The translations under genes and the position numbers were made by a program. Of a stretch of 37,503 bases of DNA, positions 1 through 37,503 are shown piece after piece. Below the pieces are notes generated by a model. It was given only the letters and a program-made list of their open reading frames with translations, made no database searches and was not told where the DNA came from. The DNA comes from a virus. Numbering within the stretch: position 1 is the first letter of the stretch; the number at the start of each line of letters is the position of its first letter. The stretch is from positions 1 through 37,503 of IMG/VR virus record IMGVR_UViG_3300037245_001110; one strand, 5' to 3'.

Positions 1-457
1 AATCAATACCCGCATTCGAAGAGTAATTTATTTTCATAAAAGGTGTATCGACTCCATTTTTATCATAATAAAGAATAGATTGTGCATAATATTCACCTGT
101 TTTAATTAATTTATATGTTCGCGCTGCCGTATCAATCTCAGCTAGTGTTGCATTGTCAGTCTTGACGCTCCATGCAATATTGTCAACGCTATGATATACT
201 TCATTTTTAGAAACATACTTCAGAACATCTTCATCAAATGTAATAACAGAATCACCACCTAATAGTAGGGCATTTGCATTTAAGTCAGCATCATTCCCAT
301 TCGGCAATCCCGTATCGCTATCTTTGCTTTTGTCTGACAATTCAGTATAGCCAGAATTGAAGATATAAGACCAATATCGCCAACCTATCTCGCACGGCCG
401 CGACCCACTACCACCAGCATCTAAATTTACACCACTTAATCTTATATCTCCCCTCAT
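1..457 (-). CDS. Virion-associated hypothetical protein, 5' part (runs off left edge)
   Basis: The start codon is at 457 and the frame stays open for 152 codons to base 1, where it is cut by the window edge. The leftover base at position 1 plus bases 37503-37502 make TAC, and the frame continues at the right end for 25 more codons to a stop at 37424. The joined product would be 178 residues. The protein begins MRGDIRLSGVNLDAGG and is rich in Asn, Asp, Ser and Tyr, as phage surface or tail proteins often are. It begins 2 bases after the stop of the upstream gene and sits between small virion genes and the tail-spike gene. I recognise no domain; tail fibre or baseplate accessory is an inference from position. 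Confidence 0.8.
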   Translation of the reverse strand, partial: MRGDIRLSGVNLDAGGSGSRPCEIGWRYWSYIFNSGYTELSDKSKDSDTGLPNGNDADLNANALLLGGDSVITFDEDVLKYVSKNEVYHSVDNIAWSVKTDNATLAEIDTAARTYKLIKTGEYYAQSILYYDKNGVDTPFMKINYSSNAGID

Positions 458-459
458 AT

Positions 460-801
460 CTATCTATTTAAACGAACAGCACCAGATATCAATTTTACCC
501 GTGTAAATTTCACGGGTGACACTATTGGAGGCTCAAGATTAGCGATACCATTTAGCACAACGCCTGTCAGGTTATACTGAGCAAGCAAGTCAATCTCTGT
601 AGTACTGCCCTTCGATATTCCTTTGAGAATTTCAAATTCAACTCCATCACTCCTTAGCTGCACAGTGTCGAAATTGCCCTCATACTCTTCTGTGTTGCCA
701 TTTTCGATATAGAAATGCTCGTTAGACATTGCCATTCTGTTTTGTATCTCTGCCAGGCCGCGCTCTCTCGCGATCAGTACATTAGGTAGACTTGTTGCCA
801 T
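460..801 (-). CDS. Hypothetical small virion-region protein, 113 aa
   Basis: A 113-residue product without signal peptide or membrane segment. The N-terminal third (about 1-45) contains NVLIARERGLAEIQNRMAMS, probably helical; the rest is beta-prone with alternating hydrophobic residues. It lies between two other short late genes with 17- and 2-base gaps and is translated in the same direction, so it is part of the late polycistronic message. No family recognised. Position between the portal/connector genes and the tail-spike block suggests a virion or tail accessory protein, by inference only. Confidence 0.75.
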   Translation of the reverse strand: MATSLPNVLIARERGLAEIQNRMAMSNEHFYIENGNTEEYEGNFDTVQLRSDGVEFEILKGISKGSTTEIDLLAQYNLTGVVLNGIANLEPPIVSPVKFTRVKLISGAVRLNR

Positions 802-818
802 TATATTTTATTTAAAAT

Positions 819-1340
819 TTAATCTGGTATATACGATATCACAACATTGCCTCTATTGATAGCTCCGTCGTCAAAATTTGCATTATCAAAATAGCCTGCA
901 CCTACTCGATTGAATGATATTGCAGTTGATGTTACTTGATCGAGCGAACCTCCTATCGTGTTGTCAGGTGCGATCATTAGACCATACCCTATCACCTCAG
1001 CGTCATCCCATATGGTCACCCCTTCTATAACAAGAGTCTTATATTCCGTTGCTGAAAGACCGTGTGAAATCGAAGGCGAAATTGCGTCCGTATCCATGTC
1101 CCAAAAACCAATAGCTAACTCTTTTGTCTTCCTATTAGCATAATAAGCCTTCATGGATTCAAGATTAACAGCATCTTCATCGTCAACAGCGTTCGAGCAT
1201 GCAACTCTGTGCTGAAATTTAAATTTTATTGAATTGCTTTCAAAGAGAACTTGCGATCCATCGACAGTTATAGACATGTTGTAGGTCAGTGCCTTGAATA
1301 TAGTCTTCTTTAGGAATATGTAGCCTTCAATGAGTGCCAT
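819..1340 (-). CDS. Hypothetical virion-region protein, 173 aa
   Basis: A 173-residue, mostly beta-prone, acidic protein. Its start codon overlaps the stop of the upstream gene by one base (both use 1340), which suggests translational coupling. The C-terminal half is Gly/Asn/Asp rich with a repeated feel (GAGYFDNANFDDGAINRG), typical of virion surface or connector proteins. It follows the portal and a probable connector gene. A head-tail joining or neck role is possible by synteny, but no residue pattern proves it. Confidence 0.75.
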   Translation of the reverse strand: MALIEGYIFLKKTIFKALTYNMSITVDGSQVLFESNSIKFKFQHRVACSNAVDDEDAVNLESMKAYYANRKTKELAIGFWDMDTDAISPSISHGLSATEYKTLVIEGVTIWDDAEVIGYGLMIAPDNTIGGSLDQVTSTAISFNRVGAGYFDNANFDDGAINRGNVVISYIPD

Positions 1341-1873
1341 TAGCCGCGAGTTTTTTTAATACCGTAATATACGGGTTTTTTTGTTCGTTTGTTTGAATTT
1401 GATGTCCACAAACCATCGAATTGACTTTCCTGTTTAATATACTCGACAGTCAAGGACCATGCATTGAACGCAATCTCCCTGCTATTTGCTTGTAAATTCT
1501 TTATCGTACCACCTGAGACGCGCTCTGAGTCGGGTCTTGATGCTTGAGACATTCCGTTCCAAGTATCATTTATAAAACTCTCACCTGTGTACTTCTCGTG
1601 ATTCAAGTATGCAATAACGTATCGAAGTCCTTTGTGTGAAATGTCCTCACCACTACATTCGAAGCTCGAACCATTCAGAAGGTCATCATAACTTGAAGGA
1701 CTTGCCGAAACCACCTGATAGAACCTGCTTCCAAGTAGCTTGTCAATCTCCAAACTCTCAACCTCCGCAGCGAGTTGGTCATACTTTGCTTGAGCAACTG
1801 TATTTGCTGAGTTCAGCCCTCCAAGAGGCTTAATAAGTTGTTGTTGTGCATAATTAAGTAGCAGTGCCATCAT
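1340..1873 (-). CDS. Probable head-tail connector/adaptor-like protein, 177 aa
   Basis: A 177-residue protein whose 5' end overlaps the portal gene by 20 bases. Two adjacent ATGs (1873 and 1870) are possible; AGGAGG in the portal coding sequence lies 3 and 6 bases upstream of them, so the second ATG may be used. The product resembles Bacteroidota phage proteins encoded just after the portal that are predicted to be adaptors: a helical N-terminus (NYAQQQLIKPLGGL), a central helical block and a conserved-looking end with WSLTVEYIKQE. The adaptor role comes from synteny and helical content; I cannot confirm a named family. Confidence 0.7.
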   Translation of the reverse strand: MMALLLNYAQQQLIKPLGGLNSANTVAQAKYDQLAAEVESLEIDKLLGSRFYQVVSASPSSYDDLLNGSSFECSGEDISHKGLRYVIAYLNHEKYTGESFINDTWNGMSQASRPDSERVSGGTIKNLQANSREIAFNAWSLTVEYIKQESQFDGLWTSNSNKRTKKPVYYGIKKTRG

Positions 1874-3050
1874 CCACCTCCTTCGCTTCGAACATGTCGA
1901 AAGGCTTTATGCTCCAATCTTCGTTTTTTCTTAATATATCGTTATCAAAATTCTTATAAATATCCTTGAACATCTCCTCCATCGCCTCGCGCTCTGACTG
2001 AGTGAGCGCATTGAAATATCTCACGGCTAACTCTATCATCTCACCGCTAGCCTGCGATAGTTGCCCCTGCTCATAATCAATGAGCACAGCAGGAAGAGCT
2101 TTCACAGCTTTCCTGATACTGTTTGAGAGATTTTTCTCCCAATTTTCGAACATTTTATCGTCGATATTGGAGTCTATTATCTCAGTCTTAAATAAAGACC
2201 CGTCTGCCAGTTCTCCCGTCTCCTCGTTAAATTCAGCTTCTAATATCAGAAGGTTCTCACCGTCAGGACCTGTCCACCCTCTTGCTTTCTCGACCAGCTT
2301 CTCACGCTCCTTCTCGTCATCCGACATATCGAAAAGTAGTATCGCTTTCTTTGCAAATCCGTCACGAACTTGACGATTCTTAAACAATTGAATCTGATAC
2401 TCAGTGTCGCAATCAAGGTAAACTGGATCGAAGGGAGACAATGGGTACAGGAACTCATCATCAAATGAGAGAGAGTATATTTGCCCCTGGAACTTATCTG
2501 CCCCACCAGCATCCTTTATGTTCGACATGATGACCGTGGGCTTGATATTGAAATTGTAATACGATGCGATGTCGTTTTTTGTTATTTTCTTGCTTTTTGA
2601 CTTGTCCCAATTGTCATAGACAAGTATCGATCCAGTATTGCCACTGTCGTCTTCTGTTGAGACCCTGCAATTCTTGAACGGGACTATCCTAGTGTTTCCG
2701 ACAACGCCGCTTGCGCTCACATTTGCGTGTATGTAAGATCCACTGTTCAGCGCTGCGGAGCGACCGACTTGTCGTCTAATCTTGTCGAGTGTCACGGGTT
2801 TCCCTTTAGGATCTGAGCCTACAACAATCTCACCGATGTTGGGATTATTAAATCCAGATCCAGCAATAAACTTTGCATAAACGTCTCGTGCGGACTTAGC
2901 GGTCTGGCTTCCAGCAACTAGCTTCTCAATTTTCTGAGGGTAGTCATTGTCGCTTCCGAACGTCATAATTCCGCTTGACTTTTCATTCTTGAAAGTCTTA
3001 TCGAGCTTTACTTCGATTCGTTTCTCTATTTCCGAATTTAATAATCTCAT
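1854..3050 (-). CDS. Phage portal protein, 398 aa
   Basis: Portal proteins form the dodecameric ring at one capsid vertex through which DNA is packaged. Visible features: an N-terminal segment with DNDYPQKIEKLVAGS then SARDVYAKFIAGSGF (about residues 34-68), typical of portal proteins of Bacteroidota phages; a central beta-rich part with DPVYLDCDTEYQIQLFKNRQ; and a C-terminal helical region with SNSIRKAVKALPAVLIDYEQ and ALTQSEREAMEEMFKDIYKNF, which fits the stem and crown helices. At 398 residues it is close to the usual 400-500. It lies downstream of the capsid gene instead of directly after terminase, which is unusual. The assignment rests on pattern recognition without an alignment. Confidence 0.72.
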   Translation of the reverse strand: MRLLNSEIEKRIEVKLDKTFKNEKSSGIMTFGSDNDYPQKIEKLVAGSQTAKSARDVYAKFIAGSGFNNPNIGEIVVGSDPKGKPVTLDKIRRQVGRSAALNSGSYIHANVSASGVVGNTRIVPFKNCRVSTEDDSGNTGSILVYDNWDKSKSKKITKNDIASYYNFNIKPTVIMSNIKDAGGADKFQGQIYSLSFDDEFLYPLSPFDPVYLDCDTEYQIQLFKNRQVRDGFAKKAILLFDMSDDEKEREKLVEKARGWTGPDGENLLILEAEFNEETGELADGSLFKTEIIDSNIDDKMFENWEKNLSNSIRKAVKALPAVLIDYEQGQLSQASGEMIELAVRYFNALTQSEREAMEEMFKDIYKNFDNDILRKNEDWSIKPFDMFEAKEVDDGTAT

Positions 3051-3064
3051 CTACCAGTTAGATT

Positions 3065-3643
3065 CTATGCCTCAACTTCAGCCTTTAACGACTCAACATC
3101 TTCAGGAGTTAACTCTCTTGCAATTTCAATTAATTCACCAATTCTTTTTTGAGTGATTATCGACCCATCGACTTCAGAACCCTTATTCTCGTTAATGATA
3201 GCAGTCTTTGATTTGTCAGCTTCAATGTCATAAACAAAGCTAAGGACGCATGTTTTCTCCATTACCGTAAGCTCCGTCTCATCCTTCGGAGTTGTTGCTC
3301 GTGGAAGCGAGTTGAAATGATCTTCAGCTAACGCCCCTGACTCAACTGCCAATAAAGCATCTTCATCAGTAATTGTTTCGCTATTATAATGCCTAGCCCC
3401 CTTTGTAGAATAGAGATTTCCATTCCAATTTGGAATGCATGTTCTTTTGCTTGCTTTAACTTTTTCCATGCCAGTTTCTTTTATTTCGTTATAATATTTT
3501 AGATGACACTTTTCACACATTCCAGCACGCTCACCGTGTAGGTATAGCATACTGTAAATCTTGAGCAGTTCTGGCATCAGCTCGCTAGAACCTTTTATTT
3601 CGTCAAAATTGTGTTTTAGTAAATGCCCAACTCTATCCTGCAT
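3065..3643 (-). CDS. Hypothetical structural-region protein with CxxC motif, 192 aa
   Basis: Begins MQDRVGHLLKHNFDEIKG and carries a CEKCHLKYYNEIK motif near residues 43-55, which could bind a metal but has only one clear CxxC pair, with another Cys (RTC) about 25 residues later. The C-terminus is acidic and helical (ELTPEDVESLKAEVEA). Its start overlaps the stop of the upstream structural gene by one base. It sits between a possible tail-tube gene and the portal gene. I do not recognise the family; an assembly or head-completion role is only suggested by position. Confidence 0.72.
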   Translation of the reverse strand: MQDRVGHLLKHNFDEIKGSSELMPELLKIYSMLYLHGERAGMCEKCHLKYYNEIKETGMEKVKASKRTCIPNWNGNLYSTKGARHYNSETITDEDALLAVESGALAEDHFNSLPRATTPKDETELTVMEKTCVLSFVYDIEADKSKTAIINENKGSEVDGSIITQKRIGELIEIARELTPEDVESLKAEVEA

Positions 3644-4224
3644 TAGGTTGCAGGAGTTAACAATGCCTCAAGTGCTAATCTACTTGAAGCCACATCACCA
3701 GCATCGAAGACGTATTCAGAGAAGTCCTCCCCTTCAGACTCCGCGGTTGTAAGCTCAATGTTTCGAGTACCCTGAGCTGCGTTAGCTCTCTTTGTATCTG
3801 TCGACACGTAGAGACCAGATTTAAATCCGTAACCAGGAAATACCCCGTCACCATCATCGGTCTTCTCCTTGTATTCAAAGATGATACATATATCTTTCAT
3901 GTCATCAACATTGAGAATGTCAGCAGCCTTTCTTTCAAACTGCATGAATTTCGCGTAGTGAGTATACACATCTTCAAAACCCGCTTGACCCGCGAGTCTG
4001 TCATGACCGCAATCAAGTCCCTTTTGAGCTGCAAAGATGTTGTATGCCTGCTTGCCAATCTGCATTGTGATTGCAGTGATCTTATTCGGGTCAGTCACAT
4101 CATAAGTAACCGTATCTATCTCCTTGCGATTCATCGCGTATGCCGTAACCTCAACGCCTCCAACGGGTTGAGTGGTACAATTTGATGTGATATCTTTTGT
4201 TATTCCTGCTGCGCAATCCGCCAT
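3643..4224 (-). CDS. Structural protein, possibly major tail tube, 193 aa
   Basis: A 193-residue protein with no signal peptide, beginning MADCAAGITKDITSNC. The second half has a pattern seen in tail-tube-like proteins of Bacteroidota phages: VFPGYGFKSGLYVSTDTKRA (about 127-146) followed by an acidic TTAESEGEDFSEYVFDAGD stretch, consistent with a tail-tube beta-sandwich. It lies between the secreted-type protein and the CxxC protein in the capsid operon. The tail-tube call is tentative; a capsid accessory or major virion protein of another kind is the main alternative. Confidence 0.5.
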   Translation of the reverse strand: MADCAAGITKDITSNCTTQPVGGVEVTAYAMNRKEIDTVTYDVTDPNKITAITMQIGKQAYNIFAAQKGLDCGHDRLAGQAGFEDVYTHYAKFMQFERKAADILNVDDMKDICIIFEYKEKTDDGDGVFPGYGFKSGLYVSTDTKRANAAQGTRNIELTTAESEGEDFSEYVFDAGDVASSRLALEALLTPAT

Positions 4225-4259
4225 AGCATTGTTTTAAAATGTGATTAAATTCCTTTATA

Positions 4260-4724
4260 TTACTCAGTATCAATAAGTATCCCGTGCCTAACGGAATGAG
4301 TCTGCATACTATCGTAGGGAGCAACCTTAATCCTACCGTACTGCGTATACATACTATCAACATTGCTAGTCAGTGTATACGATACTGTTGTGCCTGCGAA
4401 TGTTATTGAATCGACGAGCACCCAACCAACATCGCTGGAACTATATATCATTGTAGAGTATAGATATGCCTTAGCTTTAGTGTAATTTCCAGTTCTTCGG
4501 GTGAGCGTCGTGTTGTACTTGCAGTATTTCGCAAATGGCTTTATGTAAAAGTCGTACACTAAAGTGTCACCAGTATCTGTTCCCGTAGTGTCTAGCCAGC
4601 ACGAATCTCTTAGGGTGACATTCTTCACTTCGTCACCGTGCTTGAAAGTATAATCTTGACTAAATGCAACACCTGTAATTAAGAATGCTGCGAGTAATAT
4701 AATAAGATTTTTAAAATTTTTCAT
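4260..4724 (-). CDS. Signal-peptide-bearing protein in capsid operon, 154 aa
   Basis: I choose the ATG at 4724; the longer reading from 4775 would start inside the terminator hairpin that follows the capsid gene. From 4724 the product begins MKNFKNLIILLAAFLITGVA followed by FSQDY: a basic n-region, a hydrophobic core of about 15 residues and a likely cleavage site after FSQ, i.e. a textbook Sec signal peptide with no lipobox Cys. The mature part (about 130 residues) is beta-prone and Thr/Tyr rich. Export of a protein encoded between the capsid and other structural genes is odd; roles such as superinfection exclusion at the envelope or envelope modification late in infection are possible but unproven. 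Confidence 0.75.
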   Translation of the reverse strand: MKNFKNLIILLAAFLITGVAFSQDYTFKHGDEVKNVTLRDSCWLDTTGTDTGDTLVYDFYIKPFAKYCKYNTTLTRRTGNYTKAKAYLYSTMIYSSSDVGWVLVDSITFAGTTVSYTLTSNVDSMYTQYGRIKVAPYDSMQTHSVRHGILIDTE

Positions 4725-4747
4725 TGCAATATTTTTTATTTTGTTTG

Positions 4748-4781
4748 AAAAAAAGAGCGGTAAGGCGAACCTCATCGCTCT
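4748..4781 (-). terminator. Strong intrinsic terminator after the capsid gene
   Basis: On the minus strand AGAGCG pairs with CGCTCT around an inner stem TGAGG/CCTTA closed by a TTCG tetraloop, followed by a run of seven T. It starts about 30 bases beyond the capsid stop codon. Because the next gene starts only 24 bases after the T-run and has no clear promoter of its own, the site is likely partly read through and serves to make capsid mRNA more abundant than the downstream genes. Confidence 0.8.
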
Positions 4782-4814
4782 CTTAATATACAGGAGATGA
4801 AACCTCTAATAGTA

Positions 4815-5912
4815 TCAATAAGCTACAGTCATCATATACTCTTCGAGCAACTTAGCATCTTCGTCGAAACCAAACTCGTAATATACTTTTCTGTCCTTCT
4901 TGTCGTACCACACGTCAATTGTCGACATGTCATTTTCGTTCAGCGTTCCAATTGGAATATTTTCCTTCACGGTCAACACGACTCGATTCGGCAAATAGTA
5001 TGCGTTGTCGGTAGTGTTGCTCGTGAAGTCTGCTTGAAGATCTCTATCCCAAACGTTCTCCATGTTGATTATCTTCTTACCATTCCAGTCGAGGAATGGA
5101 AATCCTTCAACAGTATGTTCGATAGTGAAGTTTAGTGAGTTTGTTTTAAGAAACTGTCTGTAATTCTCCCAGATACCTCTGCTCACATAGAATTGCGCGT
5201 CTGGATCTTCTCTCAATCGAGAATCAGCCTTAGACCATATATCTTCGAATATGGCATCAGCTCTTCCAGATGCTAGTGTCGTTTGAGCGCTTATTGAAGT
5301 TTCTGCGTTTTCGGAAATCTCAACACGCCCAACACTTCCAACAGGAACAGGTACTGTAGTACTTGCTGCTGTGAATATCTGATCCCAAAGACCGTCTATG
5401 TAATCATAGAATTTCACATTTGCCGCACTCTTTAGGCCAGCAACGCCAGCAGTAGCAGCAGCTATATTCTTGTCACCAAGCCACGCAGCGCGCCAGATCG
5501 TGGCCATCATTGCTTCCTCAAGTCTCATTATAATAAAGGTATCTTCATCACTACCAGTAATGTCAAATCTTTCCTTATATGCCTGAATCTTACTGTAGTA
5601 CGCCTTAAACAAAGCATCTACATCCTTCTGACATATAGACAAGCGATCTTCGATGCCCTCTGGATTCCAAAATTTTTCAGAGGTGCTCAATTCAGCACCT
5701 GAATTTTGTGGATCACAATTGGCAGTTCCCTTGAGTCCCACTTTGCCCATTCGACCAGCGAACACTATTTGATCCTTCATCTTAATTCCAGTACTAACGC
5801 CGTGCAATGCCGCAAGCTCTGGTCTCATGAATGTTTGCTCGATGATAAATCCAGCGAAATCACGAATCTCCTCTGGATTCATTGTGATGTTGTCTACATT
5901 AAATAATGCCAT
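4815..5912 (-). CDS. Major capsid protein, 365 aa
   Basis: Forms the icosahedral shell. Size (365 aa), position directly after the protease-scaffold gene and before a strong terminator, and composition fit an HK97-fold major capsid protein. Features: an N-terminal helix with NPEEIRDFAGFIIEQTFMRP; a central helix-rich block with LEEAMMATIWRAAWLGDKN (about 130-150), which resembles the spine helix; and an A-domain-like segment with VSRGIWENYRQFLKTN and LPNRVVLTVKENIPIGTL. The start has an A/T-rich leader of the Bacteroidota kind. The C-terminus is complete (YMMTVAY). No long N-terminal delta domain is present, consistent with a separate scaffold in the upstream gene. Confidence 0.8.
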   Translation of the reverse strand: MALFNVDNITMNPEEIRDFAGFIIEQTFMRPELAALHGVSTGIKMKDQIVFAGRMGKVGLKGTANCDPQNSGAELSTSEKFWNPEGIEDRLSICQKDVDALFKAYYSKIQAYKERFDITGSDEDTFIIMRLEEAMMATIWRAAWLGDKNIAAATAGVAGLKSAANVKFYDYIDGLWDQIFTAASTTVPVPVGSVGRVEISENAETSISAQTTLASGRADAIFEDIWSKADSRLREDPDAQFYVSRGIWENYRQFLKTNSLNFTIEHTVEGFPFLDWNGKKIINMENVWDRDLQADFTSNTTDNAYYLPNRVVLTVKENIPIGTLNENDMSTIDVWYDKKDRKVYYEFGFDEDAKLLEEYMMTVAY

Positions 5913-5940
5913 CTTAAATATTTTTACGTGATTGTTTTAC

Positions 5941-6528
5941 TTATTTATTTCCTTCGGTTCTACGGGTTTTCCCATATCCAAACTTGACAGGCTTTCCATC
6001 GTCGTCACCCTCACTCGAAGGAGTAGCGCCTTTAATTGTCCCCTTAGAGAATTTTCCCGATAGGGTTGCAATTGCTTTATTTACAGTCTTAACCTCTTCG
6101 CTAAGAGCATCAACCTTGCCTTGCGTCTCAGCGCTTGCAGTTTCAGCTTTCGCAGTTTCAGCTTTCGCAGCTTCAATTTCCGTCTTCGCAACTTCGGCCG
6201 CTGCCTTGAGTTCTGCGTTCTCAGTCTTGAGAGCTTCGAGATCATCGTCAGTCTCAACAGGAATGATCTCAGTTACAACCCCCTCAACCGCAACGATCGT
6301 GCTACCGTCAGACATAACGAAAGATCCACTAGCGGGAGCGCCTGCCTGTAATATAGCAACATCAACAGCTATCATAGTTTCGTCCTGAATGTCAGGGAAG
6401 TCTAGTTCTGTACCGTCTGCGTCAACTAACATTAAAGCTTTAGGAGCTAGCGCTTTCACAGCATCTGTGATGCCCTTGAACGCCTTGCCTAGTACGCTTA
6501 ATTCTTTTACTATGTCTTCATTCTTCAT
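5941..6528 (-). CDS. Possible nested scaffold gene (internal start)
   Basis: The codon for Met195 of the protease fusion is an ATG at 6528, preceded on the minus strand by an A-rich tract (AAAAAAGAAAAAAATAAAAA type) and the codons DNS. A/T-rich leaders are what Bacteroidota ribosomes favour, and the Lys-rich linker sits exactly at the domain border. Initiation here would give a 195-residue free scaffold, analogous to the nested scaffold of phage lambda (Nu3 within C). This is inferred from layout; nothing in the sequence proves independent translation. Confidence 0.35.
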   Translation of the reverse strand: MKNEDIVKELSVLGKAFKGITDAVKALAPKALMLVDADGTELDFPDIQDETMIAVDVAILQAGAPASGSFVMSDGSTIVAVEGVVTEIIPVETDDDLEALKTENAELKAAAEVAKTEIEAAKAETAKAETASAETQGKVDALSEEVKTVNKAIATLSGKFSKGTIKGATPSSEGDDDGKPVKFGYGKTRRTEGNK

Positions 6529-7110
6529 GCTATTATCGTTTTTTATTTTTTTCTTTTTAAATGTCGCAACAGGCTTGAACTCAGCTTTTTTAATAGTTGC
6601 AAACCCCAAGCTCTCAACCTGTTCAGACGTAAGGGGCTTGTTGATCTTCATAAATGTTTTAATCGATCCAATATCTGCGCCTGTCGCTTGTGCGTATGCT
6701 TTCGCATACCTATCTTCAATCTCCTGTAGGTCTTTTGATGCTTCTTTAAGGAAAGCAGAATCACCAGTCAATTCAGCAACATAAGGGTTGTGAATCAGGA
6801 AGACACCCCTTGCAGGGTCGAATGTTCTGTTCTCTTTTGATGCAAGGCAAAATAACTTAGATGCTGCACTTGCCACATCACCAGAATTCTTTGAGAATAA
6901 TGTCTTCTTAGTTGCAATTAACATGACCTCCATCTCGTCCGCGTCATCGACTGAGCCACCCCAGCTACCGACATCAAGCATAATGCTGTCATGCTCTCTC
7001 GCTGCGTTAATGTGCATTGCCATGTCTGCGAGCGTAAAGTGTTTATCTTTATCGTTCTCATCCTCAGCATCTCCAATCAATCCGTATATTGGTATAATGT
7101 ACATCTGCAT
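5941..7110 (-). CDS. ClpP-like prohead protease fused to scaffold, 389 aa
   Basis: Residues 1-180 are a ClpP/S14-type serine protease: WGGSVDDADEM at 50-60 corresponds to the GGS(V) oxyanion segment, GDVASAAS at 77-84 carries the likely nucleophile Ser81, and FLIHNPY has the likely catalytic His107. A Lys-rich linker (about 183-194) leads into a second part beginning MKNEDIVKEL at residue 195, with a long Ala/Glu/Lys coiled coil (about 295-355) and a basic tail, as expected of a capsid scaffold. The gene directly precedes the capsid gene. In this arrangement the protease removes the scaffold during prohead maturation. ATG codons at 7110 and 7104 are both possible starts. Confidence 0.85.
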   Translation of the reverse strand: MQMYIIPIYGLIGDAEDENDKDKHFTLADMAMHINAAREHDSIMLDVGSWGGSVDDADEMEVMLIATKKTLFSKNSGDVASAASKLFCLASKENRTFDPARGVFLIHNPYVAELTGDSAFLKEASKDLQEIEDRYAKAYAQATGADIGSIKTFMKINKPLTSEQVESLGFATIKKAEFKPVATFKKKKIKNDNSMKNEDIVKELSVLGKAFKGITDAVKALAPKALMLVDADGTELDFPDIQDETMIAVDVAILQAGAPASGSFVMSDGSTIVAVEGVVTEIIPVETDDDLEALKTENAELKAAAEVAKTEIEAAKAETAKAETASAETQGKVDALSEEVKTVNKAIATLSGKFSKGTIKGATPSSEGDDDGKPVKFGYGKTRRTEGNK

Positions 7111-7131
7111 AAAAAGTTTAGATAAAAGTAG

Positions 7132-7160
7132 TTGATTTAATTGAAATGTTGTTATATTTG
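7132..7160 (+). promoter_or_regulatory. Bacteroidota-type promoter for the plus-strand island
   Basis: TTG at 7132-7134, an 18-base spacer, then TATATTTG at 7153-7160, matching the -33/-7 consensus of Bacteroidota sigma factor. The expected transcription start is about 7 bases downstream, leaving a leader of roughly 15 bases before the ATG at 7183. It lacks the extended TTGCATAATTAAG motif of the other phage promoters, which suggests independent host-driven expression of the island. Confidence 0.75.
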
Positions 7161-7182
7161 TTGAAAACGTATACGAAGTAAT

Positions 7183-7476
7183 ATGCCAAAAATTAATAAT
7201 AAATGCAGTACGCTATCTGTCGAAGCCATGCAAGCTTTGCAGTCATGCAAGTCATTATCAGATTCGATGTATCTAAAAAATGAGTACACTGTGCAATCAT
7301 GGGCTGAGTTTACGAATCAAGAGAATGATCAGAAATGTCCTAAATGCAAAGCAAAGGAGGCTGAATCTATGACTCCAAGAACCGTTTACGAATGCGGTTC
7401 AAGTGATTACGACCAGAGAACAGGCACATTTAAACAATCTATCAAATGCAAGACAATCCAAGAAAACTGTACATAG
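7183..7476 (+). CDS. Cys-rich small protein of plus-strand island, 97 aa
   Basis: First gene after a good Bacteroidota promoter, with its ATG 22 bases after the -7 element. The product has a CPKCKAKEAE knuckle (about residues 57-66) plus Cys at 8, 22, 75, 86 and 95, so it may bind zinc. It overlaps the next gene by 31 bases in another frame. It is transcribed against the surrounding late operon, between the tape-measure and protease genes, so it is probably a moron: an extra gene with its own promoter. No family recognised. Confidence 0.65.
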   Translation: MPKINNKCSTLSVEAMQALQSCKSLSDSMYLKNEYTVQSWAEFTNQENDQKCPKCKAKEAESMTPRTVYECGSSDYDQRTGTFKQSIKCKTIQENCT

Positions 7477-7691
7477 ACACACGTGAATCTCGCCCATCGA
7501 TCAAGGTAGATGACTTTATCGTGGCTATAGGTAAGAAAAAGTCTAATAGTGTATATCATATCTCAGAAGCGAGACACAAGATCAACGCAGGGTTTGTGAG
7601 GAATTCAATAGTGGCATACAAGACAGAGCTCTACATTGCATTGATGCGAAACAAGGATCAGCAATTAGTACCTGTGAAGTGGTATAAGTGA
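7446..7691 (+). CDS. Hypothetical small protein, 81 aa
   Basis: The ATG at 7446 lies within the end of the preceding gene, giving a 31-base overlap in a different frame; no later in-frame ATG exists near the N-terminus, so this start is the best available. The product is basic and beta-prone, beginning MQDNPRKLYIDTRESRPS, with VDDFIVAIGKKKSNSVYHIS in the middle and ending in VPVKWYK. The layout (short beta strands, C-terminal W-Y) recalls compact single-domain phage proteins, but I cannot name a family. Probably co-transcribed with 7183-7476. Confidence 0.6.
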   Translation: MQDNPRKLYIDTRESRPSIKVDDFIVAIGKKKSNSVYHISEARHKINAGFVRNSIVAYKTELYIALMRNKDQQLVPVKWYK

Positions 7692-7746
7692 TTGACATAA
7701 AAAAAAAGAGCAGCCGTATAAGGACTTTGATTCGTAAAATATTAAG

Positions 7747-8034
7747 ATGACAGCCAAAAGAAAACTAGAAAAAAATCCATTCCCCGTAAAATTCTACGAA
7801 GGGACTATTTTGGAATTGAGAAAAAGATCTATTTCAGAAGGCCGTAGTATTAATAACATTATTCGCAATGCTGTTGATAAAGAATCTGAGGCTATTATTC
7901 TCGATAAAGATCAAACGAAACTACTGCACGACTTGCTGTTTGACAAGATCACAACAACGGCAGTTGCTAGTGAGGAGTTTGCCGCTATTTGCGAGCTGCA
8001 AGTCAGGTTCAGAACCCCGTTGAGTTCGAAATAA
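7747..8034 (+). CDS. Ribbon-helix-helix (Arc/CopG-like) protein, 95 aa
   Basis: Residues about 11-45 have the layout of a ribbon-helix-helix DNA-binding domain: a beta strand (FPVKFYEG), helix 1 (TILELRKRSISEG) and, after the R-S-I-N turn, helix 2 (NNIIRNAVDKESE). The C-terminal 45 residues are helical and of unknown function. Such proteins usually act as dimers that repress or activate nearby promoters, so this is the best regulator candidate in the window. The TAA stop abuts the TAA stop of the convergent tape-measure gene with no gap and no terminator between them. Confidence 0.72.
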   Translation: MTAKRKLEKNPFPVKFYEGTILELRKRSISEGRSINNIIRNAVDKESEAIILDKDQTKLLHDLLFDKITTTAVASEEFAAICELQVRFRTPLSSK

Positions 8035-10311
8035 TTACCCTATCGTCGCGATATCAACCTTCTCATTTTGTACATCCTGTGCCTCCGTAACCTGATCCAC
8101 CACCACGGTGGTCACGCGAATAGGCTCACTAATATCTATCGTTGCAGTGTCTCGCGCAACGATCCCTTGACCTATCGCAGTGTTAACATTCTGTATAGCA
8201 CTTTGCGTGTTCGTTGACGAAACAGCATTGCCAACACCTGCATAAGTATTGGTCTTAGCTGGTGCGGACGTGCTTGTCGGGTCAGTATCAACAGCGAGTA
8301 TCTGATCTATAGTTGCATATCCAGCTACTATTGCAGCAGAAGCAGCAATGGCTCCCAGGATTGGACCAACATACGGGATACTTGCCATCGCCTTAAATGA
8401 AGACACGGCACTCTGCAATGTTTCAATAGTAGCAAGAGCAACGGCCGCAGCTTTCCCCGCTGCTGTTTGTTCTCCGAATAAAGTTATCACAGCTTGCAGC
8501 GTACTGGTTGCAGCACTGACAACGTAGTCGTATCTCAAGTCATCAATCTTATTCTTATCCTGAGCATACTTAGCCTCTATAGCTGTAGTGTCTGCTCCTA
8601 TCTTGTTCGCTTGTGCAATCTTAACATCGTACTCACGAGCAAGGGATTCCTCCATTCTCTCAAGTTCAGCAAAGCGATTCTCTGCCCTCAGAGCATCAAG
8701 GTTTGCCATGTCCAACTGAGCGACTTCCAGTTTTCTTGCGGACTCGTTTTCGTCGTATAGGACCTGCGCCTCCGTCAATGCATCATTGTACTCTTGCTGA
8801 TTGATAAGGCCAGCTTCTAGTTTGATTGATGCAAACTCTAACTGCTGTTCGAGTAGTCTGTTATTGAACTCTTCCTGTGTTGATATTCGATCCTCATTCT
8901 GCTTGACCCATGCCAGCAATTCTTGATCTAGTATCTTTAATTTCTCTTGAGATATTTTAAAGGTCGCTGCTGCAATCTCTGCTTCTATCCCCAATCTCTT
9001 CGTTATTGCCTCCGTTCGCAATGCCTCGATTGCTGTCTCTGCTTCGAACACGGCAGCTCTAAGTGTAGCCTCTTCATTGAGATCTTCTGTTGTGCTAAGT
9101 GTTAGAGAGTTTTCTATCTCTTTTAGTTTGAGCCTCTCATTTGCGATAGCGAGAACACGAAGTGCTTGTTTGTCCAGTATCGCATTTTGCTCCTCCACAG
9201 CCTTGAGCCTCTGTTCTGCTGATACTGCTTCCTTTTCCTCTATTTTATTTTTTATTTTCGCCAACTGTAAACGCTCTTTAGCTGTAAGGACAAGACTTTG
9301 TCGCACTTGTTTGTCAATAACAGCTTGCCTATCTGCTAGCATTATAGCAATATCAATTTCATTTGAAAGCTCTTCAGAAAACTCCTTGATAGCGTTAGAG
9401 GCTTTCTCAAAACTCTCGACAACCTTGTCTGAAAAGTCCTCAACACCCAGTGCAATTTTAGCAACCGCATCCGTTGCAATCTTACCTGCCTCAGCAAATT
9501 CGCCTGCAAATAGTTTTTGAATTGCTTTTCCCAATTTTGGAATAAGTTCCATCAACCCCTCGAATCTGTTAGCTATATTTTGCTTGATGAGCTTTCCGAG
9601 CTTATCGATAGATTCTTTAGGTTTTGAAAATGCATCGAAAATCATCTCACCCACTGAGGCGACAACATCAAGGATGTTCCCAAGCACGAGTTCAAACACC
9701 TTAGTTATCTTAATGAGTTGATTCTGGCCTTTCTCAGATCTTTTAAAATGTGCAGTCAGTGCAGCCATTGCAGCAATAACCAGGACAATAGGACCAAGAG
9801 CTACTTTCATTCCGACACCGAACATCTTCGCAGCATTGGTAGCCTTACCTAGAGCGGGGATCGTGCTTGTCACTTGCTCTCCGTAGAATCCTACATTGCG
9901 CCCCGCTTGTCCAGTTGCAACCTCCTCATTCTTTAACCCCTCTGTGAGTTTCAGTTTTTGAGCTGCAAGAGCTTTACCCGCGTCCGTGTTCAGTCGCTCT
10001 TCTGCTGATAGCTCATTCCACTTCTTAGCCACAATTGCAAGTTGTGCTTTCTGCTGCTTAAGACTTCCCTGATTAGCCGTCTGCGCCGTTGTCACATCGC
10101 TCAGATGCTTTGATTGTTGGCCAAGCTCAGCCTTTGCACTCTTAAGCGCAATCTCATACTGCACGGTCTCCGCACTAGTCTCTCCAGTCTCTTCCTTTGC
10201 TTTCTTGAGCTGAGCTGTCAATAGACCTACTTCACCCTTTAGTGCCTGTGAGTCTTTCACGGCTTGATCATAATTAATATCTATGTCCGCGATGATGATT
10301 TTCTCAGCCAT
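8035..10311 (-). CDS. Tail tape-measure protein, 758 aa
   Basis: Sets tail length and helps deliver DNA. Evidence: the longest tail-block gene; an N-terminal coiled coil (about 15-130, VGLLTAQLKKAKEETGETSA); a hydrophobic segment around residues 165-190 (VALGPIVLVIAAMAALTAHF); a very long helical, coiled-coil middle (about 290-600) rich in Glu, Lys and Ala; and a Gly/Ala-rich hydrophobic C-terminal part (VGPILGAIAASAAIVAGYAT). This is typical of siphovirus tape measures. It overlaps the upstream tail gene by one base and is last in transcription order of the tail block, whereas distal-tail genes usually follow the tape measure. Confidence 0.88.
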   Translation of the reverse strand: MAEKIIIADIDINYDQAVKDSQALKGEVGLLTAQLKKAKEETGETSAETVQYEIALKSAKAELGQQSKHLSDVTTAQTANQGSLKQQKAQLAIVAKKWNELSAEERLNTDAGKALAAQKLKLTEGLKNEEVATGQAGRNVGFYGEQVTSTIPALGKATNAAKMFGVGMKVALGPIVLVIAAMAALTAHFKRSEKGQNQLIKITKVFELVLGNILDVVASVGEMIFDAFSKPKESIDKLGKLIKQNIANRFEGLMELIPKLGKAIQKLFAGEFAEAGKIATDAVAKIALGVEDFSDKVVESFEKASNAIKEFSEELSNEIDIAIMLADRQAVIDKQVRQSLVLTAKERLQLAKIKNKIEEKEAVSAEQRLKAVEEQNAILDKQALRVLAIANERLKLKEIENSLTLSTTEDLNEEATLRAAVFEAETAIEALRTEAITKRLGIEAEIAAATFKISQEKLKILDQELLAWVKQNEDRISTQEEFNNRLLEQQLEFASIKLEAGLINQQEYNDALTEAQVLYDENESARKLEVAQLDMANLDALRAENRFAELERMEESLAREYDVKIAQANKIGADTTAIEAKYAQDKNKIDDLRYDYVVSAATSTLQAVITLFGEQTAAGKAAAVALATIETLQSAVSSFKAMASIPYVGPILGAIAASAAIVAGYATIDQILAVDTDPTSTSAPAKTNTYAGVGNAVSSTNTQSAIQNVNTAIGQGIVARDTATIDISEPIRVTTVVVDQVTEAQDVQNEKVDIATIG

Positions 10312-11855
10312 TATTTAGGAATGTTAATGAGTTCCAACTTGGTTGCCTGTGTTGACTTAACAGGATTAAAGCCAGCTATTTTATTTATAAAGAAATTCCC
10401 GTTAAGCTCAGGAATAAAATAGAGCTTGAAATATTCTAAATTGTATATCTCGTTCAGTGTCAACCATTTCGAGAACTCATAAAACTTTGGGTACTCAAGA
10501 ATGTTTTCAATCGTCTGATATTCAGATGCGAGCTCGTAAATCCTAGCTTTCTGCAATATCTTTGCAGCAGCAGTATTGAGTGTTACGTCCTCACTTCTTA
10601 TATTTGTTGTTCTGAATCCTTCTGAGATAAAGAATGTAAAATCCTTCATTGTTTCACTCGGTGACATATTTGTGATAGTATCGCCTGCGTCAATTACCTG
10701 AGAAGGGATGTAGTGCTTGATATCAAATAATGACTCGCTCGGTGTGCCTACGTCGATGTTCCTATTCTTGCATTCGATGTATTTCGAGTTGACAGTGCTT
10801 GCGCCACCTTCGTAGATGCTTGAAAATTTAATATAATTATTTTGCTTCCAATTTTTTATGCTCGGTGAGTAGCTCGGTACTCCGTCCCATCGACCAGAGA
10901 ATGTCTCAACCTCCGCACTGGTGATGTCGTCGAATCTTCTTATCTTATATTTCGACGAGCCGTCATCAGTCTTACTCTCATCGATTAGGCAATTGAAGTA
11001 TTTGAAAAAGACATTAACAAAATCATACAACGTCTTATCTTCGTATTGCGCGAAGATGTCCTCATCTGGCAAGAACGGAACATCGCTTCTAAATTCAAAA
11101 TAGAAACCTGAACCAGTATGCACTAGCATGATGTTCTTCATTGGAGTGTACATCGCCTTGACAATCGCATCTTCAAAGATGTTATAAGGCAAACCTGCAT
11201 CACCGACAGAGATGTCGACACCAAGATAGTCTTGTATATATTCAAAGACATCATTGATGTATATACACCAATGTCCGCCATTGCCTGCGTTGCCCGTGTT
11301 GTAGTATTGTAGAAATATAGTTGTCAAATCTTCAGTGCCAGGGAAGTCGAGCATGTTAGACAAGTAGTAAGGCAGAATCAGTCCCTCGGTTGGGTTCGTG
11401 TAGTTGTTCAGGAAGCTTGAAAATGAGCCGATAAACGGAGCTGATATACTCGGAACTCCTTTATTATTCTGAAGCCACAGCAGGAAGCTTTGCTGAAATG
11501 CAATCCAATCGAAATTTTTAAGCGTCTCCCAGATGCTGGCCTTGTCAGCTGCGAACATGCTTATTCTGTTAGATACTCCATTTATCTTAGCATACCCATT
11601 TCGAATAACATCAAGCTCCCCTACCCAGTAGTCGCACGTGAGTTGACTGTAGGGAATTTGAGAGATGGATTGCACATCACCAGCGAAACCAGTTATTAAC
11701 TTATTCCTAGGAGTTAAGGGAATGGTGAATGAATTAGACACAGGGACATAGCGAGATTCTGGACGCTTTATATTGTACTTTTGAAAGTCAATTCCTATAG
11801 CTGTCTTCTTGTCTATGTCGACAAGCTCACCATTTATCTTTAAAATCTGTTCCAT
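10311..11855 (-). CDS. Tail/baseplate protein, 514 aa
   Basis: A 514-residue, mostly beta protein rich in aromatic residues, beginning MEQILKINGELVDIDKKTAI and containing FTIPLTPRNKLITGFAGDVQ near residues 43-62. An N-terminal beta sandwich with this 'IPLTPRN' segment followed by a large mixed region fits proteins of Bacteroidota siphoviruses that sit next to the tape measure and build the tail tip. The start is one base past the stop of the gene before it, so the genes are tightly coupled. A distal-tail or tail-hub role is inferred from size and position. Confidence 0.65.
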   Translation of the reverse strand: MEQILKINGELVDIDKKTAIGIDFQKYNIKRPESRYVPVSNSFTIPLTPRNKLITGFAGDVQSISQIPYSQLTCDYWVGELDVIRNGYAKINGVSNRISMFAADKASIWETLKNFDWIAFQQSFLLWLQNNKGVPSISAPFIGSFSSFLNNYTNPTEGLILPYYLSNMLDFPGTEDLTTIFLQYYNTGNAGNGGHWCIYINDVFEYIQDYLGVDISVGDAGLPYNIFEDAIVKAMYTPMKNIMLVHTGSGFYFEFRSDVPFLPDEDIFAQYEDKTLYDFVNVFFKYFNCLIDESKTDDGSSKYKIRRFDDITSAEVETFSGRWDGVPSYSPSIKNWKQNNYIKFSSIYEGGASTVNSKYIECKNRNIDVGTPSESLFDIKHYIPSQVIDAGDTITNMSPSETMKDFTFFISEGFRTTNIRSEDVTLNTAAAKILQKARIYELASEYQTIENILEYPKFYEFSKWLTLNEIYNLEYFKLYFIPELNGNFFINKIAGFNPVKSTQATKLELINIPK

Positions 11856-12404
11856 CTACGTCGTCACAGTATAATGCTTCGGTAATTCTAATTCGATACT
11901 TATATTTGAAACAGCCTTTTCGTTGTCAACTATTTCAGAGTCTCCATTGATAGTTACGAGCACCCAGTCTTCTGTTTTGTCAGTAGATCCTCCGACACGC
12001 AAGTAGACTCTCGGAGAGAGATATATATCTGACAAGACCTCCTTCTCCGCCTTAGAAACCAATGTGCTTTGAAGCGACATTAACTTCTTCGTGTCGTATC
12101 CAATATTTCGTTTATCACTTTGATTATCTCTTATGTTGAGCACGTTCTTATTGTATGACCCTATGAGTCTAGGATTATAGCGAGTCTTCCAAAGCTCGTT
12201 GAACATGTGAAATCTATAGCGTCCATATTGGTCAAGAAATTTAATATACATACTCTCAAGCACGCCGATTGAATTGCATGACCCCTTCGCAATCTTCGAC
12301 TTCACATTTGCCGTTGCTATCAATGTCGCTCCATCGTACAGGTTTATTGTTTCATTTGCCTGCGATGGTATCAGCTTATATCTATAATATCCGATGCTAC
12401 TCAT
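11856..12404 (-). CDS. Tail-region hypothetical protein, 182 aa
   Basis: A 182-residue protein whose start overlaps the end of the preceding gene by 8 bases. It opens with SSIGYYRYKLIPSQANETIN and has a Tyr/Phe/Arg-rich middle (FLDQYGRYRFHMFNELW) then a beta-rich C-terminus. It lies between a fibre-like gene and the baseplate gene. A role in the tail tip is likely from context, but no domain is recognised. Confidence 0.7.
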   Translation of the reverse strand: MSSIGYYRYKLIPSQANETINLYDGATLIATANVKSKIAKGSCNSIGVLESMYIKFLDQYGRYRFHMFNELWKTRYNPRLIGSYNKNVLNIRDNQSDKRNIGYDTKKLMSLQSTLVSKAEKEVLSDIYLSPRVYLRVGGSTDKTEDWVLVTINGDSEIVDNEKAVSNISIELELPKHYTVTT

Positions 12405-13368
12405 TTGTCATGTAGCTTAAATTGAACAGATAGTAAGTCACACCTACCACAGTCGCCGTATTGCACACGAAACCAAGCTCTCCAGCATTATTGACTTGAA
12501 TTGCCCCGTATATCACCGTCGTGTCTGGTAGCGGATGCCACACAGCGCTCGACATGTAAGCGAGCGAGCCATGGGGCAACCATTCGGTGAGATTGGCAAT
12601 GCGCCTAAATGCTGTCTGACTTGCAGATGAGCATTCCAGGGCGCCATGAATGATTATCATCTTTCCAGTCTTCCTGATGCTGATATTTAAGACTGATATA
12701 TTGATGTCCTGTAATGATGTGTTGAGAGTAAACGCCGGTCCTGGTCCATATGTCCCTAGGGAAATCTCAGTGACAGCATCCACGTACCCTTTTGTTGCGG
12801 GGTTGTTTGGCGTTGCTGGTGTGTATACCGCAGTGTTGCTTACACCCAAAACAGCCCCTGATCCAGGCTGGTACAATTCCGCTTTTGGTTCAAGTAAATC
12901 ATTTACCTGCCCTTGCGAGTACACGCTTAAGCTGATTCTCGAAGCAGCAGGATCAACATCAGATAAGTTCTTCTCTTTCTTAAGGAAGTTGAGACTATTG
13001 AAAAGCAACGATTTAACATCGCTCCAAGCGAAATTGATTGATGGAGTTCCAGCCTCTCCGAATGCCAGCCTTTTTGTGTCATTCGGTTCTGTTGTTGCTC
13101 CTAGTTCAAACAATCTGCGTCCTGTGATTATAGGTGTTGCAAGATCGTACTCAAGTACAAGCGTATGCGTTCCTGTTATCGGATTGTTGCAGTTTAACGT
13201 ACAATTGTTGTTGTCTATCATTTGAAAAATAGACGCAGTGCCTAGCTGTATTCCTGAGTCATCGTACCAAGTTGGCACAACAATAGCTTTTGCTAGATTG
13301 TGCTCAAATTCAAATTGGTATGATCCATTTAAATCAGCATCAGTGAATGTCTGTGTAATTATTGCCAT
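12397..13368 (-). CDS. Tail-fibre-like protein, 323 aa
   Basis: A 323-residue Gly/Asn/Thr-rich protein. The N-terminus (IITQTFTDADLNGSYQFEFE) is beta-prone; a helical linker at about 125-145 includes FLKKEKNLSDVDPAASR; and NPATKGYVDAVTE near residues 190-205 matches the 'ATKxYVD' motif frequent in tail fibres. The C-terminal 110 residues are beta-rich with a receptor-binding look. Host recognition is a reasonable inference. It is encoded inside the tail block, far from the separate beta-helix tail spike. Confidence 0.65.
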   Translation of the reverse strand: MAIITQTFTDADLNGSYQFEFEHNLAKAIVVPTWYDDSGIQLGTASIFQMIDNNNCTLNCNNPITGTHTLVLEYDLATPIITGRRLFELGATTEPNDTKRLAFGEAGTPSINFAWSDVKSLLFNSLNFLKKEKNLSDVDPAASRISLSVYSQGQVNDLLEPKAELYQPGSGAVLGVSNTAVYTPATPNNPATKGYVDAVTEISLGTYGPGPAFTLNTSLQDINISVLNISIRKTGKMIIIHGALECSSASQTAFRRIANLTEWLPHGSLAYMSSAVWHPLPDTTVIYGAIQVNNAGELGFVCNTATVVGVTYYLFNLSYMTNE

Positions 13369-13379
13369 TGTCTTATAGT

Positions 13380-13979
13380 TTAATTCCCTCTCAAAGTATA
13401 ATCATCATAATCTAAGAATGCCTCATCGTCATAATCAAAATAGTAATCATTTTCACCAATGGGTTCACCGATAGCTAGATTGCTTCCATCATTTGAGTTG
13501 TAGAAGTAGACATAGACGGGCTCACCAATTATTCCATAAAAACAAAGATTTTCATTATTATATATAGCCTCATTCGCTGAATAGTCTCCAAATTGCGAAG
13601 CTGAATGAATCGCAACAAATGAGGTTTCAACCTCAACAGCATCGATGTAGAATCTCAATGTAAACCCCTTGGTTATTCCATCGACGTAATCAAGAACATT
13701 CAATGACGACTCAAAGTCTTCAACATCTCCCATGAAAGAATCAAGCACATCGTTCGCTTTGAAAATATATGTGATAACGCTATTAGCTTCACTGTACTCA
13801 ATAGCTCTGAATGTTGCTAGCGAAACACTATCACTGTCTAGCACCTCAACATTGAGCTGATCTGGCTTGGTTAACGAGTATTCAACATCAACAATAAACA
13901 CAAGCGGGCTATGAATTGAAAGCAGGTCAACATTGTCCTGCTTATTATCTTGCGTTATGATTATTGAGTCTATTGACAT
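13380..13979 (-). CDS. Acidic tail-region protein, 199 aa
   Basis: A 199-residue protein, very rich in Asp, Glu, Ser and Tyr, ending in a notable acidic tail with EAFLDYDDYTLRGN. It starts 3 bases after the stop of the frame-broken small reading frame at 13983-14104. Composition and position among tail genes suggest a structural role. No family recognised. The acidic, Tyr-rich C-terminus could bind cations or a basic partner; that is inference. Confidence 0.7.
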   Translation of the reverse strand: MSIDSIIITQDNKQDNVDLLSIHSPLVFIVDVEYSLTKPDQLNVEVLDSDSVSLATFRAIEYSEANSVITYIFKANDVLDSFMGDVEDFESSLNVLDYVDGITKGFTLRFYIDAVEVETSFVAIHSASQFGDYSANEAIYNNENLCFYGIIGEPVYVYFYNSNDGSNLAIGEPIGENDYYFDYDDEAFLDYDDYTLRGN

Positions 13980-13982
13980 CTT

Positions 13983-14104
13983 CTACACCAACCCATTTTT
14001 AATATTAAAGTCCAGTTCGTTCGGGATATACTCCACATCTCCGCAATTATCAAATCCGTACGCAGCTCTATGTGTGCAATCGAATTCACACCAATTCTCT
14101 TCAT
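13983..14104 (-). pseudogene. Frame-broken or recoded small Cys protein between tail genes
   Basis: After the TAA that ends the upstream gene (14109-14111), the same frame is open for 41 codons and ends in TAG 3 bases before the next gene. The text reads like real protein (CEFDCTHRAAYGFDNCGDV) and fills an otherwise empty 129-base gap in a tightly packed operon, but has no in-frame start near its beginning. An ATG at 14104 is one base out of frame; one extra A in the AAGAG just after it would give an intact 40-residue product starting MKENWC. Options are a real frameshift, a base-call error in an A run, or stop readthrough of the upstream gene. Confidence 0.5.
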
Positions 14105-14108
14105 CTCC

Positions 14109-14582
14109 TTATTTTTTAAACATACTAATTACATCACTTTTTATATTATCCAACACCGTCAAGCCCAGCTCCTCAACTAGCTCTGCAATTCTTTCAGAGG
14201 TCAAAACATTGGAAACTAGAGGCTTTCCCTCATACCCATTCACGCCTAGATTGTAGGCGATAGGAAATGCATATGTAGTAGCAATATTCTTAGACTTACA
14301 CCATTCAAATATAGGACCACCAGCAGAAGCCATATATCCAGCAAAGGCTCTTAAGCTCTTCTTATCCTGCTTCTTATTCGGCTTGCGCCCCTGCTCCATC
14401 CATAATGTGTAGTTTGCACCGTATATCTTAACATTAACAGACTCACCATCAGTGACAATCTCATTGCTCAACTCTTTCGACCATTCACCAGATGCCTCTC
14501 TCCCTTGAGAGGTGTACTCCTTAGTGAGGTCTTGCTCGACTTCGTTGGCCCACTTTTTCGCTATGCTATACGCTGTAGCCAT
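14109..14582 (-). CDS. HK97 gp10-like tail completion protein, 157 aa
   Basis: Resembles the HK97 gp10/tail-completion family, which acts at the head-tail junction. It has an N-terminal helix (AKKWANEVEQDLTKEY), a central beta part with KIYGANYTLWMEQGRKPNKK (about residues 72-91) that matches the family's conserved 'Y..xxEfGt..' region, and C-terminal helices (ERIAELVEELGLTVLDNIKS). At 157 aa the length is normal. The start overlaps the stop of the upstream gene by one base. The frame stays open beyond the TAA for 41 codons (see the entry at 13983-14104). Confidence 0.7.
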   Translation of the reverse strand: MATAYSIAKKWANEVEQDLTKEYTSQGREASGEWSKELSNEIVTDGESVNVKIYGANYTLWMEQGRKPNKKQDKKSLRAFAGYMASAGGPIFEWCKSKNIATTYAFPIAYNLGVNGYEGKPLVSNVLTSERIAELVEELGLTVLDNIKSDVISMFKK

Positions 14583-15034
14583 TAATGAGAGAAGGTTATA
14601 GGGGTTTGAATTAAATCTAAATTGTAGTTAAACTGATTCGTAAGTTCTCGAAAATTTATTCCAGCACCGACCACAATGTCATTAGCGCAAGCTACTCCAG
14701 TTATGACATTAGCGAGAGATTGCTTTAGTACTCCCAACCTTCTGTCATATTTCTGTTTCTGAGTCTCATCCTGAGACGAGCTCGTGTCATCTTCACAGTG
14801 TCGTCCCAATGAAAGGAATCCGCTATAAGTCACAGCGACAGTAGATCCGTTGATGATTTCTGGTTGATCTGAAAAACCAGCAAATAACACAAGCTGATTC
14901 GGATCAAGCACACCCCTTAATGCAACATGACTACCTAAATGTACTTGTTGCAACTCCTCAGATCCATATATGAATATGATATCATTAGTGTCGCAATAAA
15001 CTTCAATCGCTTCTGGGAGTTTGTAGAATTCCAT
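14582..15034 (-). CDS. Tail-block hypothetical protein, 150 aa
   Basis: A 150-residue mixed alpha/beta protein beginning MEFYKLPEAIEVYCDTNDII. The middle has an Asp/Ser/Gln-rich loop (about 80-93), and the C-terminal part has a Gly/Asn-rich segment (VVGAGINFRELTNQFNYNLD). Its place next to the gp10-like gene matches a tail-terminator or neck-type protein, but I see no diagnostic motif. A 47-base gap separates it from the upstream gene. Confidence 0.68.
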   Translation of the reverse strand: MEFYKLPEAIEVYCDTNDIIFIYGSEELQQVHLGSHVALRGVLDPNQLVLFAGFSDQPEIINGSTVAVTYSGFLSLGRHCEDDTSSSQDETQKQKYDRRLGVLKQSLANVITGVACANDIVVGAGINFRELTNQFNYNLDLIQTPITFSH

Positions 15035-15081
15035 GTCGTCTTTTTTTGCAAGTTAGTGAAAATTGATTGTGTTTGCAAAAC

Positions 15082-15645
15082 TTAATGCCCCTTAGGCATC
15101 CTGCTCTTAATTATATCATTCATAGCATCCTGATAGTCAGACACTTGCTTGCGGGCGTATAGCTCATTGAAGCAGTGATTGTAAGGCAGTGATCTTACAG
15201 CTTCATTTTTAGTCACGTCATTGCCAGTTAATTGCCTTATCTGCATATACACACCCAATGGGGCGAATCGATCCAATCCCGCACGCAGCTCATCAGGTGT
15301 TGGCTCGTGCTTAAGTGCCTCACTTTCTATATGATTGATACCCTCGATAGCATCTATCATGTAGCTAGTTGCTCGACAGAAGTCATCTATTTGCATTGCG
15401 AGCATTTGCAACCTGCTTGCGCTACAGCAAAGAATTGCATATTCAATTTTCTGCTCAAGCGTCAATCCTGATTGCAGGTCATGTTGCAGATCCTTTATCA
15501 AGCCAAATGGTTTGCACACAAAGTCACCCATCTGAAGAGTGTCTTCAGGATGAGTAAATATGTGCGCATATTTGATAGCAAAATTGTACTTACTTTTATC
15601 TATCAGTTCTAGATAGTCACTTGTTGATATTAGATCTAATTTCAA
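15082..15645 (-). CDS. Tail-block hypothetical helical protein, 187 aa
   Basis: A 187-residue, mostly helical protein with several Cys and Met residues (AILCCSASRLQMLAMQIDDF). Its start codon overlaps the stop of the Ala/Ser-repeat gene by 4 bases (ATGA arrangement), so the two are probably translationally coupled. In many siphoviruses small helical proteins ahead of the tape measure act as tail assembly chaperones; that role is possible here but no frameshift site or motif supports it. Confidence 0.68.
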   Translation of the reverse strand: MKLDLISTSDYLELIDKSKYNFAIKYAHIFTHPEDTLQMGDFVCKPFGLIKDLQHDLQSGLTLEQKIEYAILCCSASRLQMLAMQIDDFCRATSYMIDAIEGINHIESEALKHEPTPDELRAGLDRFAPLGVYMQIRQLTGNDVTKNEAVRSLPYNHCFNELYARKQVSDYQDAMNDIIKSRMPKGH

Positions 15646-16517
15646 TTGTACTTTGGTTTATTGTCTAAAAATACATTAAAGTCTTTAGTTTTGAAAAATT
15701 CTAGAAGTTTGGATACTTGAGCTGACCTTGCTGACTTTGCTGCTGACTCTGCTGACTCTGCTGCTGACTCTGCTGCTGACCATCTTGCTGACCATACTGC
15801 TAACCTTGCTGACTTTGCTGCTGACTCTGCTGCTGACTCTGCTGCTGACCATACTGCTAACCTTGCTGACTTTGCTGCTGACTCTACTGCTGACCTTGTT
15901 GACTTTGCTGACCATCTTGCTGACTTTGCTGCTGACTCTGCTGACTTTGCTGCTGACTCTGCTGCTGACTCTGCTGCTGACCATACTGTTGACCTTGCTG
16001 ACTTCGCTGCTGACTCTGCTGCTGACTTTGCTGCTGACTCTGCTGCTGACTTTGCTGACCATCCTGCTGACTCTGCTGCTGACTTTGCTGACCATCTTGC
16101 TGACTTTGCTGCTGACTCTGCTGCTGACCTTGCTGCTGACTCTGCTGCTGACCTTGCTGACCTTGCTGACCATGCTGACTCTATTGCTGCTGACCTTGCT
16201 GCTGACAAATCTTCTTGAGAACTATCTCCGTTCGCATACCGCTCGGCCACGTCGGTAGCGCTCTTACTTCTTTGATCTATATTATCATGCAACTTAAAAG
16301 ACTCCCTTGCACACCAGACAGCGAATAGTCTTAGGCTTCTGTCACACATAAATTGCCTTCTACATAGCAGCCATATCACATCCTCTTTAGACTCGACTTT
16401 ATTGGCAAAAGCCTCGATAAACTCACTCGGGGTAAGATCCAAGTCCTCTGTGAATCCAATATACGAAGGATCGTAACATGGATCTAGCGCTCTAATCATG
16501 CTTGATGTTATTTTCAT
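15642..16517 (-). CDS. Ala/Ser tandem-repeat protein, 291 aa
   Basis: Residues 1-104 form a conserved-looking domain with ALDPCYDPSYIGF, LFAVWCARESFKL and DVAERYANGDSSQEDLSAAR. Then about 165 residues consist of SAAE, SAAK and SARW units, an almost pure Ala/Ser helix, followed by a non-repetitive 23-residue tail. The N-terminal motifs and Ala-rich extension resemble a family of phage and bacterial proteins with degenerate AAWAAAR-like repeats, some annotated as putative immunity proteins; the function is unknown. It is the first gene behind the promoter at 16545-16575 and begins the tail operon. Codons TCA GCA recur almost unchanged, which points to recent repeat expansion. Confidence 0.75.
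   Translation of the reverse strand: MKITSSMIRALDPCYDPSYIGFTEDLDLTPSEFIEAFANKVESKEDVIWLLCRRQFMCDRSLRLFAVWCARESFKLHDNIDQRSKSATDVAERYANGDSSQEDLSAARSAAIESAWSARSARSAAESAARSAAESAAKSARWSAKSAAESAGWSAKSAAESAAKSAAESAAKSARSTVWSAAESAAESAAKSAESAAKSARWSAKSTRSAVESAAKSARLAVWSAAESAAESAAKSARLAVWSARWSAAESAAESAESAAKSARSAQVSKLLEFFKTKDFNVFLDNKPKYN
15716..16206 (-). repeat. Tandem 9/12-base coding repeat
   Basis: About 490 bases made of TCAGCAGCAGAG, TCAGCAGCAAAG and TCAGCAAGA units on the minus strand (read as TGCTGACTCTGC on the plus strand). Units are 12 or 9 bases, so the frame is always kept. Because units lack stop codons in several frames, long spurious reading frames appear on both strands here. Unit identity is very high, consistent with slippage or unequal recombination. 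Confidence 0.9.
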
Positions 16518-16544
16518 AGTTTCATCTTTTGTTAAATTAGACTT

Positions 16545-16575
16545 GCAATATATAACATTTTACTTAATTATGCAA
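16545..16575 (-). promoter_or_regulatory. Promoter for the tail operon (extended phage motif)
   Basis: On the minus strand TTG (16575-16573) starts the motif TTGCATAATTAAG, followed after exactly 20 bases by TATATTGC (16552-16545). The predicted start lies near 16538, about 20 bases before the ATG at 16517. The -7 box differs from the host TAnnTTTG consensus at its last two bases. Confidence 0.7.
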
Positions 16576-16604
16576 TAGTTATTTTCACATTTAATTGCAT
16601 TTTC

Positions 16605-17804
16605 TTACATAGCTCTTTGTCTTCCTTTCTTCTTTTTCGGCGAAAGGTATGTCTGCACAGCATAACGCATCGCGTCAAGTAGATGATTCAGTATATCAGC
16701 AGGGACCTCACCCTTTTTATCTAGCCACAGCCACCCCCGCAGCTCCTTCGCTAGGTTGGTTGATTCTTTAGTGATGACGAGTCGATAACCTTGCAACATC
16801 TTAATGTCATCAAGTATCTTATTCTTAGAGACCTCTACTATATTGAACTTGTGCTTACACTTTTTCAAATCCTTAATAGTCCTTGATGCCTGCGAGTCTG
16901 CTATAATCAACTTCTTGCCTACATTTCGGCTGTTGATAACGTCTCCTAACTCATCGGTTGATAGGTTGTTCTGATATATCTCTTCGTGCAGATATATGAT
17001 CTTATTAACATTATCGACAGCAACTTTGATTAGTGCATCAGGATCGCGCACACCGAAGTCTAGGCCGTACAAATAGGGCAAGTCGTTATTAAATTCGCCA
17101 AACTCCCAATTCTGAAGTATAGCACCTTCGAGCTGGCCCAGCAGTCCAAGCCCGTAAACCTTCCACCAGTTGGCCCAATACTTATTCCTAATGTTAGATT
17201 CCTTAAAGAGATCCTTGCTGTCAGGATTAAAGAAGCCCTTAACAAGAGCCTTCTTAATCTTCTTGACAATACTACTCTCAAGGCATTCGTTATCCTTATA
17301 TGTTAGCACCAACCAATCGGTATCTTCATCATCGGTAAATTCTTCGTGAGCCCAGAATTCGTTCGATGGGTTAAAGTCAATCCACACCTCGCGAGAGGTC
17401 CTCATGTCTAATTGGTCGAACGCATCAAACGATATGTTATTCGCTTCGTTGACGTACAGTATATGACGACGAGCACCCCTGAGCTTATCTGCCTGATCTG
17501 CACCAAAGAACTCGATATAGGACCCATTGGCGAATGTATACTTCGAATCCGTCTCACGCCAATTGTTAGGATTCCAACGATTAGTAGACTTCATTATCTT
17601 AATAAAGTCTTTTCTTGCACCACGGCGCAAATGCGGGAAGTTTTCAGAAACTATTGATATCTCAAGGTCCTTATTCTTGCAAGCCTTATCAATGAGTATC
17701 GGAATGATGCCATAAGTTTTACCAGCGGAAGTCCCCCCAGGTACGAATTTGTAGCGCTTCTTTAACTTAAGAAGCTTATTTATCGCTGTCGTTCGAAAGA
17801 ACAT
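16605..17804 (-). CDS. terL: Terminase large subunit, 399 aa
   Basis: The packaging motor ATPase and genome nuclease. Walker A-like GGTSAGKT is at residues 23-30, Walker B ILYVNE at 115-120 with Glu120 as the likely catalytic acid, and a coupling-type segment VWIDFNPSNEFW follows at about 137-148. The RNase H-like nuclease domain starts at LYGLDFGVRDPDAL (about 244-257), with IIADSQASRT and a final ILNHLLDAMRYAV supplying further acidic residues. At 399 aa it is at the compact end for the family. It overlaps the small-subunit gene by 29 bases, and the basic tail KKKKGRQRAM is complete. Confidence 0.93.
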   Translation of the reverse strand: MFFRTTAINKLLKLKKRYKFVPGGTSAGKTYGIIPILIDKACKNKDLEISIVSENFPHLRRGARKDFIKIMKSTNRWNPNNWRETDSKYTFANGSYIEFFGADQADKLRGARRHILYVNEANNISFDAFDQLDMRTSREVWIDFNPSNEFWAHEEFTDDEDTDWLVLTYKDNECLESSIVKKIKKALVKGFFNPDSKDLFKESNIRNKYWANWWKVYGLGLLGQLEGAILQNWEFGEFNNDLPYLYGLDFGVRDPDALIKVAVDNVNKIIYLHEEIYQNNLSTDELGDVINSRNVGKKLIIADSQASRTIKDLKKCKHKFNIVEVSKNKILDDIKMLQGYRLVITKESTNLAKELRGWLWLDKKGEVPADILNHLLDAMRYAVQTYLSPKKKKGRQRAM

Positions 17805-18201
17805 CTTCTTCAGGGAATAATGGTTGCTCTTCTACTATAGAAATTCTTGTCGGAGACTTTAGTCCAACAATCTCGCAAATCTGTTTAAGTATTAACAATG
17901 CGCACTTGTAATCCTGTATCTTAACACTCTTGGAGTACAGATCGTCAAGTCTGGCCAGCGTTCTTCCTTTCTCAATATCAACGTCATTCTCGAAATTCAA
18001 GAATGTCTGTCTCACTTTTCTGATGTAATTATCAACAGTTCTAAACTTACTTAACTCTGAGGCTGTTGTAAAATAACCGTCATCAGTCCACTTTTTTGAA
18101 AAGAATTGAACAATTTCCTTCCGTTGCTTCGATCCATTTGTCATAAACGCATGAACCTCTCGAACCCGTTCATATACAATGTGTTGCGGTGTCATTGCCA
18201 T
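17776..18201 (-). CDS. terS: Probable terminase small subunit, 141 aa
   Basis: A 141-residue helical protein that lies immediately upstream of and overlaps the large terminase gene, the standard place for the DNA-recognition subunit. The N-terminal part (FMTNGSKQRKEIVQFFSKKW) looks like a helix-turn-helix; the C-terminal part (ALLILKQICEIVGLKSPTRI) is the familiar small-terminase helix followed by a 'GLK.P' motif. The assignment rests mainly on synteny and helix pattern. Confidence 0.75.
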   Translation of the reverse strand: MAMTPQHIVYERVREVHAFMTNGSKQRKEIVQFFSKKWTDDGYFTTASELSKFRTVDNYIRKVRQTFLNFENDVDIEKGRTLARLDDLYSKSVKIQDYKCALLILKQICEIVGLKSPTRISIVEEQPLFPEEDVLSNDSDK

Positions 18202-18202
18202 A

Positions 18203-18778
18203 TCACTTACCTACAATTTGATTCATCCAACTATTATGAAAATCATATATCTCTTTTGATTCTGTAATTACAAAATTTTCTATTCTTGCATTTTGGGAAT
18301 AGTTTGCACTCGATTCTATCGAGAAAAACATGTCCTTTGTCCTAAATGTAGAAACCTTAGCGTGCAACTTGTAGTGCACTTTAAGATCTATCTTTCCATC
18401 AATTGCCAATTCTGCAACCTGAGCATATAAATGAAATTTTCGCGTCTTCAATGACTGGTCAATAAGTAGACACATGTCAATATTGCAATCTTTTATCAAT
18501 TCAATGTAATCCTGATTAATCGACCATGTCGTCATACTAATGTGTTCAGGATCATACTTTTCAATCATATATTTTAACAGTTCGATACTCCCGAAATTGT
18601 CAGAGGAAATAAGATGCAAACATTCATCCTTTCCCATATCTGGCATAACTTCTTTCAATTCGCTATACCTATCTGCGAGCACTGCCTTTTTTTTTATGCT
18701 GGTCTTTATCGACTTGCCTTTAATCTTCTCAGTTGAATTGAGATTAGTGTCTCCAAATAAATGCCCGTATTCGCTCAT
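18203..18778 (-). CDS. Phospholipase D-like (single HKD) protein, 191 aa
   Basis: The C-terminal half contains KLHAKVSTF with His139 and Lys141, then IESSANYSQNARIENFVI, matching the HxK...(G/S)SxN core of PLD-superfamily phosphodiesterases; the usual Asp after HxK(x4) is not obvious. One HKD half per chain means activity, if any, would need a dimer, as in PLD-type nucleases such as Nuc or BfiI. The N-terminus is basic (KIKGKSIKTSIKKKAVLADR). The gene precedes terminase by one base and is the first gene of that operon, so a role in DNA packaging or end processing is plausible; anti-host nuclease is an alternative. Confidence 0.7.
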   Translation of the reverse strand: MSEYGHLFGDTNLNSTEKIKGKSIKTSIKKKAVLADRYSELKEVMPDMGKDECLHLISSDNFGSIELLKYMIEKYDPEHISMTTWSINQDYIELIKDCNIDMCLLIDQSLKTRKFHLYAQVAELAIDGKIDLKVHYKLHAKVSTFRTKDMFFSIESSANYSQNARIENFVITESKEIYDFHNSWMNQIVGK

Positions 18779-18794
18779 GTCTTTTTATTTGTAT

Positions 18795-18825
18795 GCAATA
18801 TACGAAATCTAAAGGGAGTAATCAA
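18795..18825 (-). promoter_or_regulatory. Promoter for the PLD-terminase operon
   Basis: On the minus strand TTG (18825-18823), 20-base spacer, TATATTGC (18802-18795), the same -7 box as the tail-operon promoter. The start codon at 18778 is about 17 bases downstream of the -7 box. It lacks TTGCATAATTAAG, although a related TATGCATAATTATG lies a few bases upstream. Confidence 0.55.
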
Positions 18826-18892
18826 TTATTTATGCATAATTATGATAAAAAGAACTCTAACAACAATCACATGACACGTACACATTATTAGG

Positions 18893-19165
18893 CAACACTT
18901 TATTATGAAAAACAACACTTTATTTTTACCGACAACACTTTATTATAATAAGTGTTGCGGTCTAATTAGTTGCACAGTAAGAGTTTATGTATTAACGCAA
19001 CACTTTACTGTATTTTTCCTCGTAGCGTATAAGTGTTAAGAACTTTTCAAGTTATATTATAATACTAATAAGGCTGTTGGTGTCGATAAAGTGTTGCGGT
19101 CTAATCAACTGAGTGCTAGCGTGATTACTAAAAAAGGGCGCAACACTTATATAAATAAAGTGTTG
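18893..19165. repeat. Iteron-like array in a 460-base gene-free region
   Basis: The gap from 18779 to 19240 has no gene. It holds nine copies of CAACACTTTATT or close variants: forward at 18893, 18913, 18933, 18998 and 19141, and inverted at 18947, 19030, 19085 and 19154. Copies 18933/18947 and 19141/19154 form two dyads, each 25 bases long. A 17-base perfect direct repeat (AAGTGTTGCGGTCTAAT) occurs at 18950 and 19089. The region sits where leftward late genes and rightward small genes diverge. An origin of replication with iterons, or an operator array for a phage repressor, are the two natural readings; I cannot decide between them. Confidence 0.85.
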
Positions 19166-19189
19166 CGTGTGCTTTTTAGGGGTGAAAAT

Positions 19190-19220
19190 TTGCATAATTA
19201 AGTAAGTTTTTGTATGTTTG
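19190..19220 (+). promoter_or_regulatory. Rightward promoter (extended phage motif)
   Basis: TTG at 19190-19192 begins TTGCATAATTAAG, and TATGTTTG lies at 19213-19220 after exactly 20 bases. The ATG of the first rightward gene is at 19241. The 19141-19165 dyad ends 24 bases upstream of the TTG, a position where a bound protein could repress or activate. Confidence 0.78.
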
Positions 19221-19240
19221 TGAGGAATTAAGGAAAAGAC

Positions 19241-19369
19241 ATGAGCAAGAAACTAACTAAAGACGAACTCAAGAAGAAACTCAAGTACCACAAATCGAGA
19301 GTGAAGTATTACAAAAGTAAACTCATTCAGATCGAAGATAGTGAAAGGAAGATTGGATTTAAATACTAA
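19241..19369 (+). CDS. Small basic helical protein, 42 aa
   Basis: A 42-residue product with 13 Lys and 2 Arg residues, predicted to be one long helix (KLTKDELKKKLKYHKSRVKY). It begins 20 bases after a good -7 box and ends 3 bases before the next gene, so it is the first gene of the rightward transcript. Such charge patterns fit nucleic-acid binding or a small coiled coil. Because it lies next to the iteron array it could act on it, but that is speculation. Confidence 0.65.
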   Translation: MSKKLTKDELKKKLKYHKSRVKYYKSKLIQIEDSERKIGFKY

Positions 19370-19372
19370 TAA

Positions 19373-19705
19373 ATGAAAAAACAATACACCCAAAACGGAA
19401 CAATACTCAAGGAAGAATCTCTTTCCATTGCGATTAATGGCAAAACAAAAGTCATATCGTACGTTAATGTCGACGACTGCCATGTATGTACATCTCATAA
19501 AGAAAACTCACAGGGCTTCATTATAGTTAACTTTAGTGGAGTTTCTAAGACAGCAGCTCGCGCAGTGTATGAAAGTCAAATTAAAGAGATATCTGCTGGC
19601 TATCGATTAAGAAGGATGTGCAAAGAAAAGGATTGCATCAATCCTAAGCACATGGAAGTAGTGACCGATAGTAGAGGGAATAGTCTTATTAGTAGGAAGT
19701 GGTGA
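19373..19705 (+). CDS. HNH-family protein lacking the usual histidines, 110 aa
   Basis: The C-terminal half follows the HNH_3-type endonuclease pattern: CHVCTSHKENSQGF at about 38-51, a strand-helix with KTAARAVYESQIKEISAGYR, then CKEKDCINPKHMEVVTDSRGN at about 85-105, matching the family's 'C...CxNPxHL...T...N' block. Two histidines normally present, the one in 'AHR' (here AAR) and the one before the first Cys of the block (here RRMC), are replaced. The protein therefore probably binds DNA without cutting it, or uses other residues. Related proteins in phages are often homing-type nucleases or regulators. It lies directly next to the iteron array. Confidence 0.7.
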   Translation: MKKQYTQNGTILKEESLSIAINGKTKVISYVNVDDCHVCTSHKENSQGFIIVNFSGVSKTAARAVYESQIKEISAGYRLRRMCKEKDCINPKHMEVVTDSRGNSLISRKW

Positions 19706-19812
19706 TTAGCGTTGGCATAAACGCAGCTGAAGAAACTAAAATGGAACAAATTAAATAATTAAACCACACCGCTAATTGACAAGCAATTGCGTTTGATACG
19801 CTGTTATACTTT

Positions 19813-19827
19813 GTTTTTGAGCGGTGG
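19813..19827 (+). repeat. Array junction motif copy 1 (GTTTTTGAGCGGTGG)
   Basis: GTTTTTGAGCGGTGG lies 18 bases before the ATG at 19846. An upstream CCACACCGC at 19764-19772 can partly pair with GCGGTGG. Copies 2 and 3 stand before two other small genes of the array. Confidence 0.7.
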
Positions 19828-19845
19828 TAATTTAAAACTTAACAG

Positions 19846-19962
19846 ATGACAAGAGAAGAGCATTTATTAGTGATACTCTCAGAAGAGTGTAGCGAAGTTG
19901 CGAAAGAAGCTTGCAAAGCACTAAGATTTAGTAGAAACTTGATAAAACATACAACATTATGA
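19846..19962 (+). CDS. Truncated MazG-like protein, 38 aa
   Basis: The product begins MTREEHLLVILSEECSEVAK and continues EACKALRFSR. The 'LxxLSEECxEVxxxxxKxLRF' text matches the N-terminus of MazG-like nucleotide pyrophosphohydrolases found in phages, which normally run to about 100-120 residues with a second ExxD metal motif. Here the protein stops after 38 residues, without the second motif, and its TGA overlaps the ATG of the next gene. It is most likely a remnant or a domain fragment and should lack hydrolase activity. Confidence 0.6.
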   Translation: MTREEHLLVILSEECSEVAKEACKALRFSRNLIKHTTL

Positions 19963-20153
19963 GTGCAGATAAGGAAATAAAAAAGCAGAGCAATTTGCCT
20001 CCACTTAGTGTTAGCACACGTTTTTTATGTGATGCGTGTGGGCTTGAAAAAGATGATAGTAGGAAGCATAAAATGTATGATGAAAATTGGAACGAACAAG
20101 AAGGCTTGAATATGTGCGAGGACTGCTTTAGGGATGGACTTGGCGTTAGTTAA
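19959..20153 (+). CDS. Small zinc-ribbon protein, 64 aa
   Basis: Two CxxC pairs, CDAC near residue 24 and CEDC near residue 53, separated by 25 residues, give a typical zinc-ribbon or treble-clef layout. The start ATG overlaps the stop of the MazG-like fragment (ATGA), implying coupling. The coding sequence at about 20004-20017 contains CTTAGTGTTAGC, a variant of the array junction text, so the N-terminal part may have been assembled across a junction. Function unknown. Confidence 0.6.
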   Translation: MSADKEIKKQSNLPPLSVSTRFLCDACGLEKDDSRKHKMYDENWNEQEGLNMCEDCFRDGLGVS

Positions 20154-20295
20154 ATGTGGGCTAACGATTTGCGGTATGATTTGATTTTTAACGGATTTGA
20201 AACACCTACCTATCAAATAAAATTGAAGTTAAACCGAAGCAGAAAGGGTAAATAAGCACTGCAACCACACTGTCTTATATTTATTGTTGTAGTGC

Positions 20296-20310
20296 GTTTT
20301 TGAGCGATGG
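20296..20310 (+). repeat. Array junction motif copy 2 with flanking inverted repeat
   Basis: GTTTTTGAGCGATGG differs from copy 1 by one base, and that change (GGTGG to GATGG) creates the ATG used by the next gene at 20307. Just upstream, GCACTGCAAC (20256-20265) pairs with GTTGTAGTGC (20286-20295) across a 20-base loop. The 150 bases before this gene hold no gene. Confidence 0.7.
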
Positions 20311-20483
20311 AGATTGAAAAAGATACAGTAAAAGAAAACCCTAATTACCTTGGGTACGACGAAGATCATAACGGAGATTGGGACGATTTTTTTATGTGTC
20401 CTGATTGCAAAGAAAATAATTACATAACAATTAATGATACTGAATGTATATTGTGCCGTGAAAAAATCGAGTGGGTAGGCTAA
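20307..20483 (+). CDS. Small zinc-ribbon protein, 58 aa
   Basis: An acidic 58-residue protein with CPDC near residue 31 and CILC near residue 47, a two-knuckle zinc ribbon. Its N-terminus is Asp/Asn/Glu rich (GYDEDHNGDWDD). The start codon lies within junction motif copy 2; no other Met is present before residue 30. The stop TAA overlaps the ATG of a 21-codon reading frame. Function unknown. Confidence 0.6.
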   Translation: MEIEKDTVKENPNYLGYDEDHNGDWDDFFMCPDCKENNYITINDTECILCREKIEWVG

Positions 20484-20548
20484 TGAACTACAATGAACAA
20501 ATGTATGAGCCGTGCTTGTTCGATACTTTCAAACTAAACGGCTTTTAA
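20483..20548 (+). CDS. Tiny coupled reading frame, 21 aa
   Basis: MNYNEQMYEPCLFDTFKLNG plus one residue, starting in a TAATG overlap with the gene before. Coupling by TAATG and the matching strand make translation possible, but at 21 residues chance cannot be excluded. Confidence 0.3.
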   Translation: MNYNEQMYEPCLFDTFKLNGF

Positions 20549-20579
20549 TCGCATGGCTTATTACATAGTGTTAGCTTTT

Positions 20580-20592
20580 GTTTGAGCGGTGG
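20580..20592 (+). repeat. Array junction motif copy 3 (GTTTGAGCGGTGG)
   Basis: A version of the junction motif two T shorter, 14 bases before the ATG at 20607. It is preceded by CATAGTGTTAGC (20564-20575), which recurs at 20976-20987 within the next-but-one gene. Confidence 0.65.
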
Positions 20593-20606
20593 AAAATCTT
20601 AATAGA

Positions 20607-20765
20607 ATGAGTGATTTAATTTGTAAAATAACAGGATTAAGTAAACAAGTAGTAAAGCTTGATAAGAATTTTCATATTTACATACACGGTGATAAGAAAA
20701 ATATAGAAGAGGGAAGCGATGATAAAGGTAAATTTATAAAGCTTTACTATAATGAAGTGAGATAG
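20607..20765 (+). CDS. Hypothetical small protein, 52 aa
   Basis: A 52-residue basic protein with beta-prone text: CKITGLSKQVVKLDKNFHIY at about 6-25 and KGKFIKLYYNEVR at the end. Cys6 and the 'C.iTG' opening recall small zinc-less remnants of ribbon domains, but no family is recognised. It stands alone between two array junctions. Confidence 0.55.
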   Translation: MSDLICKITGLSKQVVKLDKNFHIYIHGDKKNIEEGSDDKGKFIKLYYNEVR

Positions 20766-20831
20766 TGCGCTGGCTAATGAAAGCTAACGTGAAATGTATG
20801 GCAATGTTTATTTAACGAAATAATAGAACGA

Positions 20832-21092
20832 ATGTTGAAACTTAGAAAAGCAAACAGAACCGAAAAAAAAGACTTCCCGAATGCGGTTGCAACTATAACT
20901 ATAGGTAGGCACGAAGCTCAATTAACGCAAAAAGATATTGATTTACTACACAGCAAGTTAAATAAATTTGCTATACATAGTGTTAGCAAGCTGTTAATTG
21001 CGTTTTGGTACTATCTACGACACGGTAACGACCAAGGTACGCCTAAAGAAGAAATACAAGAAGGTGTTGATGTGTTCATTAGCAATTTATAG
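20832..21092 (+). CDS. Hypothetical protein, 86 aa, possibly a junction fusion
   Basis: An 86-residue protein. The middle residues (about 48-53) are encoded by CATAGTGTTAGC, the same text that precedes junction motif copy 3, so the second half may have been joined to the first through an array junction. The N-terminus is basic (MLKLRKANRTEKKDF); the C-terminus is acidic. The gene is followed by GCTAACGTTCGGAGCTATG, another junction-like element. No family recognised. Confidence 0.5.
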   Translation: MLKLRKANRTEKKDFPNAVATITIGRHEAQLTQKDIDLLHSKLNKFAIHSVSKLLIAFWYYLRHGNDQGTPKEEIQEGVDVFISNL

Positions 21093-21198
21093 TTGCTAAC
21101 GTTCGGAGCTATGAATAGTTGGCTCAACCATAACAGCAAATAAACAAACGAGTACAAACCGCCCAATGACCGAGAGCGAGGGCATAAAATCAAATAAT

Positions 21199-21456
21199 AT
21201 GAATAAATTTAATTTAGGCGAAGAAGCAAAAGACAAGATCACTGGATTTAAAGGCATTTTGACAGGGTACATGAAATGCTTAACAGGTTGTGACCAATAC
21301 TGTATCCAGCCAAAATGTGAAGGGGTTCTGGCTGATAAATTACCCGAGGCTAACTGGATTGATGAAGGCAGGGTAGAGTTGATTGAAGGGATAGGTGTGG
21401 AACCAGGAAAAGTGGCAAGCAAGTCTGGAAGAGGCTCATGCTGCCCTGCTCCGTGA
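21199..21456 (+). CDS. Phage protein of the 'xDxITGFxGI' family, 85 aa
   Basis: I choose the ATG at 21199 over one at 21166 because the conserved text begins right after it: MNKFNLGEEAKDKITGFKGI, then LTGCDQYCIQPK and WIDEGRVELIEG. This layout (a strand ending in KDxITGFxGI, a 'GCxQYxIQP' strand and a 'xDExRxE' strand) is common in small phage proteins with a compact SH3-like beta barrel and no assigned function. The C-terminus adds a Ser/Gly/Cys/Pro-rich tail (SGRGSCCPAP). A short relative lacking the second half is at 23845-23961. It is the last gene of the rightward array. Confidence 0.65.
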   Translation: MNKFNLGEEAKDKITGFKGILTGYMKCLTGCDQYCIQPKCEGVLADKLPEANWIDEGRVELIEGIGVEPGKVASKSGRGSCCPAP

Positions 21457-21512
21457 TAGCGTGCGTTGGCTAAAATCAAGAAACGAGATAAAGCCAATTG
21501 TTTATAGCTCTT

Positions 21513-21569
21513 GTTCTCTGCTGTACTTTCAAGTTCTGTTTTTTCTTTAAGAACTGTATAGCAGAGAAC
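21513..21569. repeat. Long imperfect hairpin at the end of the small-gene array
   Basis: GTTCTCTGCT at 21513-21522 is an exact inverse of AGCAGAGAAC at 21560-21569; inside, AGTTCT (21532-21537) pairs with AGAACT (21550-21555). It lies in the 222-base gene-free gap between the last rightward gene and the leftward recombination genes. It may be a structured RNA, a cruciform or another array junction. Confidence 0.65.
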
Positions 21570-21644
21570 TAATTTATATAATTCGTGTTTTTACATGAAT
21601 TATTATCAATAGTTAAAGGCCGTTCTTTTCAGAATAGCGTAATT

Positions 21645-21680
21645 AAAAAAAAGCCCGCACATTAAGTACGGGCTTTTTTT
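21645..21680. terminator. Bidirectional intrinsic terminator
   Basis: GCCCG and CGGGC form the stem around an 11-base loop, flanked by eight A on the left and seven T on the right, extending the stem to about 12 pairs. It lies between convergent genes ending at 21456 (plus) and 21679 (minus) and can stop transcription from both sides. The minus-strand gene's stop codon lies at the very edge of the T run. Confidence 0.85.
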
Positions 21681-21924
21681 ATAAGACATCAGCAACGATC
21701 TCAACTTTGCAAATCTTCTTCATCTCACCAAGGCTGAGCGATCTATGGCAGCGTCCATCGCTATACTCATACAGCCAAAGTCGTTGAGCCTCGTCCTTTG
21801 CCTTCGCATCCGAGCCCTTGGTAGTAATAGCATATTCTCTGAATACTCTTCCGCCCAGCACACCCCTAGTAATCTCAAGCACTACATTCACTGTTCTCTC
21901 TGTGTTACTTTTCACGCTTTTCAT
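21679..21924 (-). CDS. Hypothetical protein, 81 aa, end of recombination operon
   Basis: An 81-residue alpha/beta protein: three strands in the first 35 residues (RTVNVVLEITRGVLGGRVF), a helical middle (AKAKDEAQRLWLYEYSDGR) and a final helix-strand. Its ATG overlaps the stop of the nuclease gene (4 bases). It ends at a bidirectional terminator. Possibly an accessory of the nuclease upstream; no family recognised. Confidence 0.65.
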   Translation of the reverse strand: MKSVKSNTERTVNVVLEITRGVLGGRVFREYAITTKGSDAKAKDEAQRLWLYEYSDGRCHRSLSLGEMKKICKVEIVADVL

Positions 21925-22397
21925 ACTTGAATACTATTAAATTCAGGATCATAATTAGACATTATATAGTCTAACTTTACAGACTCTGTGCTTGACATGC
22001 CTACCAGATTCTTTATATAATTCAACGTATCCGCACTCTCTAATGCCAAAAATCCAGCATTAAAACGATGATCCATCAAGCTATTCATCACCTGCATAAA
22101 GTGTTCGAACGAGAACACGAAGAACGCAAGTCCCGAGCGCTCTTGTACGGACTTGCACCAATCGTATTGATTTTTCAAGTGCTCAGTCTTGTGCGACGAT
22201 CCATTAACCTTGATCTCAATAGGGATCAAGTGCCCCCATTTTGAACAGTAATTTAAATCAGACACGCCCTTAATGAGGCCCAGTCCTTTCTTATTTCTAT
22301 TAGTCTTGTTTTCGGTTCTAAACAACATACCTCTTTCGGATTTGTATTCTTTATGAAACCACAAAACACATTTTTGCTGTAGCTGATCTTCGGTCAT
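21921..22397 (-). CDS. VRR-NUC/Hjc-like PD-(D/E)XK nuclease, 158 aa
   Basis: Residues about 40-72 show a PD-(D/E)XK core: KGVSDLNYC with the acidic residue after GxxD, then HLIPIEIKVNG with E-x-K. The N-terminus (TEDQLQQKCVLWFHKEY) corresponds to the first helix with its conserved Glu/Gln and is characteristic of VRR-NUC proteins. These are structure-specific endonucleases, often acting as Holliday-junction resolvases in phages. At 158 aa it is slightly longer than minimal VRR-NUC (about 100-130). It overlaps the exonuclease gene by 4 bases, fitting a recombination and branch-resolution role. Confidence 0.75.
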   Translation of the reverse strand: MTEDQLQQKCVLWFHKEYKSERGMLFRTENKTNRNKKGLGLIKGVSDLNYCSKWGHLIPIEIKVNGSSHKTEHLKNQYDWCKSVQERSGLAFFVFSFEHFMQVMNSLMDHRFNAGFLALESADTLNYIKNLVGMSSTESVKLDYIMSNYDPEFNSIQV

Positions 22398-23248
22398 AGG
22401 TATAAGTCTTTAACATTAACAAGCAACCACTCTTGCATTTCGGCGAAGTCCTTAGGAACAACGCTAACAATACCAGCAAGCTCAGCATATATATCCATAT
22501 CGAAATTAGTTTCAATAAGTCGAGAGATAAACATTTCTGCAAGCACTAGTCGAAATTGCATAGCGACAGAATGATTCTGAGAAAGCTCTACTTTAATAGT
22601 CTTCAGCATAGAGCCTTCGGGAAATCTTGGATCGAAGGATACTAATATCCCTAAGTCTGATTTGATTGCTAACATTTCAGAGTGAAGCTGCCAAAAATAC
22701 TGGTGAGACTCATCAACACCGTGCTGGCATTGGGTCATATGTATTCTCACGTTTTCAGGACACTTATTTTCAAATGCTACAGCCGTTTGTTTCCCGTCTA
22801 CAAGAATTAGCTTTGCATCCAAAGACGCTCCTGCGTTGCTTAAGAATCTTTCAAAACCAAGCTCAATAAGTTCAAATGAGGAGAACTTTGTCGCAAAATC
22901 GCTCTTGTCCCAGTTCTGAACGAAATAATTCTTAGCATCTTGCTCAAGATCTATCCCTCGACTCATTGCATACGTCTGAGGAATCTCTATCCGCTCACCA
23001 GTAACTCGCTCGAGAGCTACTTCTATCATGTATGTTAGAGCAGTATCCCCGAAGTCGATAAGCTTTTCTCGAGACGTCCATTCTCGTTTCGCCCTGGATT
23101 TGCACGACATTAATTTCTTCATATTACTTCCTGAGAACTTTCCCAACTTATCCTTGAACCACTCATCGGTTAGCTGCAAGTCTTTTTCTTTTTCTACTGG
23201 CACTTCGTAGAGTGCATTTTCCATTACTGGAAGGTTTTCATTGTCCAT
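22394..23248 (-). CDS. YqaJ/lambda-type exonuclease, 284 aa
   Basis: Processes double-strand ends for strand annealing. Features: KFSGSNMKKLMSCKSRAKRE near residues 35-55, as at the start of YqaJ domains; SRGIDLEQDAKNYFV at about 88-104, equivalent to the 'G.xxE..A' helix; SLDAKLILVDG with the active-site Asp; AFENKCP with E-x-K; and YFWQLHSEMLA, the conserved C-terminal helix with Gln. The 284-residue length is normal. It is paired with a Rad52-type annealase 740 bases upstream, a classical two-component phage recombinase. Confidence 0.83.
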   Translation of the reverse strand: MDNENLPVMENALYEVPVEKEKDLQLTDEWFKDKLGKFSGSNMKKLMSCKSRAKREWTSREKLIDFGDTALTYMIEVALERVTGERIEIPQTYAMSRGIDLEQDAKNYFVQNWDKSDFATKFSSFELIELGFERFLSNAGASLDAKLILVDGKQTAVAFENKCPENVRIHMTQCQHGVDESHQYFWQLHSEMLAIKSDLGILVSFDPRFPEGSMLKTIKVELSQNHSVAMQFRLVLAEMFISRLIETNFDMDIYAELAGIVSVVPKDFAEMQEWLLVNVKDLYL

Positions 23249-23276
23249 CTCTGTATTTTTTTTGGTTATAAAAATA

Positions 23277-23299
23277 GCTCGCCCCTTGGAGGGATGAGC
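23277..23299 (-). terminator. Possible terminator after ssb
   Basis: On the minus strand GCTCATCCCT pairs with AGGGGCGAGC (one mismatch, one G-T) around a CCA loop, followed by TATTTTTAT. It lies between the SSB and exonuclease genes in a 166-base gap. A short 30-codon reading frame in this gap has no support. Confidence 0.55.
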
Positions 23300-23414
23300 T
23301 GATAATGCAATGCTAAAAATGAACCTACTCTAAGGCGGTGAGAACACATTGCATTCATCGGTGACAGTTTCCGCCCTAACTCCGATGTGTGTTTAGCTCT
23401 CACTCTTTCATGTT

Positions 23415-23825
23415 TTAAAATGGCAGGTCGTCACCCTGAGTGTCAGGAACTGTGATCGGTGTTTTTTTTGCTGCAGGCTCAGGGCTTGAATTTTGCTCAG
23501 CATCTTTTTTACTATCAAGCATTTGCATATGATTGACAACGATGTCAGTTGAGTACTTAGTAACACCATCCTGCTCATACTGCCTATACTCGACCTTGCC
23601 CTCGACATAGATCTTTGAGCCTTTCTTTACAAACTTCTCGATAACGTCCGCAAGTTTACCCCAAACGACAACTCTATGCCATTGCGTTTTTGTTTGCCTC
23701 TCTCCGTTTTTATCTGTATAAGTTTCCGATGTAGCAAGAGAGAAGTTAGCTACTTTCGTTTCGATAACGGTATTGATATCAGGATCTGCTCCTAGATTTC
23801 CGATTAGATGTACTTTGTTTAGCAT
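23415..23825 (-). CDS. ssb: Single-stranded DNA-binding protein, 136 aa
   Basis: A classic OB-fold SSB: MLNKVHLIGNLGADPDI at the N-terminus, VANFSLATSETYTDKNG, the core WHRVVVWGKLADVIEKFVKK with conserved Trp, and GSKIYVEGKVEYRQYEQDG. It ends in a flexible Ser/Pro/Lys linker and the acidic tip GDDLPF, the docking site for partner proteins. The length is typical for phage and bacterial SSBs. It lies between the annealase and the exonuclease in the recombination operon. Confidence 0.95.
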   Translation of the reverse strand: MLNKVHLIGNLGADPDINTVIETKVANFSLATSETYTDKNGERQTKTQWHRVVVWGKLADVIEKFVKKGSKIYVEGKVEYRQYEQDGVTKYSTDIVVNHMQMLDSKKDAEQNSSPEPAAKKTPITVPDTQGDDLPF

Positions 23826-23844
23826 GTCTTTTCTTTAAAGTTAG

Positions 23845-23961
23845 TTACTTTATTGGTGCAGAGTGGTCAGCCCCATTCTTTTTCGCTGCAACATCCTTCT
23901 TGTCGATACCACTAAATCCAGTGATCTTGTCTTTTGCTTCTACTTTTAATTTTAATTCCAT
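23845..23961 (-). CDS. Small protein with 'KDKITGF' motif, 38 aa
   Basis: A 38-codon reading frame in a 160-base gap between the annealase and SSB genes. It begins MELKLKVEAKDKITGFSGI; the AKDKITGF text is identical to that of the protein at 21199-21456 (AKDKITGFKGI), but the rest of that domain is missing and is replaced by a Lys/Ala-rich tail. It may be a shortened member of the family or a remnant; translation is likely because the leader is A/T-rich and operon packing is tight. Confidence 0.6.
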   Translation of the reverse strand: MELKLKVEAKDKITGFSGIDKKDVAAKKNGADHSAPIK

Positions 23962-23985
23962 TCTGTTTGTGTGTTAGATTAATAT

Positions 23986-24606
23986 TTATTTAAACTCCTC
24001 CCATAATTTCTTAATGTCATCCCGTTTCCAGATGTGGGGCATCTCTTGCATCCACTGGTACAAGAAACCCCGACCAACAGAGATGCCATTCACGAAATTG
24101 CTTAACTGATTCGCATATAATGTGTGACCCTTGTCGTCCACTGGCACATACTTCTTGCCAACCATTTTCGCGGACACGAATCGGACAGGAAGATTGTTTA
24201 AGTATGTACCAACACCAAATTGCGCAGCGCATCTCTTCAATGCATCCGTTGTAGATGCTTTCTCCTTTTCGACCTTATCCTTAGTACTACCACCCTCACC
24301 AGTAGTTTTTTCCGTGCCTGTATCCGTTCGGCAAACCTTCTGTCCATCAATGTCTATAATCAATGTTCCCGTCTTCTGTCCGTCGTCTTCTCGTCTAGCG
24401 TCGAAATTCCAGTTAAATCCTAGGACATTATTCAATCGCCCTATAACTTGATCTCGATCCAAATAAGGTATTAGAACAAATTTATCCTTCTTGGCCGTCA
24501 ACATCTTCGGCAACCACTTGTGAGCAGGCAGCACAACTCCATTTACAGTCTGCGTAAATGGGGCCTGGAGAGCGGTCTGAATGATCTTAATCTTTTCTTT
24601 TTCCAT
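23986..24606 (-). CDS. Rad52/22-family single-strand annealing protein, 206 aa
   Basis: Anneals complementary single strands during phage recombination and replication. Diagnostic text is DIDGQKVCRTDTGTE (about 86-100) and KASTTDALKRCAAQFGVGTYL (about 114-135), the conserved Rad52/22 beta-hairpin and 'DALKRAAxxFGxGxYL' helix. The N-terminal part contains YLDRDQVIGRLNNVLGFNWN, matching the family's opening strand-helix. At 206 residues it is close to the typical phage annealase length (about 180-250). It is encoded with SSB and a YqaJ exonuclease in one operon. Confidence 0.88.
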   Translation of the reverse strand: MEKEKIKIIQTALQAPFTQTVNGVVLPAHKWLPKMLTAKKDKFVLIPYLDRDQVIGRLNNVLGFNWNFDARREDDGQKTGTLIIDIDGQKVCRTDTGTEKTTGEGGSTKDKVEKEKASTTDALKRCAAQFGVGTYLNNLPVRFVSAKMVGKKYVPVDDKGHTLYANQLSNFVNGISVGRGFLYQWMQEMPHIWKRDDIKKLWEEFK

Positions 24607-24617
24607 CTTTTTGTATA

Positions 24618-24905
24618 TTAATTTAAATAGTTAAGCATCAAAATGTCTAGTAATTCAAAGTCCTTCATAGGCTCACCAGTCGATTGCTCTATACTGATAG
24701 ATAATGAGTTGAATATCAAATTATCTAGATATATATCAGTATACTTATAATCACCACCTTCAATCGCTTCAGTGTCAGTAATAATGAGATTGCCGTCTTG
24801 CCATAGCTCCAGTAGGACTATGATTACACTGTATTTCTTAACTCCGAGCGCAGTCTTGCACTTGTCAAAGAGTGATCTGTTTATTTTTTTTTGTGTTTTT
24901 CTCAT
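24618..24905 (-). CDS. Hypothetical protein, first gene of recombination operon, 95 aa
   Basis: A 95-residue protein, beginning with a basic helix (MRKTQKKINRSLFDKCKTAL) and then acidic alpha/beta sequence ending FELLDILMLNYLN. The ATG is 4 bases after a phage-type -7 element, an unusually short leader, so a downstream start or a leaderless message should be considered. As the first gene of the recombination operon it could be regulatory, but no domain is recognised. Confidence 0.65.
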   Translation of the reverse strand: MRKTQKKINRSLFDKCKTALGVKKYSVIIVLLELWQDGNLIITDTEAIEGGDYKYTDIYLDNLIFNSLSISIEQSTGEPMKDFELLDILMLNYLN

Positions 24906-24908
24906 GAT

Positions 24909-24939
24909 GCAATGTACAAAACTTTACTTAATTATGCAA
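24909..24939 (-). promoter_or_regulatory. Promoter for recombination operon (extended phage motif)
   Basis: On the minus strand TTG (24939-24937), part of TTTGCATAATTAAG, then after exactly 20 bases TACATTGC (24916-24909). It lies immediately after the two-hairpin terminator element and immediately before the ATG at 24905, so the mRNA would be essentially leaderless if the box position is right. Confidence 0.7.
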
Positions 24940-24962
24940 ATGATTCGTAATATTAATTCCGT

Positions 24963-25024
24963 TACCCAGAAATCCCCGCTACTTTCGTAGCGAGGTAACC
25001 TCAAGGATACCAAAAATTGGGGTT
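24963..25024 (-). terminator. Two-hairpin element closing cassette 1
   Basis: On the minus strand AACCCCAA and TTGAGGTT form a first stem; CCTCGCTAC-GAAA-GTAGCGGGG forms a second stem with a GNRA-type loop, followed by ATTTCTGGGTA. Blocks TACCCAGAAA, CCCCGCTAC, GGTAACCTCAAG and TTGGGGTT (plus strand) are shared with the element at 32425-32487. It follows the stop codon of the cassette 1 gene by 15 bases and most likely terminates it. Confidence 0.7.
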
Positions 25025-25039
25025 AATTTCTTTTGATAA

Positions 25040-25339
25040 TTACTCAGCATTTTTAAAGTAAACACTATGGCATTCATCGTTAATAATCACATGGTGATAT
25101 TCTTCTAGTTCATTGTGAAATCTATGACAGTCAGTGGCGTGTAGTTCTAGCATTGGAATTTTACCCTCTTCAATTGCCAAAATAAAGCCATCTGAATAAA
25201 TTGCATTATCTGTGTCGAATTCTGATGAATAAACAGCACCGTGACCATGCTCATCGGTTAAAACATCTAAAATAACACCGTCTAAATCAATGTTACCATT
25301 CATAAATTGAGTGCTTTTGTTTCTTGTATTTAAATACAT
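25040..25339 (-). CDS. Cassette 1 accessory protein, 99 aa
   Basis: A 99-residue, acidic, His-rich protein (nine His; ELHATDCHRFHNELEEYHHV), mostly beta in the first half. It is the only gene in a unit bounded by the 129-base repeat upstream and the two-hairpin terminator downstream, with its own promoter. The ATG lies 3 bases after the repeat ends, so the leader is identical to that of cassette 2. Small proteins in such independently expressed slots are often anti-defence or host-takeover factors; I see no motif that identifies this one. Confidence 0.72.
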   Translation of the reverse strand: MYLNTRNKSTQFMNGNIDLDGVILDVLTDEHGHGAVYSSEFDTDNAIYSDGFILAIEEGKIPMLELHATDCHRFHNELEEYHHVIINDECHSVYFKNAE

Positions 25340-25373
25340 ATCTGATAGTTTTAATTACTGAATTGCTATAAGA

Positions 25374-25405
25374 CAAATATACAACCCTCTGCTTAATTAT
25401 GCAAA
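25374..25405 (-). promoter_or_regulatory. Cassette 1 promoter
   Basis: TTTGCATAATTAAG from 25405, spacer of exactly 20 after TTG, and TATATTTG at 25381-25374, a perfect Bacteroidota -7 box. Transcription should start near 25367, giving a leader of about 28 bases. Confidence 0.85.
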
Positions 25406-25415
25406 TAAAACACAT

Positions 25416-25451
25416 AAAAAAAGCAAAATAATTTCACTTTATTTTGCTTTT
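25416..25451 (-). terminator. Terminator of the primase gene (in repeat copy 1)
   Basis: AAAAGCAAAATAA pairs perfectly with TTATTTTGCTTTT over a 7-base loop, and the minus strand continues with three more T (seven in all), the normal form of an intrinsic terminator. It starts 30 bases after the stop codon of the primase-helicase gene. Confidence 0.85.
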
Positions 25452-25480
25452 CTTTGAGTGTTAGTTAGTTACGCAAATAT

Positions 25481-27877
25481 TTAACGATAATCCTCAAAAA
25501 GCGTTGAATTAACTTTCTCTTCAGACTTCTTGACCGAGCTACTATCTACACTCAACCACTTAACACCCTGTGTATTACCCTCATTGTATTCAGAACCAAT
25601 AAACTTCGCATAAGCTTGACACCATCCGTTGAATCTTCGCTGTGAAATCTTAAATTTTCCCGTCGCATAATCTGGATACTCTTCAGTGAAAGACGTCATT
25701 AACTTACTTCTTGTATGTCTTGTGTTTGATGCTATAGCAACATCTTTCGCAATAACCCACTCATAAAATTCTGAGCAGGTTTCTTTAATAAATTTGCGTG
25801 CTGCTAAATTCTTGAAGCTCGAAGCTATTAGACCGTCTTTTAAGTAGAATTGCAAGCATGATATCATGAACGAATAGAACCTCATCCACTCCCTTGAATC
25901 CCATGACGTAAAGAATTCTCCATCATACTCATCGTAAGGCGAGTGCTTGTCTGAGAAGAAGTCTGAGAACTCGAGCTCATGCTTTCGCCTGTCAAATGAT
26001 CCACCAATTCCGCCGATTGTGTAGTTTGTTGTAATTACAATTTTCGGTGCTAATTCAAACGGAATAAATACTGCATCCTTATTTTTTTTCTCAATCTCTA
26101 ATCCTTCGGTGACAACTGGGAATAGATTTTCAAAATCGAAATTTCTTTTCACGTCATCAAATTGCAATATCTGAGTATCCAAAGAAACTTTTTGAAAGCA
26201 GAACGTTTTCTCCAACGAGAATCTCTTGCCGTCCTCAATCGAAACTCTTCTCAAATGACCAAGAGCTTTGCAAAATAACCCCTTGCCGCTGCCCCCGTTC
26301 GGCTTATCTGATATAGTTTCATCGTTAAGTATGACAGCCTTGTTGTTCTTCGAGCTCTTGTGCGAGTGCAGCAAGAATCCTATGGTTGATCTAATAGAAT
26401 CGTACCTGCTACTGTCGTCTCCTGACAGCTTCATGATAAAGTCTTCGTATACTGACTTCTTTTTGTCAGAATCGATATGATCGTGCTGTATGATCTGATT
26501 CTCCCAGATAAAACCCTCAAGATCAATGTAATCTATTTTTTTTATGTCATTGGATGTTACTTTTATAGCATGATTTTTGAAATATAAAAATGCATCACTC
26601 TTTGAATCTCTCTTAAATTTCACGTCCTTGCTGGAAATCATTGAGAGGAAGTCTTCTTTAAAGTACTTAGTACTTTCTGCCATAAAGTTAAATGGCTGCT
26701 TACCCATATCGGAAAGCCTGTCTCTCAGATAACTCAAGACATAGTCTCTTATCTTAGATGTGCTAACATTCTGAATAATGTTAGACTCCTTGATCTTTAT
26801 AAGAGTGTGATTGCCGATCACGCTTGGATAATACTTGCTATACCCTTCTTCTTCTAAGAATAACTTATAGTCATAGTGAGATAACTTCAACCCACCTCTT
26901 GATCCGTATTCCCAGAAAGTTTCTGTCGTTATGCTTTTTCTGACTTTTTGAATTTCTTTGTCGTCTGCACCTGTCTCATCTCTTATTTCTTCACGTGTTT
27001 TCCCATTTTTGATCCCCGTTGATATAGCATCTTTCTTTCGTGAATCTTCAAAACTCTTAGTTCCATGATCGCTTGCTTTCTTGTATGCAGATCGAACCGT
27101 ATTCTCGATTTCCGAGACTGGGAAACTGTCATTTGCAAAGCTTCTTAAAGAGCTTTCGCAAGTGGTCTGAGCTACACCGTAGGTGTTGAATGCCGCTGCG
27201 AGCTTAAAGAGATTGTCGTTTCGCTCTCCCTTAATCATTGTGTAATTCTTTGCAAACCAAGTATTTAATCTTTCGATTATTTCATACTCTGAAGTTAGCG
27301 GAATGGCTGCATTCATTGTCCCGATTTCCTCAATTTCCTCAACTGGCAACTCCTCCCACAACACCGAATCTTTGTTAATGTATATGTCCTCATCACAAGA
27401 CTCATAACACACTCGCGACACGTCACTCGTTGACTTGTCGAAGTGTTTTGAGGCATAGTATTTTTGCAGCGTTTCGAAGTATTTTTTGTGAAAATCTACC
27501 ATTGGAGGGATCTTCACAAGGACTTTCAGTCCATTTCCTGAGGGTGACAGGAACACGGAGAATGAATATGCGTCCTTCGTCAAGGTTGATCTATACTCAC
27601 TTAACTTATCCTCATCTTCAAACCCATCAAAATCGATACAGATTAATCCAGAATGCTCGATCAATCCCTTGATAGCTCTCTTCTTGAATGTACCTGAAAA
27701 GCAAATTGAAGGGAGTGACATCTTGCTTTTGTCTCTTATTTTTTTATCTTTTTCATTTCGTATTATCTCGATTAACTCCCTGGAGTGACACCGCTTAATC
27801 CTATCAAGAACAAAGTCGATGTCTCTATGAAATGCCTGCTCGGTCGTGGAAATGTCTTTAAAAATGGTTACTTGCAT
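25481..27877 (-). CDS. Primase-helicase (BT4734/VirE-like N-terminus, SF3-type ATPase), 798 aa
   Basis: Probably starts phage DNA replication. Residues about 45-170 resemble the BT4734/VirE N-terminal domain of Bacteroidota mobile elements (GLICIDFDGFED with metal-binding Asp residues, SPSGNGLKVLVKI, SDVSRVCYESCDEDIYIN). Residues about 205-280 look like a PriCT-type helical segment (RNDNLFKLAAAFNTYGV). The C-terminal part (about 480-700) is an SF3/DUF5906-like helicase: Walker A PNGGSGKGLF near 526, Walker B LQFDDVKR, and KIVITTNYTIGGIGG as sensor segment. The gene ends at the terminator in repeat copy 1. It begins after a 120-base gap with no clear promoter. Confidence 0.85.
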   Translation of the reverse strand: MQVTIFKDISTTEQAFHRDIDFVLDRIKRCHSRELIEIIRNEKDKKIRDKSKMSLPSICFSGTFKKRAIKGLIEHSGLICIDFDGFEDEDKLSEYRSTLTKDAYSFSVFLSPSGNGLKVLVKIPPMVDFHKKYFETLQKYYASKHFDKSTSDVSRVCYESCDEDIYINKDSVLWEELPVEEIEEIGTMNAAIPLTSEYEIIERLNTWFAKNYTMIKGERNDNLFKLAAAFNTYGVAQTTCESSLRSFANDSFPVSEIENTVRSAYKKASDHGTKSFEDSRKKDAISTGIKNGKTREEIRDETGADDKEIQKVRKSITTETFWEYGSRGGLKLSHYDYKLFLEEEGYSKYYPSVIGNHTLIKIKESNIIQNVSTSKIRDYVLSYLRDRLSDMGKQPFNFMAESTKYFKEDFLSMISSKDVKFKRDSKSDAFLYFKNHAIKVTSNDIKKIDYIDLEGFIWENQIIQHDHIDSDKKKSVYEDFIMKLSGDDSSRYDSIRSTIGFLLHSHKSSKNNKAVILNDETISDKPNGGSGKGLFCKALGHLRRVSIEDGKRFSLEKTFCFQKVSLDTQILQFDDVKRNFDFENLFPVVTEGLEIEKKNKDAVFIPFELAPKIVITTNYTIGGIGGSFDRRKHELEFSDFFSDKHSPYDEYDGEFFTSWDSREWMRFYSFMISCLQFYLKDGLIASSFKNLAARKFIKETCSEFYEWVIAKDVAIASNTRHTRSKLMTSFTEEYPDYATGKFKISQRRFNGWCQAYAKFIGSEYNEGNTQGVKWLSVDSSSVKKSEEKVNSTLFEDYR

Positions 27878-27997
27878 AGATTTCTTTTTTTTGCATTGTC
27901 TTTTTAAAAAGAAAGGGAGGGCGGAAAAAGATTAAAACCGCTTTTCACTTAAGTAATGAGCTGAAGTTATCCCTAGGAGTAAATGTAGTGAAAAAAT

Positions 27998-29725
27998 CTA
28001 ATTTATTACCTCAATTTTCATTCTACTCATAGTCACATGCACCCATCCGTGCGAATGTCCTTTATACTTAGCATACTCAGATAGCGCCTGTCGCGAATAT
28101 CTTGCTTTGAAATACCTCTCCATTGCCTGGATGTCAGAATAGGTTAAGATATTAACGAGAGCTTCGCGTTTTTTGAACTCCGCAACTTTCATCACAACCT
28201 TATTGATTAACAGTCTATTGATAATCCATCCAATTTTATACCCATTTGCTTTCGAAAATCGCTCCATCTCATCGAATGACATTTGGCTTACAGGTTTGAC
28301 GGCTCTGAATTTACCGTTGTCATCCTGTGACATTGGCGACAATTTTGCTTTCTCAAGCTCTTTCTCAACCCTGAATATATAACCGCATTCAGGACATATT
28401 TTCACAGATGCGAGGATATATTCATCACATCCGAGTTTTTTATTCTTGTCTGGAGTCCCACTCTCACCACATTCTTTGATGGGTGGCACTCCCGACCCTG
28501 CACCTGAGCTGTGATGCAAGGCCCATAATCTAGGCATTTTATACCCGCCCAATCTCTCTGCGTTTAATCCGAAGTCGAGAATATTAAAATGCGTCTTGTC
28601 AATACTTTTGCACGGCCTCGAACCGCGACCGAGCATTTGCAAGTATAGCACCTCTGAGATCGTTGCACGGAATAATACGATTGTTTCGATAGCAGGAAAA
28701 TCAAAGCCCGTTGTCAATATGCCTGCGTTTACGAGAACGGGAAACTCACCAGATTTCCAGCGTTTAATCAAGTCATTTCGTTCCCCTGAGTACATCGCCA
28801 TTGAGTTCTTGTACTCGTTATAGTAGTCAAGTTTCTCGTAGTATTTGATCCACTCAGGAGCTGCGCTTGCTCTATCTTCAGACTCGTAGCTCTCAGGTCG
28901 CTTAGGTGCTGCCATGCTGGAGCACACGAATTTTGCTTTAATCCCATTGGAGCAAAACTCTTTCGCAGTACGAACGGAATGTATGATGTTGGTGCAAAAA
29001 ACTAATGTCGTGGTGTTCGGGACATGCTCACGCCATTCATCGATAACACCACCATAAAGCTTCGGAGTGTCGTATTTCTTAAACATGTCACTTTCGGAAT
29101 AGTCGCCTTTAGAATTCTTCTTAACACCCTTCATATCGGGCGAATCTTTGAATCCACAATACATTTCTGGCATCAAGAAACCTAATTCGATAAGCTCCTT
29201 GGTTGTCAATGTATGAACGATCTCGTCGTAGTCTTCTGCGAGCTGCCTTTGTTTTCCGCCGCGCTTTGGGGTTGCGGAAAATCCGATTATAGTTTTGCCT
29301 TTGAAAATCCCAGCTTCAAAAAAAGCATTAAACTCTTGCTTGTGACATTCGTCGATTATAACAAGGTCGATAGAGTCTAGGAATTCAGACCACTTAGGCT
29401 TGCTCAGTCTATTTTTTAATGTCTGAGCCATCGCGACGAAAGTCTGCCCGCTGTCAGGTGGGTGCGTCCGTCCTGCCTGAATATATTGCGGACGACTTCC
29501 GAACTGCTCTAACGTACCACCAGTGCCACGCAGTAACTCCTCGCGATCCGTGAGTATGAGAATCTTAGAACCTTTCGCTTCTGCTCGTGATACGATGTAA
29601 GAGAAGACTACCGTCTTCCCTCCACCCGTTGGCATCTCCATGATGACACTTTTCCTCTTTGATCTCCTTAAGGCGTCAACGGTGTCGTTAACTCCTTGTT
29701 GTTGATAGGGTCTGAGTGTTATCAT
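27998..29725 (-). CDS. Superfamily 2 DEAD/DEAH-type helicase, 575 aa
   Basis: RPYQQQGV at the N-terminus (Q-like motif), Walker A EMPTGGGKT at 30-38, motif II DECH at 125-128, motif III SATP at 150-153, and motif VI LQMLGRGSRP (about 365-375). A C-terminal Cys cluster (CGESGT, GCDEY, CPECGYIF) can form a zinc finger. The layout fits the type III restriction-like/RadD/UvsW group of helicases, which remodel branched DNA in recombination-dependent replication; no nuclease or methylase domain is attached. It overlaps the upstream small gene by 4 bases. Confidence 0.88.
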   Translation of the reverse strand: MITLRPYQQQGVNDTVDALRRSKRKSVIMEMPTGGGKTVVFSYIVSRAEAKGSKILILTDREELLRGTGGTLEQFGSRPQYIQAGRTHPPDSGQTFVAMAQTLKNRLSKPKWSEFLDSIDLVIIDECHKQEFNAFFEAGIFKGKTIIGFSATPKRGGKQRQLAEDYDEIVHTLTTKELIELGFLMPEMYCGFKDSPDMKGVKKNSKGDYSESDMFKKYDTPKLYGGVIDEWREHVPNTTTLVFCTNIIHSVRTAKEFCSNGIKAKFVCSSMAAPKRPESYESEDRASAAPEWIKYYEKLDYYNEYKNSMAMYSGERNDLIKRWKSGEFPVLVNAGILTTGFDFPAIETIVLFRATISEVLYLQMLGRGSRPCKSIDKTHFNILDFGLNAERLGGYKMPRLWALHHSSGAGSGVPPIKECGESGTPDKNKKLGCDEYILASVKICPECGYIFRVEKELEKAKLSPMSQDDNGKFRAVKPVSQMSFDEMERFSKANGYKIGWIINRLLINKVVMKVAEFKKREALVNILTYSDIQAMERYFKARYSRQALSEYAKYKGHSHGWVHVTMSRMKIEVIN

Positions 29726-29988
29726 TTAGAGTTAAGCTTCTTTAATAACATCTTGCAAAGATCCTCATTGCTCGTATGGTGATTGCACCACACAAAATCG
29801 CACAATTTTTCTTTTGTAATGTATTTTTCAGACTGTTTCGGGTCAAGAACTTCGTAGCCTCTGTCCTTAACTTCTTCGAGTAGATCACTATCGTCGATAG
29901 CTTCAAGAATGTCGCTAAGGTAGTCATCAACATCTATAGTAGTATCTACATCCACGGTAGCTTCTACGCATATGTGTATCTTTGCCAT
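29722..29988 (-). CDS. Acidic small protein, 88 aa
   Basis: I choose the ATG at 29988, which follows an A-rich leader (AAAAAAAGAGAT), over one 36 bases upstream. The product starts MAKIHICVEATVDVDTTIDV, with alternating Val and Asp that form acidic strands, followed by acidic helices and a C-terminal helix with two Cys (LCDFVWCNHH). It lies between the SMC-like ATPase and the helicase and overlaps the latter by 4 bases, so it may be an accessory of either. The acidity suggests DNA mimicry as one option, untested. Confidence 0.65.
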   Translation of the reverse strand: MAKIHICVEATVDVDTTIDVDDYLSDILEAIDDSDLLEEVKDRGYEVLDPKQSEKYITKEKLCDFVWCNHHTSNEDLCKMLLKKLNSK

Positions 29989-30036
29989 ATCTCTTTTTTT
30001 TAACAGCGCACAACTCAAAGTCATGCGCCATTTGGT

Positions 30037-31776
30037 TTAATTAAAAAATACTTCGCCACCTTCAATCAACAACTCATTCTCTGCAAGATTTTCTCTCTTG
30101 AAATCTCCTGTTATCGAGGTTAAGATCGTGAGGTCATTTTCCTCTGCTATCTTCGCAATTATAGCATATGACTTTTTGTCCATCGGCACATCGTCAAGGA
30201 AGATGTAGTTAAGTGCCTTTGCTTTCAGCTTTAATCTCGCAACTTGCAGTAAGATGCCGATTATAGGCTTCTGTGTAGACGAGTATGAAACTAAAAGACG
30301 CTCATCACCCTCATTGTGAAAGTATTCAGGATCGAACGCACCGGTATACACTGTTTTGATGTCCATCTTTCCATCTTCGGAATAAAATGGTTTCATATAT
30401 AACCCCTCAACACCTGTATCTATTTGAGAATAGAGTTTTGCAAGTTCTTTTCTCTTAATCTCAACCTCTGCGCACGCCCTAACCCAGTCTCTATTGATTT
30501 CATACCGATTAATCATGCTGTTATTGTGCTTAGCAATCTCAATCTGCTTTTCAACATTTTCGATTTTCAAATCTGATTCCTTGGTATCAACAGGCTTGTT
30601 CTCAACTGCCGTATACTCCTTCATTATAGTATCGCGCTTTTGAAGTAATTCTTTGAAATCTGGGTGATAATCAACACCCTCAACACGTAGTATTCTGCCA
30701 TTTTCGATATGAGGACAAAGTGGTTTGATAGGCTCTTTTTGTGGTGGATACTTCTCTGAAAGCGCTGTCGTCAATCCGTCAACGAATGTGTTCAGATCTC
30801 TTTTGAGTCCAAAGATCTGACCCTGAGTAGTATCATAATTAATAAATGATAGTGATCTAAGATTCTTTATAATATCGGCAATCACTATTTTTTCGAGATT
30901 ATAACCATCGCTAAGCTTCTTGTTCGCAAAAGAAAGCTCATTATAATCACTCATCAGTCTGTCCGAAATTTTCCTACACTCCTCAACAACAACAGCACCT
31001 TTTTTAATCACCTCTGACTTTTTATTCGCAAACTCAGCTTCAGCATCACCAGCGGCTTGCCCCTTCGAAACAAGGAGGGAATTTCTTTCTTGCTCCAACT
31101 TATCAACATCAGTAGACTTCATTTCTGAAAGTTGTTCTAACTTGTACCCATCTCTTTCAAAATCGGTGACATAAGCACCTTCATGCTGACATTGATTTCG
31201 CAAAGAGTCGCGCTCTTCAGTTAGCTGATCCAACTCTCCTAGGATAGATTTTTCATAGCCGATGTGTTTTTTATCGAAAATCACACCCAGTTTCGCAAGC
31301 TCGTCACGGAATAGTGCGAACATGAATTTTCTATGCACGGTTTCGTTCTCTGACAGAAAGTCTTTTGACCCAAATGTCATTGCATTTGCAATCAAATCCA
31401 TAAACGCGACAGGAGTCGCCTTCACCCCGTCTATTATCGGATTCATCACCTTTTTTCCATTCAGATCCTTTTCGAACAATTTAAATGTAGGGCTGTTCCC
31501 TTTCGTTTTTTTTGCTTCGATAAACACCTTCTTGTCTCCGTCCAGCAATTGCACCTCACTATCCCACTCGTCACCATACTGCTCTGCGTCTGCTAGCGAT
31601 CCGCGACCCTGCACCGTAGTTTTTACAGCTTTCTGCATTGTAGACTTGCCTTCACCAGATTTTCCCTTAATAGCGATTATGCCACTTTTAAACTTTTCAA
31701 AGTCAAACTCTAGCGCTTTGAAGATTCCGAAATTCGTTGCCCGGAATGAAATAATTTTTACTTTTTTTTGTTTCAT
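30037..31776 (-). CDS. SMC/SbcC-like ATPase, 579 aa
   Basis: Walker A GKSGEGKST lies at 38-46 in an N-terminal half-domain that starts KIISFRATNFGIFKALEF, the typical RecF/SbcC opening. A central coiled coil (about 165-460) carries Cys-containing CPHIENG near 353, perhaps a reduced zinc-hook. The C-terminal half-domain has a signature-like ERLLVSYSSTQKP and Walker B NYIFLDDVPM (about 523-532), then a D-loop-like segment. SbcC homologues work with an SbcD nuclease; none is visible next to it. It likely handles DNA ends or branches together with the downstream helicase. Confidence 0.82.
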   Translation of the reverse strand: MKQKKVKIISFRATNFGIFKALEFDFEKFKSGIIAIKGKSGEGKSTMQKAVKTTVQGRGSLADAEQYGDEWDSEVQLLDGDKKVFIEAKKTKGNSPTFKLFEKDLNGKKVMNPIIDGVKATPVAFMDLIANAMTFGSKDFLSENETVHRKFMFALFRDELAKLGVIFDKKHIGYEKSILGELDQLTEERDSLRNQCQHEGAYVTDFERDGYKLEQLSEMKSTDVDKLEQERNSLLVSKGQAAGDAEAEFANKKSEVIKKGAVVVEECRKISDRLMSDYNELSFANKKLSDGYNLEKIVIADIIKNLRSLSFINYDTTQGQIFGLKRDLNTFVDGLTTALSEKYPPQKEPIKPLCPHIENGRILRVEGVDYHPDFKELLQKRDTIMKEYTAVENKPVDTKESDLKIENVEKQIEIAKHNNSMINRYEINRDWVRACAEVEIKRKELAKLYSQIDTGVEGLYMKPFYSEDGKMDIKTVYTGAFDPEYFHNEGDERLLVSYSSTQKPIIGILLQVARLKLKAKALNYIFLDDVPMDKKSYAIIAKIAEENDLTILTSITGDFKRENLAENELLIEGGEVFFN

Positions 31777-31788
31777 CTTTTATATTTG

Positions 31789-31968
31789 TTAACGTGAATT
31801 TTGCTTTAAATTAATCAAATCACAAGCCGCTTTCGCAGTCGTTTCGATTGCGAAGACTTTAACTTTCTTGCTTTCGATCGTGAGGAATGACAGGACGCCA
31901 TTATTTCTGAGCTCTACTATATAACCATTTGCTGCGGTTATGTAGTTTTCCGTGAAGGTTGCTTTCAT
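31789..31968 (-). CDS. Hypothetical small protein, 59 aa
   Basis: A 59-residue protein, MKATFTENYITAANGYIVEL at the start, beta-prone then helical (AIETTAKAACDLINLK). Its ATG overlaps the stop of the ACP-like gene by 4 bases, and it ends 12 bases before the SMC-like gene; both spacings support it as a real gene. No family recognised. Confidence 0.6.
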   Translation of the reverse strand: MKATFTENYITAANGYIVELRNNGVLSFLTIESKKVKVFAIETTAKAACDLINLKQNSR

Positions 31969-32216
31969 CTAATGTGCCTTTCAAGGTAATCGATCATCCC
32001 TCCAACAGTCTCTTGCTTGTAGACATCGTTATCTGGAAAGCTAGATTCAAAGTCATACTCTAGCAAGCTAATCAATACAACTGCTTTCGAAGGAGTGAAG
32101 TTTAGTTCTTTAAAAGTCGTGTCCTCATTAATGCTAATCCTTACGTCTAGATCCATTGACCTCAGAGCCTCTGTTATTACTTCCAATATGCGTGAGCGTG
32201 TTTGTTTTTCTGTCAT
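31965..32216 (-). CDS. Acyl-carrier-protein-like protein, 83 aa
   Basis: The length (83), acidic charge and helix pattern match acyl carrier proteins: helix 1 RSRILEVITEALRSM, then EDTTFKELNF, helix 2 KAVVLISLLEYDFESSFPD, and QETVGGMIDYLERHI, the last equivalent to the ACP ending 'xTVGDxxxYIxxH'. The 'LGxDSL' phosphopantetheine site is replaced by LNFTPS: Pro42 stands where the modified Ser should be and Ser43 follows. So the protein probably keeps the ACP fold without the prosthetic group, perhaps as a decoy or protein-binding module. It overlaps the downstream small gene by 4 bases. Confidence 0.65.
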   Translation of the reverse strand: MTEKQTRSRILEVITEALRSMDLDVRISINEDTTFKELNFTPSKAVVLISLLEYDFESSFPDNDVYKQETVGGMIDYLERHIR

Positions 32217-32251
32217 GGTTTCGATAGTTTCGTTTTAAAATTAAGTTGTCA

Positions 32252-32395
32252 TTACGTTTCGCAGGATCCCCAATGTCCATACTGGCAATCTTTTGGTATG
32301 TATAGGCATGTCGAGCAAAACGATCCGTCAAAATCAAATTCTCCACACTCAGGACATTCTATTGGTAGGTCATCGTCTTCGTCGTAAGGTTCCAT
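32252..32395 (-). CDS. Small zinc-ribbon protein, 47 aa
   Basis: A 47-residue acidic protein, MEPYDEDDDLPIECPECGEF, with CPEC at 14-17 and CSTC at 27-30, plus Cys37 and Cys45: a compact zinc ribbon. It begins 30 bases after the closing element of cassette 2 and precedes the ACP-like gene by 35 bases. No clear promoter is seen. Zinc-ribbon peptides of this size in phages often modulate transcription or translation; not proven here. Confidence 0.65.
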   Translation of the reverse strand: MEPYDEDDDLPIECPECGEFDFDGSFCSTCLYIPKDCQYGHWGSCET

Positions 32396-32424
32396 GATTT
32401 CGATATTTTTTAGTTGATATTTTT

Positions 32425-32487
32425 TACCCAGAAAACCCCGCTACAACATTGCAGCGGGGTAACCTCAAGACTATCAAGCTTGGGGTT
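32425..32487 (-). terminator. Two-hairpin element closing cassette 2
   Basis: Shares four sequence blocks with 24963-25024. On the minus strand AACCCCAA/TTGAGGTT (one mismatch) is followed by a GC-rich stem CCCCGCT...AGCGGGG, then TTTTCTGGGTA. It begins 2 bases after the stop codon of 32490-32762. The stems are kept while several stem bases differ from copy 1, as expected when structure is under selection. Confidence 0.72.
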
Positions 32488-32489
32488 GA

Positions 32490-32762
32490 TTATGCATCTT
32501 GCATAAGTCCGTAGGTGTATTTTATTTTGCATATCGAGAACGTGCCGTACTTTTCGTGCCACAATCTTAGCTCCTCATAAAGCTCTTCGCTAAAAAAGTC
32601 TAGGTTGTTTTTTATTTTATTTAGTGTATATTTTAAATTGACTCCTTTTTTAGAGTCAAACACTATGAGCGTGTCAACCATTCCGTAATTTGTTGCACCC
32701 ATTTTTATGATTGCTTTCTTTGTCTCTCTGCCTAGATCTTCGCTTATTTTCTTATTTTGCAT
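32490..32762 (-). CDS. Cassette 2 accessory protein B, 90 aa
   Basis: A 90-residue basic helical protein: KKISEDLGRETKKAIIKMGA, then NYGMVDTLIVFDSKKG and LKYTLNKIKNNLDFFSEELY. It is the second gene of cassette 2, 22 bases behind the first, and ends 2 bases before the closing two-hairpin element. It is not similar to the cassette 1 protein. Function unknown; the cassette setting suggests an accessory role such as host or defence interaction. Confidence 0.68.
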   Translation of the reverse strand: MQNKKISEDLGRETKKAIIKMGATNYGMVDTLIVFDSKKGVNLKYTLNKIKNNLDFFSEELYEELRLWHEKYGTFSICKIKYTYGLMQDA

Positions 32763-32784
32763 AGTCTTAATTTTTATGATTATT

Positions 32785-33186
32785 TTATTTTACCATTTCG
32801 ATTGCATCGAAGCCGTACTTTGTGCACAAAACCATATTTTGTTTTGTGTTTTTCATTCTAAATCCATAACCTGAATCTATGATAGAACAATCGAACTTGC
32901 TTGCTTCAAATTCACGCTCTATTTTTTTCTTCTCAGTTTTTACTGTAGTTGTGTCACATTGTATTACAATATTCCTGTTATTTTTTACACCAAACTTCGC
33001 GGCGAGATCGTCAGATATGCAAACTCTATCATTTTCAGGGTGTAAGAATATTTCATATGTATTATCTTCGATTGTACATGTTATTTTTTCTTTAGAGCAT
33101 CCCGTTTCTGCGTCTATCCAGATTTCAGCTGTTACTTTGTGACTTCCTTTTTTTGTTGTTGCGGTTGTTTTAATTTTACTTTTCAT
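32785..33186 (-). CDS. Cassette 2 accessory protein A, 133 aa
   Basis: A 133-residue, Lys- and Thr-rich protein with mixed strands: KIKTTATTKKGSHKVTAEIW, SKEKITCTIEDNTYEIFLHP, a middle with NIVIQCDTTTVKTEKKK and an end GYGFRMKNTKQNMVLCTKYG. It has six Cys but no CxxC pairs. The ATG lies 3 bases after the 129-base repeat, so its leader is the same as in cassette 1. No family recognised. Confidence 0.7.
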   Translation of the reverse strand: MKSKIKTTATTKKGSHKVTAEIWIDAETGCSKEKITCTIEDNTYEIFLHPENDRVCISDDLAAKFGVKNNRNIVIQCDTTTVKTEKKKIEREFEASKFDCSIIDSGYGFRMKNTKQNMVLCTKYGFDAIEMVK

Positions 33187-33220
33187 AATTGATAGTTTTA
33201 ATTACTGAATTGCTATAAGA

Positions 33221-33252
33221 CAAATATACAACGTTCTGCTTAATTATGCAAA
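33221..33252 (-). promoter_or_regulatory. Cassette 2 promoter
   Basis: TTTGCATAATTAAG from 33252, an exact 20-base spacer after TTG, and TATATTTG at 33228-33221. Identical to the cassette 1 promoter apart from two spacer bases. Confidence 0.85.
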
Positions 33253-33262
33253 TAAAACACAT

Positions 33263-33298
33263 AAAAAAAGCAAAATAATTTCACTTTATTTTGCTTTT
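33263..33298 (-). terminator. Terminator of the lysis operon (in repeat copy 2)
   Basis: The same perfect 13-base stem, 7-base loop and seven-T tail as at 25416-25451. It lies 14 bases after the stop codon at 33312 and would end the whole late transcript. Confidence 0.85.
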
Positions 33299-33311
33299 CT
33301 TTGAGTGTTAG

Positions 33312-33506
33312 TTAGTTATATCTTTTTTTCTGGGCCTGCTTCTTTCTTCTTTTTTCGAAGAAGTTATTAAAAACCCCGTCGCCCCTCTGTTTTATCTTGC
33401 GAATTTCAATATTTTCGTTATTTATAACTTCAGGCTTGTCAAGGAGGTGGTGGTACATGAGCAGGCCGCACACAAAGCCAACGATGGCACTTGTTGCGTA
33501 CCACAT
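33312..33506 (-). CDS. Small single-membrane-span protein, lysis block, 64 aa
   Basis: I use the ATG at 33506, in a TGATG overlap with the holin stop; a GTG one codon upstream is possible. One membrane segment (about 4-20, ATSAIVGFVCGLLMYHH) is followed by a hydrophilic, strongly basic C-terminal part ending in KRRKKQAQKK. It is the last gene of the lysis block. A spanin-like or second-holin role is possible, but it is short for a spanin and lacks a lipobox partner. Confidence 0.62.
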   Translation of the reverse strand: MWYATSAIVGFVCGLLMYHHLLDKPEVINNENIEIRKIKQRGDGVFNNFFEKRRKKQAQKKRYN

Positions 33507-33727
33507 CACTTATCCTGCTTGTTTGCTCCGATAAGCGCAATGATACTTGCAATAGATGTTCCTATTGCTAATATAGCAGTCTCTGAACCCTTTATTATTT
33601 CTGCGAGCTCTGGATTCTTAGGAGCAACAAACATGACCGCAACGGTGATAAGCATTGTCACTATAGCACCAACGATGCCACGTTTCGTTGTTTTAGGTGA
33701 TTCTTTCGCGTTTTTTCTTAATTTCAT
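33506..33727 (-). CDS. Probable holin, 73 aa
   Basis: A 73-residue protein with a basic N-terminus (KLRKNAKESPKTTKRG), membrane segment 1 (about 18-35, IVGAIVTMLITVAVMFVA), a short polar loop with PKNPELAEIIKG, and membrane segment 2 (about 50-67, AILAIGTSIASIIALIGA). Two-span small proteins next to an endolysin are class II-type holins that open the inner membrane. The amidase gene is 22 bases upstream. Confidence 0.78.
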   Translation of the reverse strand: MKLRKNAKESPKTTKRGIVGAIVTMLITVAVMFVAPKNPELAEIIKGSETAILAIGTSIASIIALIGANKQDK

Positions 33728-33749
33728 AGGTTTCTTTTTTTTTATTAGA

Positions 33750-34130
33750 TTACAAATTATATTCTTTACAAAATTCTTTTACATTAAAATTGGGACAAGT
33801 TTTTTTACTAAACTCATAGTGCCCGTGAATAGTTGCACCAGGGTCGATAGTTGTCATATGTGCTAATAAAGCAACAAGGGTCGCCGTCTGCTTCTCATTG
33901 AACTTATCTCTACCGATTAGACATATTCCTATATTGTCTCTATTAAGGCCTCTTACATGAGCTCCCATTTCATTCTCCAGCCTACCTATATTCAAAGATC
34001 CATCTATATGTATAACATAGTGATAACCAACCTTCTTGAACCCTCTCGCAATGTGCCAGATATTAATGTCATCAACTGTGTAGTTGTGACCGTTAGGTGT
34101 GTCTGAGCAGTGAATAGTTATTTTTTTCAT
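33750..34130 (-). CDS. N-acetylmuramoyl-L-alanine amidase (endolysin), 126 aa
   Basis: Amidase_2/T7-lysozyme type. Zinc ligands are readable by comparison with T7 lysozyme: His7 in ITIHCSDT, His104 in GHYEFSKKTC and Cys112; Lys110 fits the catalytic Lys two residues before the Cys. The core GYHYVIHIDGSLNIGR (35-50) and HVRGLNRDNIGICLIG (58-73) are typical. It cuts the amide bond between MurNAc and L-Ala to lyse the host. At 126 residues it is a bare catalytic domain with no wall-binding module and no signal peptide, so it relies on the holin. Confidence 0.92.
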   Translation of the reverse strand: MKKITIHCSDTPNGHNYTVDDINIWHIARGFKKVGYHYVIHIDGSLNIGRLENEMGAHVRGLNRDNIGICLIGRDKFNEKQTATLVALLAHMTTIDPGATIHGHYEFSKKTCPNFNVKEFCKEYNL

Positions 34131-34143
34131 GCCTTGAATTTAG

Positions 34144-34332
34144 TTATTTAACAAGAACAGCAATCAGCGCAGACACAGCTCCCGTGAATGACGCTCCGCT
34201 AATCCAAAGAACAATGCTCCTGAATCTCTCTAACGAGTTTACGCGGCCATTTGTTTTAGTTGTTTGCGTGTGCACTAGATCGAGCTTGTGATCAATCTTT
34301 TCTAGCCACTCTTTAAATTCTACGTTTGTCAT
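34144..34332 (-). CDS. XhlA-like membrane protein of lysis block, 62 aa
   Basis: A 62-residue protein with an N-terminal amphipathic helix (FKEWLEKIDHKLDLVHTQTT), the segment KTNGRVNSLERFRSI, and a C-terminal membrane helix (about 41-60, IVLWISGASFTGAVSALIAV). This matches the layout of XhlA-like hemolysin/holin-helper proteins near phage lysis genes. It is 1-2 bases away from its upstream neighbour and 13 bases ahead of the amidase. Confidence 0.68.
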   Translation of the reverse strand: MTNVEFKEWLEKIDHKLDLVHTQTTKTNGRVNSLERFRSIVLWISGASFTGAVSALIAVLVK

Positions 34333-34333
34333 A

Positions 34334-34798
34334 TTATACAGGCTCTAGAAATCCATTAATCAATACTTTGAATATCTTAAATGTAATCGTTGTGTTTGCC
34401 GTATCTGATTTGAATCTCGTTCCTATCGTGACATTCGGTGAGCTCTCAGATATATTTCCGTTTGTTAGAGAATCTTCTTTTCCTGTTGAAAGATCGATAT
34501 CGTTGAAGCCAACCAAATTATCATTTATAAACGTCCCTACAGACACCTTGCAAACCTTATCGGCCTGTAGTCTGAATATAGCACTAGATGTATTAACCGC
34601 ATTTCTAGACCCTGTAAACGTTAACTCACCGTTTGCAGCATTTAAAGAGAAGTTCTTGTTTTCGTTATCTTCAAACGTTCCGTCCATCTCATACCATTGA
34701 CCCGCTGTTGCAAGGTTTAATTCAACCGTTCCAAGCAGGCTCAAGTCTGATTCACCCACCACTCTCATATCGTTTAATACTTTTGAAAATAAACCCAT
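34334..34798 (-). CDS. Tail-appendage hypothetical protein, 154 aa
   Basis: A 154-residue beta-rich protein with many Asn, Thr and Ser residues, starting MGLFSKVLNDMRVVGESDLS. The middle reads as a jelly-roll-like sandwich (FSLNAANGELTFTGSRN, SAIFRLQADKVCKVSVGTF). Its start overlaps the stop of the C1q-like gene by one base. It is likely part of the adsorption apparatus by context. Confidence 0.68.
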   Translation of the reverse strand: MGLFSKVLNDMRVVGESDLSLLGTVELNLATAGQWYEMDGTFEDNENKNFSLNAANGELTFTGSRNAVNTSSAIFRLQADKVCKVSVGTFINDNLVGFNDIDLSTGKEDSLTNGNISESSPNVTIGTRFKSDTANTTITFKIFKVLINGFLEPV

Positions 34799-35268
34799 TA
34801 GTCTAGTCTATCAAGTTTGTTGCAATTGAAATTCATATAGGAGAACGTGAAATCTTCTGGCAGCGCATCGTCGTGTCTAGCTCTTAAGTCTAATTCTTGC
34901 CCAGACAAAATCGTGATCAATCCTGTAAAGCCTGCACTACCAACATCACCTGCAACTCCTATTTTTCTTGTAAAATGAATAGATTCAGCCTCTGCTCCAT
35001 CGAGGAATATCGCTCCAAACGCTGTTTTGTTGTTCGACGCAGTGAAAGAGAATGACCCATCAATTTTATAAATACCATCTGAATTTACTATTATCTTATT
35101 GTTTGTTGCATCTGGAGTGCAATTCAATGAAGGGTCATTGTCTGTGAAGTTAATAACCTTAACGTAGTTCGCTCCATTCGCAATCGATTGCGCTACCGTA
35201 TTGGCGTGTACGTGAATGCCAGCATACGCAATCCATCTAGTTCTTAGTAAATTTCTTAATGTTCCCAT
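34798..35268 (-). CDS. C1q/TNF-like jelly-roll virion protein, 156 aa
   Basis: Residues about 50-150 look like a C1q/TNF-type jelly roll: NKIIVNSDGIYKIDGSFSFT matches the 'I.v...GiY.i..s.sf' strand pair, then AFGAIFLDGAEAESIHF, GLITILSGQELDLRARH and FTFSYMNFN as later strands. Such domains form trimers on phage tail tips and bind host surface glycans or proteins. The N-terminal 45 residues (RNLLRTRWIAYAGIHVHAN) probably anchor it to the virion. It sits between the tail spike and the lysis genes. Confidence 0.66.
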   Translation of the reverse strand: MGTLRNLLRTRWIAYAGIHVHANTVAQSIANGANYVKVINFTDNDPSLNCTPDATNNKIIVNSDGIYKIDGSFSFTASNNKTAFGAIFLDGAEAESIHFTRKIGVAGDVGSAGFTGLITILSGQELDLRARHDDALPEDFTFSYMNFNCNKLDRLD

Positions 35269-35270
35269 TT

Positions 35271-35753
35271 TTAATCTTCTATTATGTACGTTATACCGTC
35301 GTCTTCGGTTACTATTGTTGTTCCATCGTCTTCGTAAACGAGTTCTTTTTTGTAGAACAATGCATTTTTATTAAAACACAGGCCCGTCAACGCAGTATCA
35401 TAAGCCGTTATATCCTTAATTTTATTTTCACTTAATAAAAGATACCACAATTTGCTCCAGATATCTGCATGATTCAATATCTGAGTAAATGACAAATATC
35501 CATACCCTACAATATTTAAAAGAGCATCTAAATCAGGGAATATTCCTTGCTGAAACCTCCATTCAAAATCTTTTGTATACCCTACTACTGAAGCAACAAC
35601 AGCAATACCATTTTCATTTAAAGGGATGAATATACGTTCATTTTCATCTACAGGCGCTGAGTCTAAAATATAGACATCGCAACCTAGTACATTGTGAAAT
35701 GGTACTGGAGATTTAACCGTTGTAGTTGCTGCGTTATGTAGTATAGTTGTCAT
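35271..35753 (-). CDS. Tail-appendage hypothetical protein, 160 aa
   Basis: A 160-residue acidic protein: beta-prone N-terminus (VLGCDVYILDSAPVDENERI), a helical middle with ILNHADIWSKLWYLLLSENK, and a Thr/Asp/Tyr-rich C-terminus (DDGTTIVTEDDGITYIIED) that is itself an internal repeat of DDGTTIV/DDGITYI. It lies 4 bases after the tail-spike gene. A spike chaperone or adaptor is a possible role; no family recognised. Confidence 0.68.
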   Translation of the reverse strand: MTTILHNAATTTVKSPVPFHNVLGCDVYILDSAPVDENERIFIPLNENGIAVVASVVGYTKDFEWRFQQGIFPDLDALLNIVGYGYLSFTQILNHADIWSKLWYLLLSENKIKDITAYDTALTGLCFNKNALFYKKELVYEDDGTTIVTEDDGITYIIED

Positions 35754-35757
35754 ATCA

Positions 35758-37419
35758 TCAAGAAATTAATACTTGATTATTGTCATACGTCTTAGAAATG
35801 ATGTGAGATGAATCTTGAATGAAGTCACCCGTTGCATTGACAGATATATCTAAGTCTTCCGCTATTTCCGCATTGCTGGCTATGAAATATTTATATGGTA
35901 AATATCCCTTATACTTCACATCACCAACACCTCCAGTCAATGTGTCTGCCATCAATATTCCGTAAAAATCACCTGCACTATCAGAACTTGTAAATAAATC
36001 AAAGCCAAGTCCTGAGAGCTTAACAGCCTTGCCCCTCGATAGTGTTCCTGCGCTAACATTGCGCATTGAGTTGAAGTCGCTTGGGATTCTAATGTATTTT
36101 GTTATATCTAGTTCAGTCCAATTGTAATTCATCAGCTTACCCGCGCCTGTGACATTATACACCTGCTTTATATTTTCGCCATTTACAAATATATCGATAG
36201 TTTGATTATTGTCAAACGTGATATGTTTGAACTTACAATTTCTTATCAATACTTGATCTTTAACATTAGATGTCAGCGATTGAATGTGTATGTCTGCAAA
36301 AAATGCAAGTAAAGTTCCATCTCTATCAACTCCCTCAGACACGCACTCACAGTCAATCAACTCAGTAATTGACGCACCGTTTATTGCGTCGAATCCCGTG
36401 TTATTGTGTTGAGAAAACCCCCGCAGTTTTGACTTAAACAGACATCCTTTTGCAAGCACGAAGTCACCCGACTTAGTGCCGCCTCCATACGCTGACATAG
36501 CTCTAGTAATATTCACTTCATTGCCAGGATCGTTAACAGCCTGATAGTCATAAGCCTCTTTGTTTCCTAAGTGATGAAATTCGCAGTTAATATATTTCCT
36601 TGATCCTAGCCCTTCTGAGAAATCATCATGAATTGCATATCGCATGTTTTGAGCTTTCACTATTAGATTTTCTAGGAAGCAAAACGTTGATGTGTCTATC
36701 GTTGATGTGCTTTCTATAGTAGCAACAGATGTTGAGTCCGCTAAATAACCGTTTATTACAGGCTTTCCCACACCCCTTAACGTTGCGTTGTCGGGTATTT
36801 TTAAATCTTGCTCATTGTAGGGGTTTGCATCGCTTCCAAAAATCTTAATAATATCATAAGGAACATATGCTTGAATAGCTTCTAGTATTGTTGCGAAGAT
36901 TAGACTACTCTCGTCTGTGGCTTGCGTGTTGTCTACAATAAGCGTACGCCCTAATGTGTATATTTCTTGCATCTTCGCTCCAATAGTATCTCCTTCATAA
37001 TAATAAAAAGATGCTGCGATCTGAGAATTGAGTGTCGTTATGTATGCGGCTACTGCATTTGTAGGCGCACAAATAACGCCTTCGTGAAATGCAGAAGCTC
37101 CAGTGACTTGTACTTTTGATAAAATGATGTCCGAATTATCTACGAATGTTATTACATGCGCACTCGAGCCTGCAAACACATAGTACTTAAAGTACTTGTC
37201 AGCTTCTGTTAATATTTTTGCTGTTCTCCAAGCTCCTGAGGCGGTAAGAACAAAAGGTTGGCCAACATCAATGTCAACAGCAACGCCATTGAAATAATTA
37301 AATATGGTGCTTTTTACTCCATGACACTTGACATAGTCTTGATCATGCTTATCCATTAACTTGAATGTTCCACCACCGTCAACTATTTCTTTATCCTTAA
37401 AATCTGCAAAAGTAGTCAT
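35758..37419 (-). CDS. Tail spike with beta-helix (pectin-lyase-like) fold, 553 aa
   Basis: A 553-residue protein. Residues about 160-420 have the pectin-lyase-like opening 'SLIFATILEAIQAYVPYDII..GxxxNPYNEQDLKIPDNATLRG' and rungs such as FCFLENLIVKAQN, RKYINCEFHHLG, VLAKGCLFKSKLRG and ELIDCECVSEG, typical of parallel beta-helices. An N-terminal region (about 1-150) likely attaches to the tail; the end (about 450-553) is a beta domain. Such spikes bind or degrade host surface polysaccharide. No catalytic residues can be assigned by eye. The ATG lies 4 bases after the stop of the gene that spans the window ends. Confidence 0.82.
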   Translation of the reverse strand: MTTFADFKDKEIVDGGGTFKLMDKHDQDYVKCHGVKSTIFNYFNGVAVDIDVGQPFVLTASGAWRTAKILTEADKYFKYYVFAGSSAHVITFVDNSDIILSKVQVTGASAFHEGVICAPTNAVAAYITTLNSQIAASFYYYEGDTIGAKMQEIYTLGRTLIVDNTQATDESSLIFATILEAIQAYVPYDIIKIFGSDANPYNEQDLKIPDNATLRGVGKPVINGYLADSTSVATIESTSTIDTSTFCFLENLIVKAQNMRYAIHDDFSEGLGSRKYINCEFHHLGNKEAYDYQAVNDPGNEVNITRAMSAYGGGTKSGDFVLAKGCLFKSKLRGFSQHNNTGFDAINGASITELIDCECVSEGVDRDGTLLAFFADIHIQSLTSNVKDQVLIRNCKFKHITFDNNQTIDIFVNGENIKQVYNVTGAGKLMNYNWTELDITKYIRIPSDFNSMRNVSAGTLSRGKAVKLSGLGFDLFTSSDSAGDFYGILMADTLTGGVGDVKYKGYLPYKYFIASNAEIAEDLDISVNATGDFIQDSSHIISKTYDNNQVLIS

Positions 37420-37423
37420 TGTA

Positions 37424-37503
37424 TTATATTTTTAAATTTTGTATAGTTAAATCTTTAATGGCTCCCCACGTCGGAACTATTCTTCCAATCCATGGTGTTT
37501 CGT
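37424..37503 (-). CDS. 3' part of the gene that spans the window ends
   Basis: Reading leftward from 37501, 25 sense codons (ETPWIGRIVPTWGAIKDLTI and five more) end in TAA at 37426-37424, 4 bases before the tail-spike start. The two bases 37503-37502 complete a TAC codon with base 1 of the window, so this is the same frame as the gene at 1-457. The joined product would be 178 residues. Confidence 0.75.
   Translation of the reverse strand, partial: ETPWIGRIVPTWGAIKDLTIQNLKI

Follow-up and report, generated by a model that had tools for sequence, protein, structure and literature searches.

The window analysed here, the whole 37,503-nucleotide stretch of virus record IMGVR_UViG_3300037245_001110, carries five promoters that share a 16-bp element. 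The element is real: it forms a discrete block at a rigid distance from the -7 box and is no part of the host consensus. We read it as a phage-private promoter element on sigma-ABfr-type promoters to which a phage factor most likely binds. Promoters of this type have TTTG at -33 and TAnnTTTG at -7, with transcription starting 4-5 nt past the box. As the best explanation overall, to which we assign a probability of roughly one half, we propose that the main gene blocks would be started from host-type sigma-ABfr promoters, that five of these (four independent) would bear the phage-private element over -35 to -20, and that a DNA-binding protein, acting as a dimer and either encoded or recruited by the phage, would read its pseudo-dyad beside sigma region 4 and switch the element-bearing operons together. 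The genome is that of a tailed phage of about 37.5 kb, probably circular, with a Bacteroidota host, and intergenic DNA makes up 8.9% of the window in the gene list made in this analysis. An Rfam search of the window gave no match and a tRNA search found none. A generic sigma-70 scan, which is not informative for Bacteroidota, returned 46 sites where 51.6 were expected.

The preliminary description had reported a 13-base motif at five sites. The exact 13-mer, TTGCATAATTAAG, was indeed recovered at all five positions and on the strands given there, against an expectation of 0.0042-0.0051 over both strands (Markov orders 1-3), and in each case a TAnnTT(TG/GC) box follows exactly N20 after the TTG. 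The shared motif is exact, but the true conserved block is longer, a 16-bp unit (TTGCATAATTAAGYAR) with 94% identity among independent sites, flanked by sequence at 29% and 37% identity versus a background of 28 +/- 7%. The element bases other than TTG include CATAATTAAG. Over the same independent sites the -7 box is 71% identical, and hence less conserved than the block. Forty dinucleotide shuffles yielded neither an exact nor a one-mismatch copy of the 16-mer, compared with five and one in the real window, and single-linkage clustering gave a single cluster comprising the five extended sites, with none for a control box. Occurrence at random coding positions, proposed earlier as a check on the family, is not what was found: all five exact sites are intergenic, each followed after 4-35 nt by an ORF of the same orientation, and a single 15/16 match (GTGCATAATTAAGTAG, 1846..1861, plus strand) lies inside ORF 1340-1873 with no -7 box, possibly as a lone site or by chance. 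The element forms a pseudo-dyad (6/8 pairs) that spans -35 to -20, is centred at -27.5 and overlaps the -33 TTG. The best local dyad has an identical centre in all five sites; it is imperfect, and taken alone it lacks significance.

Four of the five extended promoters are on the minus strand. The promoter at 16545..16575 (TTGCATAATTAAGTAA-N7-TATATTGC; element at 16560-16575) lies upstream of a 291-aa ORF on the late/structural side, and that at 24909..24939 (TTGCATAATTAAGTAA-N7-TACATTGC; element at 24924-24939) lies upstream of a 95-aa ORF and the Erf, SSB and exonuclease genes, with a predicted start that coincides with an ATG. The remaining two have the form TTGCATAATTAAGCAG-N7-TATATTTG and are located at 25374..25404 (element at 25389-25404), upstream of a 99-aa ORF (25040-25339), and at 33221..33251 (element at 33236-33251), upstream of a 133-aa ORF (32785-33186) and the helicase/primase genes. 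The single plus-strand promoter, 19190..19220 (TTGCATAATTAAGTAA-N7-TATGTTTG; element at 19190..19205), precedes a 42-aa ORF (19241-19369) and small rightward genes. Additionally, three promoters do not carry the element. A TTG-N20-TATATTGC promoter at 18795..18825 on the minus strand, upstream of a PLD-endonuclease-like ORF and the terminase genes, has the spacer length and box without the extended motif, just as had been described. A TTG-N20-TAACTTGC promoter of the TTGC type occurs at 15048..15078 (minus strand), upstream of ORF 14582-15034, and a TTG-N18-TATATTTG promoter at 7132..7160 (plus strand) stands ahead of a plus-strand island at 7183-8034. For the N20 promoters the predicted transcription starts are near 16540, 24904, 25369, 33216, 18790 and 15043 on the minus strand and near 19225 on the plus strand.

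The promoters at 25404 and 33251 fall within a direct repeat of 135 bp with 97% identity (25337..25471 and 33184..33318, both minus strand), of which the first copy comprises a terminator-like hairpin, the extended promoter and a leader. All five members of the proposed family are present, but these two are copies of one repeat and the family thus amounts to four independent occurrences. Within the duplicated core the copies differ only at four bases, of which two fall in the promoter spacer where it is unconserved and two immediately precede the start codon. So plain a duplication raises the question of whether the whole family arose by recent copying of one promoter cassette with a functionless spacer. 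We consider this very improbable, since between 16575, 24939, 19190 and 33251 the block is 88-100% identical while flanking identity is close to the background level or equal to it. Spacer positions 16-19 are at 38% identity, indicating that duplication alone is insufficient to explain the block.

The -7 boxes fall into two types, TAnnTTTG in three of the five extended sites and TTGC in the other two, and the strict form TAHHTTTG is confined to the two repeat copies. A TTG at N20 accompanies four of eight intergenic TAnnTTGC boxes versus one of 27 in coding sequence (Fisher p = 0.006). Three of the four TTGC promoters are ahead of terminase or structural genes and the fourth is ahead of Erf/SSB; the three TTTG-N20 promoters are ahead of replication genes, the 99-aa ORF and the small rightward genes. 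The suggested division into TTTG and TTGC boxes is borne out by these counts, whereas its assignment to early and late classes is a loose trend over few sites. The TTGC variant adds a further promoter feature that can be separated from the element, and because the 16-bp element is found with both box types, element and box type represent separate modules. In F. johnsoniae promoters T-6 and G-5 hardly vary, and G is very rare at -9/-10 (PMC6847099).

A binding site for a phage regulator or an extended promoter had been suggested for the conserved spacer bases. This is the right kind of explanation, since the element is discrete, conserved and absent from host promoters generally. The promoters resemble those of sigma-ABfr in their TTG, partly in their box, in their N20 spacing and in the short gap to the gene start, but differ in the TTGC boxes of two of the five and in 13 more invariant or near-invariant bases past the TTG, where host spacers are described as variable. 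It is conceivable, though we judge it unlikely, that the block is simply a strong AT-rich sigma-ABfr upstream element near -28 for which no phage protein is needed. The block overlaps -33, the duplicated copies have consensus boxes, and F. johnsoniae promoters show two AT-rich motifs, one with its centre at -18 and one at -28 (PMC6847099); given the latter motif, the block may in part be ordinary promoter sequence. Furthermore, single near-copies are found at consensus promoters of phi4:1 and MT836885 (both 26/31) and of the viral stretch L046. Against this, ten bases past the TTG are identical at all four independent sites, a conservation exceeding that of the -7 box, and the spacers of B. 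thetaiotaomicron promoters are described as AT-rich and variable in length (PMC7366714). The element is also almost absent from host genomes, with six matches among 296 Bacteroidota genomes and one for a reversed control. Its perfect-dyad form occurred in one of 198 host genomes and gave no match among viral sequences.

If a phage protein reads the element, it could act in either direction. We lean slightly toward a co-activator that would re-target host polymerase much as T4 MotA does, though without belonging to its family, because the spacing is rigid and, among the four independent sites, three depart from the consensus at the -7 box (TTGC in two, G at -9 in one). T4 middle promoters combine a phage element near -30 with a host -10 element at several promoters, including those of replication and recombination genes (PMC2988021). 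Here too a phage-specific element is joined to a host -7 element at several promoters. However, the MotA box replaces the host -35 element, whereas the present element lies near -28 with the host -33 TTG kept, and it is a 16-bp pseudo-dyad used with a different sigma factor and without a MotA/AsiA relative among 49 of the 54 ORFs. An operator for a repressor is almost as probable as a co-activator site, because both duplicated promoters match the host box perfectly. A phage repressor dimer on the pseudo-dyad would then block polymerase at the five promoters for immunity or early shut-off, a possibility we hold to be somewhat unlikely. That the element overlaps both -33 and the upstream spacer suits such a role, as do the promoterless match at 1846 and a related CATAATTATG palindrome (18832) immediately upstream of the non-extended 18825 promoter, although both of these may be chance. 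An operator would not need rigid spacing, however, and the element stands at replication and structural gene promoters alike. Mycobacteriophage cluster A stoperators are likewise short and conserved, are spread across a phage genome and serve one regulator (PMC9283540), but they are numerous, asymmetric and also terminate elongation, in contrast to five promoter sites and at most one lone site here.

At the E-values applied, a PHROGs scan covering 49 of the 54 ORFs gave no hit to a repressor, sigma-factor or MotA/AsiA-like family, nor to an integrase family. The island at 7183-8034, whose promoter does not carry the element, contains a 95-aa ORF (7747-8034) that by eye reads like a ribbon-helix-helix protein; its product and the 42-aa protein had been put forward as candidates for binding the motif. 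No family model matched the 95-aa protein, and its one PDB match (E = 1) was meaningless.

Searches of the open-access literature turned up no paper about a promoter motif of this kind in Bacteroidota phages, and phage takeover of the unusual sigma-ABfr polymerase seems little described. Because the element is short and exact and its positions are known, it could serve directly as bait for the proposed regulator, and a promoter carrying it is a ready-made phage-specific promoter for Bacteroidota genetic tools.

The motif scan of viral sequences returned 48 stretches, none within a locus matching any window protein (tblastn); by eye, only L046 has the full TAnnTTTG box at N20. The exact N10 from 13-mer to box with TTGC gave no match among viral sequences. 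Relatives of the terminase (48-52% identity, nine loci) and of the primase (33-42% identity, six loci) showed no repeated extended promoter in the stretches covered, with several of the 15 loci being fragments. Nine further phage records had no private family except for a weak case in B40-8 (four sites, N19), and a cluster in elemoE was rejected as low complexity (N18). Control box clusters in Fpv11 and phi46:1 show that clusters of three to four are unsafe as evidence. In contrast, the Parabacteroides phages PF672P1 (five sites in 50 kb) and PF672P2 (seven in 41 kb) have a private TTG-N20-TATCTTTG family. It is tempting, if doubtful, to suppose that some Bacteroidota phages, not closely related, each have a private promoter code in which a phage factor would recognise an element of that phage's own within the -35 to -18 interval, with rigid N20. 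Here there would also be a second -7 specificity (TAnnTTGCA), one to which host sigma-ABfr would respond poorly, and together the two modules would run an early/late programme on host polymerase through a factor unrelated to MotA/AsiA. The PF672P1/PF672P2 family resembles ours in its N20 spacing and near-invariant spacer but differs in the spacer itself (TAGTAAATAAT), which has no clear dyad, and in a box that is invariant too. These phages and the present one have a 579-aa protein in common, at 28% identity.

Five promoters of the window share a 16-bp element that is discrete and rigidly phased, overlaps the -33 of host-type promoters and, in the available data, is private to this phage. The exact sequence TTGCATAATTAAG occurs five times (16575, 24939, 25404 and 33251 on the minus strand, 19190 on the plus strand) against 0.0042-0.0051 copies expected, and exactly ten bases after every copy stands a -7 box, TAnnTTTG or TAnnTTGC. 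The five sites and the fixed spacing of 20 bases between the -33 TTG and the box (N20) claimed in the preliminary description are thus both confirmed. All five copies are intergenic, while by our own gene list only 8.9% of the window is intergenic, and in each case an ORF begins 4-35 nt past the box in the direction of the promoter. Two sites are housed in a 135-bp repeat (25337-25471 and 33184-33318, 97% identity) containing a terminator-like hairpin, the promoter and a leader, and were tallied as one, giving four independent sites. Within the duplicated core the promoters differ by two bases only, both where the spacer is not conserved.

Alignment of the sites defines the conserved block as TTGCATAATTAAGYAR, an imperfect inverted repeat with halves TTGCATAA and TTAAGYAR (6 of 8 pairs), and the TTGCATAATTAAGYAR dyad is the best within the surrounding 70 bases at all five sites. 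In Flavobacterium johnsoniae, according to PMC6847099, transcription starts 4 or 5 nt past the box; with the start placed likewise, the block reaches from -35 to -20, with its centre at -27.5. Across the four independent sites mean identity is 94% in the block, 38% in the following four spacer bases, 71% in the box, and 29% and 37% in the two 50-nt flanks; the background is 28 +/- 7%. Common descent of a longer cassette therefore fails to account for the block.

The window, one virus contig 37,503 bases long, probably represents a complete genome, either circular or circularly permuted, since a frame running off the left end closes properly when continued at the right end, just ahead of the next gene. 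It encodes relatives of terminase, portal, head protease, tape measure, amidase, Erf, SSB, exonuclease, helicase and primase. We assume a Bacteroidota host, because the primase has BT4734-like and PriCT-1 domains and, of the 19 relatives it has in a phage collection, 15 belong to phages of named Bacteroidota hosts.

Among 296 Bacteroidota genomes, an 11-base core followed by TAnnTTTG at N19-21 gave 6 matches and its reversed control 1; the perfect-dyad form was present in 1 of 198 genomes. In IMG/VR the 13-mer with a loose box returned 48 stretches, many of them, by eye, repeats of a few homologous sequences; none of their loci matched a window protein, and only one locus (L046) appeared by eye to carry the full box at N20. 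Lone near-copies (26/31) sit in intergenic DNA of the Cellulophaga phages phi4:1/phi17:2 and of a faecal phage contig that lacks annotation; in the contig, TTGCATATTTATGCAA forms a better palindrome. These are weak matches (BLAST E about 0.8). A search of mostly open-access literature turned up no account of a motif of this kind for a phage of Bacteroidota.

We propose that a phage factor would read the 16-bp element. It may be a co-activator, as the rigid spacing and the poor -7 boxes at three of the four independent sites suggest, or a repressor, as the dyad and the perfect boxes of the duplicated promoters suggest. A plain extended promoter needing no phage factor is also possible, because F. 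johnsoniae promoters carry an AT-rich motif near -28 (PMC6847099). The nearest working analogue of a phage factor is T4 sigma appropriation (PMC2988021), a comparison that implies no family assignment. No regulator family was found in the 49 of 54 ORFs scanned against PHROGs, or in a smaller set compared with Pfam and NCBIfam; by eye, the 95-aa ORF at 7747-8034 resembles a ribbon-helix-helix protein.

The preliminary description had also divided the promoters by box, perhaps into early and late classes. TAnnTTGC has a TTG at N20 in 4 of 8 intergenic cases versus 1 of 27 within genes (p = 0.006); the remaining four intergenic boxes lie inside the two terminator-like hairpins. For TAnnTTTG the counts are 3 of 6 (19190, 25404, 33251) versus 1 of 27 (p = 0.014). 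The TTGC promoters (16575, 18825, 15078 and 24939) stand ahead of terminase or structural genes in three cases and of recombination genes in one. The split thus holds, and its reading as early versus late, which few sites underlie, is plausible. Element and TTGC box are separable features, since the element pairs with both boxes and TTGC exists with and without it.

The search for a similar design covered twelve phage records, complete or in large part, with the window among them; a Bacteroidota host is named or inferred for 11, and that of MW202828 is not given. Because a control box produced clusters in two genomes, only groups with at least five sites count as firm. The Parabacteroides phages PF672P1 and PF672P2, near-identical sisters counted as one case, own a private family of TTG-N20-TATCTTTG promoters (five and seven, respectively) with almost invariant spacers around TAGTAAATAAT (spacer TAGTAAATAATWAAY). 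B40-8 has a weak group of four sites at N19, and the other eight records examined held no acceptable group; one in elemoE was rejected as low-complexity sequence. In a related replication-gene context, Nonlabens phage P12024S has a possible phage sigma factor, gp33 (20595-21074 of L089), which its record annotates with sigma-70 region 2.

At 24939 the predicted transcription start coincides with the ATG of a 95-aa ORF (24905-24903; region 24903-24909), so the transcript would be leaderless or the start codon mis-called, with the real one downstream. Directly behind the 16575 promoter, a 291-aa ORF (15642-16517, minus strand) consists of short repeats with units of 12 and 9 nt. Near a change in GC-skew sign, in the stretch separating divergent promoters 18825 (minus) and 19190 (plus), eight of the window's nine CAACACTT/AAGTGTTG repeats cluster in both orientations at 18893-19165, which looks like a replication origin with iterons or an immunity operator region. 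A terminator-like hairpin element, composed of CTTGAGGTTACC, a GC-rich stem (CGCT..AGCGGGG) and TTTCTGGGTAA, occurs on the minus strand at 24970-25020, just upstream of the 24939 promoter, and at 32430-32490; Rfam gave no match across the window. Two small ORFs on opposite strands share a 52-nt inverted repeat (21206-21257, plus; 23906-23957, minus; 83%) coding for the peptide AKDKITGFxGI. Finally, an 83-aa acyl-carrier-protein-like ORF (31965-32216, minus strand; Pfam PP-binding, 26.5 bits, cut-off 20.8) is located within the replication gene block.

Follow-up and report, generated by a model that had tools for sequence, protein, structure and literature searches.

In this work, we have followed up a cluster of short repeats that spans 273 bp (positions 18893-19165) of a 37,503-bp virus contig, the whole of which we call the window. 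Judged from sequence comparisons, this cluster is very probably the site at which copying of the viral DNA starts. We put at roughly 85% the probability that it is an iteron-type replication origin whose predicted initiator is the phage's own primase-helicase (25481-27877, minus strand). The likely binder of the repeats is this enzyme, encoded 6.3 kb away, and not a neighbouring protein. The evidence comes from the array itself, from the same layout in two other genomes, from a family-wide linkage of such arrays to the primase-helicase gene, from a winged helix predicted in the enzyme, and from a suggestive co-variation between the iteron and this winged helix.

The repeat array and the genes around it

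The original prediction had described nine repeats, five forward and four inverted, together with two dyads of 25 bp and a direct repeat of 17 bp, and all of these features are confirmed by their coordinates and lie far beyond chance expectation. Exact copies of CAACACTT begin on the plus strand at 18893, 18913, 18933, 18998 and 19141, and occupy 18950-18957, 19089-19096 and 19158-19165 on the minus strand; together with a degenerate ninth copy, AACACTT (19031-19037, minus strand), these eight make a cluster of nearly identical short sites in non-coding DNA. In the rest of the record the exact 8-mer occurs once, at 5330. The first three copies are direct iterons CAACACTTTATT with an exact 20-bp spacing (18893-18940, plus strand), and the third of them opens dyad 1 (CAACACTT-9-AAGTGTTG, 18933-18957), which is followed by CGGTCTAAT. 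Dyad 2, at 19141-19165, has the same composition, and both measure 25 bp (8 + 9 A/T + 8). The 17-bp element AAGTGTTGCGGTCTAAT is present at 18950-18966 and at 19089-19105 (both plus strand), and its second copy contains the inverted iteron 19089-19096. This iteron is the right member of an opposed pair whose left member (18998-19005, plus strand) lies 65 bp from dyad 1; the two are 91 bp apart start to start, with a spacer of 83 bp (19006-19088) between them. When the interval 18780-19240 was shuffled 5000 times with its dinucleotides preserved, no 8-mer exceeded 4 copies, against the 8 observed, and in 40 shuffled records no window attained five copies of one 8-mer. The region had also been called A/T-rich apart from the repeats, which holds in a mild form: A/T pairs make up 68% of the array and 70% of the spacer, compared with 60% of the record. 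A nucleotide similarity search of the array region against known phages gave no match, and no DnaA boxes were found near the array. Clustered iterons mark centromeres too and the dyads are able to fold as hairpins; nevertheless, a partition or segregation site, or RNA hairpins or terminators, are extremely unlikely explanations of the array, as the proteins scanned include no ParA/ParB-type protein and the terminator, tRNA and Rfam searches returned no terminator-like site, no tRNA and no Rfam family.

As had been predicted, the array lies between divergent transcripts, its neighbours starting at 18778 (minus strand) and 19241 (plus strand). The leftward gene (18203-18778) codes for a phage endonuclease-like protein of 191 aa, whose homolog in the Flavobacterium contig L129 neighbours TerL, with about 11.5 kb separating it from the array of that contig. 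The rightward genes (19241-19705) code for a lysine-rich protein of 42 aa and an HNH-like protein of 110 aa. A Bacteroidota-type promoter for this cassette, TTTG-N20-TATGTTTG (19189-19220, plus strand), begins 24 bp past dyad 2 and is the only good one on the rightward side of the array. Promoters of the form TTTG-N18..21-TANNTTTG occur in several intergenic regions of the window, and its TerL shows 48% identity to that of Flavobacterium psychrophilum phages; such proteins and promoters together indicate a tailed phage of Bacteroidota.

Some other repeated sequences of the window deserve mention in their own right. An identical 13-bp inverted context, AAAAGACATGAGC, is found at the start of both flanking genes (18773-18785 and 19234-19246), perhaps as a shared translation start context. 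Two near-identical promoter regions of about 100 bp (GCAAAATAAAGTGAAATTATTTTGC, then TTTG-N20-TATATTTG), at 25374-25460 and 33221-33310, precede different leftward operons and represent a duplicated promoter with a candidate operator dyad. Finally, about 19 copies of CTGCTGACTC, placed at multiples of 3 bp, form a repetitive coding stretch (15740-16181) within the ORF 15642-16517 (minus strand), and the locus L066 terminates in similar repeats, CTGCTGAC (15113-15236).

Arrays in related genomes and their linkage to the primase-helicase gene

The original prediction had proposed to look for the same repeat in related phages, and the array layout was indeed found beside the primase-helicase gene in two other genomes, L027 and L129. 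Viral contigs were searched for CAACACTT repeated three times with a spacing of exactly 20 bp. Two contigs matched, one of which (L026) was rejected as a plain, unrelated 20-bp tandem repeat. The other, L027, is laid out as the window is: its triple (3242-3289) has the 20-bp spacing, the third copy is part of a dyad, CGGTYTAA follows, the next copy comes 66 bp on, and opposed copies flank a T-rich tract. The L027 array begins 28 bp upstream of a primase-helicase gene whose product is a full-length match, at 38% identity, to the 798-aa enzyme of the window; when the full contig was compared with 48 window proteins, this enzyme and a weak TerL match were all that the two had in common. L129, a Flavobacterium MAG contig, was recovered by primase homology alone, when viral contigs and bacterial genomes were searched with the primase-helicase family as bait and the repeats were ignored. 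It carries the window's iteron, the 66-bp interval and, like L027, the dyad followed by CGGTTTAA (the window counterpart is CGGTCTAA), all upstream of the primase gene. Two further baits were discarded: the 17-mer AAGTGTTGCGGTCTAAT matched once in viral contigs, within coding sequence of L028, which is unrelated, and the dyad pattern alone matched 7 contigs, each with one lone dyad and no array.

These two genomes bear directly on what the array might do for its neighbours. The original prediction had offered a second reading, a cooperative operator array acting on the leftward terminase promoter and the rightward promoter at once. A repressor or activator would then bind the repeats and govern the terminase operon and the rightward cassette through their divergent promoters. 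The position between divergent genes, the resemblance of the 25-bp dyads to dimer sites and the good promoter 24 bp past dyad 2 would all suit such an operator. However, in L027 and L129 the array sits between co-directional genes and not at a strand switch, 6-12 kb from the terminase, and TerL relatives examined near TerL have no repeat cluster of this kind; in the window itself, no repeat overlaps the rightward promoter, and no repressor-like HTH protein was recognised among the proteins of the flanking cassette. We consequently regard an operator at the strand switch as very improbable. The start of the terminase operon next to the array could likewise suggest that the terminase recognises the array as its packaging site (pac or cos), which is hardly credible given that the array tracks the primase-helicase and not TerL, the TerL homolog lying about 12 kb from the array in L129 and about 6.4 kb in L027. 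Because the homologs of both TerL and the flanking gene are some 12 kb away in L129, the array follows the primase-helicase and not the terminase or the strand switch.

The same linkage is seen across the family. As the relatives had been grouped by clustering at 80% identity, the counts given here are not fully independent. The criterion was that one 8-mer should recur exactly, at least 4 times, in the 600 bp that precede the gene. Several of the loci are contig fragments, and enough upstream sequence was available for 49 relatives. Such repeats were present in 18 of the 49, whereas control windows had them in 12 of 986 cases (Fisher 3e-18) and low-ORF control windows in 7 of 251 (7e-11); in the remaining 31 relatives the array may have diverged, moved elsewhere or be missing. 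The exact 8-mer was adopted because a 9-mer scoring with one mismatch separated less well from shuffles. A stricter detector, which required at least 4 exact copies in 400 bp and neighbouring opposed copies 70-120 bp apart, was run blind on 51 non-redundant relatives (813 kb) and reported 17 arrays, against a shuffle mean of 0.4. Fifteen of them lie directly upstream of the primase-helicase gene, and the other two are those of the window, where 18893-19165 alone was reported, and of MW202828.1. Opposed exact copies 77-119 bp apart are found in 12 of the 18 upstream arrays (4.9 by random placement, P 2e-4), and the spacers between them are mostly A/T-rich. The array is thus linked across relatives to a candidate initiator encoded by the replicon itself. 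The iterons, for their part, vary from one relative to another (ATGTGCCG in L048, ATGACGGT in L126, TGTGTACC, AATGTGTC, TATGTCGA, ACCGTCAT and others), so it is the arrangement that is conserved rather than one sequence. No array was found in L018-L022, whose primases are 31-34% identical.

The window phage is unusual in that its array stands apart from the primase gene, whereas the array abuts the gene in most array-bearing relatives: it is located at the strand switch that precedes the terminase operon, 6.3 kb past the gene's 3' end. MW202828.1 (Caudoviricetes sp., Manatee Spring) resembles it, with a 44%-identical primase-helicase and an array placed 10.9 kb upstream of the gene, with opposed copies 94 bp apart, but differs from it in the iteron sequence (TATGTCGA) and in the surroundings (groEL region). 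This genome also shows head-to-head AACGACAC/GTGTCGTT palindromes every few hundred bases in its rightward early region (10528-12157), which are probably operators or promoter elements. Clusters of ATTCCAAA with 11-bp spacing were noticed 8-9 kb from the primase gene in L087 (954-1162) and L125 (1369-1461), and may be additional origins of this family that have been displaced. The displaced arrays matter for another reading, according to which the primase-helicase binds the repeats to repress its own promoter and the array has no origin function. In most relatives that carry an array, it does lie just upstream of the gene, where the promoter must be. Nevertheless, a purely autoregulatory operator is disfavoured because the array persists away from the gene in the window phage; it keeps its anatomy both there and in MW202828.1, and opposed iterons around an A/T-rich spacer would fit an origin better than an operator. 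This explanation is therefore quite improbable, and we retain the iteron-type origin served by the primase-helicase, a reading in line with the original prediction, whose origin half receives strong support from the comparison with relatives.

The predicted initiator and its possible match to the iterons

Three proteins had been suggested as binders of the repeats. The primase-helicase has a homolog in both array-sharing genomes and stands, while the HNH-like and 42-residue proteins have no detectable homolog there and were set aside. The enzyme belongs to family phrog_28855, and among 38 aligned members Pfam recognises the BT4734-like_N domain (archaeo-eukaryotic primase type) in all and PriCT_1 in 31. 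The metal-binding aspartates D82, D84 and D147 are invariant in 51 relatives, in which GGxGK 528-532 (Walker A), FDD 573-575 (Walker B), N618 (motif C) and R631 (Arg finger) vary little or not at all. An AlphaFold model built with 37 sequences (pLDDT 86) closes with a winged helix (residues 702-778), and the fold recurs when the domain is modelled alone (pLDDT 89). A PDB sequence search with the family profile gave no credible match, and folds were compared for this reason. The closest solved structure to the modelled motor is the SaPI5 primase-helicase (Z 21), followed by D5/E5, ASFV PrimPol and NrS-1, and the modelled winged helix has generic fold matches (Z under 8), including the P4 origin-binding domain 1ka8 (Z 6.3). 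By motifs, Pfam assignments and predicted fold, the protein carries a primase domain and an SF3/D5-type motor, continued by the predicted C-terminal winged helix (residues 700-780, 25538-25780, minus strand; wing tip NEGNTQGVKW) that we propose as the reader of the iterons.

Does the iteron change together with this domain? Whole-protein similarity barely predicts iteron similarity: L129 and L027, which share the window's iteron, rank 46 and 47 of 50 by whole-protein similarity to the window, 45 other relatives being closer. Residues 726-775 (recognition helix and wing) are the one stretch where both clearly climb, to ranks 7 and 17. The wing tip GNTxG is found only in the three AAGTGTTG phages and in L052 (iteron AATGTGTTGC), and L081 (iteron AAGCGTTGC) has NTQG. 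A partial Mantel scan in 60-residue windows, with whole-protein similarity removed, peaked at 721-780 (partial r 0.33; max-statistic P 0.0007, corrected for scanning). Without the three AAGTGTTG phages the co-variation is weaker and the motor window 581-640 tops the ranking, and for this reason we consider the co-variation of iteron and winged helix suggestive rather than settled.

We propose that the C-terminal winged helix would read the CAACACTT/AAGTGTTG iterons. With SaPI Rep and P4 alpha as models, the primase-helicase probably forms rings that face in opposite directions at the iterons 18998 (plus strand) and 19089 (minus strand). The assembled rings would melt the A/T-rich spacer between these iterons, which is proposed as the unwinding region because relatives have opposed gaps of 77-119 bp; the SF3 motor would then unwind and the AEP domain prime in both directions, initiating replication. 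The dyads and the three copies spaced at 20 bp may serve in the loading or regulation of the initiator. The array fits an origin because opposed iterons surround an A/T-rich spacer and the replicon encodes an enzyme with the three needed parts. Cumulative GC skew, which had been put forward as a check, is uninformative and carries no origin signal in the window: it tracks gene strand, and the skew at four-fold sites shows no difference between the two sides of the array. For the family as a whole, we lean towards the view that phrog_28855 primase-helicases start replication at iteron origins of fixed anatomy, with the wing and the iteron co-diversified into mutually specific pairs and the origin module free to move.

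Relation to known origins and initiators

To our knowledge, few origins are known for Bacteroidota phages. A search of the open-access literature found none for these phages, nor any account of origins or iterons connected with this primase family. Since the same repeats and layout stand beside its gene in relatives, the enzyme and its predicted landing site can be paired across this virus group. A predicted origin, a probable initiator and a recognisable anatomy would permit origins to be located in uncultured phage genomes from sequence alone, and the family would offer a natural series of paired initiators and sites in which to study how the DNA specificity of winged helices changes, as well as a possible source of replicons for Bacteroidota vectors.

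The SaPI Rep and SCCmec Cch2 proteins recognise origin iterons via their C-terminal domain, and loading in the form of two hexamers has been proposed for them (PMC7581432). The SaPI5 enzyme, the closest solved structure (7ola/7om0), has in common with the window enzyme an iteron origin bound, here by prediction, through the C-terminal domain. The Cch2 iteron AAGTG lies within the window's AAGTGTTG, which is probably a coincidence. The SaPI and SCCmec origins, however, are directly downstream of the gene, while those of the phage family are mostly upstream and that of the window is displaced, and the proteins share 12-15% identity; the relation to SaPI Rep, as that to P4 alpha, rests on fold. 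NrS-1 phage PrimPol, with its AEP domain, D5-type C-terminal region and similar fold (6k9c, Z 15), belongs to another phage group.

In phage P4, the alpha protein combines a primase, an SF3-type helicase and a C-terminal winged-helix origin-binding domain, and short iterons are present at its origin (ori/crr). The window enzyme similarly unites three parts in one protein, with a predicted winged helix and iterons, but its primase is of the AEP (BT4734-like) type by Pfam, its iteron differs and there is no match to P4 alpha at the sequence level. In iteron plasmid origins of the RepA/RepE type, clusters of direct iterons lie beside an A/T-rich region, with the initiator gene adjacent. Unlike in these plasmids, the initiator proposed for the window phage has its own helicase and primase, and its iterons are placed in both orientations around the spacer.

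Follow-up and report, generated by a model that had tools for sequence, protein, structure and literature searches.

Why two almost identical noncoding segments of 129 bases stand in front of genes that do not resemble each other is the question raised by this locus. A preliminary description of the same DNA regarded the two places as insulated plug-in slots for accessory genes. Here the layout of the units, the transcription that they would support and the competing explanations are considered together.

Genome and host group

The window, i.e. the whole stretch analysed, is a single metagenomic virus record (IMGVR_UViG_3300037245_001110) of 37,503 bases. A minus-strand open reading frame starting at position 457 stays open across the record ends and meets its stop at 37424. 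The ends join in frame, and the record is therefore probably a complete, circularly permuted genome. The recognisable genes encode a portal, a terminase, a head protease, an amidase, a Rad52/Erf-type annealase (the Rad52-type enzyme named in the preliminary description is indeed there), SSB, a helicase and a BT4734-like primase-helicase. The terminase and portal of this 37.5-kb genome match Bacteroidota phages: the closest terminase relative is at 52%, the Flavobacterium psychrophilum phages are at 48%, and the primase is at 44% to that of a spring-water podovirus. No close relative of the phage was found in the collections searched. The virus is predicted to infect Bacteroidota bacteria, as its proteins resemble those of Bacteroidota phages.

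Several other repeats are present in the window. The gene at 15642-16517 contains a long imperfect tandem repeat (15670-16218) with 9- and 12-base steps. An inverted repeat of 52 bases (21206-21257 and 23906-23957, 83% complementary, 2.6 kb apart) flanks the SSB/exonuclease region, and another, near-palindromic itself (18933-18959 and 19139-19165), lies between the terminase genes and the plus-strand genes.

Structure of the control unit

The two units (Table 1) have the same orientation and agree at 127 of 129 positions (98%, far beyond chance), as first reported, and this identity falls off abruptly on either side. The longest exact run common to both copies is 84 bases, and the two mismatches are at adjacent sites. 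A repeat search over the window, the pair of closing elements aside, returned no further dispersed noncoding repeat of this kind.

Table 1. Coordinates of the features discussed, given as positions in the window.
Feature	Positions	Strand	Remarks
Control unit, copy 1	25343..25471	-	127/129 with copy 2; three-frame stop TAACTAACTAA, hairpin terminator, promoter, leader
Control unit, copy 2	33190..33318	-	Junction of lysis/late genes and replication operon
Promoter of unit 1	25374..25404	-	TTG at -33, TATATTTG at -7, extended box TTGCATAATTAAG
Promoter of unit 2	33221..33251	-	Probably drives whole operon 33186-25481
Third promoter	24909..24939	-	Same box (TTGCATAATTAAG...TACATTG); ahead of 95-aa gene and recombination genes
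Fourth promoter	16545..16575	-	Same box; upstream of late (structural) operon
Fifth promoter	19190..19220	+	Same box; before plus-strand gene set
99-aa protein	25040..25339	-	Acidic, net charge -14; without known relatives; behind unit 1
133-aa protein	32785..33186	-	Without known relatives; first gene behind unit 2
90-aa protein	32490..32762	-	Without significant family match; second gene behind unit 2
Closing element 1	24960..25028	-	Two hairpins, tail AUUUCU; between 99-aa gene and next promoter (24939)
Closing element 2	32422..32491	-	Two hairpins, tail UUUUCU; after 90-aa gene, before replication operon
Replication operon	25481..32395	-	Between closing element 2 and unit 1

Read along the minus strand, each unit consists of TAACTAACTAA, a hairpin rich in A/T and followed by a T tail, the promoter (TTTGCATAATTAAG...TATATTTG) and a leader of ~30 bases, with an ATG located 3 bases past the leader end. 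This order of terminator, promoter and leader, already noted in the preliminary description, holds for both copies. The hairpin comprises 16 pairs and has a folding energy z of -4.1. Both copies are noncoding overall, as had been claimed, except that copy 2 supplies the last bases and the stop codon (the second TAA of TAACTAACTAA) of the 65-aa gene at 33312-33509. The three-frame stop is suggestive and is given little weight, because 16 such clusters occur in the window.

The promoter of the unit is formed by TTTG and, at the Bacteroidota spacing, TATATTTG. The -33/-7 consensus of the Bacteroidota housekeeping sigma factor is TTTG/TAnnTTTG (PMC6847099); a sigma-70-type scan of the region gave no excess. 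The box TTGCATAATTAAG is found at a constant distance from the -7 element in five promoters of the genome (n=5), and all five share one ungapped core, TTGCATAATTAAGnA-N5-TTnTA. Since the -33/-7 elements fit the Bacteroidota consensus, we prefer "host-type promoter with a phage-specific box" to the original "phage promoter". In the case of the 95-aa gene (24893-24948), the -7 element is only a few bases ahead of the ATG (TACATTGCATCATG), and thus its mRNA may be nearly leaderless.

Genes and closing elements behind the units

The 99-, 133- and 90-aa proteins align with one another no better than shuffled sequences do, and the view that the genes behind the two copies are unrelated is thus upheld. 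Searches with both the 99- and the 133-aa protein found no relatives, while the 90-aa protein was compared with family libraries only; a plasmid search gave no match. The GC content of these genes is 0.33-0.34 versus 0.36-0.44 for most others, but their codon score is not unusual, and the same low GC is seen in the 95-aa gene, which belongs to neither cassette. Single-sequence folds of the 99- and 133-aa proteins were unusable (pLDDT 35 and 45, respectively). No match to the genes behind the units was obtained in Pfam or in PADLOC, which covers defence and not anti-defence proteins, and the PHROG matches were at chance level. The anti-defence or host-takeover role put forward for these genes therefore has no positive evidence from the sequence comparisons.

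A related two-hairpin element had been described as closing each cassette. The pair is real, being 78% identical over about 69 bases, and is weaker than was implied: the longest exact run is 12 bases, and the tails, AUUUCUGGG and UUUUCUGGG, are poor U-tails. The second hairpin is conserved, with pair changes on one side only. Hence the "identical flanks" of the preliminary description are found on the upstream side (127/129) and not downstream, where the closing elements are only 78% alike. A 16-mer scan of IMG/VR for the closing element returned 11 chance matches without the structure, a comparison with Rfam gave no match, and a covariance model of the element retrieved its two copies only. 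Two candidates for a hidden promoter in the closing elements (TAGTCTTG and TATCCTTG) were dropped, as both violate the -7 consensus. Closing element 2 probably acts within an operon, as a partial terminator or a processing site, and does not mark its end.

Probable transcription map

The replication operon comprises genes for a 47-aa Zn ribbon, proteins of 83 and 59 aa, an SMC/AAA_23-like ATPase, a 100-aa protein, a ResIII-type helicase and the BT4734-like primase-helicase. Between the units (minus strand, 33180 to 25475, about 7.7 kb) there is no TAnnTTTG, against a Markov expectation of 2.7; zero is reached in about 5% of simulated sequences. Likewise, no promoter is present in the ~40 bases between the hairpin of closing element 2 and the 47-aa gene. 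Because no TAnnTTTG promoter separates the units, unit 2 probably starts the whole operon and unit 1 probably ends it. With no promoter inside, the operon would be read from unit 2 through closing element 2, a poor terminator, barring an unknown promoter type.

The claim that each cassette is insulated on both sides and expressed alone is accordingly only half sustained. The 99-aa gene has its own promoter, with a weakly tailed closing element behind it, and agrees well with the picture of a single unit, whereas copy 2 is followed by a replication operon that lacks a promoter of its own. Of the two arrangements, only that of the 99-aa gene has the look of an independent unit. The simplest map is that of a late operon stopping at unit 2 (which it is able to reach, as the map is probably circular), a replication operon spanning unit 2 to unit 1, and then the 99-aa gene.

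Explanations of the repeated unit

We consider it probable that the 129-base unit is duplicated transcription punctuation of a sort common in phages, a stop-and-restart placed at both ends of the replication operon. Each copy would stop the transcript of the preceding gene at the A/T-rich hairpin with its T tail, and the Bacteroidota-type promoter with its phage-specific box would restart transcription at once, so that both downstream mRNAs would begin with one common short leader. The late operon, running through the circular junction, most likely stops at copy 2, where the replication operon, with the 133- and 90-aa genes in front, most likely begins; copy 1 would end the replication operon and start the lone 99-aa gene. 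The near identity of the copies may mean that one place recently received the unit from the other by duplication or conversion, for which the core common to all five promoters could have supplied homology. At 98% identity the unit pair is of later origin than the closing pair, at 78%, which argues against duplication of the whole cassette in one recent event. Three observations run counter to the punctuation reading. In each location the repeat fills almost exactly the space between a stop and a start codon; simple duplication does not require such borders, which fit a change of genes behind a constant unit. The related closing elements fit cassettes, and promoter types outside the scan could drive the replication operon.

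The same borders, together with the unrelated genes behind near-identical units, are the main points in favour of plug-in accessory slots, in which a constant unit and a closing element would frame small takeover or anti-defence genes exchanged with other phages by means of the annealase. The phage has a Rad52/Erf-type annealase, both closing elements are related, the 99- and 133-aa proteins are orphans, and the lower GC behind the units is, like the borders, suggestive of exchange. However, no second genome with the unit was found. The preliminary description had proposed nucleotide searches for the unit and the closing element elsewhere, and these gave no genuine copy: nothing beyond chance was obtained for the unit in annotated phages or in six distant relatives, for 31- and 25-mers of its terminator in IMG/VR, or for a 22-mer of its promoter end and leader in GTDB contigs. 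These scans used BLAST or exact sub-patterns for the unit, so diverged copies of it could be missed. Downstream of a supposed slot the homology is weak (at most 12 identical bases, in closing elements 78% alike), and if the two copies recombined with each other, the primase-helicase operon would be lost, which makes a swap within the genome implausible. Moreover, copy 2 seems not to be isolated from the operon behind it, no defence-related match was obtained, and the near-identical Fpv sister phages examined have the same gene lists around their repeat units, with no sign of swapping. A plug-in slot is thus possible and, in our judgement, unlikely; the evidence at hand does not require gene exchange.

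The position of the repeats, in the same orientation and exactly at both operon ends, would also be expected if they were the borders of a 7.8-kb replication module that moves or is exchanged between phages as one piece. No other phage with such borders was found, and the placement of the primase in other gene orders in relatives is compatible with this explanation and not specific to it; we regard it as quite unlikely. An assembly artefact comes to mind for a single metagenomic record with repeats of ~130 bases, a size that would be near short-read length. This is highly improbable, as the longest exact shared run is 84 bases, the two differing sites are adjacent, intact genes flank both copies and the contig ends join in frame.

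Comparison with known systems

A close parallel to the punctuation reading is provided by the PeSLs (promoter early stem-loops) of T4-like phages (Arbiol 2010; Comeau 2014, both via PMC4503421). PeSLs are, like the present unit, composites of a terminator hairpin and a promoter in one intergenic space, repeated before unrelated small genes; they are proposed to serve homologous shuffling, and true PeSL regions are said to have a high copy density. In the window, a hairpin terminator is directly followed by a promoter in one repeated intergenic unit, as in PeSLs so described. In contrast to them, the promoter is of the host sigma-ABfr type (TTTG/TAnnTTTG) and not a T4-type early promoter, the genome is that of a small Bacteroidota phage (37.5 kb) and not of a T4-like one, and there are only two near-identical whole units and five promoter cores, not many copies in a hypervariable region. 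We therefore file the locus as a duplicated terminator-promoter-leader unit, PeSL-like in working and outside the PeSL definition.

PeSL-like motifs are also present in halovirus HGTV-1 (PMC3950731). In halovirus HF2, according to PMC8707807, intergenic repeats act as early-middle promoters, and one of them drives an 18-kb transcript covering the replication polymerase gene, which resembles the role proposed here for unit 2. The HF2 repeats differ in being 58 and 29 bases long, in carrying archaeal promoters and in being described there as promoters, not as terminator-promoter composites. The SAS/ESAS repeats of cluster K mycobacteriophages (PMC3203893) are dispersed and located a few bases before start codons. 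Like the unit, they precede various genes outside the structural part of the genome and can contain the stop codon of the preceding gene, but they consist of a 13-base translation-site motif and inverted repeats, exist in many copies and form no terminator-promoter unit. Lambdoid morons (PMC1524935) are small ORFs with their own promoter and terminator and a different base composition. The 99-aa gene may fit this pattern; unlike in morons, which are single insertions, the phage has its control unit twice, and an operon seems to start with the 133- and 90-aa genes. Against these parallels, we read the system as unusual only in the length and near-identity of its unit.

Similar repeats in other Bacteroidota phages

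Same-strand repeats were sought in ten other Bacteroidota phage records, and at least four of the ten have promoter-leader or terminator-promoter repeats scattered ahead of different genes. Flavobacterium phage Fpv11 has five promoter repeats (three of them preceded by a terminator), Elizabethkingia phage TCUEAP1 has eight promoter-leader repeats, and Bacteroides phage BF1-3 and Parabacteroides phage PM682P3 have several such repeats each. The likeness to the window is in a Bacteroidota-type promoter and leader, in some cases with a terminator, repeated before different genes; the pairs are shorter or less alike than here (about 37-113 bases, 74-92%). Since other Bacteroidota phages carry such repeats, the window appears as an extreme case, longer and more alike, of something common. 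In each of the four phages, the segment between -33 and -7 contains a conserved box peculiar to that phage.

One could go further and suppose that Bacteroidota phages have a mobile control unit resembling PeSLs, a complete stop-terminator-promoter-leader block copied between loci by recombination, beneath which different orphan genes or the whole replication module would be exchanged. We hold this to be unlikely. If such units are copied around the genomes of Bacteroidota phages, they would serve as a ready-made guide to transcription units and might open a way of exchanging genes in these phages, which abound in the gut and the sea but for which few transcription data exist. With the phage-own boxes between -33 and -7, phage regulons and possible regulator sites could be located easily. 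In PM682P3 (26700-26800 and 33745-33850), the box lying between -33 and -7 takes the form of an inverted repeat (GGCGGTCTGAAATGGCCGCC), likely an operator. The early/replication region of MW202828.1 (about 43745-55154; piece positions 2009-13418) contains ~14 copies of a perfect 16-base palindrome, GTGTCGTTAACGACAC. The first 42 kb have none; several copies are found shortly before start codons, others within genes.
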